DNA from: Verrucomicrobiia bacterium
GTDB lineage: Bacteria > Verrucomicrobiota > Verrucomicrobiia > Limisphaerales > Fontisphaeraceae
Assembly (NCBI GenBank): GCA_026414565.1
Contig: JAOAIT010000055.1
Coordinates: 62,001-126,000 of the forward strand
Reading direction: 5' to 3'
Length of the DNA stretch: 64,000 nt
Part shown: piece after piece, positions 1 to 64,000 of the stretch
Layout: each line of letters opens with the position of its first letter
Numbering within the stretch: the stretch's first letter is position 1
Program-made: the position numbers and the translations under genes
Notes under the pieces: generated by a model
Databases searched by the model: none
Told to the model about the DNA's origin: nothing
What the model saw: only the letters and a program-made list of their open reading frames with translations

Positions 1-1
1 C

Positions 2-904
2 GAGGCCCTCCTGCAGCGCGGACATGCCGTGTGGGTGGTGGACGACTTGAACGACTTCTACGCCCCCGCGCTCAAACAGGCCAACCTCCGCGCCCTCCAG
101 GCCCTCGGCCGGGACTTCGAGTTTGTCCAGGGCGACATCACCGACCCGGAGACCCTCGAAGAGGTGTTCAGCTTCGCCCGCTTTGACCAGGTCATCCATC
201 TGGCGGCGCGGGCCGGCGTGCGGCCCAGCCTGCTGCAGCCCGCCCTTTACCTGCGCGTCAATGTGGAGGGCACGGCCCTGTTGCTCGAAGCCGCCCGGCG
301 GCACCGCGTCCGCAAGCTCATCATCGCCTCCTCCTCCTCCGTGTACGGCGTGAATGCCAAAGTCCCCTTCAGCGAAAACGACCCCATCTTCACCCCCATC
401 AGCCCCTACGCCGCCAGCAAGCTGGCCTGCGAAGCCCTCGGCCATGTCTATCATCATGTCCACGGCCTGGACGTGGTCATGCTCCGCTTCTTCACCGTAT
501 ATGGCCCGCGCCAGCGCCCCGATTTGGCCATCCACAAATTCGCCCGCCTCATCCTGGCCGGCCAGCCCATCCCCGTCTTCGGCGACGGCTCCACCGCCCG
601 GGACTACACCTACATCACCGACACCGTGGCCGGCGTGCTGGCCTGCACCGACCGGGAGTTTGGATTTGAAATCATCAATCTGGGCGAGTCCCAGACGGTG
701 ACGCTCAACCGGTTGATTGAGGTCCTGGAACAGGAACTGGGCCTGAAAGCCCTAATTGACCGGCAGCCGCCCCAACCCGGCGATGTGCCCCTCACCTACG
801 CCAACATCGAAAAGGCGCAACGCCTCCTGGGTTACGCCCCCCAGGTCAAAATCGAGGAGGGCATCCGCCGTTTTGTGGCGTGGCTCAAGGCCAACCCCTC
901 CTAG
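2..904 (+). CDS. NAD-dependent epimerase/dehydratase, UDP-glucuronate 4-epimerase-like (5' partial)
   Basis: Extended short-chain dehydrogenase acting on a nucleotide sugar in the cytoplasm, probably supplying sugars for surface polysaccharide. The open frame continues to the window edge, so the N-terminal Rossmann glycine motif and the true start lie outside; the first ATG at 29 is internal. Seen: the substrate-binding serine region (SSSSVYG), the catalytic Y-x-x-x-K as SPYAASK, and the VYGPRQRPD and FGDGSTARDYTYI segments usual for the UDP-glucuronate 4-epimerase/UDP-glucose epimerase branch. Exact substrate cannot be fixed from sequence; the R-P-D pattern favours UDP-glucuronate epimerase. 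The gene is convergent with the flavoprotein gene, and both end in a shared CTAG at 901-904. Confidence 0.9.
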   Translation, partial: EALLQRGHAVWVVDDLNDFYAPALKQANLRALQALGRDFEFVQGDITDPETLEEVFSFARFDQVIHLAARAGVRPSLLQPALYLRVNVEGTALLLEAARRHRVRKLIIASSSSVYGVNAKVPFSENDPIFTPISPYAASKLACEALGHVYHHVHGLDVVMLRFFTVYGPRQRPDLAIHKFARLILAGQPIPVFGDGSTARDYTYITDTVAGVLACTDREFGFEIINLGESQTVTLNRLIEVLEQELGLKALIDRQPPQPGDVPLTYANIEKAQRLLGYAPQVKIEEGIRRFVAWLKANPS

Positions 905-1581
905 GCCGCCGCCAGCCCGGCCAGCCGCAGCACCACCTGCGCCACATGGGCGCCGGTCTTGCGCGCCGAATCCAGCCCCACCTCGTCCCCGCTGATCTCG
1001 TCTTTGGCCGCCATCAACGTGCCCCCCAGATAGGCCGGAGAATTGCCCCCCACCACCAGCATGTTGAAGCTCAGCATGGCCCCGTGGATTTGCTGGATGA
1101 TCAGCTCCTGGCCGCCATTCCGATTCCCGGCCACCGCCACCACCCCCACCGGCTTGTTGGCAAACACGTTTTTCGGGTCCCGCAGCGCATAACAGCGCTC
1201 GATGAACGCCTTGCACAACGCGCTCATGCTGCGGAAATACGAAGGCGACCCGATAATGAGCCCCCCAAAGGCCGGATCCTGAAACTTGGGCAGCAAAGGC
1301 GTAAGATCATCTTTGCGCGGACTGGGCGAATGGCCGTTGACCTGCAGCCCGCCCAAATCCACCAGCTCCGTTTGAATCCGCGCATCCACCGCCCGCGCCC
1401 CCTCCAGAGCTGCCTGCACGGCTTTGGCGGTCGTCATGCCACGGCGCGGGCTGCAGGCCACGCCAATGATTTTAAGCGGGGCCGCGCCCGCCTCCGCGGC
1501 GCCAACCCCAGGCAGGGCGGCCGCCGCCGCCGTGACACTGGCGGCCGCAATAAACTTCCGGCGATCAAAGGTTTTTTTCAT
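901..1581 (-). CDS. Tat-exported flavodoxin-family NADPH-dependent FMN reductase-like protein
   Basis: About 226 residues. I chose the ATG at 1581 because it gives a twin-arginine leader (DRRKF followed by a long Ala-rich stretch ending near AEAGAA), although the frame stays open to 1839. After the leader comes a flavodoxin-like fold: VACSPRRGMTTAKA (FMN phosphate loop), GSPSYFRSMSALCKAFIERC (isoalloxazine-side loop) and a C-terminal helix. The family (NADPH-dependent FMN reductase/iron-sulfur flavoprotein type) reduces flavins, quinones or metals. Export by Tat implies it folds with FMN inside and works in the periplasm. Natural electron donor and acceptor are unknown. It shares its stop codon palindrome with the convergent epimerase. 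Confidence 0.82.
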   Translation of the reverse strand: MKKTFDRRKFIAAASVTAAAAALPGVGAAEAGAAPLKIIGVACSPRRGMTTAKAVQAALEGARAVDARIQTELVDLGGLQVNGHSPSPRKDDLTPLLPKFQDPAFGGLIIGSPSYFRSMSALCKAFIERCYALRDPKNVFANKPVGVVAVAGNRNGGQELIIQQIHGAMLSFNMLVVGGNSPAYLGGTLMAAKDEISGDEVGLDSARKTGAHVAQVVLRLAGLAAA

Positions 1582-2042
1582 GGGTTTTGTAAGACAACAG
1601 CTTGGCGTTTTGCCGACCATTGAACAACCAGAAAATGTTGCTCCCTGTTCCCTTGGCAAACCCGCCGCCCCGGCGTATATTGACTGCAAATGGGCCGGCC
1701 CCCTGCCACGCAAACCATGCGCTGTGGACGGCGTGATGCTCCCCGCCGCCGCAACAACCGCCCCCATTTCCCGGGCCTGCACGCCGGCTCGTGCCCCCTT
1801 GTTGGCCACCCCTTGAACTTTGCCGGGCCAGTCGGGCAAAAAAATTTTTCCAGGTCAGGAGCTCAAAACCCCAAAAAATGGGGGGCTCCTGACCTAAGTC
1901 ACAAATCACTAATGCCAAACAAGATACGCATATTTGAGAAAATCTTTATTGATAAAGAAGCAAACAGCATGCCAACTCAAAAATGGCCTCCTGACCTGGA
2001 AAACACTTGCGCAGTTGCACCACAATGGGTTACAAAGATGGC
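1582..2042. other. Intergenic region between flavoprotein gene and CRISPR array (candidate leader)
   Basis: No gene is supported here. The first ~220 bases upstream of the minus-strand flavoprotein gene should carry its promoter, but I cannot pick out convincing boxes. From about 1840 composition changes to A/T-rich, typical of a CRISPR leader, and contains a nested inverted repeat (listed separately). Because the degenerate repeat is at the far end of the array (3115), the leader is expected on this side and array transcription on the plus strand. Confidence 0.5.
1846..2003. repeat. 158-bp segment bounded by a 16-bp perfect inverted repeat with a third nested arm
   Basis: TTTTCCAGGTCAGGAG at 1846-1861 is the exact reverse complement of CTCCTGACCTGGAAAA at 1988-2003. 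A third copy of the core, GCTCCTGACCT at 1885-1895, also pairs perfectly with 1852-1862 and closes a short hairpin strengthened by CCCC/GGGG in its loop. The left arm can therefore pair with either right arm. The segment ends 39 bp before the first CRISPR repeat. It may be a MITE-like insertion, a leader-embedded RNA switch, or a protein-binding site; no target-site duplication is evident next to the outer ends. Confidence 0.7.
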
Positions 2043-3146
2043 GTCGGGAACGCGGTGAACGCCGAAAGGCAATGGAGACCGGATTTCCGACAACCGCTTG
2101 CTGATGTCAACGCTTTTCGTGTCGGGAACGCGGTGAACGCCGAAAGGCAATGGAGACCTGCAATAGAGAGGGGCAAGGTTTCCCTCTCTTTTGGTGTGTC
2201 GGGAACGCGGTGAACGCCGAAAGGCAATGGAGACGGAAGGCCTTAGCTCTTTCGCCCTAAGAAACTGTTGAGTCGGGAACGCGGTGAACGCCGAAAGGCA
2301 ATGGAGACGCTCTGCCGGGTTAATAGGGTATTTACGGGGCCTTCCGCGTGTCGGGAACGCGGTGAACGCCGAAAGGCAATGGAGACTCTGTTTTTGTCTC
2401 TTCCTTCCCCATAGCCAGCTCCTCGTCGGGAACGCGGTGAACGCCGAAAGGCAATGGAGACGGTCCATAGCTTGCCTTTCTTTTATTTTCCTGAAGCCCG
2501 GGTCGGGAACGCGGTGAACGCCGAAAGGCAATGGAGACCCAAACGTCCAACGCAAAAAGTGTGTGCTGTCTCACTTCTGTCGGGAACGCGGTGAACGCCG
2601 AAAGGCAATGGAGACGCCACGCGGACAATTTCACGGTTCAACGCCTCCCGCAAGTCGGGAACGCGGTGAACGCCGAAAGGCAATGGAGACGACGCAACAG
2701 AAAGAAAGTCTCTGCTGCCGAAAGGAAAAAGGTCGGGAACGCGGTGAACGCCGAAAGGCAATGGAGACCGGGATTGCCCCGCAAACCTCCTTACTAATGG
2801 GGAATTATGTGTCGGGAACGCGGTGAACGCCGAAAGGCAATGGAGACAGGTCTCCCCGTTCTCGGGGACGAACCGATATGTGGGAAGTCGGGAACGCGGT
2901 GAACGCCGAAAGGCAATGGAGACAATCAGCAGAAACAGAACCTATTTATGAAGTGGTAGGTCAGTCGGGAACGCGGTGAACGCCGAAAGGCAATGGAGAC
3001 CTTGGCTTTCTCTGGCCAGTTTTCCAGCGTCACCCTGACGTCGGGAACGCGGTGAACGCCGAAAGGCAATGGAGACCTCCAGAAATGTCGCTTAAGTAAC
3101 GGATTGCTTTAACTGTCGGGAACGCGGTGAACGCCGAAAGGCAATG
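2043..3146 (+). CRISPR. CRISPR array, 15 repeats of 37 nt and 14 spacers, no adjacent cas genes
   Basis: The repeat begins GTCGGGAACGCGGTGAACGC and ends CGAAAGGCAATGGAGAC. Repeat starts: 2043, 2121, 2198, 2272, 2350, 2425, 2502, 2579, 2654, 2732, 2811, 2887, 2964, 3040, 3115. The first fourteen look identical; the last keeps only its first 32 bases (to 3146). Spacers are 37-42 nt and mutually unrelated. The repeat contains GAACGC twice and a small GCC-GAAA-GGC hairpin. Orientation is set by the degenerate terminal repeat and by a terminator just after it. No cas gene lies within about 2 kb upstream or anywhere downstream in the window, so effector type cannot be assigned; spacers this long are common with type III and some type I systems (inference only). 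Confidence 0.98.
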
Positions 3147-3149
3147 ATC

Positions 3150-3195
3150 AGCGGTCCCCGGGCCACCTGGCCGGGGGGCCGCTGTCTGTCTTTTT
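3150..3195 (+). terminator. Strong intrinsic terminator directly after the CRISPR array
   Basis: Arms at 3150-3165 and 3168-3183 form an almost perfect 16-bp GC-rich stem (one G-U wobble, one mismatch), followed by TGTCTGTCTTTTT. It begins three bases after the truncated last repeat, so it probably ends the pre-crRNA transcript. Confidence 0.8.
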
Positions 3196-3358
3196 GCCAG
3201 ATCTTCGTCGTGCCCGCCCCATCGGGCGGCGCGGCACGGACGGGCAGGAGACACACAGTTTGAAGCAGGGGCAGTCCTGCTCAGGGGGGGCCGTGCCTTG
3301 GGGGCGCAAGTTGGGTGTAACTTCGGCCCGGCTTCTGGCGTCTAGTGAATGAACCCTT

Positions 3359-3374
3359 GTTACAACGTTACAAC
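3359..3374. promoter_or_regulatory. Tandem octamer GTTACAAC x2 upstream of the PQQ-propeller gene
   Basis: Two head-to-tail copies of GTTACAAC lie about 40 bp before the start codon of the next gene, in a 230-base stretch that otherwise shows nothing recognisable. Such spacing suits an operator or activator site, but no known regulator is recognised and chance is possible. Confidence 0.25.
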
Positions 3375-3415
3375 GACGCCCAGAACATCGTAACCATTGA
3401 CGCAATCTCAAGGCT

Positions 3416-4738
3416 ATGAAACCCACATCCTCGCGCTGGTTGTTACTGGCAGGCTGCGGCGGGCTGTGCCTTGCCGCGCATTTACAAGCTCAAGACTGGC
3501 CCCAGTGGCGGGGGCCAAATCGGGATGCCCGCGCGGCCAGTTTTGCCGCTCCGGCCGCCTGGCCCAAGGAATTAAAGGCGGCCTGGAAAGTGACCGTAGG
3601 CGAAGGCGTGGCCAACCCTTCGCTGGTGGGGGATCGGCTCTATGTCATCGCCCGCCAGGAAGGCAAAGAGATCATGCGCTGCCTGGAGGCTGCCACGGGC
3701 AAGGAATTGTGGCAGGATGCTTATGAAGCCCAGGGGGCCACCGGGCCGGCCGCCAGTTTCAGCGGGCCGCGCGCCACGCCGGCGGTGGCCGGCGGCAAGG
3801 TGGTGGCCCTGGGCGTGCGCGGGGTGTTGTCCTGCTGGGACGCCAACACGGGCAAGTTGTTGTGGCGCAAGGAGGAATTCACCGGCTCGCTGCCGCGCTT
3901 TTTCACCTCGGCTTCGCCCTTGCTGGTGGACGGCCTGTGCATTGTGCAACTGGGCGGCGGCAACCAGGGCGGGGTGCTGGCCTATGATTTGAACACCGGC
4001 CAGGAGAAATGGCGCTGGACGGGGGATGGCGCGGCCTATGCCTCCCCGGTGCTGGCCACGGTGGATGGAGTCAAACTGGTGATTGCCCAGACGGATACCA
4101 AGATGGTGGCGGTGACGCTGGCGGAGGGGAAACTGGTCTGGGAGGCCCCCTTTGCGGTGCAGGGCCGCGGCTACAACGCCGTGACCCCGCTCGTGGACGG
4201 CGCCACCATCTTTTATGGCGGCTCGGGCCGCGGCATGACGGCGGTGAAACTGGCCCGCGAGGGCGACAAGTTCACGGCCACCGAATTGTGGAAGAGCAGT
4301 GACATCAATTTGCAGTTCAACACCCCGGTGTTGAAGGATGGCTGGTTGTATGGCATCTCGGCCCGCAATGAGATTTTCTGCGCCAGCGCCAAGGATGGCA
4401 AACTGGCCTGGAGCGTGCCGTTCACCGGCGCGGCTGCGGCCGAGGCGGCCCCGCAACCGCCCGCTCCCGGCGGCGGCGGGCCCGGGGGGGGCCGGGGCGG
4501 CCGCGGCGGAGGCGGCATGGGCGGCGCCGGGTATGGCTCGGTGGTGGACGCCGGCCAGGTGTTGTTGGCGCTCACGCCGGCGGCGGAGCTGGTGGTGTTC
4601 GAGCCGAACAGCCAGGCCATGAAGGAAGTGGCCCGGATTAAATTGGACGCGGCGCAAACCTATGCCTATCCCGTGGCCTCGGGCGCGCGGATGTTCATCA
4701 AGGATCGTGACTCCATGGCGCTGGTGAGCCTGAAATGA
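3416..4738 (+). CDS. Secreted PQQ-type beta-propeller protein
   Basis: 440 residues with a Sec signal peptide (SSRWLLLAGCGGLCLAAHLQA, cleavage before QDWPQ). The mature protein opens with DWPQWRGPNRDA, the hallmark start of a large family of exported PQQ-repeat proteins in Planctomycetes and Verrucomicrobia. Propeller blades are marked by TGKELWQ, TGKLLWRKEE, TGQEKWRW, EGKLVWEAP and DGKLAWS. A glycine-rich insert lies at about residues 345-375. No dehydrogenase active-site residues are apparent, so it is more likely a scaffold or binding protein (BamB-like fold) than a quinoprotein enzyme. It stands alone between the CRISPR array and a minus-strand gene; its function is unknown. Confidence 0.85.
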   Translation: MKPTSSRWLLLAGCGGLCLAAHLQAQDWPQWRGPNRDARAASFAAPAAWPKELKAAWKVTVGEGVANPSLVGDRLYVIARQEGKEIMRCLEAATGKELWQDAYEAQGATGPAASFSGPRATPAVAGGKVVALGVRGVLSCWDANTGKLLWRKEEFTGSLPRFFTSASPLLVDGLCIVQLGGGNQGGVLAYDLNTGQEKWRWTGDGAAYASPVLATVDGVKLVIAQTDTKMVAVTLAEGKLVWEAPFAVQGRGYNAVTPLVDGATIFYGGSGRGMTAVKLAREGDKFTATELWKSSDINLQFNTPVLKDGWLYGISARNEIFCASAKDGKLAWSVPFTGAAAAEAAPQPPAPGGGGPGGGRGGRGGGGMGGAGYGSVVDAGQVLLALTPAAELVVFEPNSQAMKEVARIKLDAAQTYAYPVASGARMFIKDRDSMALVSLK

Positions 4739-4821
4739 GCCTTCGCCGATGGGGCAGGGTTGCTGCCCGGGCGGGCGGAGCCTTGGCCCGCCTCCGGGGA
4801 ACGGGCGGCCCTCCCTGTGGC

Positions 4822-5268
4822 TCAATAGCTACCGGAGATGTAATGCGTGAGCTGCTCGATCACCTGGCTCTGCGTGGTGATGATCCAGTTGACCAGGTCA
4901 CCGATGGAGAGCACCCCCACCAGTTGATCCTTTTCCAGCACCGGCAGATGGCGGATGCGATGCTGCGTCATGAGCCGCAGACATTCCTCGACGGTGGTGG
5001 TGGGGGTGACGGTGATGACGGGGAAGGTGAGGATTTCCCGGACCCTGGTCTCCTTGGAGCTTTTCCCCTGCAGGGCCACCTTGCGGGTGTAGTCGCGCTC
5101 GGAGATCATGCCCATGAGGCGCCCGTTTTCCACCACCACCAGCGCGCCGACGTTGTACTCGGCCATTTTGCCGATGGCCTCAAAGACGGTCTGGTCGGGG
5201 CCGACGGAATAAACGGCCGAATGTTTTTTCTGCTGCAAGACGGCGCTGACAGTTCCTGTGAATGCCAT
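4822..5268 (-). CDS. Tandem CBS-domain protein
   Basis: 148-residue soluble protein made almost entirely of two CBS motifs, about residues 14-70 (VFEAIGKMAEYNVGALVVVE, GMISERDYTRKV) and 75-140 (TVEECLRLMTQHRIRHLPVL, GVLSIGDLV). Stand-alone CBS pairs bind adenosine nucleotides and act as energy sensors or regulatory modules; no partner enzyme is attached. It lies downstream of the arsM-like gene on the same strand with a 139-bp gap, so co-transcription is possible but not shown. Confidence 0.92.
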   Translation of the reverse strand: MAFTGTVSAVLQQKKHSAVYSVGPDQTVFEAIGKMAEYNVGALVVVENGRLMGMISERDYTRKVALQGKSSKETRVREILTFPVITVTPTTTVEECLRLMTQHRIRHLPVLEKDQLVGVLSIGDLVNWIITTQSQVIEQLTHYISGSY

Positions 5269-5300
5269 AGCTCAACCTGGTTCCATGTTTAACCCGCCAG

Positions 5301-5323
5301 GGGCTGGTTTCCGCAACCAGCCC
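5301..5323 (-). terminator. Perfect 9-bp hairpin between arsM-like and CBS genes
   Basis: GGGCTGGTT, a 5-base loop, then AACCAGCCC. It sits downstream of the minus-strand methyltransferase gene and upstream of the CBS gene. No U-tract follows on the minus strand, so it may be a weak or factor-assisted terminator, or a 5' UTR structure. Confidence 0.4.
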
Positions 5324-5407
5324 TCCCGTGCCCCCGGCCAGACGGAGACACCACCTCCGCGGGCGCGAGGGCATGGCTGACGGGACAACTATAACGTGCG
5401 CGCGACA

Positions 5408-6184
5408 TTACGCAACCGGCTTTCGTGCCGTAATGCTGGCGGAGGCCGCCACCTCGCCCGCCCCCGGCATCCAATGATTTAGCAGCTCGCGGCTGTTGGG
5501 CTTCAGCTCAATCTGGATCTCCACGAAACCGGCGCGTTGAAGCAGGGTTGTCCACTCGGCCACGGTGGCCGCCCCGGCCACGCAGCCGGTGAGGGCGGCC
5601 CAATCGGTTTTCAGCTTCTCCGGCATCGGTTGCACGGCCACGATGTCCGTGATCGCAAGCCCTCCGCCGGGGCGCAACACCCGGAAGGCCTCGGCGAGCA
5701 CCTGCGCTTTGTTGGGGGAGAGGTTGATGACGCAGTTGGAGATGATCCAGTCCACCGAGGCATCGGCCACGGGCAGATGTTCAATTTCGCCCAGGCGAAA
5801 TTCGACATTCCCGGCCCCGGCCTGGGCGGCATTCGCACGCGCCCTCGCAATCATCTCAGGGGTCATGTCCACGCCAATGACCCGTCCCGTAGGGCCGGTT
5901 TTGCGGGCAATCACAAAACAGTCAAAGCCGCCCCCGCAGCCCAGATCGAGCACGGTTTGCCCCGGCTGCACCGCGGCCAGGGCCGTGGGGTTGCCGCAGC
6001 CCAGACCCATCTCCGCCCCGGGCGGGGCCACGGCGAGATCCTCGGGACGGTAGCCCAAGACCTGCGGAGGGATGGCGCAACCGCAACCGCAGCCACAGCC
6101 AGATTCGGCCTGCAGCGCGATGGCGCCGTAACGGGCCCGCACCTGTTGGCGGACCTGATCGGCGGGCAGGAGTGGTTCTTTCAT
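5408..6184 (-). CDS. arsM: Arsenite S-adenosylmethionine methyltransferase (ArsM family)
   Basis: 258 residues from the ATG at 6184, preferred over 6268 because the family starts shortly before the ARYG-x-x-A helix. SAM-binding motif is VLDLGCGGGFDCF (about 79-90). The three cysteines that bind As(III) in characterised ArsM enzymes are matched by Cys63 (GCGNP), Cys151 (SNCVINL) and Cys201 (TGCVAGA). An alternating Cys-Gly run at 30-36 (CGCGCGC) is common near the N-terminus of bacterial members. Expected reaction: stepwise methylation of arsenite to volatile or less retained methylarsenicals, in the cytoplasm. No arsR, arsB or arsC is adjacent, so regulation is unclear. Confidence 0.9.
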   Translation of the reverse strand: MKEPLLPADQVRQQVRARYGAIALQAESGCGCGCGCAIPPQVLGYRPEDLAVAPPGAEMGLGCGNPTALAAVQPGQTVLDLGCGGGFDCFVIARKTGPTGRVIGVDMTPEMIARARANAAQAGAGNVEFRLGEIEHLPVADASVDWIISNCVINLSPNKAQVLAEAFRVLRPGGGLAITDIVAVQPMPEKLKTDWAALTGCVAGAATVAEWTTLLQRAGFVEIQIELKPNSRELLNHWMPGAGEVAASASITARKPVA

Positions 6185-6374
6185 CTTCGTGCTCAGATTG
6201 GGCAACGTCCGCCGCAAAGCGCCGGCGGGGGGCGGACACACCGTTTGCCCCGCCCGGGTGTCATCCAAAAATGTGACACCGGCCCGGCCATTCCGGGCGT
6301 GCCAAGTCTGCTGCCAACCCTTAATATCTCTGCTAGCAATAATATACCAGCAGTTTTACTTTCTTAACAATCTT

Positions 6375-8723
6375 ATGATATATCCCTCGAGGCTGATGAT
6401 GATGTTGGCGCTGGCGCTGCCGCTGGCGCGCGTGGACTTGAACGCCGCCAACCCCGGCGGCCCGTTGCAGCTCTGGTATGACAAACCGGCGGCGCGCTGG
6501 GTCGAGGCCCTGGCCATTGGCAACGGCAAAATCAGCGCCATGGTTTTTGGCGGGGTGGGCCAGGAGCGGCTGCAACTCAATGAAGGCACGCTCTGGGCCG
6601 GCGGGCCGTATGATCCGGTCAACCCCGAGGCCCGGGAGGCCCTGCCCGAGGTGCGACAACTCATCAACGAAGGCAAATATCGCGAGGCCGCCAAGCTCAT
6701 TGGCGCCAAGGTCATGGCCAAACCGTTGCGGCAGATGCCCTACCAGACGGTGGGCGATCTGCGCCTTGCCTTTGCGGGCAGCACCAATGCCGAGAATTAC
6801 CGGCGCACCTTGGATTTGGATACGGCCATCACCACGGTGAGCTACACCGCCGGCGGCGTGCGTTATCAGCGCGAAGCCTTTGCCAGCGCCCCCGATAACG
6901 TGATCGTATTGCGCCTGACGGCCGAGCCGCCCGCCCGGCTCGCCTTCACCGCCAGCATGCGGACTCCCATGGCCGCCACGGTGACCACCGAGGGCAACGA
7001 CACCCTCGTCATGCAGGGCATGGGCGGCACGGCCCAGGGCATCAAGGGCCAGATCCGTTATCAGGCCCTGGTCAAACTTCTGCCCGAAGGCGGCCAAATG
7101 ACGGCCGAGGGCGGCACAGTCACGGTGACCAATGCCCGCGCGGTCACCCTGCTCATCGCCGCGGCCACGAGTTACAAGCGCTTTGACGACGTCAGCGGCG
7201 ATCCGGAAGCGGCGGCCCGGGCCGCCATCGCCGCCGCCGGCAAGAAAACCTGGGCCCAATTGCGCGCCGCCCACCTGGCGGATTATCAGCCGCGCTTCCG
7301 GCGGGTGACGCTGGACTTGGGGCAGACGGAGGCCATGCAACTGCCCACCGACGAGCGCATCCGGCGTTTTGGGCAGGGGAATGATCCCCAACTGGCCGCC
7401 CTTTATTACCAGTTTGGGCGCTACCTGCTGCTCAGTTGTTCCCGGCCCGGCGGCCAGCCCGCCACGCTGCAGGGGTTGTGGAATGAAAGCATGAGTCCGC
7501 CGTGGGACAGCAAATACACCATCAACATCAACACGGAGATGAACTACTGGCCGGCGGAGTCCGGCAACCTGGCCGAATGTGTGGAGCCGCTCATCGCCAT
7601 GGTGGAGGAACTGACAATCACCGGGGCGCGGACGGCGCAGAAAATGTATGGCGCGCGCGGCTGGGTGGTGCATCACAACACGGATTTGTGGCGGGCCTCG
7701 GCGCCGATTGACGGCCCGCAATGGGGCATGTGGCCCTGCGGCGGCGCGTGGCTCTGCCTGCACCTGTGGGATCGCTACGAGTACAGCGGCGATCCGGCCG
7801 TGCTCCGGCGGATTTACCCCGTCCTCAAAGGGGCGGCGGAATTTTTCGTGGATACCCTGCAGGAAACCCCGGACAAAAAATGGCTGGTCACCAATCCCTC
7901 GCTTTCGCCGGAAAACGCGCATCCCTTCGGCACCTCGATCTGCGCCGGCCCCACGATGGACATGCAGATTTTGCGCGATCTCTTTGCCTGCACCATCAAG
8001 GCGGCCACGCTGCTGGGGGTGGACAAGGATTTTTGCCGCCAGCTTGCCGCCACGCGCGCCCGGCTGGCCCCCAACCAGATCGGCAGCGCGGGGCAGTTGC
8101 AGGAATGGCTGGAGGACTGGGACTTGAAGGCGCCGGAGCGACGCCATCGGCATGTCTCCCACTTGTATGGCTTGTATCCCGGGCGGGACATCCACCGGCG
8201 CGACACGCCCGCCCTGGCGGAGGCGGTGAAGAAATCGCTGGAGCTGCGCGGGGACAAGGCCACCGGCTGGGCCACGGCCTGGCGCATCTGCCTCTGGACC
8301 CACCTGGGCGACGGCGACCACGCCTACCAGATTTTGCAGCATCTCCTCAGCCCGGAGCTGACCTATCCCAACATGTTTGACGCGCATCCGCCCTTCCAGA
8401 TTGACGGCAATTTCGGCGGCGCGGCCGGCATTGCGGAAATGTTGCTGCAAAGCCGCGTGGGCACCGTAACCGAGCCGTTGCAAACCGCCGCCCGCCCGGA
8501 GATCGAGCTCCTGCCTGCCCTGCCCAAAGCCTGGCCCAATGGCCGCGTTACCGGCCTGCGGGCGCGCGGCGGGTTCGAGGTGGACATCACCTGGCGCGAG
8601 GGCCGGCTGGTGGAGGCGGTGGTGCGTGCGCCGCAGGGGGGCGCCGCCCAACTGCGGTATGGGACGGCAACGCGGGACATCAAGCTGGCACGCGGCGGGT
8701 CCTACAAGTGGAATGGCCGCTGA
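6375..8723 (+). CDS. GH95 family alpha-L-fucosidase / alpha-L-galactosidase, exported
   Basis: About 782 residues. Start is uncertain: ATG 6375 gives an n-region Arg before LMMMLALALPLA, while GAGG at 6389-6392 is well spaced for the ATG at 6402; both give a signal peptide. Whole-length GH95 features: GNGKISAMVFGG near the N-terminus, the NINTEMNYWPAE segment carrying the catalytic Asn pair, the general-acid Glu (about Glu513, SPENAH) and Asp in QIDGNFGG (about Asp677). GH95 enzymes invert alpha-1,2-L-fucose, and some members remove alpha-L-galactose from corn glucuronoarabinoxylan. The xylan-type neighbours make the latter plausible. It is the first gene of the plus-strand hemicellulase cluster and is divergent from arsM. 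Confidence 0.93.
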   Translation: MIYPSRLMMMLALALPLARVDLNAANPGGPLQLWYDKPAARWVEALAIGNGKISAMVFGGVGQERLQLNEGTLWAGGPYDPVNPEAREALPEVRQLINEGKYREAAKLIGAKVMAKPLRQMPYQTVGDLRLAFAGSTNAENYRRTLDLDTAITTVSYTAGGVRYQREAFASAPDNVIVLRLTAEPPARLAFTASMRTPMAATVTTEGNDTLVMQGMGGTAQGIKGQIRYQALVKLLPEGGQMTAEGGTVTVTNARAVTLLIAAATSYKRFDDVSGDPEAAARAAIAAAGKKTWAQLRAAHLADYQPRFRRVTLDLGQTEAMQLPTDERIRRFGQGNDPQLAALYYQFGRYLLLSCSRPGGQPATLQGLWNESMSPPWDSKYTININTEMNYWPAESGNLAECVEPLIAMVEELTITGARTAQKMYGARGWVVHHNTDLWRASAPIDGPQWGMWPCGGAWLCLHLWDRYEYSGDPAVLRRIYPVLKGAAEFFVDTLQETPDKKWLVTNPSLSPENAHPFGTSICAGPTMDMQILRDLFACTIKAATLLGVDKDFCRQLAATRARLAPNQIGSAGQLQEWLEDWDLKAPERRHRHVSHLYGLYPGRDIHRRDTPALAEAVKKSLELRGDKATGWATAWRICLWTHLGDGDHAYQILQHLLSPELTYPNMFDAHPPFQIDGNFGGAAGIAEMLLQSRVGTVTEPLQTAARPEIELLPALPKAWPNGRVTGLRARGGFEVDITWREGRLVEAVVRAPQGGAAQLRYGTATRDIKLARGGSYKWNGR

Positions 8724-8730
8724 GCGATAA

Positions 8731-9666
<936 letters not shown>

Positions 9667-9732
9667 CCGATGGGTTGAACCCAGCCGTCGAAATAAAACA
9701 TCCGACATCTGATGTCTTAAATGCTCCCATCC

Positions 9733-11097
9733 ATGAAACTCGCGCGACGCCTCCTCCTCGGCCTCGCCTTCGTGGGGCTGGCCATGCCGCCGGCGGGCCG
9801 GTTGCTGGCCGATTACCCGATCGTGTCGCATCGCTACCTGGCCGATCCCAGCTCGCTCGTGACCAAAGACCGGGTGTACATCTATTGCTCGAATGACGAT
9901 GAAAGCCCGGTCCAGGGCAGTTACAACATCCCCAACGTCATTTGCGTGTCCAGCAGCGACATGAAGAACTGGACCGATCACGGCTCGGTGTTCCGCGCCA
10001 GCGACAGCACCACGTGGGCCAAACGCACCTGGGCTCCGGCGGCGATCGAGCGCGACGGCAAGTTCTTCCTCTACTTCGGCAATGGCGGGGCGAACATCGG
10101 CGTGGCGGTGGGGGAGACCCCGATCGGCCCCTTCAAGGATCCGCTGGGCAAACCGCTGATCACTCACAACACCCCCGGCGTGCAGCCGGCCCGCAACATG
10201 TGGCTGTTTGATCCGGGCGCGTTCATTGACGACGACGGCCAGGCGTATTTGTACTTTGGCGGCAACGGCGACGACAACGTCCGCGTGGCCAAACTCAAGC
10301 CGGACATGATCACCCTGGACGGCGAGGTCATCAAAATGAACGCCACCAACTTTTTTGAGGCCGCCTGGGTGTTCAAACGCAACGGGGTCTATTACTTCAC
10401 CTATTCCACCACGCCCCGCGCGCAGATGCGGATTGATTACATGACCAGCAATCATCCCATCAACGGCTACACCTACCGCGGCGTGGTGGCCGACCAGCCG
10501 CCCATCAACAACAACAACAATCACGCCGCCCAATTCGAGTTCAAGGGCCGCTGGTATCATGTCTATCACAATCGCATCGTTGCCCGCCAGGCGGGCATCC
10601 CCACCGGTTTCCGCCGCAACCTGGCCATTGAGGAGTTTGGCTTCAATGACGATGGCAGCATCAAAAAGGTGGTCTATACCACCAACGGCGTGCAGCAAAT
10701 CGGGCGCGTGAATCCTTACGCCCGCGTGGAGGGCGAAACCTTCCATGCGCAGCACGGCGTGGAAACCGAGCCGGCCGGCGAGGGCGGCATGTGCCTGACC
10801 GACCTGCAGCACGGCGACTGGGTGCGCGTGGTGGGGGTGGACTTTGGCGCGCGCGGGGCGAAACAGTTCACTGCCCGCGTGGCCAGTGGCGAAGCGGGCG
10901 GGGCCATTGAACTGCGCCTCGGCGGCCCCGAAGGACAGCTTGTCGGAACCTGCAAGGTTGAAAACACCGGCGGCTGGCAGTCTTGGAAAACGGTGACGTG
11001 CGAGGTCAAAGGCGCCACCGGCGTGCATGATTTGTGCCTCAAATTCACCGGGGGCGACAAGGCGCTGCTGAATCTGGATTATTGGCAATTTGAGTAG
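9733..11097 (+). CDS. GH43 arabinofuranosidase/xylosidase with C-terminal CBM6
   Basis: 454 residues from ATG 9733 (MKLARRLLLG signal peptide); ATG 9721 adds four residues. Five-bladed GH43 propeller with the usual three acids: base Asp in LADPSS, pKa-modulating Asp in FDPGAFIDDDG and acid Glu in FFEAAW. The C-terminal third (from about residue 329, YARVEGETFHAQ to LNLDYWQFE) is a CBM6 beta-sandwich, which usually binds xylan. Relatives include arabinoxylan arabinofuranohydrolases and exo-xylosidases; precise specificity is not decidable by eye. Confidence 0.92.
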   Translation: MKLARRLLLGLAFVGLAMPPAGRLLADYPIVSHRYLADPSSLVTKDRVYIYCSNDDESPVQGSYNIPNVICVSSSDMKNWTDHGSVFRASDSTTWAKRTWAPAAIERDGKFFLYFGNGGANIGVAVGETPIGPFKDPLGKPLITHNTPGVQPARNMWLFDPGAFIDDDGQAYLYFGGNGDDNVRVAKLKPDMITLDGEVIKMNATNFFEAAWVFKRNGVYYFTYSTTPRAQMRIDYMTSNHPINGYTYRGVVADQPPINNNNNHAAQFEFKGRWYHVYHNRIVARQAGIPTGFRRNLAIEEFGFNDDGSIKKVVYTTNGVQQIGRVNPYARVEGETFHAQHGVETEPAGEGGMCLTDLQHGDWVRVVGVDFGARGAKQFTARVASGEAGGAIELRLGGPEGQLVGTCKVENTGGWQSWKTVTCEVKGATGVHDLCLKFTGGDKALLNLDYWQFE

Positions 11098-11137
11098 GGG
11101 ATTGGCCACGAGCCATCCCGCATGTCTTGAGACACTG

Positions 11138-13528
11138 ATGACACGAGGAATGCGCATGTTGTGGCTTGCGGTGCTGAGCACCGGCAGCCTGGTGCTGGAG
11201 GCTGCGGTGCCGCCGGCCACTCCTGCCACGCTGCCGCCGTTATCGGCCGTGCGCCTGCTGGACGGCCCGCTGGCCGGCGCCGTGCAGGTCAACCGGGCTT
11301 ATCTGCTGGCGTTGGAGCCGGATCGTTTGCTGGCCCCGATGCTGCGCGAGGCGGGCCTGCCGCCCCGCGCGCGCCCCTACGGCAACTGGGAAAGCGGCGG
11401 CCTGGACGGCCACACGGCGGGCCATTACCTCTCTGCGCTGGCCACCATGATCGCCGCCGGCGCCGACACCCCGGAAGGGGAGCTAAGTCGCCGCCTCGGA
11501 TACATGGTGGCGGAGATGGCCCGCTGCCAAGCGGCCGCAGGCAACGGATACGTGGGCGGCGTGCCGGGCAGCCGCGAGCTGTGGCAGGCCATTGGCGAGG
11601 GGCGGGTGGAGGTCATTCATAAGAAATGGGTGCCGTGGTACAACCTGCATAAAACCTACGCCGGCCTGCGCGATGCCTGGCTGCTGACGGGCAACGAGCA
11701 GGCCCGGGCCGTGCTCATCCGCCTGGGCGATTGGTGCGTGGAGTTGATCGGCAAACTCAGCGATGAGCAGATGCAACGCATGCTGGCCCAGGAACACGGC
11801 GGCATGAACGAGGTGCTGGCTGACCTGTATGTCATCACCGGGCAGGAGAAATACCTGCAGGCCGCGCAGCGTTTCTGTCATCGGGCGGTGCTCGAGCCGC
11901 TGAAACGGCAGGAAGACCGCCTGACCGGCCTGCATGCCAACACCCAGATTCCCAAGGTCATCGGCCTGGCCCGGCTGGCCATGATCACCGGGGATTCCTC
12001 GGCCGCCGCCGGCGCGCAGTTTTTCTTCGAGAACGTCACCCGCCGGCGCACGGTGGCTTTCGGCGGCAACAGCGTGTCCGAGCATTTCAATGACCCCCGC
12101 AACTTCAGCGGCATGCTTGAACACCGCGAAGGCCCGGAAACCTGCAACACCTACAACATGCTCCGGCTGGCGGAGCATTTGTTTGTCCTGCGCCCGGACG
12201 CGGCGCTCGCCGACTACTACGAGCGCGCGCTTTACAATCACCTCCTCGCCTCCATTCATCCCACCCAACCGGGCTATGTGTATTTCACCCCCATCCGCCC
12301 GCAACATTACCGGGTCTATTCGCAGCCGCATCAGTGCTTCTGGTGCTGTGTGGGCACGGGCATGGAAAACCCCGGCCGCTACGGCACGTTTATCTACGCG
12401 CAATCCACCAACGGCCTCTATGTCAATCTCTTCATCGCCTCCGAAGTGAGCGTGACCAACCTGGGTCTCACCCTCCGCCAGGGAACGGCTTTCCCTGACG
12501 AGCCGCGCACGCGGCTGCTGCTCAAGCTCAAGCAGCCGGCGGAATTCACCCTGTATCTGCGGCATCCCGCCTGGGTGGCGGACGGAGCGCTGGCGGTGCG
12601 GGTGAACGGCCAGCCGGTGAGCGTTGCCTCCCGGCCCTCGTCCTATGCCGCCCTGCGCCGCCAGTGGCGGGATGGGGATCGGGTGGAGGTGGAGCTGCCG
12701 ATGCGCACCACCGTGGAGCGGCTGCCGGATGGCTCGGATTGGGTGGCGTTGTTGCACGGCCCCATTGTCCTGGCCGCGCCTGCCGGCACCAACGATCTAC
12801 GCGGTCTTTACGCCAATGACAGCCGCATGGGCCACGTCGCCGGCGGGCCGCTCGTACCGCTGGACCGGGTGCCTGTCTTGCTCACCACGGCGGAGGAGCT
12901 GCCGCGGTTTGTGGCGCCTGACCCCGCCGCCGGCCCGCTGCGCTTCCGCCTGACCGGCGTGGTCGAGCCGCCCCAGCCCGAGGGCGTGCCCCTGCTGCCG
13001 TTTTTCCGGCTTCATGATCAGCGTTATCAAATGTATTGGCAACTGACCACCCGGGAAGCCCTCGCCGCCCGGTGGGAGAAACTTGCCGCCGAAGAACGCG
13101 CCAAAGCCCGCCGCGAGGCCAACACACTGGACTTTGTTGCCGTCGGTGAACAGCAATCCGAGGTGGAGCACGACTTCGCCGGGGAGCGCGTCGCCACCGG
13201 CCTGCATAACAATCGGCGGTGGCGGCACGGCGAATGGTTTCAATACTCGCTGGCCACCCGGGGCGAGAAGGCCGCGGAGCTGGCCGTCACCTATTGGGGC
13301 GGTGACCAGGGGCGCACTTTTGAGATTTTTGCCAACGGCGAGCGGCTGGCCACCGAGACTTTGAACAATTCCCGTCCGGGAGAATTTTTTGAAAAGCGCT
13401 ACCCGATTCCGCCGGCGGTGCTTGCCAGATCCGCCAATGGGCGGGTGCTCATCCGCTTTGCCGCCAAGCCCGGCGCGCTGGCGGGCGGGGTTTTTGATGT
13501 GCGCTTGATGAAACCTGAAAAACCGTAA
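11138..13528 (+). CDS. GH127 family beta-L-arabinofuranosidase-like, exported
   Basis: About 796 residues. The frame opens at 11090, overlapping the previous gene; ATGs at 11138, 11150 and 11156 all precede a signal peptide (LWLAVLSTGSLVLEA), and GAGG at 11145-11148 suits 11156. GH127 (old DUF1680) signatures are complete: VPWYNLHKTYAGL, GGNSVSEHF, GPETCNTYNMLRLAEHLF and FWCCVGTGMEN. The Glu-Cys of PETC and the double Cys of WCC match the zinc-binding Cys3-Glu site of characterised beta-L-arabinofuranosidases. A C-terminal beta-sandwich (from about residue 640) resembles domains often appended in this family. Expected to cut terminal beta-L-arabinofuranose or related furanosides. Confidence 0.92.
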   Translation: MTRGMRMLWLAVLSTGSLVLEAAVPPATPATLPPLSAVRLLDGPLAGAVQVNRAYLLALEPDRLLAPMLREAGLPPRARPYGNWESGGLDGHTAGHYLSALATMIAAGADTPEGELSRRLGYMVAEMARCQAAAGNGYVGGVPGSRELWQAIGEGRVEVIHKKWVPWYNLHKTYAGLRDAWLLTGNEQARAVLIRLGDWCVELIGKLSDEQMQRMLAQEHGGMNEVLADLYVITGQEKYLQAAQRFCHRAVLEPLKRQEDRLTGLHANTQIPKVIGLARLAMITGDSSAAAGAQFFFENVTRRRTVAFGGNSVSEHFNDPRNFSGMLEHREGPETCNTYNMLRLAEHLFVLRPDAALADYYERALYNHLLASIHPTQPGYVYFTPIRPQHYRVYSQPHQCFWCCVGTGMENPGRYGTFIYAQSTNGLYVNLFIASEVSVTNLGLTLRQGTAFPDEPRTRLLLKLKQPAEFTLYLRHPAWVADGALAVRVNGQPVSVASRPSSYAALRRQWRDGDRVEVELPMRTTVERLPDGSDWVALLHGPIVLAAPAGTNDLRGLYANDSRMGHVAGGPLVPLDRVPVLLTTAEELPRFVAPDPAAGPLRFRLTGVVEPPQPEGVPLLPFFRLHDQRYQMYWQLTTREALAARWEKLAAEERAKARREANTLDFVAVGEQQSEVEHDFAGERVATGLHNNRRWRHGEWFQYSLATRGEKAAELAVTYWGGDQGRTFEIFANGERLATETLNNSRPGEFFEKRYPIPPAVLARSANGRVLIRFAAKPGALAGGVFDVRLMKPEKP

Positions 13529-13610
13529 AACTAGAACCGTGGCGCAAGAGAACCGCTAAGACCCGTTTTGCCAGCCAACAATACTAAATAAACACCAGAA
13601 AATAAACCCG

Positions 13611-15194
13611 ATGAAACCCCCCCTGTATCTCGTGGCCCTGGCTGCCTGCTCCGCCCTCATGACCAGCCCGGCGGCGGAGTCACCCACGCAGGCGATGAAT
13701 CCCATCATCCATGCGGATGTGCCGGATATGTGCATGGTCCGGGTGGGCGACACTTATTACATGGCCAGCACCACCATGCACCTCAGTCCCGGCCTGCCCA
13801 TTATGAAATCCAGGGATTTGGTGAACTGGGAAATGGCCAGTTACGCCTACGAGACCCTGGCGGACAATGACGCGCTCAACCTGCAAAACGGGCGCAACGC
13901 CTATGGCGCCGGCTCGTGGGCGCCGAGTATTCGCCATCACAAGGGCCGGTTCTATGCCTCCACTTTTTCCAACACCTCCGGTCGCACCCATATTTACCAC
14001 ACCCTGGACCCGGATAAGGGGCCGTGGGAGGAGATTTCGTTTCGTCCCTCGTTGCATGATCACACGCTGTTTTTCGATGACGATGGGCGTACCTACATGA
14101 TTTACGGCGTGGGCAATCTGCGCCTGGTGGAACTGAAAGAGGACCTCACCGGCATCAAACCGGACGGCATCAACCAGGTCATCATCACCAATGCCATTGC
14201 GGTGGCGGGCGCCACCGCCGGCCTGGCCGGAGAAGGCTCGCAGCTCTGGAAAATCAACGGTAAATATTACCTGTTTAACATCATCTGGCCGCGCGGAGGG
14301 ATGCGCTCGGTCATCATCCATCGCGCCGATAAAATCACCGGCCCTTGGGAGGGGCGCCTTGCCTTGCAGGACAAGGGCGTGGCCCAAGGCGGCCTGATTG
14401 ATACGCCCAAAGGTGAGTGGTACGCCTACCTCTTCCGCGATTACGGCGCGGTGGGGCGCATCCCGTATCTCGTGCCCGTTAAATGGGTGGACGGCTGGCC
14501 GGTGTTGGGCGTGGATGGCAAAGTGCCGGATACCCTGCCCCTGCCGTCCAGCCGCGGCCTCATCCCGGGCATCGTGGCCTCCGACGAGTTTGACCGCAAG
14601 CCGGGGGATCGCCCGCTTCCCCTGGTCTGGCAGTGGAATCACAATCCCGACAACCGCTTCTGGTCCGTTACGGCGCGCCCGGGCTTTTTGCGGCTCACCA
14701 CCGGGCGGGTGGACCAGGACTTTCTCCAGGCCCGCAACAGTTTAACGCAACGCACCATCGGCCCGGAGTGCTCCGGGAGCGTGGCGGTGGACGTCTCCGG
14801 CATGAAGGACGGCGACTGTGCGGGGCTGGCGTTGTTGCAACGGAATTATGGTTTGGTGGCGGTGAAACAAGAGGGGGGCGCGCGCTCGATCGTGATGGTG
14901 AGTGTGCAGAATGGCCCGCCCACCGAGCAGGCGCGCGTGCCGTTGACGCAAGACACAGTGCATTTCAAGGCCGAGTGCGATTTTCGCAACATGCGGGACC
15001 GGGCCTGGTTTTATTATAGTCTGGACGGCAAATCCTGGACGCGCATTGGCAGCGAGCTGCGGATGACCTATACCTTGCCGCATTTCATGGGGTATCGCTT
15101 TGCCTTGTTCAATTACGCCACCAAGGAAACCGGTGGGCATGCCGATTTTGATTACTTCCGCATCCGCGATCGGATGACGGAACCGCGCCAGTAA
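13611..15194 (+). CDS. GH43 beta-xylosidase-like enzyme with GH43_C2 domain, exported
   Basis: 527 residues with leader MKPPLYLVALAACSALMTSPAAES. Propeller acids: base Asp in IHADVPD, modulating Asp in LHDHTLFFDDDGRTY and acid Glu in AGEGSQLWKI. From about residue 323 (DEFDRKPGDRPL) a concanavalin-like GH43_C2 domain follows, running to FDYFRIRD. This two-domain plan is typical of beta-xylosidase/alpha-L-arabinofuranosidase members that release xylose from xylo-oligosaccharides. It is only distantly similar to the upstream GH43, so the two are not a recent duplication. An 82-bp gap to GH127 shows no clear terminator. Confidence 0.93.
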   Translation: MKPPLYLVALAACSALMTSPAAESPTQAMNPIIHADVPDMCMVRVGDTYYMASTTMHLSPGLPIMKSRDLVNWEMASYAYETLADNDALNLQNGRNAYGAGSWAPSIRHHKGRFYASTFSNTSGRTHIYHTLDPDKGPWEEISFRPSLHDHTLFFDDDGRTYMIYGVGNLRLVELKEDLTGIKPDGINQVIITNAIAVAGATAGLAGEGSQLWKINGKYYLFNIIWPRGGMRSVIIHRADKITGPWEGRLALQDKGVAQGGLIDTPKGEWYAYLFRDYGAVGRIPYLVPVKWVDGWPVLGVDGKVPDTLPLPSSRGLIPGIVASDEFDRKPGDRPLPLVWQWNHNPDNRFWSVTARPGFLRLTTGRVDQDFLQARNSLTQRTIGPECSGSVAVDVSGMKDGDCAGLALLQRNYGLVAVKQEGGARSIVMVSVQNGPPTEQARVPLTQDTVHFKAECDFRNMRDRAWFYYSLDGKSWTRIGSELRMTYTLPHFMGYRFALFNYATKETGGHADFDYFRIRDRMTEPRQ

Positions 15195-15204
15195 CCACCC
15201 ATGA

Positions 15205-16167
<963 letters not shown>

Positions 16168-16322
16168 TCACCATGCGCTCCGCCCTGCTCAAGGCGTTTC
16201 CGGATCGTGTCTTCGCTGCCTGTGCGCGGCCAGCCGTTGCCCGCGGCATCATCGCCGGCACGCGCGCCGCTGAGACTTCTGACGGATCGTTGCATGCCAA
16301 ATCGCCCTAAAAACCCAAAACC

Positions 16323-19300
16323 ATGAAAACCCAACTCTCAACTCTGTTGTTGTCGGCTTTGCTCCTGGGCCAGTTTGGTCAGGCGCAAACCAATGCACCG
16401 GCGGACGATTGGAAACCCTCCGTGTTGAATCAACCGGGCAAACAATACCCGCAGGTTAATTCCGAGCGGCGCGTGCGGGTGCGGATCGTGGCCCCGCAGG
16501 CCCAAAACGTGGTCCTCGACTTTCTGGGCGGGACCAAATACCCGCTCACCAAGGGCGAGGACGGCGCCTGGACGGGCATGTCCAACCCCATGGACGAAGG
16601 CTTCCACTATTACCAACTGGTGATTGATGGGGCAGGGGTGCCTGATCCCGGCACGCTCTATTTCTACGGCGGCAGCCGGTGGGGCAGCGCCGTGGAGGTG
16701 CCGGCCCAGGACCAGGATTTTTACGCCCTGAAAAACGTCCCGCACGGCCAGCTTCGGCAGGTGTGGTTTTTCTCCAAAAATGCCAACGCCACCCTCCGTT
16801 GTTTCGTTTATACGCCGCCGGATTACGATCAGAACCCCACCAAACGCTATCCGGTGCTCTACTTGCAACATGGCGGGGGCGAGGATGAAACCGGCTGGGG
16901 CAGCCAGGGATTTACCGGCCGCATCATGGACAACCTGATTGCGGCAGGCAAGGCCCGGCCCTTCATCATCGTCATGGCCAACAGCTATGTGCCGGGCGCC
17001 TTTGGGCCGGGCCGCGGCCCCGCGCCAGGCGGCGCGCCACCGCCGGCGGGCGGCGGTGGTGTGCCGGGACCGGGTGGGCGAATGTTCAATTTCGGCCCCT
17101 TTGAACGGGTGTTGGTGGACGATTTAATCCCCTTTATTGACGCGCAATTTCGCACGCTTTCGGATCAACCCCACCGGGCCATGGCCGGCCTCTCGATGGG
17201 CGGCATGCAGACACGGGCCATCACGCTGGCGCACTTGGACAAGTTTTCTCACATTGGCGTGTTTAGCGGCGGCAGCATTTCCTTGAGCAACATCACCGAT
17301 CTGGCGGCCTTCAAGCAAAAGGTCAAGCTGGTGTTCATCAGTTATGGCAGCCGCGAAAACGGCGCCGCCACGGCCAAAGCCAACGTCGCAGCCCTGAAAC
17401 AGGCCGGCATCAACAGCGTTTATTATGAGTCGCCCAACACCGGCCACGAATGGCAGTCCTGGCGGCGCAGCCTCTACCAAATGGCGCCCCTGTTGTTTGA
17501 GGATTTACCCCTGCCTCCGGCCATCCCCATCCCCGCCGCCGCACCCGCAACCTCCGCGGCGCCAGCCCCGGCCGACGGCGCGAAAATCATCCGCATCAAG
17601 GCCGGCCAGGACACGCCGTTCAAGGACTCCGCCGGCAATGTGTGGGAGGCCGAGCGCGGCTTTGAGGGGGGCGCCACCGTGGGCCGCGATCCGGCCACCG
17701 CCATCGCCAACACCAAAGACCCGGGTCTCTACTTAACCGAGCATTATTCGATGGAGGCGTTTTCCATTCCCCTTCCCAACGGCCGGTACGTGTTGAAACT
17801 GCACTTTGCCGAAACTTTTGAAGGCATCACGGGGCCGGGTCAGCGCGTCTTTTCCTACAACGTGCATGGCCGCGAATTCAAGGACTTCGATATCTGGGTG
17901 AAAGCCGGGGGTCCCAACCGTGCTTATGTGGAAACGGTGCCGGTGGAAATCACCAACGGAACATTGCGGATCACTTTCACGCCCAAGGTGGAAAATCCCG
18001 AAATCAACGCGATTGAAATCATTCCCGAGGCGTTGGCGGGGGACAATCCTGCTGCGCCTGCAGCGGCGCCCGTGCCCGCTCCCGCCCCCGCACCAGCGCC
18101 CGCACCGGCGCCCGTCCCGCCGGCCGGCGCGGTTGCACCCCCAGGGCCGATGCCCGTGCTCCAGATTGATGCCGGCAAGGTGGTCGGCCGCGTCAGCCCG
18201 TTGCTATATGGTTTGATGACCGAGGAAATCAATTTTTCCTACGAAGGGGGGCTTTACGCCGAGCTGATCCGCAATCGTTCTTTCAAGGCGCACCCCAAAG
18301 ATCCGGTTTACTGGGAAGCCGTGGGCGAGGCCACCTTGGCCCTGGATCCCACGCAGCCGCTCAATGAGGCCTTGAATCTGAGCCTGAAGGTGGACGCTGC
18401 CCGGGCCTCGGCCGCCGCGCCGGCAGGCATTGCCAATGGCGGATATTGGGGCATCCCCGTGCGTCCCAATACCACTTACCGGGCCACCTTTTATGCGCGG
18501 GCTGAATCAGCCGCCGGGCCGCTGACGCTTGCCCTGGAGAGCCGGGATGGCCAGCAGGTGTTTGCCTCCGCTGTGGTGCCCCGAATTACTGGTCAGTGGC
18601 AGAAGTACCAGGTCCTGCTGAAAACGAAAAAAGTGCCGGTGTCCAAGGACAACCGTTTTGTGATCAAGACCACCCAGCCCGGCCTGATCTGGTTTCAACA
18701 TGTGTCGTTGTTTCCCCCCACCTACAACAACCGGCCCAATGGCACGCGACCGGACCTGATGCAGTTGCTGGCCGACTTGAAGCCCAAAACGCTGCGTTTT
18801 CCGGGCGGCAATTACCTCGAGGGCAGCAATCTGGCCGAGCGGTTTGACTGGAAAAAAACCATCGGCCCGGTGGAGCAGCGCCCGGGCCATCGCAGCCCGT
18901 GGGGCTATTGGTCCACCGACGGTTTCGGGCTGCTGGAGTTTTTGGAGTGGTGCGAGGATTTGAACATGGAGCCCATCATGGGTTTGTTCGCGGGTTACAC
19001 TTTGGATCGCAAATATATCGAGCCCGGCCCGGCCCTGGAGCCTTATGTGCAGGAGGCGCTGGAACAAATCGAATACGTCATTGGCGACACCACCACTCGC
19101 TGGGGCGCGCAACGGGCCCGCGACGGGCATCCCAAGCCCTTCAAGTTGAACTTTGTGGAGATCGGCAACGAGGACTGGTTTGACCGGAGCGGCAGCTATG
19201 ACGGCCGTTTTGCGCAGTTCTACGATGCCATCAAGGCGAAGTATCCCCACCTCAAAGTCATCTCCTCCATCGGTTACGAGCATCCCACCCAAATTGTCCG

Positions 19301-20066
19301 CAGCCGCGTGCCGGACCTGGTGGATGAACACTATTACCGCTCACTGGAGGAGATGATGGCGCATGCCCTCGATTACGACCGCTATTCCCGCACGAATCCC
19401 ACCAAAATCTATTGCGGGGAGTGGGCCACGCGGGTGGGCTCCCCCACCCCCAACATGGCGGGCGCCCTGGGGGATGCCGCCTGGATGACCGGCATGGAGC
19501 GCAACTCCGACATTGTCCTGATGCACTGCTATGCGCCGCTGTTCGTGAACGTCAGCCAGCTCACCGGCCCGGGCCGCTCCATGCAGTGGAGCTCGGATTT
19601 GATCGGTTATGACGCGCTGACCAGTTATGGTTCTCCCTCCTATTACGCGCAAAAAATGTTCAGCACCTTGCATGGGGATGAAATCCTGGCCACGGATTCC
19701 CAGCACATCCCCACCCGCACCTGGCAACCGCGGCCTCCTCGCGGGGGGGCGCCCCCGCCGGCCCAGGAGATACGTGAGGTGTTTTTCAATGCCACCCGCA
19801 ACCGCGCCACGGGCGAAATCTTTTTGAAGGTGGTCAATGTCGCCGGCCGGCCGCAGCCCATCCAAATCCAGATCAGTGGTGCACCGCGCATCCGGTCTGA
19901 AGGCGAGGCGACGGAACTGGCGGCCCAAGCCCTGACGGACACCAATTCCATCGAGCAGCCGCGCAAGATTGTGCCGCGCACCCAGAAGGTCCGGGGCTTA
20001 AGCGCCCAATTTGTGCGTGAGTTTCCGCCGTTTTCGATTACAGTGTTGAAATTGCGCAGCCGTTGA
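16323..20066 (+). CDS. Trimodular CE1 esterase - malectin-like - GH51 arabinofuranosidase fusion, exported
   Basis: 1247 residues. Order seen: signal peptide (1-21); E-set/CBM48-like domain (27-133); esterase D catalytic domain (153-397) with Ser291 in AGLSMGG and His375 in NTGHEW; malectin-like carbohydrate-binding domain (420-570, IIRIKAGQDTPF to INAIEIIPEA); Pro-Ala linker (575-610); then a GH51 unit, with an N-terminal sandwich (615-810) and TIM barrel carrying acid/base Glu950 (EIGNEDW) and nucleophile Glu1033 (YCGEWAT). One polypeptide could remove feruloyl or acetyl groups and the arabinofuranose that bears them. The downstream GH51 gene starts 2 bp after the stop, so the two are surely co-translated. 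Confidence 0.93.
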   Translation: MKTQLSTLLLSALLLGQFGQAQTNAPADDWKPSVLNQPGKQYPQVNSERRVRVRIVAPQAQNVVLDFLGGTKYPLTKGEDGAWTGMSNPMDEGFHYYQLVIDGAGVPDPGTLYFYGGSRWGSAVEVPAQDQDFYALKNVPHGQLRQVWFFSKNANATLRCFVYTPPDYDQNPTKRYPVLYLQHGGGEDETGWGSQGFTGRIMDNLIAAGKARPFIIVMANSYVPGAFGPGRGPAPGGAPPPAGGGGVPGPGGRMFNFGPFERVLVDDLIPFIDAQFRTLSDQPHRAMAGLSMGGMQTRAITLAHLDKFSHIGVFSGGSISLSNITDLAAFKQKVKLVFISYGSRENGAATAKANVAALKQAGINSVYYESPNTGHEWQSWRRSLYQMAPLLFEDLPLPPAIPIPAAAPATSAAPAPADGAKIIRIKAGQDTPFKDSAGNVWEAERGFEGGATVGRDPATAIANTKDPGLYLTEHYSMEAFSIPLPNGRYVLKLHFAETFEGITGPGQRVFSYNVHGREFKDFDIWVKAGGPNRAYVETVPVEITNGTLRITFTPKVENPEINAIEIIPEALAGDNPAAPAAAPVPAPAPAPAPAPAPVPPAGAVAPPGPMPVLQIDAGKVVGRVSPLLYGLMTEEINFSYEGGLYAELIRNRSFKAHPKDPVYWEAVGEATLALDPTQPLNEALNLSLKVDAARASAAAPAGIANGGYWGIPVRPNTTYRATFYARAESAAGPLTLALESRDGQQVFASAVVPRITGQWQKYQVLLKTKKVPVSKDNRFVIKTTQPGLIWFQHVSLFPPTYNNRPNGTRPDLMQLLADLKPKTLRFPGGNYLEGSNLAERFDWKKTIGPVEQRPGHRSPWGYWSTDGFGLLEFLEWCEDLNMEPIMGLFAGYTLDRKYIEPGPALEPYVQEALEQIEYVIGDTTTRWGAQRARDGHPKPFKLNFVEIGNEDWFDRSGSYDGRFAQFYDAIKAKYPHLKVISSIGYEHPTQIVRSRVPDLVDEHYYRSLEEMMAHALDYDRYSRTNPTKIYCGEWATRVGSPTPNMAGALGDAAWMTGMERNSDIVLMHCYAPLFVNVSQLTGPGRSMQWSSDLIGYDALTSYGSPSYYAQKMFSTLHGDEILATDSQHIPTRTWQPRPPRGGAPPPAQEIREVFFNATRNRATGEIFLKVVNVAGRPQPIQIQISGAPRIRSEGEATELAAQALTDTNSIEQPRKIVPRTQKVRGLSAQFVREFPPFSITVLKLRSR

Positions 20067-20068
20067 AA

Positions 20069-22075
20069 ATGCCCATGCGTTTCAAAGTCACCTTCTCCTG
20101 GATGGCCGGCCTGGCCGGGTTGTGCATCCTGGCCGGCCTCTTGCAGGCCCAGCCGGTGGCCTTGTCCATCAAGGCGGGCGAGGCCGGCAAGCCCATCAGC
20201 CCGGATCTTATTGGCGTCTTCTTTGAGGACTTGAATTACGCCGCCGATGGGGGCTTGTACGCCGAGCTGATCCAGAATCGCTCCTTTGAATATAGCCCCA
20301 CCGAGCAGCCGGACTGGCATCCGTTGAAGTTCTGGGAGGTGATCAAACGCGGGGGCGGGGATGGGTCGGTGACCGTGGCGGAAATGCGGCCCATTCATGA
20401 GAACAACCCTCACTATGCCCTCCTCACCGTGCGGCGGCCGGGCGAGGGGGTGGGGCTGGCCAATGACGGTTTCGACGGCATCCCTGTGCAGGCGGGCGAA
20501 GGGTACGAAGCCTCGTTCTGGACCTATCAGGCCTTCATGGGGGAAATGTGGGGACGGGGGGACAACAACCGCCCCATGCCGGTGACGTTGCGGTTGGAGA
20601 CCCGGCAGGGCGAGCTGCTGGCCGAGGCGAGTTTCCAGGTCAAAGGCCGGGAATGGCGGCGGTTGAATGCGTTGCTTAAACCCGCCCGCACGGTTCAGGA
20701 TGCCCGCCTGGTCCTGCTGGCGCATGAGGCCGGGGGCATTGCCCTGGACATGATCTCGTTGTTTCCTCAGAAAACTTTCCGCAACCGCCCCAATGGCCTG
20801 CGCGCGGATTTGGCGCAGGCGGTGGCGGATTTGCAGCCCAAGTTCATGCGTTTCCCGGGAGGGTGCCTCGTTCATGGCGGCGGCGTGCATCGGTATTATA
20901 ACTGGAAAGAAACCATCGGCCCCGTCGAGCAGCGCCGCGCCCGCCGCAATTTGTGGGGATACCATCAAACCATGGGCCTGGGCTATTTTGAGTACTTCCA
21001 ATTTTGTGAGGACATTGGCGCCAAACCCCTGCCGGTGGTCAGCGCCGGGGTGTGCTGTCAACATGCCGGCAGCTCGCCCAATCGCGGCCAGGAAGGCCTC
21101 CCGCTGGAGGAAATGCCGGCGTACATCCAGGATGTGCTGGACCTGATTGAATGGGCCAACGGCCCCGCCACCTCGAAATGGGGGGCCAAACGGGCGGCTG
21201 CCGGTCATCCCGAGCCGTTTGGTTTGAAATACCTGGGCGTGGGTAATGAAGATGCCATCACCCCCATTTTCAAGGAGCGGTTCAAAATGATTTATGAGGC
21301 GGTAAAATCCAAATATCCCGAGATGGTGGTGATTGGCACTTCCGGGCCGTTTGCGGCAGGCCGTGATTTTGACGAGGGATGGGCCTTTGCCCGGGAGTTG
21401 AAACTGCCGATGGTGGACGAGCATTATTACGTGCCGCCCCAATGGTTCTGGGACAACCTGGCCCGTTACGACCGCTATGATCGCAACGGCCCGAAGGTGT
21501 ATGTGGGGGAATATGCCGCCCACGACCGCGATCGCCGCCGCAATTCTCTGCGCTCAGCGCTGGCCGAGGCCGCCGGAATGACCGGCTTCGAGCGCAACGG
21601 GGACGTGGTGCAGTTTGCCTCCTACGCCCCCTTGTTTGCGCGCCGCGGGCATACGCAGTGGCATCCCGACATGATTTACTTCAACGGCACCCAGGTTTTT
21701 CTGACGCCCAATTATTACGTCCAGCAACTTTTCAGCCGCAACAACGGCGACCGGGCGCTCGACTTCGCTTTTCAGGGCGCGCGGCCGGCCATGATGGCAG
21801 TCTCCGCCGTCCGCGACAGCCGGACAGGCCACCTTGTGTTGAAGCTTGTCAATGGCGGGGAGTCGGCGGTGACCTTGAACATTGATTTCAACGGCCTGCC
21901 CGAGCGGGACATGGCGGCCCCCCGCTGGCTGCTCACCGGCCCCGGCCCCGATGCGTTTAATGCGGATGACCAGCCGCCGGTGCTCAAGCCGGTCTCGCAG
22001 GAAATTACGGTACGGCCGCGCTGGGAGTATCAGGCGCCGCCTTATTCTTTGACGGTGATCAGAATTCGTCCATAA
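20069..22075 (+). CDS. GH51 alpha-L-arabinofuranosidase, exported
   Basis: About 668 residues; start ATG 20069 (20075 also possible), with a signal peptide ending near LLQAQP. N-terminal sandwich, then TIM barrel with FMRFPGGC, acid/base Glu394 (VGNEDA) and nucleophile Glu481 (YVGEYAA), then a C-terminal sandwich. It is clearly related to the GH51 unit of the preceding fusion (shared AELI-x-NRSF and KTIGPVEQR segments). It should release alpha-L-arabinofuranosyl side chains from arabinoxylan or arabinan. Only two bases separate it from the upstream stop, a translational-coupling arrangement. Confidence 0.94.
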   Translation: MPMRFKVTFSWMAGLAGLCILAGLLQAQPVALSIKAGEAGKPISPDLIGVFFEDLNYAADGGLYAELIQNRSFEYSPTEQPDWHPLKFWEVIKRGGGDGSVTVAEMRPIHENNPHYALLTVRRPGEGVGLANDGFDGIPVQAGEGYEASFWTYQAFMGEMWGRGDNNRPMPVTLRLETRQGELLAEASFQVKGREWRRLNALLKPARTVQDARLVLLAHEAGGIALDMISLFPQKTFRNRPNGLRADLAQAVADLQPKFMRFPGGCLVHGGGVHRYYNWKETIGPVEQRRARRNLWGYHQTMGLGYFEYFQFCEDIGAKPLPVVSAGVCCQHAGSSPNRGQEGLPLEEMPAYIQDVLDLIEWANGPATSKWGAKRAAAGHPEPFGLKYLGVGNEDAITPIFKERFKMIYEAVKSKYPEMVVIGTSGPFAAGRDFDEGWAFARELKLPMVDEHYYVPPQWFWDNLARYDRYDRNGPKVYVGEYAAHDRDRRRNSLRSALAEAAGMTGFERNGDVVQFASYAPLFARRGHTQWHPDMIYFNGTQVFLTPNYYVQQLFSRNNGDRALDFAFQGARPAMMAVSAVRDSRTGHLVLKLVNGGESAVTLNIDFNGLPERDMAAPRWLLTGPGPDAFNADDQPPVLKPVSQEITVRPRWEYQAPPYSLTVIRIRP

Positions 22076-22097
22076 TCAGCCGATACATCCTTTGCTT

Positions 22098-23252
22098 ATG
22101 AAAAAAACAATTCCGTGGGCCGTCCTCGCCTGGGCGGTGAGCGCGAGTGTGGTTTTGGCGCAGAATCGTCCCGAACCGGCCGCTCCGGCAGCCGCGCCGC
22201 CGACGGCAGCCGCGCCCACCAAGGGGCTTAAAGACGCCTTTGCCGGCAAATTTCTTATCGGGGCCGCGAATGATCTGCGCATGATTTCCGAGGCCGAGCA
22301 GGCGCACATCAAGCTTCATTACAACGTGCTCACCCCGGAGAACTGCATGAAGCCGCAGCCCCTGCAACCCTCCGAAAACAATTTCAACTGGGCCACGGCG
22401 GATGCGCTGGTGAAATGGTGTGTGGAGAATCAGATCAAAGTCTGGGGCCATACCTTGGTATGGCATGCGCAGACCGGCCGCTGGTTTTTCGAGCCGGGCG
22501 CGGACGGCCAGCCGGTGACGCGCGAGCTGGCCATGGAGCGCCTCAAAAAGCACATCCAAACCGTGGTGGGACGATACAAGGGGCGCATCATTGGTTGGGA
22601 CGTGGTGAACGAAGCCATTAGCGATCGGGGCGATGGCGCCACCGAAAACCTGCGCTCCTCTCAATGGCTGCAAATCATTGGCCCTGATTTTCTGACCCTG
22701 GCCTTCAAGTGGGCGCACGAGGCAGACCCCAAGGCGGAGCTGTATTATAATGATTACAACATCGAACAGGGCGCTTTGCGGGGCCGTGGCAAACATGCCA
22801 GCTCCCTGCTGCTGCTCAAACGGCTCAAGGCCGAAGGCGCGCCCATCCACGGCGTCGGCATTCAAGGGCATTGGAGTTTGACCACCAACGTCGAGGAAGT
22901 GGAAAAGGCCATTCAAAATTACGCCGCTTTGGGGTTGAAAATCAGCATCAGCGAGCTGGATATCACCGCCACCGGGGACAACACCGGGGCCTTCCCCGTG
23001 CGCGGGCGCAACGAGCCAATTTCCGAGGAGGCTCTGAAGAAGCAGGCGGAAGTGTATGGGCGGTTGTTCGAGGTTTTCCTGCGCCATCAGAAGAACATCT
23101 CCCGGGTGACCTTTTGGGGGCTTAGCGATCGTCGCTCCTGGCGGAGCTGGCAACGGCCGCTTTTGTTTGACGCCCAGCTTCAACCCAAACCGGCTTTCCA
23201 TGCCGTGATGGCAGTGGCGGAGGGCAAGAAAATCAATCTGAGCCAACCCTAG
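22098..23252 (+). CDS. GH10 endo-1,4-beta-xylanase, exported
   Basis: 384 residues with leader MKKTIPWAVLAWAVSASVVLA and a short Pro-Ala segment before the catalytic domain. GH10 TIM-barrel signatures: NCMKPQPLQP, WGHTLVWHAQT, acid/base Glu172 in WDVVNEA and nucleophile Glu286 in ISELDIT, with the substrate-site Trp in FWGLSDRRSW. It cuts the xylan backbone and defines the target of the cluster. No CBM is attached. It is the last enzyme before an intrinsic terminator. Confidence 0.96.
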   Translation: MKKTIPWAVLAWAVSASVVLAQNRPEPAAPAAAPPTAAAPTKGLKDAFAGKFLIGAANDLRMISEAEQAHIKLHYNVLTPENCMKPQPLQPSENNFNWATADALVKWCVENQIKVWGHTLVWHAQTGRWFFEPGADGQPVTRELAMERLKKHIQTVVGRYKGRIIGWDVVNEAISDRGDGATENLRSSQWLQIIGPDFLTLAFKWAHEADPKAELYYNDYNIEQGALRGRGKHASSLLLLKRLKAEGAPIHGVGIQGHWSLTTNVEEVEKAIQNYAALGLKISISELDITATGDNTGAFPVRGRNEPISEEALKKQAEVYGRLFEVFLRHQKNISRVTFWGLSDRRSWRSWQRPLLFDAQLQPKPAFHAVMAVAEGKKINLSQP

Positions 23253-23331
23253 TACTTCGTGGTTTCTAAGTCATTGCTTAAGAATAACCATAAACTTTAT
23301 CGTTAACCTGCAAAAATATACCAACTCCAAT

Positions 23332-23357
23332 AAACTGCGCCGTTGGGCGCAGTTTTT
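23332..23357 (+). terminator. Intrinsic terminator closing the hemicellulase cluster
   Basis: AAACTGCGCC, loop GTTG, GGCGCAGTTT: a perfect 10-bp stem with a tetraloop, running into TTTTT then GCTTTATT. It lies 79 bp after the xylanase stop and separates the cluster from the giant-protein gene. Confidence 0.9.
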
Positions 23358-23446
23358 GCTTTATTAAAGACGGGATTTAGGTTAAGATACATAATACCCA
23401 GACCGCTTTGTAGCTCATATCATTAGTTTGACTTAATCATGTAATT

Positions 23447-26400
23447 ATGAAAGCCCGAACTTTTCTTATGCCCCAGGTGTTGGCAACCCCTGTGGCATGG
23501 TGCCTGTTTTGGCTTTTGCCTCAGGCGACCCCGTTGCAGGGCGCCTCGTACACGTGGTTTGGTGGCAATGGCAACTGGAATGTGGCCACAAACTGGATTC
23601 CGCAAGGAGTCCCAGGGCCGGGGGATTCTGTCACCATATTGTCAGGAAATGTCGCTCTGCCGGGGGGCGGCACGGAATTGCAAATTGCCAATCTCTATCA
23701 CCGCGGCGGCAGGATTTTTGGGTCAAACACGCTGGTGATTGCGTATAATTTTGACTGGACGGCGGGAGTGCTCGGCGGAGGCGGTGGCCGATTGGTGGCC
23801 ATGGGGGGCATGAACCTCGAGAACACCAATACGATCGAACTGGCAGGATGGACATTGGAAAACCGGGCCTATGGCCGTTGGCGCGGCATGGGGCCGTTGT
23901 TCATGCACTCCGGCGCAGTGCTGACCAACGGCGGTTTTTTTACGTTGGAGAGCGCCCAGCCAATCCTCAGCAGCAACCTCAATGTGCGCATCGTCAACGC
24001 GGGGTACTTTTCGTTGGATACCACCAATGGGGTGGTGGTGATGAATCCAACGCCCTTGGGCACGCCCTTGATGCAGTTTGAAAACTTGGGTTCTTTACAG
24101 ATAAGCGCCGGCGGGCTGCGTCTCGAACGGGCCACGATGACGATGGCGAATGACGCGCAACTGCTTTTCCTGGTTAACGGCACCAACGAGATCACCGATT
24201 ATGGCGTCATTGAATGCGCGCAGATGGTGACTCTGAATGGCAACCTCGGGGTCCAGTTGGATCCGACTTACCTCTGGCCACAGAATCATGAGGTGACCTT
24301 GTTGCGCGGCGCCCTTCAGGGGGAATTTCTTACTAGCACTTTTGAGCCTTCGGACCGCCAATATTATCTCTCTTACGATGGCTGGCCCTGGGTGCAGGTG
24401 AAATTGCTGGTGCAGGGACTGCCGCCGCACATCGTTCAGAATGCCGAGTCCTGGGAGGGGCCGCCGGGCAAGGAGTGCATGATTGTCTGCTTTGCTGATG
24501 GCACGCATCCGATGCAGTTCCAATGGTACAAAGAGGGGGTTCCGCTGCCCGCGGCCAACATGGATTATCTTTTGTTTGCGCAGGCAAACAATAGCCACCG
24601 GGGGAACTACTATTGCGTGGTCTCCAACCTCTACGGGGCGGTCACCAGCCAGGTGGCCACCGTTTCGGTGGTGGCCCCTCCGCGGTTGTTGTCCTTCTAC
24701 CTCGCGGGTAATACCATGTATGTGACGGCCGAGAATTCTGCAGACGGCGGTCAATTGCATTTGGAAAAAAGCACCAATCCCGATATCGGTTATTTTTCCA
24801 TGACCAATCAATTTGGCTGGCCGGCGCAGGTTTTGACCCTGTCAGATTTCGTTGTCAGCCCGGAGATGGGGCATTTTTATCGGATAGCGACGCGCGGCCC
24901 GCTGGGGACACCCATTTATGCCACCAATATCTTTGGTTATTGGGCCTATGATTTGCGGCCAGGCTACAATCTGATCGCGCAACCGTTTATTACCTCGGAC
25001 AACTCGTTGAACAGCGCCTTTGTGAGCGTGCCGAATGGTTCGCAAGTCGTTTTGATCAACAGCAACCGCCTGGAAACTTTCTCCTACGATCCCCTTTATG
25101 GGTGGTTGGATGAATCCTACATCCCTACCGGCCGCAAATTAAAACCTTGGGAGGGGTTTTATTTTTGCAATCCCTCCACTGCGACGGTCACAGTACAAAT
25201 GGTGGGCGAACTGCCGGTGGGCAATTTGACCAACGCCGTGCCGGAAGGCAAATGTGTGCTTGCACCGCTGTTTCCGCGGCGTGAGTTTCTGGGGTTTCCA
25301 GCCGTGGAGGGGGATCGGGTGTGGACGTTTGATGAAGCAACCCAGGCGTTTCTGCTTCACACTTTCACCAACAACACCTGGCTGCCGGAATATCCGTTGC
25401 TCTTTCAGCACAAGGCCTTCTGGTATGAGCCGGCCTTTCCTTCCTCCCCAAGTGGAGAAGGCTCGCCCCCTCCCCGGTTGTGGCGGGATTGGCTGATCAA
25501 TTCTGGTTATCCGGAGGATTATGGCTATTATTCCACGCCCACGGTGTACACCGGCCCGCCGCATCCCCTGGTGCCCCAATGGCAGTTGGGGGAGGGACCG
25601 GTGATCACCCAGCAGCCCGCCTCCCAAACGGTGCAGGAAGGCCAGCCGGTTCAATTGGTGGTCGTGGCCACGGGCACTGGGCCCCTGTATTTTAATTGGT
25701 ATTTCCAGGGCGCGATGATCATGAGCGGCACCAATTCGGTGCTGAACATTCCATCGGCCAATCCCGCCATTGCTGGGTCTTATTTTGTGGTGGTCAGCAA
25801 TGCCTACGGGGTGGTCACCAGCCAGGTGGCGATGGTGCAGATAGGCCCGCCCTCGTCCGTAATTTCCCAAGTGATCGTCTGGGGTAATAGCCACTATGGT
25901 CCAACCAATCTGCCACCGGGATTCACGAACCTTGTGGCCGTAGCAGCCGGTGAGGAGCACTGCCTCGGCCTGCGAGCGGATGGCACCGTCGTGGCTTGGG
26001 GGGGCAATACCTCGGGACAAACTAATGTTCCGCCGGGATTGTCGAATGTAGTGGAAATCGCGGCTGGGGGGTTTCACAGCTTGGCGCTGCGTCAAGATGG
26101 TACAGTGGTGGCGTGGGGGGAGTATAATGACGGGCAAACGGCCGTGCCACCGAGCCTAAGCAATGTCGTGGCCATTAGTGCAGGGCAGTTGCACAGCCTG
26201 GCGTTAACAGCGGATGGCCGGGTGGTGGCATGGGGGGACAACTTTGAAGGTCAGGGCAATGTGCCTGCGGGTTTGTATGACATTATCGCCATCTCAGCGG
26301 GGTGGTATTACAACATGGTTTTGCGTGCCGATGGCACCGTGGCGGTCTGGGGAAATAACTGCTGTGGGCAGACCCAGGTGCCACCCGGCTTGAGCAACGT

Positions 26401-29400
26401 GGTGGCCATTTCGGCGGGCGAAGCCCATTGTTTGGCGCTGCGGGCGGATGGCACGGTTGTCGCCTGGGGAGATAATGAGAATGGCGCCACCAACGTGCCG
26501 GCCGGCTTGAGCAACGTGGTGGCCATTTCGGCGGGATCGACTCATAGCCTGGCCTTGCAGGCTGACGGTACCGTGGTGGGTTGGGGTAAATACCGATTTA
26601 GTGAGAGTGCCACGAATATACCTCCGGGGCTAACCAATGTGGTCTCCATCGGGGCGGGCTTTTATTACAGCCTGGCCTTGGTGGGCAACTGCCCGCCACG
26701 GCTGGCCCCGCCAGTCCTTACGCATCGAGTGGTGGAAGGAAGCCCGGCGGTGTTTAATGCCGGGGCGACGGGCTGGCGGCCCTTAAGTTACCAATGGCGA
26801 TTTAATGGTTCGCCCATCGCTGGGGCAAATCAGCCGTGGCTCACCCGCCATCCTGTGACACCACTTGTGACCGGGGATTATGACGTGGTGGTGACTAATC
26901 CCTATGGGGTTGCCACCAGCCGGGTGTCCCACTTGCAAATGGTCCCGCCGCCCCTGCCGCCGCAAGTGGTGGTTTGGGGCAACGAGCCAAGAGGATTATT
27001 CTGGGTGCCCCCGGGATTGCGTGACGTCATCGCAGTGGTGGCAGGGGAAAACTATAACCTGGCTTTGCGCCGGGACGGCACGGTGGTGGCCTGGGGGGAT
27101 CGCTGGGAATCCAGCCTTCCTAATTATGTTCCCATGCTTATGCCGCCTGGTGTAACCAACGTGACAGCCATCGCCGCAGGCAACCACCATGCCCTGGCCC
27201 TGCGGGCGGACGGAAGCGTTATGGTGTGGGGATGGCAGGCCGGCTCCTATGCTCCAGTGGCCCAATCGCTGAGCAATGTAGTCTCCCTGGCCGCAGGATT
27301 TTACCACAATTTAGCCCTGACGACGGATGGCACGGTCCTAGCCTGGGGGGCCAATGCTTATAGCCTGACAAACATTCCCCCGGGGTTGAGCAATTTGTTG
27401 ATGATTGCGGCCGGAGCGTACCACAATCTGGTCTTAAAATCCGACGGCACCGTGACAGCATGGGGACTAAACGATTATGGTCAGACTAATGTTCCCGTCT
27501 GGCTTAGCAACGTGGTGGCCATCGCAGCGGGAAGGGCTCACAACCTGGCGCTCCGTGCGGACGGCACAGTAGTGGGTTGGGGGAACAATGGTTATGGCCA
27601 AACGAATGTACCCGCCGGTTTGAGCAACGTCCTGGCCATCGCTTGTGGTTTTGATCATAGCCTGGCGCTGAAAGCGGATGGAACCGTGGTGGCGTGGGGT
27701 AGAAATAGTGTGGGGCAAACCAACGTCCCCTCGGCTTTGGGCGGCATAACAGCAGTGGCGGGAGGTGGCTACCACAGCGTCTCAATGATCGGCGAAGGAC
27801 CGCCGCATTTCGCGCCGGTGATACCGCTCCGCCGTGCGCAGGTCGGCGGGCGGGTGGTGCTCCAGGTTTCCGTTAGCGGGCAATGGCCGATGACTTATCA
27901 GTGGCTGTTTAATGGCCTGCCCATACCAGGCGCCAACCGCCCGTGGCTGGTCTTGAACAACGTGCGCCCGGAAGACGCAGGGGTCTATCAGGTGATGGTG
28001 CAAAACACCTTAGGCATGGCGACCAGTCCTGCGTTGGTGCTGCAGTTGGACACGCCGCCCCCGCCGCCGCCTCCGCAGGTAGTGGCTTGGGGGGGCAACG
28101 ATTATCGGCAGCTCAACGTCCCGGGGGGATTGAGCAATGTGGTGGGCATCGCTTGCGGGGAGCACCACAGCCTGGCGTTGCGCAGGGATGGCACGGTGGT
28201 CGCCTGGGGGGACAACAGCTATTTCCAGGCGACGGTTCCCATCTGGCTGACTAATGTCATTCAAGTCGCGGCGGGCTATGCGCACAACCTGGCTTTGCTT
28301 TGTGACGGGACGGTATTCGCCTGGGGCGATAATTCCATGGCCCAGCTTCAGGTGCCGCCGGACTTGATGAATGTCGTGGCCATCGCGGCCAGTTCCGCGC
28401 ACAGCCTGGCCTTGTTGGAAGATGGGTCAGTGCTAGCATGGGGGGCAAATGATTCGGGGCAATGTAACGTCCCCTTCACTGCTACCAATGTGGTGGCCAT
28501 TTCCGCCGGGGAAGACTTCAGTTTGGCCCTGCGTGCGGATGGTACCGTGGTAGGTTGGGGGGATAATACCTATGGGCAGGCGGCGCCTCCCACCGGCTTG
28601 AGCCGCGTGGTGGCAGTGGCCGCGGGGGGGAATCATAGTTTGGCCTTGCAGGCGGACGGCAGGGTCGTCGGGTGGGGTGCCAATGACGCCGGCCAGCTCG
28701 ACATTCCTCCAGGTTTGACGAATGTGGTGGCCATCGCGGCAGGGGGGGAACACAGCGTGGCCTTGCGGGCGGATGGCACAGTGATGGCATGGGGTCAAGG
28801 TGCCCACGGTGAACTGCTGGTGCCGCCGGGCTTGACCAATGCAGTGGCGGTCGCCGCGGGTTACACACATACCTTAGCACTGAAGGGGACTGGTGCGCCC
28901 TTCCTGTTGCCGCAGGTATTGGTGCGCAGCGGAAGGGTGGGGGGCAGGGCGGTTTTCAAGGCGCAGGCAACGGGGCAGTGGCCTTTGAATTATTGTTGGT
29001 ATCAATGGTTTGGATTCCTCGTGCCAATCCCCTTTACCAATGCCTGGTTGGAGTTGGAAGATTTGCAGCCGCTGCACTCTGGCTATTATGTCGTTGAGGT
29101 CGGTAACGCCCAGGGTTCTGTTTCGTCCGAGCTCTTGTATTTGTCTGTTCAGGCAAACCAAAATGCGGCCCCGGTCATTCTGCAACATCCGGCCGACCGG
29201 GTGGTGCGGGCGGGTTCCACGGTGACGCTGAGCGTGCAGGCTGAAGCGTCACCACCGCCGGTTTATCAGTGGTTCTTCGAGTCCACGCTGATCCCCAATG
29301 CCACCAATGCCACCCTGTTGCTGGCCGATGTGCGGCCGGCCCAGGAAGGTTACTATTTTGTGCGCGTCAGCAATTCGCAGGGGAGCCAGGACAGTTTTTC

Positions 29401-32400
29401 CGCGTATCTAACCGTCATAGAGCAGGACCCGCAAATTGAGGTAAATGGGGTGTATAAACCCTCCGGGCGCCACGTTTTGCCGGACAATTCGCCGGTGATG
29501 ATCTCGCTGATTACAGCCTATGCCAACGGCAGCATTTATTATTCCACCAATAACCTGCATCCGGATGACGGGCGTTTGTACACCGGACCATTCGAGGTGC
29601 GGCCGCCGCTCACGCTCAAGGCGATTGCCTACAACAGCAACCGCACGGAATGGACGGCGGTGGTGACGAATCGGTTGGAGATTGGCTGGGAGTTTCCGTT
29701 GATCTTGAGCACGCCGGGCGGCGGCTCGGTGACTGCCAGTCCGGGGCCCGGGCCTTATCCTTCCAACACGGTGGTGACCCTGACCGCCTCGCCGGCGCCG
29801 GGGTGGACTTTCCTGCGCTGGGAGGGCGATGCCACCGGCACCAATCCGGTGACGCAGGTGGTGATGAATCGGCCCCGGCAGGCGCAGGCGATTTTTGGGA
29901 CCACCATACCCCTGACCCTTCAGGGCAGCGGGGCGGTGCAGTTCGAGCCGGCGGCCCGGATTTTTCCTTTTGGCAGCCGGGTGCGCCTGTCGGCCCTGCC
30001 CAACGCAGGGAATTATTTCCAACAGTGGATCGTGGCCGGCCATGCGATGCCCGTCAGCCCGTTGGATTTGGTGCTGACCAATCCGGGGCCTCCGGTGGTG
30101 GCTGTGTTTGCGGCGCTGCCCTTCAACAGCTTCGCCCTGAACACCATGATTGTGGGCGGGGGCAGGGTGACGCGCAGTCCCAACCAGAACTATTACCCCA
30201 ACGGCACGTCAGTTTTATTAACCGCCGTGCCAGACCCCGGCTTTATCTTTGCCGGCTGGAGCGGGGATTTGTTGGGCACCAATGCCGTGGCGGGCCTGGT
30301 GATGAATGCCAACCGTACGATCACGGCGCATTTCATCGAGGCCAACCGGCTGGCGATTATTGCCCAGCCCCGCAGCCAGGTGGTGCAGGTGGGTGAACCG
30401 GTGACGTTGTCGGTCAGGGCCGTGGGTTCCAACTTGTTCTATCAATGGTTTTTTAATCGCCAGCCCTTGGAATCGGGGCAGAGTGATTACACCTTCGTGG
30501 CCTCAGAAGAGCGCGCCGGGGCCTATTACGTCATGGTGGGCAACGACCAGGGCGACTGGCTGGAAAGCGAGGTGGCCTGGGTGACGGTCAACCGCGAGCT
30601 GAATCCTCAGCCGCTGGCCACATTGTTTGTGGGCACGGCGGCCGATGAGGCCGCCATGGCGGTGGCGGTGCAATCCAACGTCGTTTATCTTGGCGGCGTG
30701 GTCAGCTCGGGGGCGGGCGAGGCCTTTGGCGCCAGGGTGCCGGCTAATTTTACCACCAATACCTCGCCGTTGTGGCAGACGATCTGGCCGGGGCGTCCGG
30801 GAGCGGATGGCTTCATGGGGATCCTGCTGGCGCGCGAGGGGCCGGTCTTTGCGGGTTACAGCGAGCCGTTGTTGTCCGTGGCGCGGGCGGCCAAGGGGGC
30901 GCTGGTGCAATTAAATGCCACCAATGGACAGGTGCTCTTCTCGCGCCGCACCCCGGCGAGCGGAGCCTTTGACTTTGACGGCGCAGAGTCCCTGCTGGCC
31001 ATCGCGCGCAGTCAGGAGCCAGGGGGTGAGTTTTGGTATGTCACGGGTCAGTCGCAGAGCGGCGCGGAGAGTTACGGACAGATGTTCGTGGCCAAGGTAA
31101 CCCCCGGCGGGAGCCAGCTTTGGGTGAGCAGTGAGCTGCGCAGCAACACGGCCACGGAGACCCTGGCCGCGTCCACCCTGCCGGGCTTTGCCCTGGAATT
31201 GCCAGCAGAATACAGCGTGGGGCGGGCGGTGGTGGTCATGGGCGGTGCCGTGTATGTGGTGGGACGCTGCGACATCGAGGGCATGTCTTATGCCGCTTTG
31301 TGGAAATTCACCCTGGACGGCCGGCTGTTGTGGCGGCGGCTGGGGACGCCGGGCGAGTATTATGGGCTGGCGTCCATGAATGGCTATTTGTTTGCGGTGG
31401 GTGCCGCCAACAATTTCTGGAGCGGCCAGGATTTTCTGGTGGACAAATGGGAGCCGGAAGGGTGGCTGGCTTTTTCGTCCGTTTTTGACCGGGCGGAGCA
31501 GGATGATGTGCTGACGGCGGTGGTGGCGGGCAGCGGGCGTCTATACGCCTGCGGTTACACGTATGGCGGCACAGCGGGCGGGGCGGATGCCGTGGTGCTC
31601 CGCATAGACCCTGCCGAAGGGGCCTTGCTGTCCACGTTATTGCAAGGGTACTACCAGGATGACTTTGCCCACGCGATCGCGATGGAGGGGCGATATTTGT
31701 ACGTGGCCGGGGAGACCAGCAGCGGCGGAGCAGGGGGTACGGATGCTGTGCTGGTGCGTTTATTCGTGCCTGATTTGGTGCCCAATGCAGAGCCGGTGGT
31801 GGCCTTCACCAGTCCGGCCGATGGCACGGAATTCGTGGCGCCGGCCACCGTGAGCCTGGAGGTCAGCGCCACGGATGCCGACGATGGAATTGAGCGCGTG
31901 GAGCTTTATCAGGATGGCATGGAGTTGGCCACCTTCTCTGCGCCGCCCTACCGGCTGGTGGTGAGCAATTTGTGGGCGGGCGAGTATGTCTTCAGCGCCG
32001 TGGCTTATGACACCCGGGGGGCGAGGGTGTATGCGGCGCCGGTGCGCATTGCAGTCAACAATTATGCCGCATCCTACAAGCTGGATTTTGAGGGGGTCTC
32101 CTTGACTCCGGGCGGCGTGAGTTTGCCCTTCACCTTGAGCAACTATCTGGCCGGGTTTGGCGCGCGGGTCATCAATCTCACGCCGGGCAGCACCGTGCAA
32201 GTGGTGCGGGCCACGCAGGTGTATCCGGGGCTAATCAGGGCCTCCAGCGGTTCCAACCTTCTGGAGCACGTTTCCACCGCTCGCGGGGCGGTGACCAACC
32301 GCTTTGAGTTCAACCAGGTGCTGGACAGTGTGCGGTTCACGCGGGTGGCGGTGTTGGCCGGCGCTGCGGGGGCCGTGCATCCGCAATGGCGGGCGCGGGC

Positions 32401-35400
32401 GTTCAACCGCTATGGCATGGAGCTCAGCGCGGTGGGGGAGAACGCCCTGTTCTCGCCCCAGGACATCCCGGCGCGGACGTTCACGCTGACAGGGCCGGAC
32501 ATCTCGATGGTGGTGTTTGAATCGGTTTCGCAGGGGCTGGGCCGGTTTAACTCGCTGCTGCTGGATGATCTGGTGTTGAATGTGGCGTTGTCGTCCAACA
32601 GCGCGCCGCTGGTGGTGATCACCCAGCCGGCGCAGAAGGCCCAATTTGACGGGCCGGCCAATGTGACCGTCCGGGTGCTGGCAGAAGATTACGATGGGCA
32701 GGTCAGCCTGGTGGGGTTGATGGTCAATGAAAGTTCGGCGCTTTGGACCAACAACCTTCAGGCCGGCCGATTTGAGCCGTCCTTTGTGCTGTCCAACTTG
32801 GTGGTGGGCACCTATCGCCTGGTGGCGGTGGCCTACGACAACGAAGGCGCGGCGCGTGAGTCGGCTCCAGTGAGTTTCTCGGTGGTGGCACCGGCGCCCC
32901 CCAACGATCACTTCGCCCAGCGCCTTGTTTTGACCGGCCTCACGGCCACCAATGCCGGTAATAGTGCCGGGGCCACGTTTGAACCGGCCGAGCCTTATCA
33001 TGCAGGCGTGCCGGGCGGGCGCTCAGTGTGGTTTGCGTGGACGGCCCCGCAGGACGGCCTGGCGACGGTGACAACGGCGGGCAGCACCTTCGACACGGTG
33101 GTGGCGGTGTACACCGGGACGAGGTTGATGGAGTTGGAGGAGGTGGCTTCCAATGACGATGATCCTTCTCAGACGAATGCCCTGACCAGCCGCGTCTGGT
33201 TCCAGGCCCGGCGGGGGCAGACCTATCAGATCGCCGTGGACGGCTACAACGGCGCGGGCGGTTATTACACCTTGCTGGTCAGCATGAACATGCCGCCCAC
33301 CGTCACCTGGGTGGCGCCGGAGGCCGGGGCGGTGGTGGCGGCGCCGGGACCGCTGGTGTTGCGGGCACAGGCGCAGGACAGCGACGGGGTGGCGCGCATC
33401 GAGTTCTATCGGGGAAATACACTGGTAGGCACGGCCACCAATCAACCGCCGGCTACCTCCTTCACGGCTCAGGTGACGCTGACCAATGTCATGCCAGGCG
33501 ATTATTTCTTCCGCGCGCGGGCGGTGGACACCGCCGGCGTGGCGGCAGAAACGCAGCCTGTGCGGGTGACTGTGCGCCCGCCGGCGGCCAGCAACGATAT
33601 GTTTGCCAGCGCGCGAGTGTTGAGCGGGCCGGCGGTCTCGGTGACCGATGACAACCGCAGCGCCACGCTGGAGCCGGGCGAGCCTGATCCTTGGGGCGGG
33701 CTGGCGGGCAATTCGCTGTGGTATCGGTGGACGGCCCCTGCCAGCGGGACGGTCTTGATCAACACCTTGGGCAGCAGTTTCGATACCCTGCTCGAGGTGT
33801 ACACGGGCAGCACGTTGCAAAACTTGCAACTGGTGGCGCTGGATGATGATGGGGGCGCCGAAGTCATGGCGGTGGTGGCCGGAGCGGGGGGCGGCGCCAG
33901 CCTCCTCAACGTGGAGGCAACGGCGGGCACCACCTATTACATTGCGGTCAAAGGCTTTCTGGGCGCGGGTGGCGATGTGCGGTTGACCCTGGTGTTCAAT
34001 GCGCCGCCGGTGGTGCAACTGGGCATTAACACCAATTTGGCGCGGTTCACAGCGCCCGGCATCATTCCCTTGGTGGCGGCCGTGTCGGATGACGGCGTGG
34101 TGAAGCAGGTGGACTTTTTCCTGAACGAAGAGCTGATCGGGTCCAGTGTCAATCCGGCGTCCACCAACCGCTTCACCGCCACGTTGACTCTGACCAATGT
34201 GCCGGCCGGCGATCAATATGTGTTTGCCGTCCGGGCAGTGGATGATCTGGGGGCGGTGACATGGACGACGCCACTGACCGTGCCCATCTTGGGTTTCGCG
34301 GAAGGGCCGCAGATTCTGGCCACGCTGCCCACCCTCGAGGTGGTGCGCGGGGAGAAAATTGAGTTGAGCGTCAGCGCACGCGGCACGCCGCCCCTGCAAT
34401 ATCAGTGGTTCTTCAATGGTTTCCCGCTCTGGGGCGCCAACAGCGCCACGCTCGTCATTCCCAACGCCTCGCCGGCCAACAGCGGTTTGTATTTCGCGCG
34501 GGTGAGCAACGCCCAGGGCGCCCAGGACAGCGGGCAGACGGTGGTGCGGGTGTTTGTGCCGCCGGTGATTACCATGCCGCCAGCCTCCGTGGTGCTGCCG
34601 CCGGGCACTTCCGCGGTATTTACCGTAACGGCGGTGGGCACGCCGCCGCTAAGTTTCCAATGGTATCGCTACGAGACGCCGCTGCCGGGTGCCACCGGCC
34701 CAACCCTGGTGATTACCAACGTCTCCCCTTGGGAAATGGGGGTGTACAACGTGGTGGTGACCAACCGCGCCGGGCGCGCACAGGCCTCAGCTTCATTAAC
34801 CGTGTCAGCCGTGTTGGCCCCGCCATCCAGTGTGCCGCGGGATGATTTCTGGGTGCCGGATGGCCCGGTGCACGCCCTGGCTGAGAGCAGCGGCACCTTA
34901 TTCCTGGGCGGCAACTTCCGCATGGTGGGGCCCAACACCGGCCTCGGCGTGGCCTTGGATGCGGCGTCTGCGGCGCCCGACACCGTGCTGCCACGGGTGG
35001 AGGGGACAGCCATTTACGCGGTGGTGCCCGATGGCCGGGGTGGATGGTACATCGGAGGTGATTTTGTGCGGGTGGGTGGTCAGCCCCGCACCAATCTGGC
35101 CCATATCCTGGCCGATAGAACGGTGAACCCCGCCTGGATTGTGGCGGCCAACGGCCCGGTGCGCGCCTTGTTGTTGGACGACCAAATTCTTTATGTGGGC
35201 GGCGAGTTCAGCCAGGTGGGCGGGTTGGCGCGGAGTAATCTGGCCGCCATTCGAACCCAGGACGGCGCATTGCGGCCTTTTGCGCCCAATCCAGACGGCC
35301 CGGTGCGCGCGCTGGCCAAGGTGGAGAGCAAGTTGTATGTGGGCGGCGATTATTTGAACATCGGCGGCCTCCCGCGGGCGCGGCTGGCCAAGGTGGATCC

Positions 35401-38400
35401 GAGCGATGGCCAGGTGCGCACGGACCTGGTCATCGGTGTGGACCGTGCCATTCATGCGTTGTTGGTGGATGGTCAGCGGCTGTTTGTGGCGGGAGAATTT
35501 GACACGCTGACGAATAACAACGTGAGCTTCAGCCGCGCCAAGGTGGCGTTGATAGACACCGAAGCGCGGGAGGTGCTGGGCTGGCAGGCGCCGCTGCCGG
35601 CCGGCCCCAATGTGCGGGTGTACGCCCTGGCCCAGGTGGGCGACACGCTCTATGCGGGCGGTGATTTTGTGTTCACCAGCGGCGGGGTGACCTACCGGCA
35701 TCTGGCGGCCTTCAACCGCCTGGATGGAGCGGTCCGGGCGTGGAACCCCGGCGCGGGCGGTGTGGTGCGCTCGCTGGCGGCCGGGCCGGACGCCATTTAC
35801 GCGGGGGGATTGTTCCTGACGATGGGCGGCCAGTCCCGCCTGCGACTGGCAGCGGTGCATCCCGCCACCGGCGCACTGTTGAACTGGCAGGCTCCCGCCA
35901 ACGGGGCGGTGCGAGCCCTGGCCTTGCAGGAAAACACCCTCTTTGCGGGCGGGCAGTTCACCCTCGCGGGCGGGGTGTTGCGCAGCAATGTGGCCGCCTT
36001 GCGCCTGGCCACGGGTCAAACCACCGGTTGGAATCCCGGCGCCAATGGCCCGGTGCGGGCGCTCTGGGTGAGCGGGACCAATGTCTTTTTGGGCGGTGAG
36101 TTCACCGAGGCCGGCGGACAGGCGCGCAGCCGGATCGCCGCCATTTCGGCGCTCAGCGGCACGGCCACCGCGTGGAATCCGGGTGCCAGTGGCACGGTGC
36201 GCGCCTTGGCCATGGCGGGCAAACGGCTGTATGTGGGCGGCGACTTCGCCACCCTGGCCGGAGGGGCGCGCACGTATGCCGGCGCCGTGGATGCCGATAC
36301 GGGCGGGTTGCTGGATTGGAATCCGGCCCCGGATGGGCCTGTGCATGCCCTGCGGGTGACGGCCAACGGCGCTCAGGTGTATTTGGGCGGGGAGTTTAAT
36401 TCCCTTAATGGTACGGTTAGGCCCTTCCTGGCACGCGTGGACGCCAGCGGTGCCCTGGAGGGGTGGGCTCCCGCGCCCAATGCGCCGGTGTTGGCCCTGG
36501 CCTTGCGTGAGAACCCGCTGCCGGTGGTCTATGTGGGGGGTGCCTTCTCGCAAATGGGCGGCGTGGCCCGCCAGCGGCTGGCGGCGGTGGATGCTGGCGG
36601 GGTGGTGTTGCCGGAGTTTAACGTGCCGGTACAAAGCCTCACCGGCGATGTGGCGGTGGTGCGCGCGCTGGGCTTGCGGCAGAACACCTTGGATGTGGGC
36701 GGTTGGTTCCAGCGCCTGTCAGCCACGAATCGGGGCCATCTGGGCAGTGTGGATGCCGTCACCGGCGTGGTGGCCGAATGGCATCCAGATTTGACCGTGC
36801 CGCCGCAGGCGCTGGGGGTGCAGGCGCTGGCCGCAGCAACCAACGTGGTGATTGCGGGCGGTGATTTCACACGGGTGGGCGGCGATTGGCGGCCTTATCT
36901 GGCGGTCTTTGCGCCGCGGGGCGCCCCCATCATTGTGGGCCAGCCGCAGGGCCGGGTGGTGGCCGCGGGCGGTTCGCATACGCTGGCGGTGACCGCCCGG
37001 GGCGCATGGCCGCTTTATTTCCAGTGGCGTTTGAACGGCGTCAATCTCCCGGGCGCCACCAACGCCACGCTGACGCTCACCAACATCCAACTGGCCCAAT
37101 GCGGCGCTTACAGCGTGGTGGCCAGCACGCCTTACGGCGTGGCCGAGAGCCAGCCGGCCAACGTGCTCCTGGCCGCCCCGCAGGTGGCGATGGGGGATCG
37201 TTTCACCAACTCCTTCAATCTGCCGGCCGTGGCCACGGGCGTGATGATGAGCAAGAATACCGAGGCCACCGGCTTGCAGGATGATCAGTTGCCCGGCGGC
37301 TTCAAGCGCGGCGGGCGTTCAGTGTGGGCCACGTGGGTGGCGCCCACCAATGGCGTGGTGACGTTCAGCACGCTGGGCAGCACCTTTGACTCCCTCTTGA
37401 CAGTGCTGCAGGGGGACACGCTCAGCACGTTGGTGGTGGTGGAGCGTGACGAAGATTCGGCCGGCAACCTGAATGAACGAGTAACCTTCCCCGTCACCCA
37501 GGGCAATGCGTATCACCTGCTGGTGGACGGGGTCGAGGGGGCCAGTGGCATCATCCTGTTGAGCTGGAATCTGCTCGTGGGGGTGACGGACTATCCCATC
37601 ATCACCGATCAGCCGCGCTCGCGCACCGTGCCGGAAAACTCCCCCGTCAATCTGCAGGTTACCGCCCAGAACGCGGTGAGTTATCAGTGGTTCTTCCGGG
37701 GTCAGGCCATCGCGGGGGCCACGGCGGCCACCTACACAATTCCGTCCATGATGCGCGCCCTGGCCGGGCCATACCAGGTGATTGCCTATGGCGCCAGTCC
37801 CGACCGCCGGGCGCAGTCCCGGGTGTTTGTGCTGGAGGTGGGGCAGTTGGTGCAGAGCAATCAAACCGTCGTGCTGGAAGATGTGCGGACGCACGACAAG
37901 TTTGACGACATGCTGCGCGGCACGGGGCCTGGCGGGCAGACCTTGGGCGGTCCCCAGCGGCAGTTCTTTGCCTCGGTTTCCGCGGGCAGCTCGGGCACGC
38001 AGGTGCTGGACAACTACGGCGCCACCACCGAGCCGAATGAGCCCCAACACGGCGGCGTGCAGGGCGGCGCGTCGCGGTGGTTCCGCATTGACACCCTGAC
38101 TAATGGGGTGCTGGTGCTGGACACCATCGGAAGCGAGATTGACACCGTGCTGGCAGTCTATCAGGGCCAATCCTTGCTGACCCTGCAACTGGTGGGCAGC
38201 GATGACAACGGCGCGCCGGACGGCGTGCGCAGCCTGCTGCGCCTCAGCGTGCAGGCCAATCAGTCCTACCTCGTGGCGGTGGATGGCGTGAATGGGGCCG
38301 AAGGTCACATCGTGTTGAATTATCTTCTGGCCACTCCGCCGGCGGTGGTGACGCCGCCGGTGAACCAGAGCGTGGCCAGTGGCGGCAGCGCCAGCTTCAG

Positions 38401-38830
38401 TGTCACGGCCTCCGGCACGGCGCCGCTGCGCTATCAGTGGTATCATCTGCGGACTTCGCAGACGAATTGGCTGCCGGTCACCGGTGGCACCAATGCCACC
38501 TTGTCGCTGACCAACGTGCAGGCCGGCGATGCAGGCTCGTTGCGGGTGGTGGTGGCCAACCCCGCCGCCAGCGTGACCAGCGCGGTGGCCACGTTGACGG
38601 TGGAGGCGCCGCTGCGCTTCGCCACCGGGGGTGCGAGCAGCTATTCCAACGGGGTGTTTCGGTTGAACATCAGCGGCAAGGCCGGCCAGATGTTCATCAT
38701 TCAGGCTTCAACGAATCTGAGCACCTGGATCCCCATCAGCACCAACCTGGCCACCGGCGGCCAGGTGCAGTTTGCCGATCCCGGCGCCGCGCTGGGCCGG
38801 CGGTTTTATCGGGCGGTAGGGCTTGAATAA
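23447..38830 (+). CDS. Giant exported protein of Ig-like domains, RCC1 propellers and delta-60 propellers
   Basis: 5127 residues, Sec leader (VAWCLFWLLPQATPLQGA). Approximate residue map: 30-320 beta-rich start (WFGGNGNWNVATNW); Ig-like 325-410; unknown 410-710; Ig-like 715-800; RCC1 propeller 808-1081; Ig; RCC1 1173-1450; Ig; RCC1 1544-1815; two Ig; chitobiase C-terminal-like 1995-2080; two InlB B-repeat-like 2080-2300; Ig; WD/SBBP-like propeller 2385-2775; Big-type and two pre-peptidase C-terminal-like domains alternating 2780-3620; two Ig; fourteen delta-60 units 3800-4490; then Ig, PPC-like, Ig, PPC-like, Ig; and a C-terminal STNLSTW...FYRAVG domain. No catalytic motif, LPXTG, T9SS tail or autotransporter barrel is seen. 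It is probably a surface or matrix adhesin; no Shine-Dalgarno is obvious. The barrel protein follows 27 bp on. Confidence 0.93.
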   Translation: MKARTFLMPQVLATPVAWCLFWLLPQATPLQGASYTWFGGNGNWNVATNWIPQGVPGPGDSVTILSGNVALPGGGTELQIANLYHRGGRIFGSNTLVIAYNFDWTAGVLGGGGGRLVAMGGMNLENTNTIELAGWTLENRAYGRWRGMGPLFMHSGAVLTNGGFFTLESAQPILSSNLNVRIVNAGYFSLDTTNGVVVMNPTPLGTPLMQFENLGSLQISAGGLRLERATMTMANDAQLLFLVNGTNEITDYGVIECAQMVTLNGNLGVQLDPTYLWPQNHEVTLLRGALQGEFLTSTFEPSDRQYYLSYDGWPWVQVKLLVQGLPPHIVQNAESWEGPPGKECMIVCFADGTHPMQFQWYKEGVPLPAANMDYLLFAQANNSHRGNYYCVVSNLYGAVTSQVATVSVVAPPRLLSFYLAGNTMYVTAENSADGGQLHLEKSTNPDIGYFSMTNQFGWPAQVLTLSDFVVSPEMGHFYRIATRGPLGTPIYATNIFGYWAYDLRPGYNLIAQPFITSDNSLNSAFVSVPNGSQVVLINSNRLETFSYDPLYGWLDESYIPTGRKLKPWEGFYFCNPSTATVTVQMVGELPVGNLTNAVPEGKCVLAPLFPRREFLGFPAVEGDRVWTFDEATQAFLLHTFTNNTWLPEYPLLFQHKAFWYEPAFPSSPSGEGSPPPRLWRDWLINSGYPEDYGYYSTPTVYTGPPHPLVPQWQLGEGPVITQQPASQTVQEGQPVQLVVVATGTGPLYFNWYFQGAMIMSGTNSVLNIPSANPAIAGSYFVVVSNAYGVVTSQVAMVQIGPPSSVISQVIVWGNSHYGPTNLPPGFTNLVAVAAGEEHCLGLRADGTVVAWGGNTSGQTNVPPGLSNVVEIAAGGFHSLALRQDGTVVAWGEYNDGQTAVPPSLSNVVAISAGQLHSLALTADGRVVAWGDNFEGQGNVPAGLYDIIAISAGWYYNMVLRADGTVAVWGNNCCGQTQVPPGLSNVVAISAGEAHCLALRADGTVVAWGDNENGATNVPAGLSNVVAISAGSTHSLALQADGTVVGWGKYRFSESATNIPPGLTNVVSIGAGFYYSLALVGNCPPRLAPPVLTHRVVEGSPAVFNAGATGWRPLSYQWRFNGSPIAGANQPWLTRHPVTPLVTGDYDVVVTNPYGVATSRVSHLQMVPPPLPPQVVVWGNEPRGLFWVPPGLRDVIAVVAGENYNLALRRDGTVVAWGDRWESSLPNYVPMLMPPGVTNVTAIAAGNHHALALRADGSVMVWGWQAGSYAPVAQSLSNVVSLAAGFYHNLALTTDGTVLAWGANAYSLTNIPPGLSNLLMIAAGAYHNLVLKSDGTVTAWGLNDYGQTNVPVWLSNVVAIAAGRAHNLALRADGTVVGWGNNGYGQTNVPAGLSNVLAIACGFDHSLALKADGTVVAWGRNSVGQTNVPSALGGITAVAGGGYHSVSMIGEGPPHFAPVIPLRRAQVGGRVVLQVSVSGQWPMTYQWLFNGLPIPGANRPWLVLNNVRPEDAGVYQVMVQNTLGMATSPALVLQLDTPPPPPPPQVVAWGGNDYRQLNVPGGLSNVVGIACGEHHSLALRRDGTVVAWGDNSYFQATVPIWLTNVIQVAAGYAHNLALLCDGTVFAWGDNSMAQLQVPPDLMNVVAIAASSAHSLALLEDGSVLAWGANDSGQCNVPFTATNVVAISAGEDFSLALRADGTVVGWGDNTYGQAAPPTGLSRVVAVAAGGNHSLALQADGRVVGWGANDAGQLDIPPGLTNVVAIAAGGEHSVALRADGTVMAWGQGAHGELLVPPGLTNAVAVAAGYTHTLALKGTGAPFLLPQVLVRSGRVGGRAVFKAQATGQWPLNYCWYQWFGFLVPIPFTNAWLELEDLQPLHSGYYVVEVGNAQGSVSSELLYLSVQANQNAAPVILQHPADRVVRAGSTVTLSVQAEASPPPVYQWFFESTLIPNATNATLLLADVRPAQEGYYFVRVSNSQGSQDSFSAYLTVIEQDPQIEVNGVYKPSGRHVLPDNSPVMISLITAYANGSIYYSTNNLHPDDGRLYTGPFEVRPPLTLKAIAYNSNRTEWTAVVTNRLEIGWEFPLILSTPGGGSVTASPGPGPYPSNTVVTLTASPAPGWTFLRWEGDATGTNPVTQVVMNRPRQAQAIFGTTIPLTLQGSGAVQFEPAARIFPFGSRVRLSALPNAGNYFQQWIVAGHAMPVSPLDLVLTNPGPPVVAVFAALPFNSFALNTMIVGGGRVTRSPNQNYYPNGTSVLLTAVPDPGFIFAGWSGDLLGTNAVAGLVMNANRTITAHFIEANRLAIIAQPRSQVVQVGEPVTLSVRAVGSNLFYQWFFNRQPLESGQSDYTFVASEERAGAYYVMVGNDQGDWLESEVAWVTVNRELNPQPLATLFVGTAADEAAMAVAVQSNVVYLGGVVSSGAGEAFGARVPANFTTNTSPLWQTIWPGRPGADGFMGILLAREGPVFAGYSEPLLSVARAAKGALVQLNATNGQVLFSRRTPASGAFDFDGAESLLAIARSQEPGGEFWYVTGQSQSGAESYGQMFVAKVTPGGSQLWVSSELRSNTATETLAASTLPGFALELPAEYSVGRAVVVMGGAVYVVGRCDIEGMSYAALWKFTLDGRLLWRRLGTPGEYYGLASMNGYLFAVGAANNFWSGQDFLVDKWEPEGWLAFSSVFDRAEQDDVLTAVVAGSGRLYACGYTYGGTAGGADAVVLRIDPAEGALLSTLLQGYYQDDFAHAIAMEGRYLYVAGETSSGGAGGTDAVLVRLFVPDLVPNAEPVVAFTSPADGTEFVAPATVSLEVSATDADDGIERVELYQDGMELATFSAPPYRLVVSNLWAGEYVFSAVAYDTRGARVYAAPVRIAVNNYAASYKLDFEGVSLTPGGVSLPFTLSNYLAGFGARVINLTPGSTVQVVRATQVYPGLIRASSGSNLLEHVSTARGAVTNRFEFNQVLDSVRFTRVAVLAGAAGAVHPQWRARAFNRYGMELSAVGENALFSPQDIPARTFTLTGPDISMVVFESVSQGLGRFNSLLLDDLVLNVALSSNSAPLVVITQPAQKAQFDGPANVTVRVLAEDYDGQVSLVGLMVNESSALWTNNLQAGRFEPSFVLSNLVVGTYRLVAVAYDNEGAARESAPVSFSVVAPAPPNDHFAQRLVLTGLTATNAGNSAGATFEPAEPYHAGVPGGRSVWFAWTAPQDGLATVTTAGSTFDTVVAVYTGTRLMELEEVASNDDDPSQTNALTSRVWFQARRGQTYQIAVDGYNGAGGYYTLLVSMNMPPTVTWVAPEAGAVVAAPGPLVLRAQAQDSDGVARIEFYRGNTLVGTATNQPPATSFTAQVTLTNVMPGDYFFRARAVDTAGVAAETQPVRVTVRPPAASNDMFASARVLSGPAVSVTDDNRSATLEPGEPDPWGGLAGNSLWYRWTAPASGTVLINTLGSSFDTLLEVYTGSTLQNLQLVALDDDGGAEVMAVVAGAGGGASLLNVEATAGTTYYIAVKGFLGAGGDVRLTLVFNAPPVVQLGINTNLARFTAPGIIPLVAAVSDDGVVKQVDFFLNEELIGSSVNPASTNRFTATLTLTNVPAGDQYVFAVRAVDDLGAVTWTTPLTVPILGFAEGPQILATLPTLEVVRGEKIELSVSARGTPPLQYQWFFNGFPLWGANSATLVIPNASPANSGLYFARVSNAQGAQDSGQTVVRVFVPPVITMPPASVVLPPGTSAVFTVTAVGTPPLSFQWYRYETPLPGATGPTLVITNVSPWEMGVYNVVVTNRAGRAQASASLTVSAVLAPPSSVPRDDFWVPDGPVHALAESSGTLFLGGNFRMVGPNTGLGVALDAASAAPDTVLPRVEGTAIYAVVPDGRGGWYIGGDFVRVGGQPRTNLAHILADRTVNPAWIVAANGPVRALLLDDQILYVGGEFSQVGGLARSNLAAIRTQDGALRPFAPNPDGPVRALAKVESKLYVGGDYLNIGGLPRARLAKVDPSDGQVRTDLVIGVDRAIHALLVDGQRLFVAGEFDTLTNNNVSFSRAKVALIDTEAREVLGWQAPLPAGPNVRVYALAQVGDTLYAGGDFVFTSGGVTYRHLAAFNRLDGAVRAWNPGAGGVVRSLAAGPDAIYAGGLFLTMGGQSRLRLAAVHPATGALLNWQAPANGAVRALALQENTLFAGGQFTLAGGVLRSNVAALRLATGQTTGWNPGANGPVRALWVSGTNVFLGGEFTEAGGQARSRIAAISALSGTATAWNPGASGTVRALAMAGKRLYVGGDFATLAGGARTYAGAVDADTGGLLDWNPAPDGPVHALRVTANGAQVYLGGEFNSLNGTVRPFLARVDASGALEGWAPAPNAPVLALALRENPLPVVYVGGAFSQMGGVARQRLAAVDAGGVVLPEFNVPVQSLTGDVAVVRALGLRQNTLDVGGWFQRLSATNRGHLGSVDAVTGVVAEWHPDLTVPPQALGVQALAAATNVVIAGGDFTRVGGDWRPYLAVFAPRGAPIIVGQPQGRVVAAGGSHTLAVTARGAWPLYFQWRLNGVNLPGATNATLTLTNIQLAQCGAYSVVASTPYGVAESQPANVLLAAPQVAMGDRFTNSFNLPAVATGVMMSKNTEATGLQDDQLPGGFKRGGRSVWATWVAPTNGVVTFSTLGSTFDSLLTVLQGDTLSTLVVVERDEDSAGNLNERVTFPVTQGNAYHLLVDGVEGASGIILLSWNLLVGVTDYPIITDQPRSRTVPENSPVNLQVTAQNAVSYQWFFRGQAIAGATAATYTIPSMMRALAGPYQVIAYGASPDRRAQSRVFVLEVGQLVQSNQTVVLEDVRTHDKFDDMLRGTGPGGQTLGGPQRQFFASVSAGSSGTQVLDNYGATTEPNEPQHGGVQGGASRWFRIDTLTNGVLVLDTIGSEIDTVLAVYQGQSLLTLQLVGSDDNGAPDGVRSLLRLSVQANQSYLVAVDGVNGAEGHIVLNYLLATPPAVVTPPVNQSVASGGSASFSVTASGTAPLRYQWYHLRTSQTNWLPVTGGTNATLSLTNVQAGDAGSLRVVVANPAASVTSAVATLTVEAPLRFATGGASSYSNGVFRLNISGKAGQMFIIQASTNLSTWIPISTNLATGGQVQFADPGAALGRRFYRAVGLE

Positions 38831-38857
38831 ACCGGAAATCTTTCAGCCATTGTGATT

Positions 38858-41800
38858 ATGCGCATTCTGTCATTGTGGTGGAGAAATCTCGGTTGGGCGG
38901 CCGTGGTGGGGCTGGCCGCCGGTGTGTGCGCCCAGGAGGCCACCAACACCTCCGTCATCCTCACCATCGAGGGCCGCGTGGAAGTGGCCCGCGCCGGCCA
39001 GGACGTGTGGACACCCGCCCAGCCCAATCAGGTGTTGAATCCGGGCGATCGGGTGCGGACGGGCCGCGACAGCCGGGCCAGTCTGCGCTTGTACAACCAG
39101 AGCGTGCTGCGGTTGAGCGAGGTCACCACCATGGTCATTCAGGCCCCGCCCAACAAGAAAAGCCCGCTGCTCGATTTGAAAAACGGGTCTGTCTTCATGT
39201 TTGATCGCGGCAAGCCGTCGGATCTGGAATTTCGCGCCAAAAAAGCCTCGGGCGCGGTGCGCGGCACCGAGTTTTTCCTGTCCACCGCCGAGGAGGGCGA
39301 AACCGTGCTGGTGGCGGTGTTTGATGGAGCGGTGCAGGTGAGCAATGAAGTGGGCCAGGTGGCGCTGAATTCAGGCGAGCAAACGCTGATCGAAGAGGGC
39401 AAACGGCCGGAAAAGACCGCGGTGATCAACGCGATCAATCTCATTCAATGGGGCCTGTATTATCCCGGCGTTTTGGATCCGCGTGAGCTGCAACTCGATC
39501 AGGTGCCGGAGCTGGCTCCTTCCCTGGCCGATTATCGGGCGGGGGATTTGTTGGGCGCCCTGGCCAAGTACCCGGCGAACCGTGAGCCGGCCAGCGATGC
39601 CGAGCGAGTCTATCGGGCGGGGCTGGCCCTGGCGGTGGGGCGGGTGGAGGCGGCGGAGGCCCTGCTGCAGCAGGTGCCGGCGGGCAGCGCCGCAGCGGCA
39701 GGAGCGGGGGCGCTGCGCACGGTGATTCAGGCGGTCAAATTCGAGCAGCGGACTGCTCCGCCGCCGGCTCCGGCCACGGCTTCGGAATGGATGGCGGAGT
39801 CGTATTATTACCAATCGCGCTCGCAACTGCCCTCGGCGATGAATGCCGCCCGCCAGGCGGCGCGGCTGTCCCCGGACTTCGGTTTTGCGCTGGCCCGGAT
39901 GGCGGAGCTGGAGTTCAGTTTTGGGCGAATTGGCGCCATGGAAGCGCAACTGGACCGGGCCTTGACTCTGTCACCGCGCCACGCCCAGGCTCATGTGCTG
40001 CGCGGGTTTGCGCATGCGGCCCGGGGGCGCATCACCGAAGCCCTCAGTTGCTTCGAGCAGGCCATTGCGCTGGACGGCGCCCTGGGCAATGCCTGGCTGG
40101 GCCGCGGCCTCTGCCGCATCCGGCAGGGGCAGGCGCAGGCGGGGCTGGAGGACTTGCAAACCGCCGCGGCACTGGAGCCGCAGCGCTCGCTGCTGCGCAG
40201 TTATCTGGGCAAGGCCTACAGCCACGGACGCGATGCACGGCAGGCGGCGCATGAGCTGTCCCTGGCCCGCAAACTGGATGCGGGGGATCCCACGCCCGTC
40301 TTTTATCGCGCCCTCCTTCATCGGCAGGAGAATCGGCTCAATGCGGCGGTGCGTGATTTGGAGGAATCCATCCGGCTGAATGACAATCGCAGCGTGTATC
40401 GCTCGCGGTTGTTGCTGGATCAGGATCGCGCCGTGCGCAGCGCCAATCTGGCGGGCATCTATCAGGACGCCGGCCTGACCGAGGTGGCGGTGCGTGAGGC
40501 CTTCAAGGCGGTGTACAGCGATTACGGCAATTATTCAGCGCACTTGTTTTTGGCCAACAGTTACGATGCCCTGCGCGATCTGCGCGGCACGGTGTTGCGC
40601 TACGAGACACCGTGGCTCAGCGAGTATCTGCTGGCCAATCTCCTCGCGCCGGCCAATGCGGGCGTGCTCTCGCCACAGATCAGTCAGAACGAATATTCAC
40701 GGCTGTTTGACCGTGACCGGGTGGGCCTGGTCAGCCTGACAGAATACGCCAGCAACGGCGACTGGCTCCAGAAAGTGGCCCAGTATGGTGTGCTGGGCGG
40801 CACGGCATGGTGCCTGGAAACTTTGTATCTAGCGGAGAACGGCTACGGCGCGCCCAACCGGCAGATGGAGCATCTGACGGTCTCGCTCAAAGTCAAGCAA
40901 CAGGTGACGCAACAGGATGGCCTGTATTTTCAGGCGGTGTACTTTGACGGGGCCATGGGGGATGTCTCGCAGCGTTATGATCCACTGACCACGGTGCGGA
41001 CCTTCCGGCTGAAGGACAATCAGGAGCCGTTGTTGATGGCGGGTTATCACCGGGAATGGAGTCCGGGCCATCACACGCTGTTGTTGGTGACACGGCTGCA
41101 TAATCATCTGCGCGTGAGCAACCCGGCGCAACGAACCATGATTCTCGACTATTCGTTTGCGCCGCTGGCGGGGGTCATTCGGGTGGGGTTGGTGCAGGAA
41201 CTGGATGAGCGCTCGGAAATCTACACGGCCGAGCTGCAACAAATCATTCAGCGTGAGCGCCACAACACAGTCCTCGGCGGCCGCCTCCAGGCGGGGGAAT
41301 ACGATGTGACCAGCCGCCAGCGGAATCCCACAGTGTTTCCCGCCTTCTTCTCGCCGGGGTTTGCGGCCAATCAATCGGTCTCGGTGGAACTGAGCCGCTT
41401 CGGGGCGTATGCTTATCATTCGTGGGAGATTGCGCGGCCGCTGACCCTGATGGCGGGCGTGGCGTATGATCATTTTCAATATCCGGTGAATCTGCGGCTT
41501 TCGCCGGTCTCCGCCCGGACCGAGTCGGTGGACCGGATCTCCCCCAAGGCGGGCTTTATCCTGACACCTTATCAAGGGGCCACGGTGCGCGGCGGTTATG
41601 CGCGTTACCTGGGCGAGGTGGGCTTTGAGCAGAGTTTTGTGCTTGAGCCCACCCAGGTGGCCGGCTTCAACCAGGCGCTGCGCAATCTGGTGCCGGATGC
41701 CCTGTTTGGCCCCACGCCGGCCTCCCGCGGCGAAATCTTCGGCCTGGCTTTCGAACAAAAACTGCCCACACAAACTTATTTGGGCGCGAGCGGAGAGCTT

Positions 41801-42340
41801 CTGTTTTCGGATGTCAATCGGGAGCTGGGGGTGTTTGCTTTACGGGAATTGCCGCCCTTCCGGCCGGAGACGACCCGCGAGCAGTACGACTTTCGGGAGC
41901 GCACTTTGCGCTTGTATGTCAATCAACTGCTGGGTGAGGAGTGGAGTCTGGGGGCCAATTACCGCCTGAGCCACGCCCAGGTGCAGCAGCGCATCCCGGT
42001 GATTCCGGAGACGCTGAGTCCGCTGGCGGCGGCGCAGACGCGGGGCCTGCTGCATCAACTCCACCTGTACGTGGCCTTCAATCATCGCTGCGGCTTCTTC
42101 AGCCGGCTGGAGGGCATCTGGTCCCAGCAGCACAATCAGGGCTTCAACCCGGACCGCCCCGGGGATGACTTCTGGCATTTCAACGCCTTTGCCGGTTACC
42201 GCTTCAAACGCGGCCGGGCGGAGATCAAACTGGGTGTGCTGAATCTGGCGGATCAGGATTACCGCCTCAATCCGGTGAACACTTTCCTCGAATTGCCGCG
42301 CGAGCGCACGTTCTTTGCCTCGCTGTTCTGGCGGTTCTAA
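38858..42340 (+). CDS. FecR domain - TPR - outer-membrane beta-barrel fusion protein
   Basis: 1160 residues from ATG 38858 (GTG 38852 possible). Leader NLGWAAVVGLAAGVCAQE; FecR domain about 31-181 (LNPGDRVRTGRDSRASLRL, ASGAVRGTEFFL, GAVQVSNEVGQVAL, GEQTLIEEG); TPR-type helices about 210-590 (for example AHVLRGFAHAARGRITEALS); then from about 660 alternating amphipathic strands to the end (GAYAYHSWEIARPLTLMAGV, GATVRGGYARYLGEVG, FFASLFWRF) with a terminal Phe as in outer-membrane barrels. No TonB plug domain is seen. FecR domains normally face a sigma-factor partner; none is present here. Its position 27 bp after the giant gene suggests a dedicated partner for export, anchoring or sensing. Confidence 0.85.
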   Translation: MRILSLWWRNLGWAAVVGLAAGVCAQEATNTSVILTIEGRVEVARAGQDVWTPAQPNQVLNPGDRVRTGRDSRASLRLYNQSVLRLSEVTTMVIQAPPNKKSPLLDLKNGSVFMFDRGKPSDLEFRAKKASGAVRGTEFFLSTAEEGETVLVAVFDGAVQVSNEVGQVALNSGEQTLIEEGKRPEKTAVINAINLIQWGLYYPGVLDPRELQLDQVPELAPSLADYRAGDLLGALAKYPANREPASDAERVYRAGLALAVGRVEAAEALLQQVPAGSAAAAGAGALRTVIQAVKFEQRTAPPPAPATASEWMAESYYYQSRSQLPSAMNAARQAARLSPDFGFALARMAELEFSFGRIGAMEAQLDRALTLSPRHAQAHVLRGFAHAARGRITEALSCFEQAIALDGALGNAWLGRGLCRIRQGQAQAGLEDLQTAAALEPQRSLLRSYLGKAYSHGRDARQAAHELSLARKLDAGDPTPVFYRALLHRQENRLNAAVRDLEESIRLNDNRSVYRSRLLLDQDRAVRSANLAGIYQDAGLTEVAVREAFKAVYSDYGNYSAHLFLANSYDALRDLRGTVLRYETPWLSEYLLANLLAPANAGVLSPQISQNEYSRLFDRDRVGLVSLTEYASNGDWLQKVAQYGVLGGTAWCLETLYLAENGYGAPNRQMEHLTVSLKVKQQVTQQDGLYFQAVYFDGAMGDVSQRYDPLTTVRTFRLKDNQEPLLMAGYHREWSPGHHTLLLVTRLHNHLRVSNPAQRTMILDYSFAPLAGVIRVGLVQELDERSEIYTAELQQIIQRERHNTVLGGRLQAGEYDVTSRQRNPTVFPAFFSPGFAANQSVSVELSRFGAYAYHSWEIARPLTLMAGVAYDHFQYPVNLRLSPVSARTESVDRISPKAGFILTPYQGATVRGGYARYLGEVGFEQSFVLEPTQVAGFNQALRNLVPDALFGPTPASRGEIFGLAFEQKLPTQTYLGASGELLFSDVNRELGVFALRELPPFRPETTREQYDFRERTLRLYVNQLLGEEWSLGANYRLSHAQVQQRIPVIPETLSPLAAAQTRGLLHQLHLYVAFNHRCGFFSRLEGIWSQQHNQGFNPDRPGDDFWHFNAFAGYRFKRGRAEIKLGVLNLADQDYRLNPVNTFLELPRERTFFASLFWRF

Positions 42341-42540
42341 CTGGCGGCCTGGGCGGCCACACCGTTGCCGAATGGGCTCATGAGGAGCCGGACGGATTCG
42401 CCTTCCTGCTCTGCCGGTGTGGGGCTTTGCGGGATGGGGCTGGGGGGCAAATAACCAGCAGAGGGAAAATGCCGGAGAATAGTTGCGCTTGCGGTGAATA
42501 CGGTTAACTTATTTTTCGTATAAGCAAATACCTGGCAGCC

Positions 42541-45500
42541 ATGCAGCGGGCGTCCATCATGCTTTTGGGGGGCGCGGCGGTGGTGTGTTGGCTGGTGCCG
42601 GCCCTCGGGGCCGCGCCGGCGCCGCGCACCACGCCGGTCACCATTCATTACAACCGCGATGTGCGGCCGATTTTGTCCGACAACTGTTTTCACTGTCACG
42701 GGCCGGATGAAAAGGATCGGAAGGCCGATTTGCGGCTCGATACCCGGGCCGGGGCAACCGATCCGCGGGATGGTATGCCGGCCATCGTGCCGGGGCATCC
42801 CGAGAAAAGCCTCTTGTGGAAACGCATCACGACAACGGACCCCGATGATCTGATGCCGCCGCCCGCCTCGCACAAAAAATTGACCCCGGAGCAAAAGGAA
42901 ATCCTGCGGGCATGGATTGGCGCGGGAGCGCCCTATCAGCCGCACTGGGCTTTTGTGCCGCCACAGCGCCCCCCCATGCCGCCGGTCAAACAGTCATCCT
43001 GGGTGAGGACGCCGGTGGATCGTTTTATTTTGGCGGAGTTGGAGGCGCGGAAACTCAAACCGTCCCCGGAGGCCCCGCGGGAAACGCTGGTGCGGCGGGT
43101 CAAACTGGATTTGACCGGTCTGCCCCCCTCTCCGGAGGAGGTGGAGGCCTTTGTGAAAGACCGGCGGCCGGATGCCTACGAGCGCATGATTGAACGATTC
43201 ATGGCCCTGCCGGCGTATGGCGAGCACCAGGCGCGATACTGGCTGGACGCGGTGCGCTACGGGGATACCCACGGCCTGCATCTGGATAACGAGCGCGGCC
43301 ATTGGCCGTATCGCGACTGGGTGGTGAAGGCGTTCAATGACAACAAGCCGTTTGATCAATTCACGATCGAGCAAATTGCCGGCGATCTGCTGCCCAACGC
43401 CACGCGGGAGCAACTGGTGGCCTCGGGGTACAACCGCTGCAATGTCACCACCAGCGAGGGCGGGGCGATTGACGAGGAGTTTTATGTGCGTTATGCGGTG
43501 GACCGCACCGAGACCACGGCCACCGTCTGGATGGGATTGACCTTGGGATGCGCCGTCTGCCATGACCACAAATACGATCCCATCTCACAAAAGGAGTTCT
43601 ACCGGCTGTACGCCTTTTTCAACAACGCCGCAGATGCGGCGATGGACGGCAACGCGCTCCTGCCCCCGCCTTCGCTCAAGCTGCCCACCCCCGAGCAGGA
43701 AAAACAGTTGGCGGACTATGAGGGGCGGATTGCAGCCCTGGAGCAGCGCATCCGGCAAACCGCCGCCGGCTTGAATTATACCGATCCAGCCACCCTGACC
43801 AACGCGCCCAAGGCCCAGCCGGTGGAGGTGGTTTGGGTGGACGATGACTTTCCGGCGGGCGCCAAACCCCAGTACAACGGCGGCACGCCCGCCACGCAAT
43901 GGATTGACAGCAGGCAGGGGCCGGTGCACAGCGGCCAGCGCGCACTCAAACGCACCGCCAGCGGGCTGGCGCAGGACTTTTTTAACACCACCAATGCCCT
44001 GACGCTGGGGCCGGCCGCCCGTCTCTTTGCTCATGTTTATTTGGATCCGGCGAATCCTCCCAAGGCCATCATGTTGCAATTTCATTCCAACGGTTGGGAG
44101 CATCGGGCCAACTGGGGGGATGCCCAGGCGATTTCCTACGGCGCAGGCAACGCGCGGGTGCGGACGGAAATGGGCCCGCTGCCCCCCGCCGGCCAGTGGG
44201 TGCGGCTGGAGGTGGAGGCGGAAAAGGTGGGTTTGCGGGCGGGAGACAAACTCACCGGCTTTGCGTTCACTCAATTTGACGGGACGGTTTTTTGGGACCG
44301 GGCCGGGGTGCAGAGCACGCCCGACCCCGCCAGTGACCCGGCCCATTCGTTGCTGGCGTGGCTCAAACAGATGCGCGCGCTGGGGGATAATGCCAGGCTG
44401 CCCGCCCCGCTGGCGGAGTGGGTGAAACAACCGCCCGAGAAGCTCAAGCCGGAGCAGCAACAAAAGTTGCGCGAGCATTATTTGTCCCAGGTTCATCAGC
44501 CGTCGCGCCCGGTGTTTGAGCCGCTGTTCAAAGAGTTGCATCCGCTCAAAGAGGCCCGGCAAAAACTGGATGAATCCATCCCTTCCACCTTGATCATGCG
44601 TGAGCGCGAAGGCGCGCAGCGGCGCAAGGCCCATGTGCTCAAGCGCGGCCAGTACGATCAACCGGGCGAAGAGGTGACGCCAGGGGTGCCGGCCTTCCTG
44701 CCGCCCTTGCCGCCCTCGGCCACCACCAACCGGCTGGATTTGGCCCGCTGGCTGGTGTCGCCGCAGCATCCCTTGACGGCGCGGGTCATCGTGAATCGTT
44801 TGTGGCAGCAGTTCTTCGGGGTGGGCATCGTGAAGACAGCCAATGATTTTGGCATGCAAAGCGACTGGCCCTCGCATCCCGAATTGCTCGACTGGCTGGC
44901 CACGGAATTTATTGCCATGGGCTGGGACGTGAAACAGTTTCAAAAAATGCTGCTGCGGTCGGCGGCCTACCGGCAGGATTCCAAAGTCACGCCCAAGTTG
45001 TTGGAGGTGGATCCGGAAAACCGGTTGCTGGCGCGCGGGCCGCGTTTTCGTCTGGATGGCGAGGTGATTCGCGACAGCGCCCTGTTTGTGAGCGGCCTGT
45101 TGAATCCCAGGATGGGCGGGCGCGGGGTGCGCCCCTATCAGCCGCCGGGCATCTGGGAGGCGGTGGGCTACACCACCAGCAACACGGCCAAATACACTCA
45201 GGACCACGGCGAGGCCCTGTACCGCCGGAGTTTGTATGTGTTCTGGAAGCGCACGGCGCCGCCGCCGATTTTCACCACCTTCGATGCGCCTTCGCGGGAG
45301 TCCTCCTGCACGCGCCGGGAGCGCTCCAACACGCCCCTGCAGGCGTTGCTGCTCATGAATGATATTCCTTACGTGGAATGTGCGCGGCAGCTTGCCACCC
45401 GCATGCTGAAGGAGGGGGGGAGTTTGCCGCCCCAGCGTTTAACCTATGGGTTTCGCCTGGTCACCGGCCGCGCGCCGTCCGCGTCCGAGATGAACATCTT

Positions 45501-45678
45501 GCGGCAGTCGCTGGAATCGCACCTGGCCCGCTACCGCGCCAACACGGAGGCGGCGCGCCAACTGGTGCGGGTGGGTGAATGGCCCGTGGACGAATCCCTG
45601 GACACGGCCGAGCTGGCGGCCTACACGCTGGTGGCCAATTTGTTGTTAAACCTGGATGAAGTGGTGACCAAGAATTAG
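42541..45678 (+). CDS. DUF1549/DUF1553 c-type cytochrome with concanavalin-like insert
   Basis: 1045 residues; ATG 42541 or 42559, both before a signal peptide. PSCyt1-type haem domain with Cys49-x-x-Cys52-His53 (CFHCHG) and a late methionine (DDLMPPP); PSCyt2/DUF1549 about 155-400 (RFILAELEARKL, DLTGLPPSPEEV); an inserted jelly-roll of about 440-580 (VVWVDDDFPAGAKPQYN to FWDRAGVQS); and PSD1/DUF1553 about 720-1030 (VSPQHPLTARVIVNRLWQ, NTPLQALLLMND). This architecture is a hallmark of Planctomycetes and Verrucomicrobia. Recent work elsewhere links some members to glycan or sulfated-sugar degradation, but no reaction can be stated here. The DUF1501 gene follows at 27 bp and is its usual partner. 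The 200 bp before it show no clear feature. Confidence 0.93.
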   Translation: MQRASIMLLGGAAVVCWLVPALGAAPAPRTTPVTIHYNRDVRPILSDNCFHCHGPDEKDRKADLRLDTRAGATDPRDGMPAIVPGHPEKSLLWKRITTTDPDDLMPPPASHKKLTPEQKEILRAWIGAGAPYQPHWAFVPPQRPPMPPVKQSSWVRTPVDRFILAELEARKLKPSPEAPRETLVRRVKLDLTGLPPSPEEVEAFVKDRRPDAYERMIERFMALPAYGEHQARYWLDAVRYGDTHGLHLDNERGHWPYRDWVVKAFNDNKPFDQFTIEQIAGDLLPNATREQLVASGYNRCNVTTSEGGAIDEEFYVRYAVDRTETTATVWMGLTLGCAVCHDHKYDPISQKEFYRLYAFFNNAADAAMDGNALLPPPSLKLPTPEQEKQLADYEGRIAALEQRIRQTAAGLNYTDPATLTNAPKAQPVEVVWVDDDFPAGAKPQYNGGTPATQWIDSRQGPVHSGQRALKRTASGLAQDFFNTTNALTLGPAARLFAHVYLDPANPPKAIMLQFHSNGWEHRANWGDAQAISYGAGNARVRTEMGPLPPAGQWVRLEVEAEKVGLRAGDKLTGFAFTQFDGTVFWDRAGVQSTPDPASDPAHSLLAWLKQMRALGDNARLPAPLAEWVKQPPEKLKPEQQQKLREHYLSQVHQPSRPVFEPLFKELHPLKEARQKLDESIPSTLIMREREGAQRRKAHVLKRGQYDQPGEEVTPGVPAFLPPLPPSATTNRLDLARWLVSPQHPLTARVIVNRLWQQFFGVGIVKTANDFGMQSDWPSHPELLDWLATEFIAMGWDVKQFQKMLLRSAAYRQDSKVTPKLLEVDPENRLLARGPRFRLDGEVIRDSALFVSGLLNPRMGGRGVRPYQPPGIWEAVGYTTSNTAKYTQDHGEALYRRSLYVFWKRTAPPPIFTTFDAPSRESSCTRRERSNTPLQALLLMNDIPYVECARQLATRMLKEGGSLPPQRLTYGFRLVTGRAPSASEMNILRQSLESHLARYRANTEAARQLVRVGEWPVDESLDTAELAAYTLVANLLLNLDEVVTKN

Positions 45679-45705
45679 GGCGCATCACATCCTGAAGCAA
45701 AACGC

Positions 45706-47187
45706 ATGCATCCGCTGGACGAATTCATCACGCTGCAAAATCGCCGGCACTTTTTCAAAAATGCCGGCCTGGCGGTGGGCCGCATTGCGCTGGCCGGGCT
45801 GCTGTTTCCCGAGGTGCTGAAAGCTGCCGTGAGCAGCGGCCCCCGGCCGGCCGGACATCCGCATCCGGCCCTGCCGGGCCTGCCGCATTTTGCGCCCAAG
45901 GCCAAACGCATCATTTACTTGTTCATGAATGGGGCGCCGTCGCAGATTGATCTGCTGGATTACAAACCCAAGCTGGCGGAGCTGTTTGACAAGGACATCC
46001 CCCCCTCGGTGCGCGGCAATCAGCGGCTGACGACCATGACCTCCGGCCAGACGCGATTTCCCATCGCCCCATCCATTTACAAGTTCAAGCAGTATGGCCG
46101 GAGCGGCGCATGGTTCAGCGAGCTGTTGCAGCACACGGCGACCGTGGCCGACGAGCTGGCCATCATCAAAACGGTGCACACCGAGGCCATCAACCATGAT
46201 CCGGCGGTGACCTATATCCAGACCGGCAGCCAGATTCCCGGGCGTCCCAGTCTGGGTTCATGGCTGGCCTATGGCCTGGGGAGCGAATGCGACAATCTCC
46301 CGGCGTTTGTAGTCATGACCCCGCGATGGTCCGCCAAACGCGATGCGCAGGCCCTTTACCAGCGATTGTGGGGCAGCGGCTTTCTGCCCTCCAAATACCA
46401 GGGAGTGGCGTTGCGGGCCAAGGGCGATCCGGTGCTCTTTCTAAAAAATCCGCCGGGGGTGGACGCGGAGGCGCGGCGGGACATGCTGCAGGCCTTGAAT
46501 CGCATGAACGAGCAGCAGTTCTTGCGTTATGGGGATCCGGAAATCCAAACCCGCATTGCCCAATACGAAATGGCTTTTCGCATGCAGGCTTCGGTGCCGG
46601 AATTGACGGACATTTCCAAGGAGCCGCCGGAAGTGCTCAAACTGTACGGGCCGGAGGTGACGGAACCCGGCACTTTTGCCCACAGCGCCCTGCTGGCGCG
46701 CCGGCTGGCCGAGCGCGGGGTGCGGGTGATTCAGATTTTTCACCGGGAATGGGATCATCATGGCGATTTGCCGCGCGATCTGCCCCTGCAATGCCGGGAT
46801 GTGGATCACGCCTGCGCGGGATTGATCAAGGATTTGAAGCAGCGCGGCATGCTCGAGGATACCTTGGTGGTGTGGGGGGGCGAGTTTGGCCGCACGGTCT
46901 ATTGCCAGGGCCCGCTTTCCCGCGACAACTACGGCCGGGATCATCATCCGCGCAATTTCTGCGTCTGGCTGGCGGGCGGGGGCGTCAAACCGGGCATCAC
47001 GTACGGCGAGACGGATGATTTCAGCTACAACATCGTGGATAAACCGGTGCACATCCGCGACTTGAACGCCACCATCCTCCACTGCATGGGCATTGATCAC
47101 GAGCGGTTGACGTATCGGTTTCAGGGGCTGGATCAGCGGTTGACGGGCGTGGAACCATCGAAGGTGATCAAGGATATTTTGATTTAA
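45706..47187 (+). CDS. DUF1501 family exported protein
   Basis: 493 residues. A Tat-like leader ([26 protein letters not shown]) begins about 13 residues in. DUF1501 belongs to the alkaline-phosphatase/sulfatase superfamily: [19 protein letters not shown] near the start, [29 protein letters not shown], and [12 protein letters not shown] with [17 protein letters not shown] near the end. Partnership with DUF1549/DUF1553 cytochromes is widespread in the PVC group; the function is still undefined. No signs of truncation. Confidence 0.93.
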
Positions 47188-47327
47188 CTAATCCGGCCAT
47201 CGCGCCGGTGTCGCTGGTGCCCCAGCTTGGGCACGGCGTCCCTGGCTGGCGGACAGGACCAGGGCGTGCCTGCCGGCCGGTTCATTTGGGCCTGACAAAC
47301 CTTGCGCCGGGCCTTAGGATGCCTCCC

Positions 47328-48986
47328 ATGCAGCCACGCTTGCTTGCAGTGTCATTTTTTCTTGGGACTCTTCTGGCCGCGCAAAGCGCCACGTATTCGG
47401 ACCGCTTCGTCTGGGTGTTTGGCTGGGGGCTGGGCCGGGATGCCGACGTGGAGGAGATCAACCGGGTATTGGAGTCGGCGGGACGCAGCGGCTTCAACGG
47501 CGCCATGTTTTCCTTCGGCCTGGATACCTTGTGCAAACGCAACGCCGACTACTTCCGGCGCCTGGAGGCCGTGAAGGCCGCCTGCGCCTCCAACCAACTG
47601 GAGTTTATTCCTGCCCTCTTTTCGGTGGGTTACGGGGGCGGCATTTTAGGGCATGACCGGAATCTGGCCGAAGGGCTGTGGGTGGAGAACGCGGTGTTTG
47701 AGGTGAAAGGAACTGAGGCCCGGCATGTGCCCTCGCCGGTGACGTTAAACAATGCGGGCTTTGAAGAATACAATGGCCAGCGGTTTCGCGGCTTCAATTT
47801 CCATGATCAGCCGGGCGAGGTGAGTTTTGTGGACACCGCCGTCAAGCACGGCGGCCAGGCCGCGTTGCGGATGGAGAATTTTGCGTCCAATCCCCATGGT
47901 CATGGGCGGGTCATGCAGGAAATCCGCGTGGAACCCCGGCGCTGCTACCGGGTGAGCGTCTGGGTGAAGACCGAGAATTTGCAGCCGGCGGGCGCCCTGC
48001 GGGTGCAGGTGCTGGCGGGCAACCGCAGTCTGGCCCCGCGCGAATTCAATCTGCCCGCCACCAGCGATTGGCGGCGGCTTTCCCTGGTGTTCAACAGCCT
48101 GACCAACACCCTGGTGCGCCTTTATGTGGGGGTGTGGGGCGGCCGGGCGGGGCGATTCTGGACGGATGACTGGTCCCTGGAGGAAGTGGGCCCGCTCAAT
48201 GTGTTGCTGCGTCCGGGCACGCCGGTGACGGTGCGCAGCGAAGATTTGCAGATCACGTACTCGGAGGGGCGGGATTATGCGCCGCTCACGGATCCGCAGT
48301 TTAATTTCTACCAGATTGAGCGGCCCTCGCCCGCCTTGAAACTGCTGCCCGGCTCGCGCCTGAAGGACGGCCAGCGGGTGCGCGTGAGCTGGTATCATCC
48401 CATGGTCATCCATGAATCCCAGGTCACGGTCTGCATGGCCGAGCCGGCGTTGTATGAAATCTTTGACCATGAGGCGCGCCTGCTGGCGGAAAAGGTGCGT
48501 CCGCGTAAAATCATGTTGAACATGGACGAAGTGCGCATGGGGGGCACCTGCATGGCCTGCCGCGGGGCGGACATGGCGAAGCTGCTGGGGCAATGCGTGA
48601 CGCGGCAGGCCGGGGCGCTGCGCCAGCATAACCCCGGCGCGCAGATTTATGTGTGGTCGGACATGTTGGATCCGAATCACAATGCACACGGCGATTATTA
48701 TTTGGTGGAAGGCGATTTTACCGGCTCATGGAATCATGTGCCCAAAGATCTGGTGATCGCCGTCTGGGGCGGTGATCCGCGCCCCAAAAGCCTGGAGTTC
48801 TTCGCCCGGCAGGGATTCTCCACTTTGGTGGCCTGCTATTATGATGCGGATGATCTGCAATCCACCCGGGGATGGCTGGCGGCGGCCAAAAACCTCCCCC
48901 GCGTGCGCGGATTCATGTACACCCCCTGGACGAGGAAATATGGGTTGTTGAAAGAGTTTGGCGCTTTGTTGCAAGGGCCTCCATGA
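47328..48986 (+). CDS. Putative exported TIM-barrel glycoside hydrolase (GH20-like) with inserted carbohydrate-binding-like domain
   Basis: 552 residues from ATG 47328, which has AGGA at 47316-47319 eight bases upstream; the frame is open from 47208. Leader MQPRLLAVSFFLGTLLAAQS. The first ~120 residues begin a barrel (DADVEEINRVLESAGRSGFNGAMFSF). A jelly-roll resembling CBM4/9 interrupts it at about 145-300 (AGFEEYNGQRFRGFNF, HGGQAALRMENF, RCYRVSVWVKTENL), and the barrel resumes from about 310. LNMDEVRMGGTC carries an Asp-Glu pair placed like the catalytic DE of GH20, which is the only basis for the family guess. Three nearby Cys (GTCMACRG) are unusual. Confidence 0.6.
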   Translation: MQPRLLAVSFFLGTLLAAQSATYSDRFVWVFGWGLGRDADVEEINRVLESAGRSGFNGAMFSFGLDTLCKRNADYFRRLEAVKAACASNQLEFIPALFSVGYGGGILGHDRNLAEGLWVENAVFEVKGTEARHVPSPVTLNNAGFEEYNGQRFRGFNFHDQPGEVSFVDTAVKHGGQAALRMENFASNPHGHGRVMQEIRVEPRRCYRVSVWVKTENLQPAGALRVQVLAGNRSLAPREFNLPATSDWRRLSLVFNSLTNTLVRLYVGVWGGRAGRFWTDDWSLEEVGPLNVLLRPGTPVTVRSEDLQITYSEGRDYAPLTDPQFNFYQIERPSPALKLLPGSRLKDGQRVRVSWYHPMVIHESQVTVCMAEPALYEIFDHEARLLAEKVRPRKIMLNMDEVRMGGTCMACRGADMAKLLGQCVTRQAGALRQHNPGAQIYVWSDMLDPNHNAHGDYYLVEGDFTGSWNHVPKDLVIAVWGGDPRPKSLEFFARQGFSTLVACYYDADDLQSTRGWLAAAKNLPRVRGFMYTPWTRKYGLLKEFGALLQGPP

Positions 48987-49091
48987 GCACGGCCGCATTC
49001 GCCGGCACGACCGGGCTGCCGGGCCTCCGGCAGCGTTGAGGGCCATGCTTCAGGGTTGAAGAATGGGCGGTTTGGTTTAGAGTGTGAAGGT

Positions 49092-49643
49092 ATGTTGAGC
49101 GCCCGGCGGCAAGCGGCCAAAGAACGCTTCCTTGAATTTCTCGCGCGCCAGAAATTGCGGCTGACTGGCCCGCGCCGCGCCATCATTGATTGCGTTTTCA
49201 GCACCAGCGAGCACTTTACCGCCGAGCAATTGCTGGGCTGGGCGCGGGCGGTGGATCCCACAGTCTCACGTGCCACCGTGTACCGGACGCTGCCCTTGTT
49301 GACGGCCAGCGGGCTGGTGCGCGAGATGGATTTCGGGCGGGGGCAGAAGTATTACGATCCCAATTACGCGGAGCACCCGGAGCACAACCACATCATTTGT
49401 GTGGACTGCAACAAGATTTTTGAATTTGAGGACGAGCTGCTGCTGAAGCGGGAGGACGAGATCAGTTTCAAAATGGGCTTCAAACCCCAGGCCCGGCGCC
49501 TGCAGCTCACCGCCTCCTGCGAGGAATTGCGCCGGCGCGGCATCTGCAAAAACAAGGACGAGGAGGAGCATGCGCACGAGCATCCCGCTCCGCCGGGCGC
49601 CGGCAGGGGCGGCAGGCGGCGCCGGCCCGGACGCTCCGCCTAG
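49092..49643 (+). CDS. Fur family metal-responsive transcriptional repressor
   Basis: 183 residues from ATG 49092 (GAAGG just upstream; ATG 49056 is possible). Winged helix with LTGPRRAIIDCVF and VSRATVYRTLPLL; metal ligands His98/His100 (EHNHIICVDC), structural Cys103-x-x-Cys106 and the second pair Cys143...Cys152. An extended acidic/His then Arg-Gly-rich C-terminal tail (EEEHAHEHP) exceeds the usual ~150 residues. Which metal (iron, zinc or peroxide sensing) cannot be set from this. Convergent with the TetR gene, sharing CTAG at 49640-49643. Confidence 0.92.
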   Translation: MLSARRQAAKERFLEFLARQKLRLTGPRRAIIDCVFSTSEHFTAEQLLGWARAVDPTVSRATVYRTLPLLTASGLVREMDFGRGQKYYDPNYAEHPEHNHIICVDCNKIFEFEDELLLKREDEISFKMGFKPQARRLQLTASCEELRRRGICKNKDEEEHAHEHPAPPGAGRGGRRRRPGRSA

Positions 49644-50338
49644 CGGCCAGGGGCGGACCGGCGGAAGGCCGGCGGGGACTTCCTGTGAATCGCCCGCCTT
49701 CGGGGGGGAGGCGCAGGAGTTGATTTTTGCCGTGAGGCCGCCTGTGCTCCGTGCAGTCCTTGCAAGAAGACGCGGGTGATAAATTGGGCCCGTGTCTGAT
49801 TGAGGCCATGATCCGGATTGGCCAGGTGCGCCAGCACATGAAAGGCCATCATGCCATAGATGGCCAGGGTGGCTTCCGTGGCATCCAGGGCCGGATCAAT
49901 TTCCCGCCGCTGTTGGGCTTCGCGCACCAGTTGGACGACAAAGTTGAAATTGCGCTGGGCGCGGGCCAGGCAATAGGCGGGGTTGGGCACCTCGCGGGGG
50001 GCGGCAAACATGGTGGCAAAGCCGATGCGCATCAGCTCCCGATTGCGGCGCGCAAATTCAAATTGGGCCTGGATGAGCGAGATGAGTTGGGCCTCAAGCG
50101 AGGGGCCGGCCTGGATCACAGACTCCTGCAACAGCCGCAGCCGCTCATCGTAAGCCAGGTCAATCAGGGCGTGGTAAAGGCCCGCCTTGTTGCCAAAATA
50201 GTAGTACAGGGTGGGTTTGGTGACCTTGGCATCATCCACAATATCCTGGACGGACGCGCCGGCATACCCGCGCTCGGCAAAATGCTTGAGTGCCGCGCGC
50301 AGCAAACGCTCCCGGGCTGAGGCATCCTGGGCCTTCAT
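49640..50338 (-). CDS. TetR family transcriptional regulator
   Basis: 232 residues from ATG 50338, giving the HTH 13 residues in (LLRAALKHFAERGYAGASVQDIV, VTKPTLYYYFGNKAGLYHAL), which is the canonical TetR spacing. The C-terminal ligand domain ends in a Pro/Arg-rich tail. It is divergent from the DUF6807 gene across 89 bp that hold a 7-bp inverted repeat, a possible operator. The ligand is unknown; no efflux pump is adjacent. Confidence 0.93.
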   Translation of the reverse strand: MKAQDASARERLLRAALKHFAERGYAGASVQDIVDDAKVTKPTLYYYFGNKAGLYHALIDLAYDERLRLLQESVIQAGPSLEAQLISLIQAQFEFARRNRELMRIGFATMFAAPREVPNPAYCLARAQRNFNFVVQLVREAQQRREIDPALDATEATLAIYGMMAFHVLAHLANPDHGLNQTRAQFITRVFLQGLHGAQAASRQKSTPAPPPRRRAIHRKSPPAFRRSAPGR

Positions 50339-50354
50339 GTGCGCCCGCAGCTTA

Positions 50355-50384
50355 GGCGGGTGAAGGGCAACTGTCAAACCCGCC
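50355..50384. promoter_or_regulatory. Inverted repeat in the tetR/DUF6807 divergent promoter
   Basis: GGCGGGT at 50355-50361 and ACCCGCC at 50378-50384, 16 bp apart, in the short divergent intergenic region. TetR proteins bind such dyads next to their own gene, so this is a candidate operator; a chance GC-rich dyad is possible. Confidence 0.3.
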
Positions 50385-50427
50385 GGACGTCATTGCATCG
50401 GAGGGGCCGGAGGGTTAGCATACCTTT

Positions 50428-51369
50428 ATGCGTGCACCATGGATTTTGGGGATTGCCATGTGTCTGGTGGGCGCCGCCGCCAGCGCAAGGGCCGCTCATG
50501 CCTGGAAACAGGCGCCGGGGGAAGTGGCATTGACGCAGGACGGCCAGGTGCTGTGGCAATTTCGTTTTGGCGAGCAGGAAACGAAGCCGTGTTTTCATCC
50601 AGTGGCCCTGCCCGGCGGGCCGGCGCTGACCTGGCATCGGCCCGCCGACCATCGCTGGCATTGCGCGTTATGGTTTTCGTGGAAATACCTGAACCAGGTG
50701 AATTATTGGGAGGAGGATGCCCGAACGGGGCTGCCCGCCGGGCGGACGGAATGGACGGCTCCCCAGGTGGAAACACGGCCCGATTCTTCCGCGCGCCTGC
50801 AGATGGAGCTGACCTATCGGCCGGCCCAGGGGAGCGCCGTGATGCGGGAGCAACGCATCCTTGAAATTGCGCCGCCCGGGGCCGATGGCACCCAACAACA
50901 GGATTGGGTGTGCGTGTTCACCGCGCTGGCGCCCCAGGTGATTCTGGATCGCACCCCGCCGCCTCCCGGCCCGGATGGCCGGGGGCCGGGGGGATACGCC
51001 GGTTTGTCGGTGCGGCTGGTGCGCGAGTTTGAGGACGTTCAAGTCTGCACGCCCACGGGCGCAGTTTCGCTGGCCACCGGCCGTTACCGCGGCAAGGCGG
51101 CGGCGGTGGATTATTCCGGCCGGGTGGGGGACAAGGAATGTGGCATCGCTTTTTTGGATCATCCGCAAAATCTTAATGCGCCTTCGCCGTGGTATGTCAT
51201 CAATGACGGGCCCATGCGCTTTGTGAATGCGGCCGTGGTGTGTTTTGGGCCGCACACCTTGAAGCAGGGCGAGACTTTGACGTTGCGGTATCGGGTGATG
51301 ATTCATCCGGGGCGGTGGACCCCGGAGCGACTGCAGCGGGAGGTGGAGCGGTATCAGCGCCAGCAGTAA
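50428..51369 (+). CDS. DUF6807 (PmoA-like) family exported protein
   Basis: 313 residues, leader MRAPWILGIAMCLVGAAASARA. It matches the beta-sandwich family often named PmoA-like or DUF6807, which is common in PVC bacteria near sugar-catabolic genes: HRPADHRWHCALWFSWKYLN carries the conserved His cluster, with GIAFLDHPQNLNAPSPWYV and IHPGRWT later. Despite the database nickname it is not a methane monooxygenase subunit. A role in processing carbohydrate derivatives is likely but unproven. The SGNH gene follows at 8 bp, so they form an operon. Confidence 0.85.
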   Translation: MRAPWILGIAMCLVGAAASARAAHAWKQAPGEVALTQDGQVLWQFRFGEQETKPCFHPVALPGGPALTWHRPADHRWHCALWFSWKYLNQVNYWEEDARTGLPAGRTEWTAPQVETRPDSSARLQMELTYRPAQGSAVMREQRILEIAPPGADGTQQQDWVCVFTALAPQVILDRTPPPPGPDGRGPGGYAGLSVRLVREFEDVQVCTPTGAVSLATGRYRGKAAAVDYSGRVGDKECGIAFLDHPQNLNAPSPWYVINDGPMRFVNAAVVCFGPHTLKQGETLTLRYRVMIHPGRWTPERLQREVERYQRQQ

Positions 51370-51377
51370 GGGCGGGC

Positions 51378-52544
51378 ATGAGTGTGCCAAATCAGGCCAC
51401 GGCTGCAGCAGCCGGCCGGCGGGCGCGCCGCCGCTGGCTGGCATTGGGGATGTTTGGGCCGCTGGCACTTTTGCTGGCGCTGGCCTTGTTGGAGGGGGTG
51501 GCGCGGCTTTTGGGGCATCGCCCCTTTGCTCCGGCAACGGTGAACCTGAAAGTTGAGCCCGGGGGGCGGCTGTTCCAGGCGCACCCGAAATTAGGTTACA
51601 CCCATGTGCCGGGCCAGTTCACCGTGACGCTGGCCGACGGTTACACTTTCAAGATGACCCACGATACCAACACGCTGCGCCTCACCCATTCGCCGGGACA
51701 GAAGAAACCCGCCCGGCCCGGGTTGTGGGTGATGGGATGCTCGTTTGTGCACGGATGGTCATTGAACGATGAAGAGACCATGCCGTGGCAGTTGCAGCAA
51801 CTGCTGCCGGAATACGAAGTCTTCAACTTTGGCGTGAACGGCTATGGCACGCTGCATGCCTGGTTGCAGTACCAGGAGTTTTCCACGCGCCTGCCCAGGC
51901 CCCGGGTGGTGGTGGTGGATTACGCCTATTTCCACGATGAACGCAATGTGCTCACCCGCGCCCGCCGCAAAGCCGTGGCGCCGTACAACCGGCTGGGGCC
52001 GATTCATCAACCGTGGGCGCGGCTGGACCGCCACGGCTGCCTCATCGTGGAACACACCCCCATGGATTACGTCCCCTGGCCGGGGCAGCAGACTTGGGCG
52101 CTGGTGAACTGGTTGGAGCAGGGATACTGCGCACTCGAAAGCCGCTGGGCGCGCGGCCAGGCGGTGAGCCTGGCGGTGTTGCGCCAGTTTGCCCGGCAGT
52201 GCAGCGAGGAAGGCGTTTATTTGGTGGTGGCGGGCATTACCCGTGGCAAGGACACCGCGCGCGTGTTGCAGGCCTGCGCCGAGCTGGGCATTCCCACCGT
52301 GGACATCTCGGTGAGTTTGTCCGAGCCGGGCAGCCGCAACCTCCCCCACGATGATCATCCCAGCGCCCGCTCCCAGGCCGAGTACGCCCGCAAATTGGCC
52401 GATTTTCTGCGGCAACGGGCGCCTTTGTCAGGGCCAGGCAATGAAATCAAGGCGTCCTGGCTCCCCAACTCCATCGCCTTGGATAACGCGGAGGCTGTTG
52501 CAGCCGGAGATTCGGACAGCGCTTTGAAAAGAGCGCCTGACTAA
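51378..52544 (+). CDS. Membrane-anchored SGNH/GDSL hydrolase-like protein
   Basis: 388 residues from ATG 51378, eight bases after the preceding stop. One N-terminal membrane helix after an Arg-rich stretch (RRARRRWLALGMFGPLALLLALALLEGV). SGNH blocks: MGCSFVHGWSL (nucleophile Ser), NFGVNGYGT (Gly/Asn) and NLPHDDHPSARSQAEYA (Asp-x-His). Such anchored SGNH proteins act as O-acetyl esterases or acetyl transferases on glycans. The last ~40 residues are low-complexity. Confidence 0.8.
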   Translation: MSVPNQATAAAAGRRARRRWLALGMFGPLALLLALALLEGVARLLGHRPFAPATVNLKVEPGGRLFQAHPKLGYTHVPGQFTVTLADGYTFKMTHDTNTLRLTHSPGQKKPARPGLWVMGCSFVHGWSLNDEETMPWQLQQLLPEYEVFNFGVNGYGTLHAWLQYQEFSTRLPRPRVVVVDYAYFHDERNVLTRARRKAVAPYNRLGPIHQPWARLDRHGCLIVEHTPMDYVPWPGQQTWALVNWLEQGYCALESRWARGQAVSLAVLRQFARQCSEEGVYLVVAGITRGKDTARVLQACAELGIPTVDISVSLSEPGSRNLPHDDHPSARSQAEYARKLADFLRQRAPLSGPGNEIKASWLPNSIALDNAEAVAAGDSDSALKRAPD

Positions 52545-52651
52545 GTCAACAAGCAATCGCCCTTGGAAGAAAGATCCCGCGGGTGGAGTGGCCGGTGTTA
52601 TTGGGATTGGAAAGGAGCTCAGCCCGGGTTAGTTTCCGGCGGTCTTGGCAC

Positions 52652-53449
52652 ATGGCAACACGAGGATCCATCCGGTTGGATGTGGCTTTGGTGGCCCGCG
52701 GGCTGGCGCCCAGCCGCGAGAAAGCCCAGCGGCTGATTCTGGCGGGACAGGTGCGGGTGGGGGGGCACAAGGCCGCCAAACCAAGCCAGCCGGTCAGGGA
52801 AAACGACGTGGTGGAGGTGGTCGAACGGGAGAAATATGTCAGCCGTGGCGGCCTTAAATTAGAACATGCCCTCCATTATTTTGGCGTGGAGGTGGCGGGC
52901 AGGGTGGCGGTGGATTTGGGGGCAAGCACGGGCGGCTTCACTGATTGCCTGTTGCAACACGGCGCGGCGCGGGTGTACGCGGTGGACGTGGGGACGGGTC
53001 AGTTGGCCTGGAAGCTGCGGCAGGATGCGCGGGTGGTGGTGCGGGAAGGCACCAATGCGCGTTATTTGCAGCCCGCAGATTTGGGGCCTGAGTTTGCGGG
53101 GGCGGACCTGGTGGTTATTGATTGCTCGTTCATCTCCCTGCGCAAGATCCTGCCTGCCGCCGTGCGCGTGGCGCGGGCCGGGGCCGGCATTCTGGCCCTG
53201 GTCAAACCGCAGTTTGAGGCGGGCAAGGCCGAGGCCGATCGCGGCGCCGGCGTCATCCGTGATCCCGCCATTCACGAGCGCGTGTTGCGGGAGCTGGCGG
53301 ATTTCGTGGCAGGCCAGGGTAATTTGCGCTGGCGGGGGCTTACGGAGTCCCCTATTCTGGGGCCCGCAGGCAATAAAGAGTTTTGGGTGTGGCTTGAAAA
53401 CGAATCCGCACAAAATCCAACGGGTGGGGCTGCTGGCCAACCCGGATAA
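52652..53449 (+). CDS. tlyA: TlyA family 2'-O-methyltransferase (S4 + FtsJ domains)
   Basis: 265 residues from ATG 52652. N-terminal S4 RNA-binding domain (1-60, RLDVALVARGLAPSREKAQR), then FtsJ-type Rossmann methyltransferase with VAVDLGASTGGFTDCLLQ, VDVGTGQL, and a Lys-Asp-Lys-Glu-type set (VIDCSFISL, LVKPQFEAGK). TlyA proteins 2'-O-methylate cytidines in 16S and/or 23S rRNA; older databases call them hemolysin A. NAD kinase overlaps its 3' end. Confidence 0.94.
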   Translation: MATRGSIRLDVALVARGLAPSREKAQRLILAGQVRVGGHKAAKPSQPVRENDVVEVVEREKYVSRGGLKLEHALHYFGVEVAGRVAVDLGASTGGFTDCLLQHGAARVYAVDVGTGQLAWKLRQDARVVVREGTNARYLQPADLGPEFAGADLVVIDCSFISLRKILPAAVRVARAGAGILALVKPQFEAGKAEADRGAGVIRDPAIHERVLRELADFVAGQGNLRWRGLTESPILGPAGNKEFWVWLENESAQNPTGGAAGQPG

Positions 53450-54278
53450 ACCCAACTGCCGCGCGGTGTTGCACAAGGCCGAACGCTGGCTGCGGCAGGC
53501 GGGACGCGAGGTGTTGACGGAGAGCGGCACCCGGCGGCTGGCGCGGCTGCACGGGGAATGTGTGCCCACCCCGGCCGAGCTGGCTCACGCCTGTGATCTG
53601 CTGCTGGTTTTTGGCGGGGACGGCACCATGTTGCGGGCGGCGCGGGACGTGGGCGGCGCGCCGACGCCGATTCTGGGGGTGAATGTCGGCGGCCTGGGCT
53701 TTCTCACCACCGTTTCTTCCCAGGGCCTGGAGGCGGCGCTGGAGCGGGTGCTGGCCGGGGAGTTTGATCTGGATGTGCGTCCGCTCATCAAAGCCACGGC
53801 GATGCACGAGGGGCGGCCGGTGGCCTACCGGGCGCTCAATGATTTTGTGATCAGCCGAAGCGGCGGCTCACGGCTGGTGGAGCTGGAGGTGTATGTGAAC
53901 GGCGAGGAGCTGACGCGCTACCGTTGTGACGGACTGGTCATCAGCTCGCCCACCGGCTCCACGGCCTACTCGCTGGCGGCAGGGGGCGCGATCGTGCATC
54001 CGGCCGCCCAGGCGTTTGCCTTGACGCCCATCTGCCCGCACACGCTTTCCAACCGCTCCGTGATCCTGAGCCTGCATGATGTCATCAAGGTGGTGTCGCT
54101 CACCGCCCTGCCGCAGGTGATGCTGGCGGCCGATGGGGAGCCGGCGCTGACCCTGCCGGTGGGCGCGGCGGTGGAAATCACCCGCAGCCGGCGCAGTGTG
54201 CGACTGGTGCGGTTGCACGGGGCCAATTTTTTCAACACGCTGCGCTGCAAACTGGGTTGGAGCGGCGCGCACGTCTGA
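53394..54278 (+). CDS. nadK: NAD kinase (TTG start, overlaps tlyA)
   Basis: About 294 residues. No ATG exists in frame near the expected N-terminus. TTG at 53394 gives KTNPHKIQRVGLLANPDKP, the normal distance before the first strand, and a family-typical length; it overlaps tlyA by 56 bp in another frame. GTG at 53424 would remove the first strand. Signatures: VFGGDGTMLRAAR (GGDG), VNVGGLGFLTTV, LNDFVISR and CDGLVISSPTGSTAYSLAAGG. It phosphorylates NAD to NADP in the cytoplasm. TlyA-NadK adjacency is common in bacteria. Confidence 0.92.
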   Translation: MKTNPHKIQRVGLLANPDKPNCRAVLHKAERWLRQAGREVLTESGTRRLARLHGECVPTPAELAHACDLLLVFGGDGTMLRAARDVGGAPTPILGVNVGGLGFLTTVSSQGLEAALERVLAGEFDLDVRPLIKATAMHEGRPVAYRALNDFVISRSGGSRLVELEVYVNGEELTRYRCDGLVISSPTGSTAYSLAAGGAIVHPAAQAFALTPICPHTLSNRSVILSLHDVIKVVSLTALPQVMLAADGEPALTLPVGAAVEITRSRRSVRLVRLHGANFFNTLRCKLGWSGAHV

Positions 54279-54292
54279 GGTACACTTGCGGC

Positions 54293-55336
54293 ATGGTACG
54301 CTTGAAAGACATAGCTGCCCGGGCGGGGGTGACGGTGATGACCGTCTCGAAGGTGATGCACGACGCGCCGGATGTTTCCGCCGCCACCAAGGCGCGGATT
54401 CGGGCCCTGGCCGAGGAGATGGGGTACATGCCCAACGCCATGGCGCGGGGCTTGCGCAGCCGCCGTACCCGGCTGTTGGGGGTGGTCATTTCGGCGGTGA
54501 CCAATCCGATGTTTGGACGGGTGCTGCTGGCCTTGGAAGAACAGGCCCATGCGCATGGTTATGATTTACTGCTGGCCCATACGTTAAACGATCCCGCGCG
54601 GGAGGAGCAGGTGATTCGCCGCATGTTGTCCCGGCATGTGGAGGGGCTGCTCATCAGCCCGGTGTACCGCTTGCAACCCACGGCCCCCATCTACGAGGAG
54701 CTGCGCCGGCGCAACGTAAAAACCGTGTTGCTGGGACATCGCGCCCCCTTCTGTGAGCACCTGGTGGCGGTCGAGACGGCGGACTTTGAGGCCAGCCGGC
54801 AGTTGACGGCGCATCTGCTGGAGCTGGGGCATCGCCGCATTGCCTACCTGGCCGGGCCGGTGATTTCGCCCGGCAATCGCGAGCGTCTGGAGGGGCACCG
54901 GACGGCCTTGCGCGAGGCGGGCATTGAACCGGATGATCGGCTGGTGTTTCACGCCGGGGCCACAATCGAGGAGGGGGAGCAGGCCGCCGCACAACTGGCC
55001 CAGGAGGCGGTGCGGCCCACCGCTTTGATGGCAGTGAATGATCTGGTGGCCATTGGTGCGGCCCGGTTTCTCCTGAGTCAGGGCTGGCAAATCCCGCAGG
55101 ACATTTCGGTGGCCGGCTTTGGCAATGTGCTGCTGGCGGAGCATTTCCGCGTGCCCTTGACGACCGTGCGGCAGCCCAAGTTGCGTTTGGGACGCACGGC
55201 TTTTGAATTGTTGCTGGGCTTGCTCAAAGGGGAGGTGGTGCAGTCGGTGCGGCTGCCGGCCCAGGTCATCGTGCGGCAAAGCACGGCGCCTCCCCCGGCG
55301 CCGGCCGGCGAATCTTCCATCTCCCCGGCGTCCTGA
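54293..55336 (+). CDS. LacI family transcriptional regulator
   Basis: 347 residues from ATG 54293, 14 bp after nadK. HTH with hinge (RLKDIAARAGVTVMTVSKVM, EEMGYMPNAMARGL), then the periplasmic-binding-protein-like sugar domain (LLGVVISAVTNPMFGRVL, HRRIAYLAGP, ALMAVNDLVAIGAARF, SVAGFGNVLLAEHFRVPLTT). It should repress or activate carbohydrate genes; the effector is unknown. Convergent with the amidohydrolase gene 22 bp away. Confidence 0.95.
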   Translation: MVRLKDIAARAGVTVMTVSKVMHDAPDVSAATKARIRALAEEMGYMPNAMARGLRSRRTRLLGVVISAVTNPMFGRVLLALEEQAHAHGYDLLLAHTLNDPAREEQVIRRMLSRHVEGLLISPVYRLQPTAPIYEELRRRNVKTVLLGHRAPFCEHLVAVETADFEASRQLTAHLLELGHRRIAYLAGPVISPGNRERLEGHRTALREAGIEPDDRLVFHAGATIEEGEQAAAQLAQEAVRPTALMAVNDLVAIGAARFLLSQGWQIPQDISVAGFGNVLLAEHFRVPLTTVRQPKLRLGRTAFELLLGLLKGEVVQSVRLPAQVIVRQSTAPPPAPAGESSISPAS

Positions 55337-55358
55337 ACTCAGGCCGGGATCGTGGCCG

Positions 55359-56315
55359 CTACTTCCGCTCCTTCCACAAGTAGGCCCGCCGGGAATTCTC
55401 CATCGCCACCAGCCGCAGCGTTTCGGGGCCTTTCTCGCCGAAGTATTTTTCAATAAGCCCGATCACGATGTCGTAGGGGGCGAACAGCTCACTGACAGGA
55501 TAATTGCTGCCGAAGATCAGCCGGTTGATGCCAAAAATCTCCGTGGCGGCATCCAGTACCGGCCGGTAGTAGTCCAGCTCGCGCGGGGCGCGAAAATCAT
55601 CGCGGCGTGTGCCCTCGACCAGCCCCGAGACCTTGAGAAAAACCCGCTCATGCTCCGCCACCGCTTTCATGGCGTCCACCCACTGGGCCGGCGGGGCCTT
55701 CCCGTCAATGGTGAGGTTGGCCAGGTGATTGATGACGATGCGCAGGCGGGGATTCTGTTTGGCCACCTGCGCGGCCGCCGGCAGTTGCGTGGGCAGGCAG
55801 TTGAAATCCAGCGTCAAATCGAAGTCCGCCAGCAAACCCAGCGCGCGCTCGGCGGATTTCTCCGTGGCCTTGGGCGAGGCGGCGCCGCGCACGCGGATGC
55901 CGCGGAAGAGGGGATTGCGGCTGAGCCGGCGCAGGTGTTTTTCAAATTCAGGATCTTCCAGAGCCAGCCGGCCCACAAAGCCCAGGATGAATTTATCCCG
56001 GGCGGCCTGCTCAAGCACCCAATCATTGTCGGCCAGCCATTCACTGGCTTCAACGACGATGGTGCCCGCCACGCGGTGTTTGGCTGACACTTTGCGCAGA
56101 TGCGCCGGCAGCACGGGGCGGTAGAGGCGGCCCTCCTCGCGGGGCGGCCAAGGCACCCCCTGGGGACGGGTGGGGTCATAGATGTGGGTGTGGCAGTCCA
56201 CAAAGGAAACTTTGGCCGGGGCGGATTTGGCGGCGGCCCAGCCGGGCGTGCTGGTGGCCAGCGCGGCGGTGGCCAGCGCGGTGGATTGCACAAAGTGGCG
56301 GCGATTCCAATTCAT
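55359..56315 (-). CDS. Tat-exported amidohydrolase 2 family metal-dependent hydrolase
   Basis: 318 residues with a twin-arginine leader (NRRHFVQSTALATAALA). TIM-barrel hydrolase: metal motif His42-x-His44 (DCHTHIYDP), RVRGAASP, INHLANLTIDG, VFLKVSGLVEG and FGSNYPV. The position often occupied by catalytic Asp in FGSDxP is Asn here, a variant also known in the family. Relatives are lactonases (fuconolactone, rhamnonolactone) and decarboxylases. Located between LacI and ROK regulators, so a sugar-lactone substrate is plausible. Confidence 0.87.
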   Translation of the reverse strand: MNWNRRHFVQSTALATAALATSTPGWAAAKSAPAKVSFVDCHTHIYDPTRPQGVPWPPREEGRLYRPVLPAHLRKVSAKHRVAGTIVVEASEWLADNDWVLEQAARDKFILGFVGRLALEDPEFEKHLRRLSRNPLFRGIRVRGAASPKATEKSAERALGLLADFDLTLDFNCLPTQLPAAAQVAKQNPRLRIVINHLANLTIDGKAPPAQWVDAMKAVAEHERVFLKVSGLVEGTRRDDFRAPRELDYYRPVLDAATEIFGINRLIFGSNYPVSELFAPYDIVIGLIEKYFGEKGPETLRLVAMENSRRAYLWKERK

Positions 56316-56419
56316 AAATCAATGCATTGCGCGAGCCTTTGATAAAAGAAATCCCTGCGTGGCACAAGCAAGAACGCAGACGGTCCCGGTAAAAACCGGG
56401 TCCTGGCGGCGGCCGCCAT

Positions 56420-57622
56420 TCAAGCCCTCGCCTTGAGGGAGCGCAGACCCTCCTGGTGGGACACGGGCACGAGCAGGCGATCCATGCCCATCACCGCCAG
56501 CCCGGCGGCGCGATGCCGCGGCGCGGCAGTGCAGAGCACCTCGCCAAACCGCGCCCACATGGCGCCCCGCTCGATGGCCCGGCTGAGATATTCAATGACG
56601 GCGGGGGGCAGTTCGACCAGATGGCCGGGGAGCACCACCTGGCGCAGTCCCAGCACATTCAGCGCGCCGGCAATAACAGTGGCGGCGGCCTCCAAGGAAT
56701 CAGCCAGCCATGCGGGCATGCCGTGCTGCTCGATCTCCGCCACCAGCTCCGCCCACGACGGGCTGCGGTGGGCGTGGCGTGCCTCGGCCAGACTCCGGAG
56801 CAAACCGGGGCGCGACACCAGCGTCTCCACGCAGCCACGGGCGCCGCAACCGCACAGGCGCTGGTTGCCGGCCACCGGGGTATGGCCCAGCTCGCCGCAC
56901 AAGGGCAGGGGATTGTCATAGAGCTTGCCCTGTTTGACGATGGCGCCGCCGACCCCCTGGCCAAAGTCCACCAGGAGAAAGTTCTGCGCTTCAGGATGAG
57001 TGGCCAAGTGACCCAATGCCAGGGCGCGGATTTCCTGAATCATCAGGGCGGGCAGTTTGACCACCTGCTGCACCAGTTCCGGCAGGCTGACCTTTTCCGA
57101 CCAGTGCAGATTGGGGGAAAACAACACCCGGCCGGCTTTTTCATCCACAATCCCCGGCACGCTGATGAGCGTTCCCCATAATCCGTGGAGAGAGAGTTTT
57201 TTGATGGTACGCGCCAGTTGTGCCTGCCAGGCCTGGGGAGAATCCGGGGTGGCGAAACGGTGGGTCCAGTTGTCCTCGCGCATGCGCAAGGGCAGGGCCG
57301 CGAGGCGGGTTTCGGCCACATCCAGCTCGATGGCCAGAAAACGTTGCTGCTCGTCGTTCAACCGCAGACGCCGCCCGGGCCGGCCCACTTTGGGGGCGGC
57401 TTCCTCCACGCCGTTGGGCAGGGCCGACTCATCGTCCTCGAGGAGCACGCCCAGCTCAAGCAGCTCGGAAGTGATTTTGCCGATGGTGGGCTGGCTTAGT
57501 CCGGCCACCTTGGCCAGTTCCGCGCGGCTGGCCTCACCCAGCCGCATCAAAGCCCCCAGCAGGGTGCGTTCGTTGGCCCGCCGCAGGGAGGCGGGTATGG
57601 CTGCCGTGCTGATTCCAACCAT
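56420..57622 (-). CDS. ROK family transcriptional regulator
   Basis: 400 residues. N-terminal winged helix (RANERTLLGALMRLGEASRAELAK, LSQPTIGKITSELL), then an actin-like ROK domain with LVDFGQGVGGAIVKQGKLY, GELGHTPV and the zinc motif CGCGARGCVE. Members of the NagC/Mlc/XylR type control sugar genes; XylR-like xylose regulation would fit the xylanolytic genome but is inference. The amidohydrolase lies downstream on the same strand, 104 bp away. Confidence 0.94.
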   Translation of the reverse strand: MVGISTAAIPASLRRANERTLLGALMRLGEASRAELAKVAGLSQPTIGKITSELLELGVLLEDDESALPNGVEEAAPKVGRPGRRLRLNDEQQRFLAIELDVAETRLAALPLRMREDNWTHRFATPDSPQAWQAQLARTIKKLSLHGLWGTLISVPGIVDEKAGRVLFSPNLHWSEKVSLPELVQQVVKLPALMIQEIRALALGHLATHPEAQNFLLVDFGQGVGGAIVKQGKLYDNPLPLCGELGHTPVAGNQRLCGCGARGCVETLVSRPGLLRSLAEARHAHRSPSWAELVAEIEQHGMPAWLADSLEAAATVIAGALNVLGLRQVVLPGHLVELPPAVIEYLSRAIERGAMWARFGEVLCTAAPRHRAAGLAVMGMDRLLVPVSHQEGLRSLKARA

Positions 57623-57744
57623 GATATCTATGCGGACTGCTCCAGAGGCTTGCGACCCAGGAGGCCATGAGCCATCTCGCTGCCTGCCTTTGCCCGGCGC
57701 ACGCTTGCGCGGGTGCAGGCTGCAAGACCTACTGCGCTCAGTCC

Positions 57745-58470
57745 TTAAACCACTTTGCGCTCATTTGGCAAGTCGCATCTTTGCGGCAGGGCGCTGAAGG
57801 TGTTGGGCGCAGGGCCCGCGCGCAACGGTGGCACGGCCCCCCACGGCGCAGGCTGGCATTTCAGCACCGCGTGGGCGCGGCAGGGGACCTCCAGCTTGGC
57901 ATAGAGCCGGCGGACGTAAGTCCGCACAGTGTTGATGCTGATGGCCAATTGATCCGCAATCTGTTTGTAGGGGTAACCCAGGGCCAGGTATTCAAGGATC
58001 TCTTTTTCCCGCGAGGAAAGCCGGGCCAGATGCCGGCTGGCCATTGTCTGACCCTGCACCCGTTGGATGAGCTGGCGTGCCACTGCGGCGGAGACAGGCG
58101 ACAGGCCCCGCGCCAGTTGCTCCAACTTGCCCAGCAGGCTTGGCGGAGGTTCATGCCGCAACACATACCCGCAGGCGCCCTGGGCCATGGCCGCCACCAG
58201 CCGCTCCGGGTTTTCGTCCGGCGCCACCACCACCACGGCCGTTTCCGCGTGGGCCAGGCACAAGCGATTCACCTCCACCGGCCAGCCGGCCTCCCGCCAG
58301 TCCACATCCAGCAGCAGCAAATCGGAAGGGCTGTTTCGGCAGTGCGCGCACCATTGGGCGGCTGAAGCATAAACGCCTACGCAGTGAAACGAGGGCGATT
58401 CGTTGATCAGAGGAACCAGCCGGGCGCACCAGGCCGGATCGGCAGAGATGAGGGTGAGGGTGGTGGCCAT
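57745..58470 (-). CDS. LuxR-type response regulator with degenerate receiver domain
   Basis: 241 residues. Receiver-like domain 1-120 with Asp55 (LLLLDVDW) at the phosphorylation position, but the first acidic-pair residue is Ala10 (ISADPAW), the switch Ser/Thr is replaced near Ala83 (VVVVAPDEN) and the conserved Lys is Arg105 (GYVLRHE). LuxR HTH at about 145-205 (LSSREKEILEYLALGYPYKQIADQL, SINTVRTYVRRLYAKL). An extra Pro-rich tail follows. It probably does not switch by normal phosphorylation. No histidine kinase is adjacent. Confidence 0.9.
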   Translation of the reverse strand: MATTLTLISADPAWCARLVPLINESPSFHCVGVYASAAQWCAHCRNSPSDLLLLDVDWREAGWPVEVNRLCLAHAETAVVVVAPDENPERLVAAMAQGACGYVLRHEPPPSLLGKLEQLARGLSPVSAAVARQLIQRVQGQTMASRHLARLSSREKEILEYLALGYPYKQIADQLAISINTVRTYVRRLYAKLEVPCRAHAVLKCQPAPWGAVPPLRAGPAPNTFSALPQRCDLPNERKVV

Positions 58471-58702
58471 GGCCGTTTCAAGCAGGGGTGGACGCGGGAT
58501 GTGGCCCCCGGCGTCCCGGCGGCAGCCTGCGGCCGGGGCGTGCGGCGGTGTGCGGAGCGAAGCCGCTTGGGCGGGGGTGGCAATAATTTATTAACATAAT
58601 TAAGTAATTAAAAATTCTTCCGTTTCTTGGCAAGCACTTTTTTTGGCTTTTGCGGTTGCCCCCCGCGGCCCCCCTGTGCCAGCCTTGCGCCATCCTCAAG
58701 AC
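58471..58702. promoter_or_regulatory. A/T-rich divergent promoter region
   Basis: 232 bp between the minus-strand regulator and the plus-strand GYF protein. The tract at 58581-58620 is strikingly A/T-rich in a GC-rich genome and holds two TAATTA hexamers two bases apart (58597-58602, 58605-58610). It likely serves promoters in both directions; exact boxes not assignable. Confidence 0.4.
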
Positions 58703-59455
58703 ATGGAAGCCGTGAAGTACCTGGTACGCGGGGCGGATCAACGTGAATACGGGCCGGTGGAACTGCCGATGGTCCGGCAATGGCTGCAGGAGGGGCGGCT
58801 CAACGCGGCCAGTTTGGTGCGCCGTGCCGACAACCCCGAATGGCGGGCGGTGGGCACGATCCCGGAGCTTGCGGATGTGGTGATTCCCCCGCCGGTGATG
58901 GTGGCGCCCGCGGCGGTGGCCGCCGCCCCGCCAACCGCCGCGGCAGGGCCGCGCGTGAGCGGCCTGGCGGTTGGCTCCCTGGTGGCTGGGCTGTTAACGC
59001 CGTGCACGCTGGGTTTGTCCGGCTTGTTGGGCGTGGCGCTGGGGGTGGCGGCGTTGGTGAAGCTGCGGCGCGAGCCGGGCCGCTGGTGGGGGCGCGGGCT
59101 GGCGGTGGCGGGGCTGGCCGTATCGCTCGCCCTGGGGCTGGTGATGCTGATCTTCCTGTTGGCGGTGGGGCTGCCGAATCTCTACCGGGCGCGCGAAACC
59201 GCCCAGCGCAATGCCTGTCTCAACCATTTGCGGCAGATTGATGCGGCCAAGGAGCAGTGGGTGCGCGAAAACAAGCAGCGGGGAGCCGAGGCGCCCACGT
59301 GGGAGGACCTGGTGGGGCCGGGCAAATTTTTTCAGGAGAAACCCGTTTGCCCTGCCGGCGGCACCTACACGATTGGGGACATGATGACCGAGCCGACGTG
59401 CTCGATCCCCACACACACCCTGCGATACCCCATCACGCGCCGCCCGCCGCGTTAA
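58703..59455 (+). CDS. GYF_2 - DUF4190 - pilin-like membrane protein
   Basis: 250 residues from ATG 58703. GYF_2/DUF4339 domain about 1-60 (YGPVELPMVRQWLQEGRLN, ADNPEWRAVG); Ala/Pro linker; two membrane helices about 86-118 and 134-158 (DUF4190-like); then a segment like the mature helix of a type II/IV pseudopilin (NLYRARETAQRNACLNHLRQIDAAKEQW) with CPAGGTYTIG near the end. Similar fusions are common in Verrucomicrobia. It may tether or assemble an envelope complex. Ends in TTAA shared with the convergent cyclase gene. Confidence 0.8.
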   Translation: MEAVKYLVRGADQREYGPVELPMVRQWLQEGRLNAASLVRRADNPEWRAVGTIPELADVVIPPPVMVAPAAVAAAPPTAAAGPRVSGLAVGSLVAGLLTPCTLGLSGLLGVALGVAALVKLRREPGRWWGRGLAVAGLAVSLALGLVMLIFLLAVGLPNLYRARETAQRNACLNHLRQIDAAKEQWVRENKQRGAEAPTWEDLVGPGKFFQEKPVCPAGGTYTIGDMMTEPTCSIPTHTLRYPITRRPPR

Positions 59456-61506
59456 GCCCGGCGCGAAGAGTTGGCGTTCACAGCGTCGGCGCCGATGGCC
59501 TGTGGATGGCGGCGGCCGTTGGGACCTTCAGCGGCGGCTTTGGCCTCCAACAGCTTCTTGTATTCCGCCAGCGCGAGCAGCGGCCAGTTGTTCCGGTACA
59601 TGTCGTATTTCAGGTAGAACACCTGGGGGAAACCGGTGCCGGTGGTCTCGTCCTCCGACCACGAGCCGTCCGGGTTCTGGGTGCGGATCAGATATTCGAC
59701 GCCGCGGCGGATGCTGGGGCGGTCGGGGTCGCCGAAGGCCAGCAAACCCATCAAGGCCCAGGCGGTTTGGGAGGCCGTGCTCGGGCCCTGGCCTTTGAAG
59801 ACCGGGTCATCGTAAGTGTTGCAGCGTTCCCCCCAGCCGCCGTCTTCGTGTTGCACGCTTTCGAGCCAGTCCCGGGCGCGCAAGAGCCAGGGCTCGTGCA
59901 TGGGATAGTTCAGGGCGGAGAGCCCGCGGAGGGTCTGCCACGTGCCGTAAATGTAATTCACGCCCCATCGCCCAAACCAGGAGCCGTCCGGCTGCTGCTC
60001 CTTCCGGAGATATTCGAGCGCGTGTTGCACCTGGGGATCGGTGAGCGGGGTGCCCACCTTGCCCATGACTTCCAGGATGCGGGCGGTGATGTCGGCGCAT
60101 TCCGGGTCCAACATGGCGTTGTGATCCGCAAAGGGCACCTTGGTGAGCACGCTCTTGGTGCAATCCTTGTCAAAGGCGGCCCAGCCGCCGTCTTTGCACT
60201 GGAAGGAGAGCATCCACTTGTACCCGCGCTGAAAGACTTCATCCCGGCGGCGGGGGTCATCGGTGGGAACCAGGCGCAGGCCCAGCAGGACCATGGCGGT
60301 GTCGTCCACGTCCGGATTCCATTTGTTGTTGAACTCAAAGACCCAGCCGCTGGGTTCGACGGGCGCGGGGTTTTTATGCACCCAGTCCCCCCGGAAGCGG
60401 ATTTCGCGATCCATGAGCCAGCGGGTGGCGGCCACCAGTTGGGGATGATCGGCGGGCACGCCGGACTCGCGCAAGGCGATGAGCGTGATGGCCGTGTCCC
60501 ACACAGGCGAAAGACATGGCTCGATGCGCACGGTGTCTTTTTCTTCGTGCTCCAGCTTTTTCAGCTCCCGCTCCGCGCGCACCACTTCCGGATGGTCATC
60601 GGGGTAGCCCAGCGCCTTGAGGGCGATGAGCGAGTTGAGCATGGCCGGAAAGATGGCGGCCAGCCCGTCACTGCCTTCGAAGCGCTCGAGCATCCATTTC
60701 TCGGCGCGTTTGAGCGCCGTGCGCCGGAAGGGATGGATGCCGGCCCGCGCCCACAGCTCGGCAAACTTGTGCAGTTTGTCGAGCCACAGGAAGAAATTGC
60801 GCCAGGTGAACCATTTGGGATCGGGGGCCAAAGCCAACTGATGCTCCTGGTAGCCGTCCGGGTAAAGCTCGTCCAAATCCACCGGCGGGTTGGGCCGGCG
60901 GGTGGGCTTGAAATGATTGATGATGGCCAACGGCACGAGCATGGCGCGGGTCCAGTTGCTCATGTCGTGGAAGTTGACGTGAAACCATTTGCCCAGGAGG
61001 ATGACCTCGCAGGGAATGGTGGGCACGTATTTCCACGGATACAACCCCAGCAGCGCCAGATAGAGTTTGGAAAACGTGTTCATGCGCGGCACGCCGCCGA
61101 GGTTTTTGGCAACTTCGCGCGCTTTGAGCATGCGGGGATCAGTGATGGGCACGCCGGCCAGTTTCAAGGCCAGGTAGGCCTTGATGGTGGCGTTCACCTC
61201 CGAGGGGCCGCCGTAATAGATGTTCCAGCCGCCCTCGGGCAGTTGCAGCGAAAAGATGTGGTTGACCGCCTTGCGCTGCCACTCCGGGTCCACTTTGCCA
61301 TTCCAATGGTGGTAGGCCACCATGTCCGCCACCAGGGTGACGTCCACAATCAACTCACCAATCCAATAGCAACCGTCCCGCTGCTGGCTCAGCAGGTATT
61401 GTTGCGAACGCGCCATGGCTTGCTCCAGCGCGTTTACTGACCGGTATGCTTGGGATGCCTCCCGGAGGGCGGTCTGTTTCCCTTCCGCAGTCGTATTCCG
61501 CGACAT
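59452..61506 (-). CDS. shc: Squalene-hopene cyclase
   Basis: 684 residues from ATG 61506, a usual family length; the longer frame to 61740 overlaps the next gene. The catalytic DxDD motif is DVDD at 399-402. Multiple QW-type repeats are present (QLPEGGWNIYYGG, QCKDGGWAAFD, QQPDGSWFGRWGVNYIYGTW, QHEDGGWGE, QNPDGSW). It cyclises squalene to hopene at the membrane, making hopanoids. The squalene synthesis genes (hpnC/D/E) are not in the window. The gene is flanked by a TPR protein and an ACP/FabG pair. Confidence 0.96.
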   Translation of the reverse strand: MSRNTTAEGKQTALREASQAYRSVNALEQAMARSQQYLLSQQRDGCYWIGELIVDVTLVADMVAYHHWNGKVDPEWQRKAVNHIFSLQLPEGGWNIYYGGPSEVNATIKAYLALKLAGVPITDPRMLKAREVAKNLGGVPRMNTFSKLYLALLGLYPWKYVPTIPCEVILLGKWFHVNFHDMSNWTRAMLVPLAIINHFKPTRRPNPPVDLDELYPDGYQEHQLALAPDPKWFTWRNFFLWLDKLHKFAELWARAGIHPFRRTALKRAEKWMLERFEGSDGLAAIFPAMLNSLIALKALGYPDDHPEVVRAERELKKLEHEEKDTVRIEPCLSPVWDTAITLIALRESGVPADHPQLVAATRWLMDREIRFRGDWVHKNPAPVEPSGWVFEFNNKWNPDVDDTAMVLLGLRLVPTDDPRRRDEVFQRGYKWMLSFQCKDGGWAAFDKDCTKSVLTKVPFADHNAMLDPECADITARILEVMGKVGTPLTDPQVQHALEYLRKEQQPDGSWFGRWGVNYIYGTWQTLRGLSALNYPMHEPWLLRARDWLESVQHEDGGWGERCNTYDDPVFKGQGPSTASQTAWALMGLLAFGDPDRPSIRRGVEYLIRTQNPDGSWSEDETTGTGFPQVFYLKYDMYRNNWPLLALAEYKKLLEAKAAAEGPNGRRHPQAIGADAVNANSSRRA

Positions 61507-61613
61507 GGCGTTAAATGTGCGTGCGGGCTGCCGGTCTGTAAAGTGTTTTTGCACACCTTTTCCGGCGCGGCGCAACCGGCGGGACCCTGAACCGGCGGGG
61601 CTGACGGCCCCGG

Positions 61614-63011
61614 TCAGCCCTGGCTGGCGTAGTAGGCGTCCACCTTGGCGGCCACGTCCTTGTAGCCGATGTCCGCCTCGTAGATGAGCTTGAACTGCTC
61701 GATGGCCTCCTCCTTCTTGCCCATTTTCTCGAGCACGCAACCCAGGGCGTACAGCAGCTCCTTCTTTTCGTCGTCGAAGGTCACTTTTTCCTTGAGGGCC
61801 TCCTGGAATTTGCGGGCGGCCAGGTCATTCATGCCGCGGCGGGCGAAGCACTGGGCCAGATAACTCATGGCCGCAATGCGGCGGGCGGGATTGTTTTGCG
61901 CTTTCTGAAACTCCTGGATGGCCTCGCTGATCTTGCCCGCGTTGAAGTAGAGCACGCCCAGCTCGAAGCGGAGCTGCAGGTCGGTGGGATATTTCTCCAC
62001 CCGCTGGCGGGCATCGTTCAACTGAAACTCCTGTTTCTGGGCCTGAAGCTGCGCGATCTGCTGCGCCTGCTCCGGGATGTTCGGATCCAGCGATTCGATG
62101 AGATAATCAAACCGTTTCAGGTTGGTGTCCGCGATGGCCTTTTCCAGCGAGGGATCCGCCCCGCCTTCGGAATTGCGGATGCGCTCGTAGTATTCGAGGG
62201 CCTTGTCGTAATCCTTCTTCTGCGCATGCAGCTCGGCCAGATCGCGCAGCACTTTCAGATTGTTGGGCTCGCGCGCCAGGCGCTCCTCTTTTTCCCGGAT
62301 GAGCTGCGTGGTGACATCTTCGGTTTTCACCTGCCGGCTTTCCTGCTCCAGGGCCACGGCTTCCTCCTTGTCTTTGAGGACGTCGCGGTAACTGCCCTGA
62401 CCATCGGCCAGCGCGCCAAAGCCCGTTTCATCCAGGGTGCGCCGGGCGGAGAGATTTTTGTAGGCCTGGGCCACTTCCGCATCGTTGGGGTTGGCCTTCA
62501 GCATTTCGCTGTAGATGGCCTCCGCCTTGGCGATCTGATGGATGCGCTGGTAGGCCTCGGCCAGTTGCAGGCGCAGGGCGCGGTCTTTGGGCGAGGCCTT
62601 GGCGAGAATTTCCAGCGACAAGATGGCGGTGCGCGGAAAATCCGCCGCCAGGGCGGCCTCGGCCAGCACGCGGTGGGCGGCGGAATTATGCGGGTCGTTG
62701 TTCAAGATTTGTTCGGCAATGGCGATGGCTTCGATGGGGTCTTTGCGCATGGCCAATTGGGCTTTGGCCACCAGCGGTTGCGAGCTGGCGGCGCCGATCA
62801 CCTTCTTGAACAGCCCCGCTTTGGCCCCCGCTTTCTTGAACTGGGCGGCCCGCAGCAGCTCGCGGCACTCGTAGAAACCGGGTTCGCGGGCCAGGACCTG
62901 CTCGAAATGAATGAACGCGTAATCCAGGATGTTGCGTTGCAGGGCAACCTTGCCCTTCTCAAAAATCTCGCGCACTGCCGGCGGGATTTCATTGATGGTT
63001 TTCTCAGGCAT
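61614..63011 (-). CDS. TPR-repeat protein
   Basis: 465 residues, no signal peptide seen. TPR-like helices run through most of the protein (AIAIAEQILNNDPHNSAAHRVL, AEAIYSEMLKANPNDAEVAQAY, NLKVLRDLAELHAQKKDYDKAL, LRFELGVLYFNAGKISEAIQ, LYALGCVLEKMGKKEEAIE), with a charged coiled-coil-like stretch near 205-255. Probably a cytoplasmic scaffold; partners unknown. Between the cyclase and the ACP gene, same strand, 75 bp after ACP. Confidence 0.88.
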   Translation of the reverse strand: MPEKTINEIPPAVREIFEKGKVALQRNILDYAFIHFEQVLAREPGFYECRELLRAAQFKKAGAKAGLFKKVIGAASSQPLVAKAQLAMRKDPIEAIAIAEQILNNDPHNSAAHRVLAEAALAADFPRTAILSLEILAKASPKDRALRLQLAEAYQRIHQIAKAEAIYSEMLKANPNDAEVAQAYKNLSARRTLDETGFGALADGQGSYRDVLKDKEEAVALEQESRQVKTEDVTTQLIREKEERLAREPNNLKVLRDLAELHAQKKDYDKALEYYERIRNSEGGADPSLEKAIADTNLKRFDYLIESLDPNIPEQAQQIAQLQAQKQEFQLNDARQRVEKYPTDLQLRFELGVLYFNAGKISEAIQEFQKAQNNPARRIAAMSYLAQCFARRGMNDLAARKFQEALKEKVTFDDEKKELLYALGCVLEKMGKKEEAIEQFKLIYEADIGYKDVAAKVDAYYASQG

Positions 63012-63086
63012 AACAACTCAGGTCCCACTTTGCTTTGCAGGCTTGCATTATTCCACATCAAAGCCGCCGGCCGGGCAAGTCCTGAT

Positions 63087-63377
63087 TTACGCGGGCGGGC
63101 CGGCGCTGCCGGTGCTGGCGCCGCGGTTTTGCAGCACGGCCTCCGTCATGGTGTTGATGTTTTGCAGGACGCGCCGGGCGGTTTCGGGATCGGCAATCTT
63201 CAGGCCAAAATGCTTGTCAAGCATGACCACCAACTGCAGGGCGTCCACGCTGTCCAGCCCCAGGCTGTTGGGGCCAAACAACGCCTGGTCATCGCCAATG
63301 TCCCCGGCGGCGACCTGCAGCATGAGGTTCTCGACCATCAACTGTTTGATTTGCGCTTTGATTGCCTGCGTGTCCAT
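63087..63377 (-). CDS. Acyl carrier protein
   Basis: 96 residues, four-helix ACP. The phosphopantetheine attachment serine is Ser43 in LGLDSVDALQ. Its start codon overlaps the stop of the upstream reductase (TAATG), so the two are translationally coupled. Pairing with a single FabG-type enzyme suggests a specialised acyl or lipid pathway rather than the main fatty-acid cluster, but the rest lies outside the window. A short Ala/Gly/Ser/Pro tail follows the last helix. Confidence 0.94.
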   Translation of the reverse strand: MDTQAIKAQIKQLMVENLMLQVAAGDIGDDQALFGPNSLGLDSVDALQLVVMLDKHFGLKIADPETARRVLQNINTMTEAVLQNRGASTGSAGPPA

Positions 63378-64000
63378 TAAAGAATTCCTCCGTCCACTTT
63401 GAGCACCGCCCCGGTAATGTAACCCGCCTCGGCGCTGGCCAGAAAGCGCACCGCGGCGGCGACTTCCTCGGGGCGGCCAAACCGCCGCATGGGCACCTGG
63501 CGGGCGCGGGCCTGGCGTTCAGTCTCCGGCAGTTGCATCAGATCCCCGCTCTCGATGTACCCGGGGCAAACAGCGTTCACAGTGATGCCCAACCGGGCCA
63601 CTTCCTTGGCCAGAGACTGGGTGAGAGCAATCACGCCCGCCTTGGCGGCGGCGTAGTTGGTCTGGCCGGCCGGCGCAAGCAGGGCGCTCAAGGAGGCGAT
63701 GTTGACGATACGCCCCTGGCGTTGGGCAATCATCCGGGGCAGGGCGGCCTGGCATCCCAGAAACACGCCTTCCAGGTTGACCCGCACAATGTCCCGCCAC
63801 ACCTCGCTGGGCATCTGGCCCAGGAGCATGTCCTGATGCCGGCCGGCGTTGTTCACCAAAACATCCAGGCGCCCTTCCTGTTGCTCCAGGGCGCCGAGCG
63901 TCTGTTGCCAGGAGGCCTCGCTGGTGACCTCCAGCTCAACACAGGCGCAGCGGCCGGGAAATTCCGCGCCCAGGGCTTCGGCGCGCTCGCGGTGCTGGCG
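63377..64000 (-). CDS. fabG: 3-oxoacyl-ACP reductase (FabG-type SDR), 5' partial
   Basis: Short-chain dehydrogenase continuing beyond the window on its N-terminal side, so the nucleotide-binding TGxxxGIG motif is not visible. Seen: LDVLVNNAG, IVNIASLSALLAPAG with the catalytic Ser, YAAAKAG (Tyr-x-x-x-Lys), VNAVCPGYIESG and the terminal ITGAVLKVDGGIL. Expected to reduce beta-ketoacyl-ACP with NADPH, in line with the overlapping ACP gene. Other SDR substrates cannot be excluded. Confidence 0.93.
   Translation of the reverse strand, partial: RQHRERAEALGAEFPGRCACVELEVTSEASWQQTLGALEQQEGRLDVLVNNAGRHQDMLLGQMPSEVWRDIVRVNLEGVFLGCQAALPRMIAQRQGRIVNIASLSALLAPAGQTNYAAAKAGVIALTQSLAKEVARLGITVNAVCPGYIESGDLMQLPETERQARARQVPMRRFGRPEEVAAAVRFLASAEAGYITGAVLKVDGGIL

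Follow-up and report, generated by a model that had tools for sequence, protein, structure and literature searches.

Published work describes the NsrA protein of the plant-nodule bacterium Sinorhizobium meliloti as a receptor in the outer membrane that CHASE2-cyclase signalling requires (PMC7529298, PMC13001267). A plant protein is reported to be the signal perceived through it. The nsrA gene is located directly upstream of cyaK in S. meliloti, and the nsrA locus does not contain the partner module described below. NsrA was the sole receptor of such architecture with a published function that was found in this analysis. What CHASE2 domains sense is, to our knowledge, largely unknown. FecR/TPR/CHASE2 adenylate-cyclase gene clusters are described in Campylobacterota (PMC9239204) and a FecR/CHASE2 histidine-kinase biofilm operon is described in Burkholderia (PMC5192318).

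The locus analyzed here is located in a window (the whole stretch of DNA under study, 64,000 bp) that corresponds to positions 62001–126000 of contig C55 of a Verrucomicrobial genome of 4.3 Mb. All coordinates below refer to the window and to its forward strand. The initial annotation described a 5127-aa exported protein followed by a FecR-TPR-barrel protein, and ORF and Pfam analysis found both ORFs as described. Our preferred reading, held with moderate confidence, is that this pair represents an NsrA-type trans-envelope sensor and its genetically linked surface partner, the latter being extended to a giant protein in this genus.

The barrel protein and its relation to NsrA

The gene encoding the barrel protein (P0002, 1160 aa) occupies positions 38858–42340, and translation from the GTG codon at 38852 would give 1162 aa. 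The intergenic gap of 27 bp given earlier (38831–38857, counted from the stop codon of the giant gene) holds if translation begins at the likely start, the in-frame ATG at 38858, and shortens to 21 bp for GTG 38852. The orthologue in the sister genome, with 90% identity to P0002, also starts at the matching ATG, and the gap there is 26 bp.

An AlphaFold model of P0002 was built from 44 sequences (mean pLDDT 87.9, pTM 0.84) and shows a signal-like hydrophobic N-terminal helix, a FecR beta region, a TPR superhelix and 22 strands. The FecR-containing beta region, supported by both Pfam and the model, covers residues 36–190 (38957–39421; from residue 34 in the model), and the Pfam FecR match itself covers residues 66–162 (E 7e-12). 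It is followed by the helical TPR region at residues 195–600 (39434–40651; Pfam and model), in which Pfam TPRs were found at residues about 250–600. Conservation within the family is highest here, with a mean identity of 57% over residues 250–600. Residues 623–1161 (40718–42334) form a 22-strand outer-membrane barrel of the TonB-dependent-receptor-like type with a C-terminal F, and Pfam likewise matched a TonB-receptor-type barrel in P0002. In a Foldseek search with P0002, the 50 best PDB matches were TonB-dependent receptors and no secretion barrel was found among the best matches. Pfam matched neither a plug domain nor a POTRA domain in P0002. An anti-sigma domain was not matched either, the N-terminus being signal-like instead, and no FecI-type sigma gene adjoins P0002, the neighbors of which are the giant gene and a PSCyt1/PSD1 gene; these features do not fit a FecR anti-sigma regulator.

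NsrA was reached via a CHASE2 gene and not via the tblastn search with P0002. Namely, S. meliloti CyaK was among the best plasmid-collection matches of one Verrucomicrobial barrel-adjacent CHASE2 cyclase (33%, 586 aligned positions). The tblastn search of P0002 against the plasmid collection revealed a single TPR match, in a Phyllobacterium plasmid protein encoded beside type VI secretion genes, which was rejected since its architecture differs from that of P0002. A comparison of the barrel family with NsrA using hhalign gave a match of 99.6% (E 7e-25) that extends through 982 columns over FecR, TPR and barrel, and BLASTP against NsrA gave a value of 7e-14. The Pfam order, FecR and then TPR, is the same in both proteins. 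The similarity is clear in the FecR and TPR parts and weak in the barrel (local HMM E about 1e-3), so for the barrel half, homology to NsrA is based on the global alignment of profiles and the common architecture. P0002 carries a signal-like N-terminal helix, FecR, TPR and a C-terminal barrel and is homologous to NsrA, that is, it shows the features of an NsrA-type protein; directly downstream of it, a PSCyt1/PSD1 gene was found at +1 and not a CHASE2 cyclase gene. NsrA is the closest characterized relative of the barrel family by architecture, and the domain set of the family is already known from this receptor.

The order-wide search revealed full-length or nearly full-length barrel homologues in 130/293 genomes of the order, and in the sample searched across the phylum, one clear full-length homologue was found outside the order.

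The giant protein and its C-terminal module

The gene encoding the giant exported protein (P0001, 5127 aa; 23447–38830) was identified by its ORF, Pfam matches and an orthologue in the sister genome. Three genes are located 5' of it (16323–23252), encoding an esterase-Malectin-arabinofuranosidase, an arabinofuranosidase and a GH10 xylanase, and an intrinsic-terminator-like hairpin with a 10-bp stem and a T-rich tail (23332–23355) lies between the GH10 xylanase gene and the giant gene. The N-terminus of P0001 contains a hydrophobic signal-like stretch. Pfam analysis revealed 18 RCC1 repeats, 11 Ig_3 stretches, Big_7, PPC, InlB-type repeats and a DUF5122 propeller, which are laid out as three RCC1-type propeller blocks, Ig domains, InlB-type repeats, Big_7/PPC repeats and a DUF5122-type propeller. 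The N-terminal TPS (haemagglutination activity) domain was not matched by Pfam in P0001.

The sister genome (G001, a single contig) keeps the pair of giant and barrel, and its giant comprises at least 4446 aa. The two giants share 63–87% identity across residues 751–5127, and therefore the P0001 ORF is a real coding sequence. Identity climbs along the protein, from 63–76% over most of the N-terminal half to 86–87% in the last 600 residues. The C-terminal partner module (residues 4579–5127, 549 aa; 37181–38827) is 86–87% identical in the sister genome and shows the highest conservation within the giant. It is built of PPC1-Ig-PPC2-Ig and a C-terminal domain, the PPC-Ig-PPC-Ig arrangement being located at residues 4579–5050. 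Foldseek with the module returned mostly generic Ig chains.

The C-terminal domain (residues 5071–5123; 38657–38815) bears the motif STNL..W....RFYR. Domains of this type are 53–57 aa in size, have 46 matches in the window genome, mostly at C-termini, and stop 3–7 aa short of the protein end in 18/20 copies checked. The initial annotation saw no recognizable anchor or self-export module in the giant and thereby overlooked this domain, for which there is no Pfam or NCBIfam model. A type IX secretion cargo was considered and rejected, as the terminal domain of P0001 has no convincing match to any library model; a sub-threshold match to a T9SS sorting domain was found only internally, at residues 762–794, and not at the C-terminus. 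The STNL..W..RFYR domain was also rejected as a barrel-specific element, since the window genome has 46 matches to it and a single barrel. It is only the double-PPC module, rather than the terminal domain by itself, that is barrel-linked.

Module homologues elsewhere are barrel-adjacent proteins of about 570–950 aa. In several relatives, the stand-alone module is an exported protein of about 570 aa, and at four loci (L168, L174, L180 and L186) the whole protein consists of a signal-like N-terminus and the PPC-Ig-PPC-Ig module. Since some loci encode nothing more than these two parts, the giant is best read as an old partner of 570 aa that gained about 4500 residues on its N-terminal side. It holds the sole full-length module copy of the window genome.

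Gene neighborhoods and co-occurrence across the order

The neighborhood sample was first taken from long contigs, which biased it against repeat-rich upstream genes, and was then enlarged to 116 loci, contig-end loci among them. Many of the genomes are fragmented metagenome assemblies; upstream genes escape view where the contig breaks off at most a few hundred bases from the barrel gene, and contig ends just 5' of the barrel may hide long repetitive neighbors. Neighbor genes were taken from ORFs predicted with a simple script, and some small ones may be spurious. A CHASE2 gene was found at +1 or +2 in 65/102 loci (those of the 116 with at least 1.2 kb downstream). Pfam analysis of 42 downstream proteins assigned CHASE2 to 36/42; a cyclase domain was present in 24 of the 42, a histidine kinase in 5 and a Ser/Thr kinase in 3. 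A CHASE2 signalling gene is the most constant neighbor of the barrel gene, and together with the domain set of NsrA this points to sensing rather than export. Sigma-70 region 2 was found in 10/50 other genes upstream of barrels.

On the upstream side, the terminal domain is present in the -1 gene at 30/100 barrel loci, compared to 26/697 genes at positions other than -1 (Fisher test, p 7e-15). Within the barrel neighborhoods surveyed, to which the figure applies rather than to whole genomes, 31/33 double-PPC ORFs are at most two genes away from it: 21 are located at -1, 5 at -2, 3 at +1, 2 at +2 and 2 farther away. A protein of at least 2000 aa is the -1 gene at just 5/100 loci, and thus the giant is a special case. 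The initial annotation had named barrels regularly found without a giant neighbor as evidence against its pairing, and such barrels are indeed the rule; the genetic link between a surface protein and the barrel holds, while a giant as its general form does not.

Across genomes, the C-terminal module and the barrel co-occur. The best two barrel candidates and the best five module candidates per genome were scored, and at E 1e-25, the module was present in 102/130 barrel genomes versus 16/163 others (OR 33, p 4e-35, phylogeny not corrected for). Among the 150 module matches listed, 38 had a listed barrel at a distance of less than 10 kb, and most of the remaining ones were on barrel-less contigs. 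A repeated search revealed no full barrel in any of the 16 genomes with the module only, and near-full modules in only about three of the 28 barrel-only genomes. The barrel-linked double-PPC module was seen across many families. On a tree of 115 barrel proteins, both adjacencies are scattered: the partner adjoins the barrel at 30/77 scorable loci with 15 changes, and CHASE2 at 67/97 loci with 20 changes. Since the module is adjacent in 30/77 loci only and is absent at S. meliloti nsrA, the NsrA-type receptor does not need it.

The window locus itself contains no CHASE2 gene. In the window genome, two CHASE2 cyclases were found (contigs C29 and C62), neither with an adjoining FecR gene, and there are only two FecR matches, P0002 and one on contig C9. 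The C29 cyclase reached 312 bits against a profile of barrel-adjacent CHASE2 domains, compared to 68 bits for the C62 protein and 154 for CyaK; 30 adjacent CHASE2 genes left out of profile building gave a median of 286 with a wide range of 50–406. The C29 protein is a cyclase of the barrel-adjacent subfamily. The sister genome has both CHASE2 types, and a third genome of the family lacks the barrel and contains the second (C62) type only. The C62 gene was rejected as a partner, since its score is far below the barrel-adjacent type and it also occurs in the barrel-less relative. Judging by the three genomes and the profile score, the C29 cyclase is likely to be the unlinked partner of P0002 in a split receptor-cyclase pair.

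Interpretation and comparison with known systems

In the reading that we prefer, the 22-strand barrel would be inserted in the outer membrane, with the TPR superhelix and the FecR domain in the periplasm, and the protein would pass information from the surface inward to a CHASE2 receptor in the inner membrane. The latter would produce a cyclic nucleotide or, in other species, act through a histidine or Ser/Thr kinase; in the window genome, the C29 cyclase may provide this output in trans. The upstream gene would encode the linked surface partner of the barrel, the core of which is the C-terminal PPC-Ig-PPC-Ig module, to which propellers and Ig domains amounting to about 4500 aa have been added N-terminally in this genus. 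The partner is most likely displayed on the cell surface, where it might be in physical contact with the barrel as its ligand, co-receptor or monitored cargo. The cell would thereby monitor the condition or engagement of the surface layer or adhesin that it carries. Counting against this reading of sensor and partner are the missing CHASE2 gene at the window locus, the wide score range of adjacent CHASE2 genes, partner adjacency at 30/77 loci only with no partner at nsrA, the weak similarity of the barrel half to NsrA, and the 16 genomes with the module and without a full barrel. As a tentative extension, it is possible that the locus represents a new class of self-monitoring surface system. 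The extracellular ligand or cargo of the barrel would be the linked PPC-Ig protein of the same cell, and assembly, loss or engagement of the giant would be converted into a cyclic-nucleotide or kinase signal, the module tolerating N-terminal extensions of thousands of residues.

The main rival, which we consider rather unlikely, is a port for export or display, where the barrel moves the partner across the outer membrane or anchors it, the TPR region being a periplasmic docking site and the module an export signal; this would be a functional analogue of two-partner secretion. The tight co-directional arrangement of the pair, 21–27 bp apart, and a barrel without a recognized plug domain are consistent with such a port, as is the fact that the barrel-linked part is the C-terminal module, the best conserved in the giant, as expected of a recognition region. 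However, the fold is that of TonB-dependent receptors, with secretion barrels missing from the best PDB matches, and the characterized protein of the same architecture, NsrA, is a receptor (PMC7529298). Most barrels adjoin CHASE2 genes instead, some of them without a module, while the 16 module genomes lacking a full barrel and the 46 terminal-domain matches beside a single barrel also speak against an export port.

It is unlikely that the two genes are independent neighbors, with the barrel protein as an NsrA-type sensor of an outside molecule and the giant as one of many adhesin-like proteins that came to lie upstream by chance. The window genome does contain at least 12 further ORFs of more than 2000 aa with Ig or terminal-domain matches away from its single barrel, and giants beside barrels are rare (5/100 loci), but the double-PPC module in the giant is linked to barrels in many families and has no second full-length copy in the genome, and the sister genome keeps the pair. 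The linkage statistics also make a chance adjacency less likely. Uptake or sensing of xylan or arabinan fragments by the barrel, with the giant and barrel as part of the arabinoxylan gene cluster at 16323–23252, is very improbable. The enzymes encoded by these genes and the likeness of the barrel to TonB-dependent transporters fit a nutrient receptor, whereas the terminator-like hairpin separates the cluster from the giant, Pfam found no plug domain in P0002, and the recurrent neighbors at homologous loci are signalling genes.

The analysis indicates that full-length receptors of the NsrA type are common in one bacterial order (130/293 genomes). Their coupling partners appear to be cyclases, histidine kinases or Ser/Thr kinases, and a defined family of surface proteins often accompanies them, which offers a concrete candidate ligand or cargo. 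A giant surface protein of little-studied bacteria thereby gains a possible role, its conserved end being a recognizable portable module tied to a sensor.

Among known systems, two-partner secretion (TpsA/TpsB) also has a large exported protein and an outer-membrane barrel encoded side by side. The likeness to it suggested in the initial annotation did not hold, as P0001 and P0002 contain no TPS or POTRA domain, and the barrel has 22 strands rather than 16 and a TonB-receptor-like fold. TPR-porins of exopolysaccharide export (BcsC, PgaA) likewise combine a periplasmic TPR region with a following outer-membrane barrel, while the P0002 barrel is of the 22-strand TonB-receptor type versus their 16 strands, and FecR is added; P0002 was rejected as a member of this type, having a weak profile match on the TPRs only and the wrong barrel class. 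TonB-dependent transporters (OprC, FptA, FecA) share the 22-strand barrel fold and provide the best PDB matches, and differ in that P0002 has FecR and TPR in place of a recognized plug domain. In the Campylobacterota and Burkholderia systems, a FecR-domain envelope protein is linked to a CHASE2 sensor gene and the two were proposed to act in one pathway or operon; according to the portions of these accounts available, FecR and TPR are on separate proteins, or FecR is combined with LysM, and no linked Ig/PPC surface partner is described there (PMC9239204, PMC5192318). Compared to NsrA-CyaK, the CHASE2 gene of the window genome is unlinked, a giant surface protein is encoded upstream instead, and the barrel sequences of NsrA and P0002 are nearly unrecognizable as related. 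Despite this, both proteins have FecR at residues about 66–160, then TPR and a barrel from about 600 to 1160–1190, and family members elsewhere are located directly upstream of CyaK-like CHASE2 cyclases.

C-terminal domain of the giant protein

The giant exported protein ends with a domain of 53–57 aa (window 38,657–38,815) carrying the motif STNL..W....RFYR, for which no model was found in Pfam or NCBIfam. The genome of the window (G000) contains 46 matches to this domain (e.g., loci L241–L260), and it is shared by many ORFs that are otherwise unrelated. The distance from the domain to the stop codon was 3–7 residues in 18 of the 20 copies checked. In these bacteria it is a candidate signal for sorting or secretion, placed at the C-terminus.

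This 4.3 Mb genome holds at least 12 more ORFs of over 2000 aa, the longest being 4953 aa, that match Ig domains or the terminal domain; they are located on contigs C13, C18, C23, C37, C52, C53, C61 and others.

Arabinoxylan-degradation genes

The arabinoxylan-degradation genes at window positions 16,323–23,252 encode an esterase–Malectin–arabinofuranosidase fusion (1247 aa), an arabinofuranosidase (670 aa) and a GH10 xylanase (386 aa), and the set is closed by a terminator-like hairpin.

Double-PPC module and NsrA-type barrels

The double-PPC module (PPC-Ig-PPC-Ig) was also present in open frames of 8489, 5547 and 5700 aa in three other genomes (G003:C3:20215–21570, G258:C70 and G080:C59), in which a full FecR-TPR-barrel homologue was absent.

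Of 50 upstream neighbours of NsrA-type barrels that were scanned, 10 contain sigma-70 region 2. They lie at the −1 position of loci L057, L090, L095, L096, L098, L099 and others, the assignment to particular loci being judged from C-terminal sequence. This suggests a second, sigma-factor-type output.
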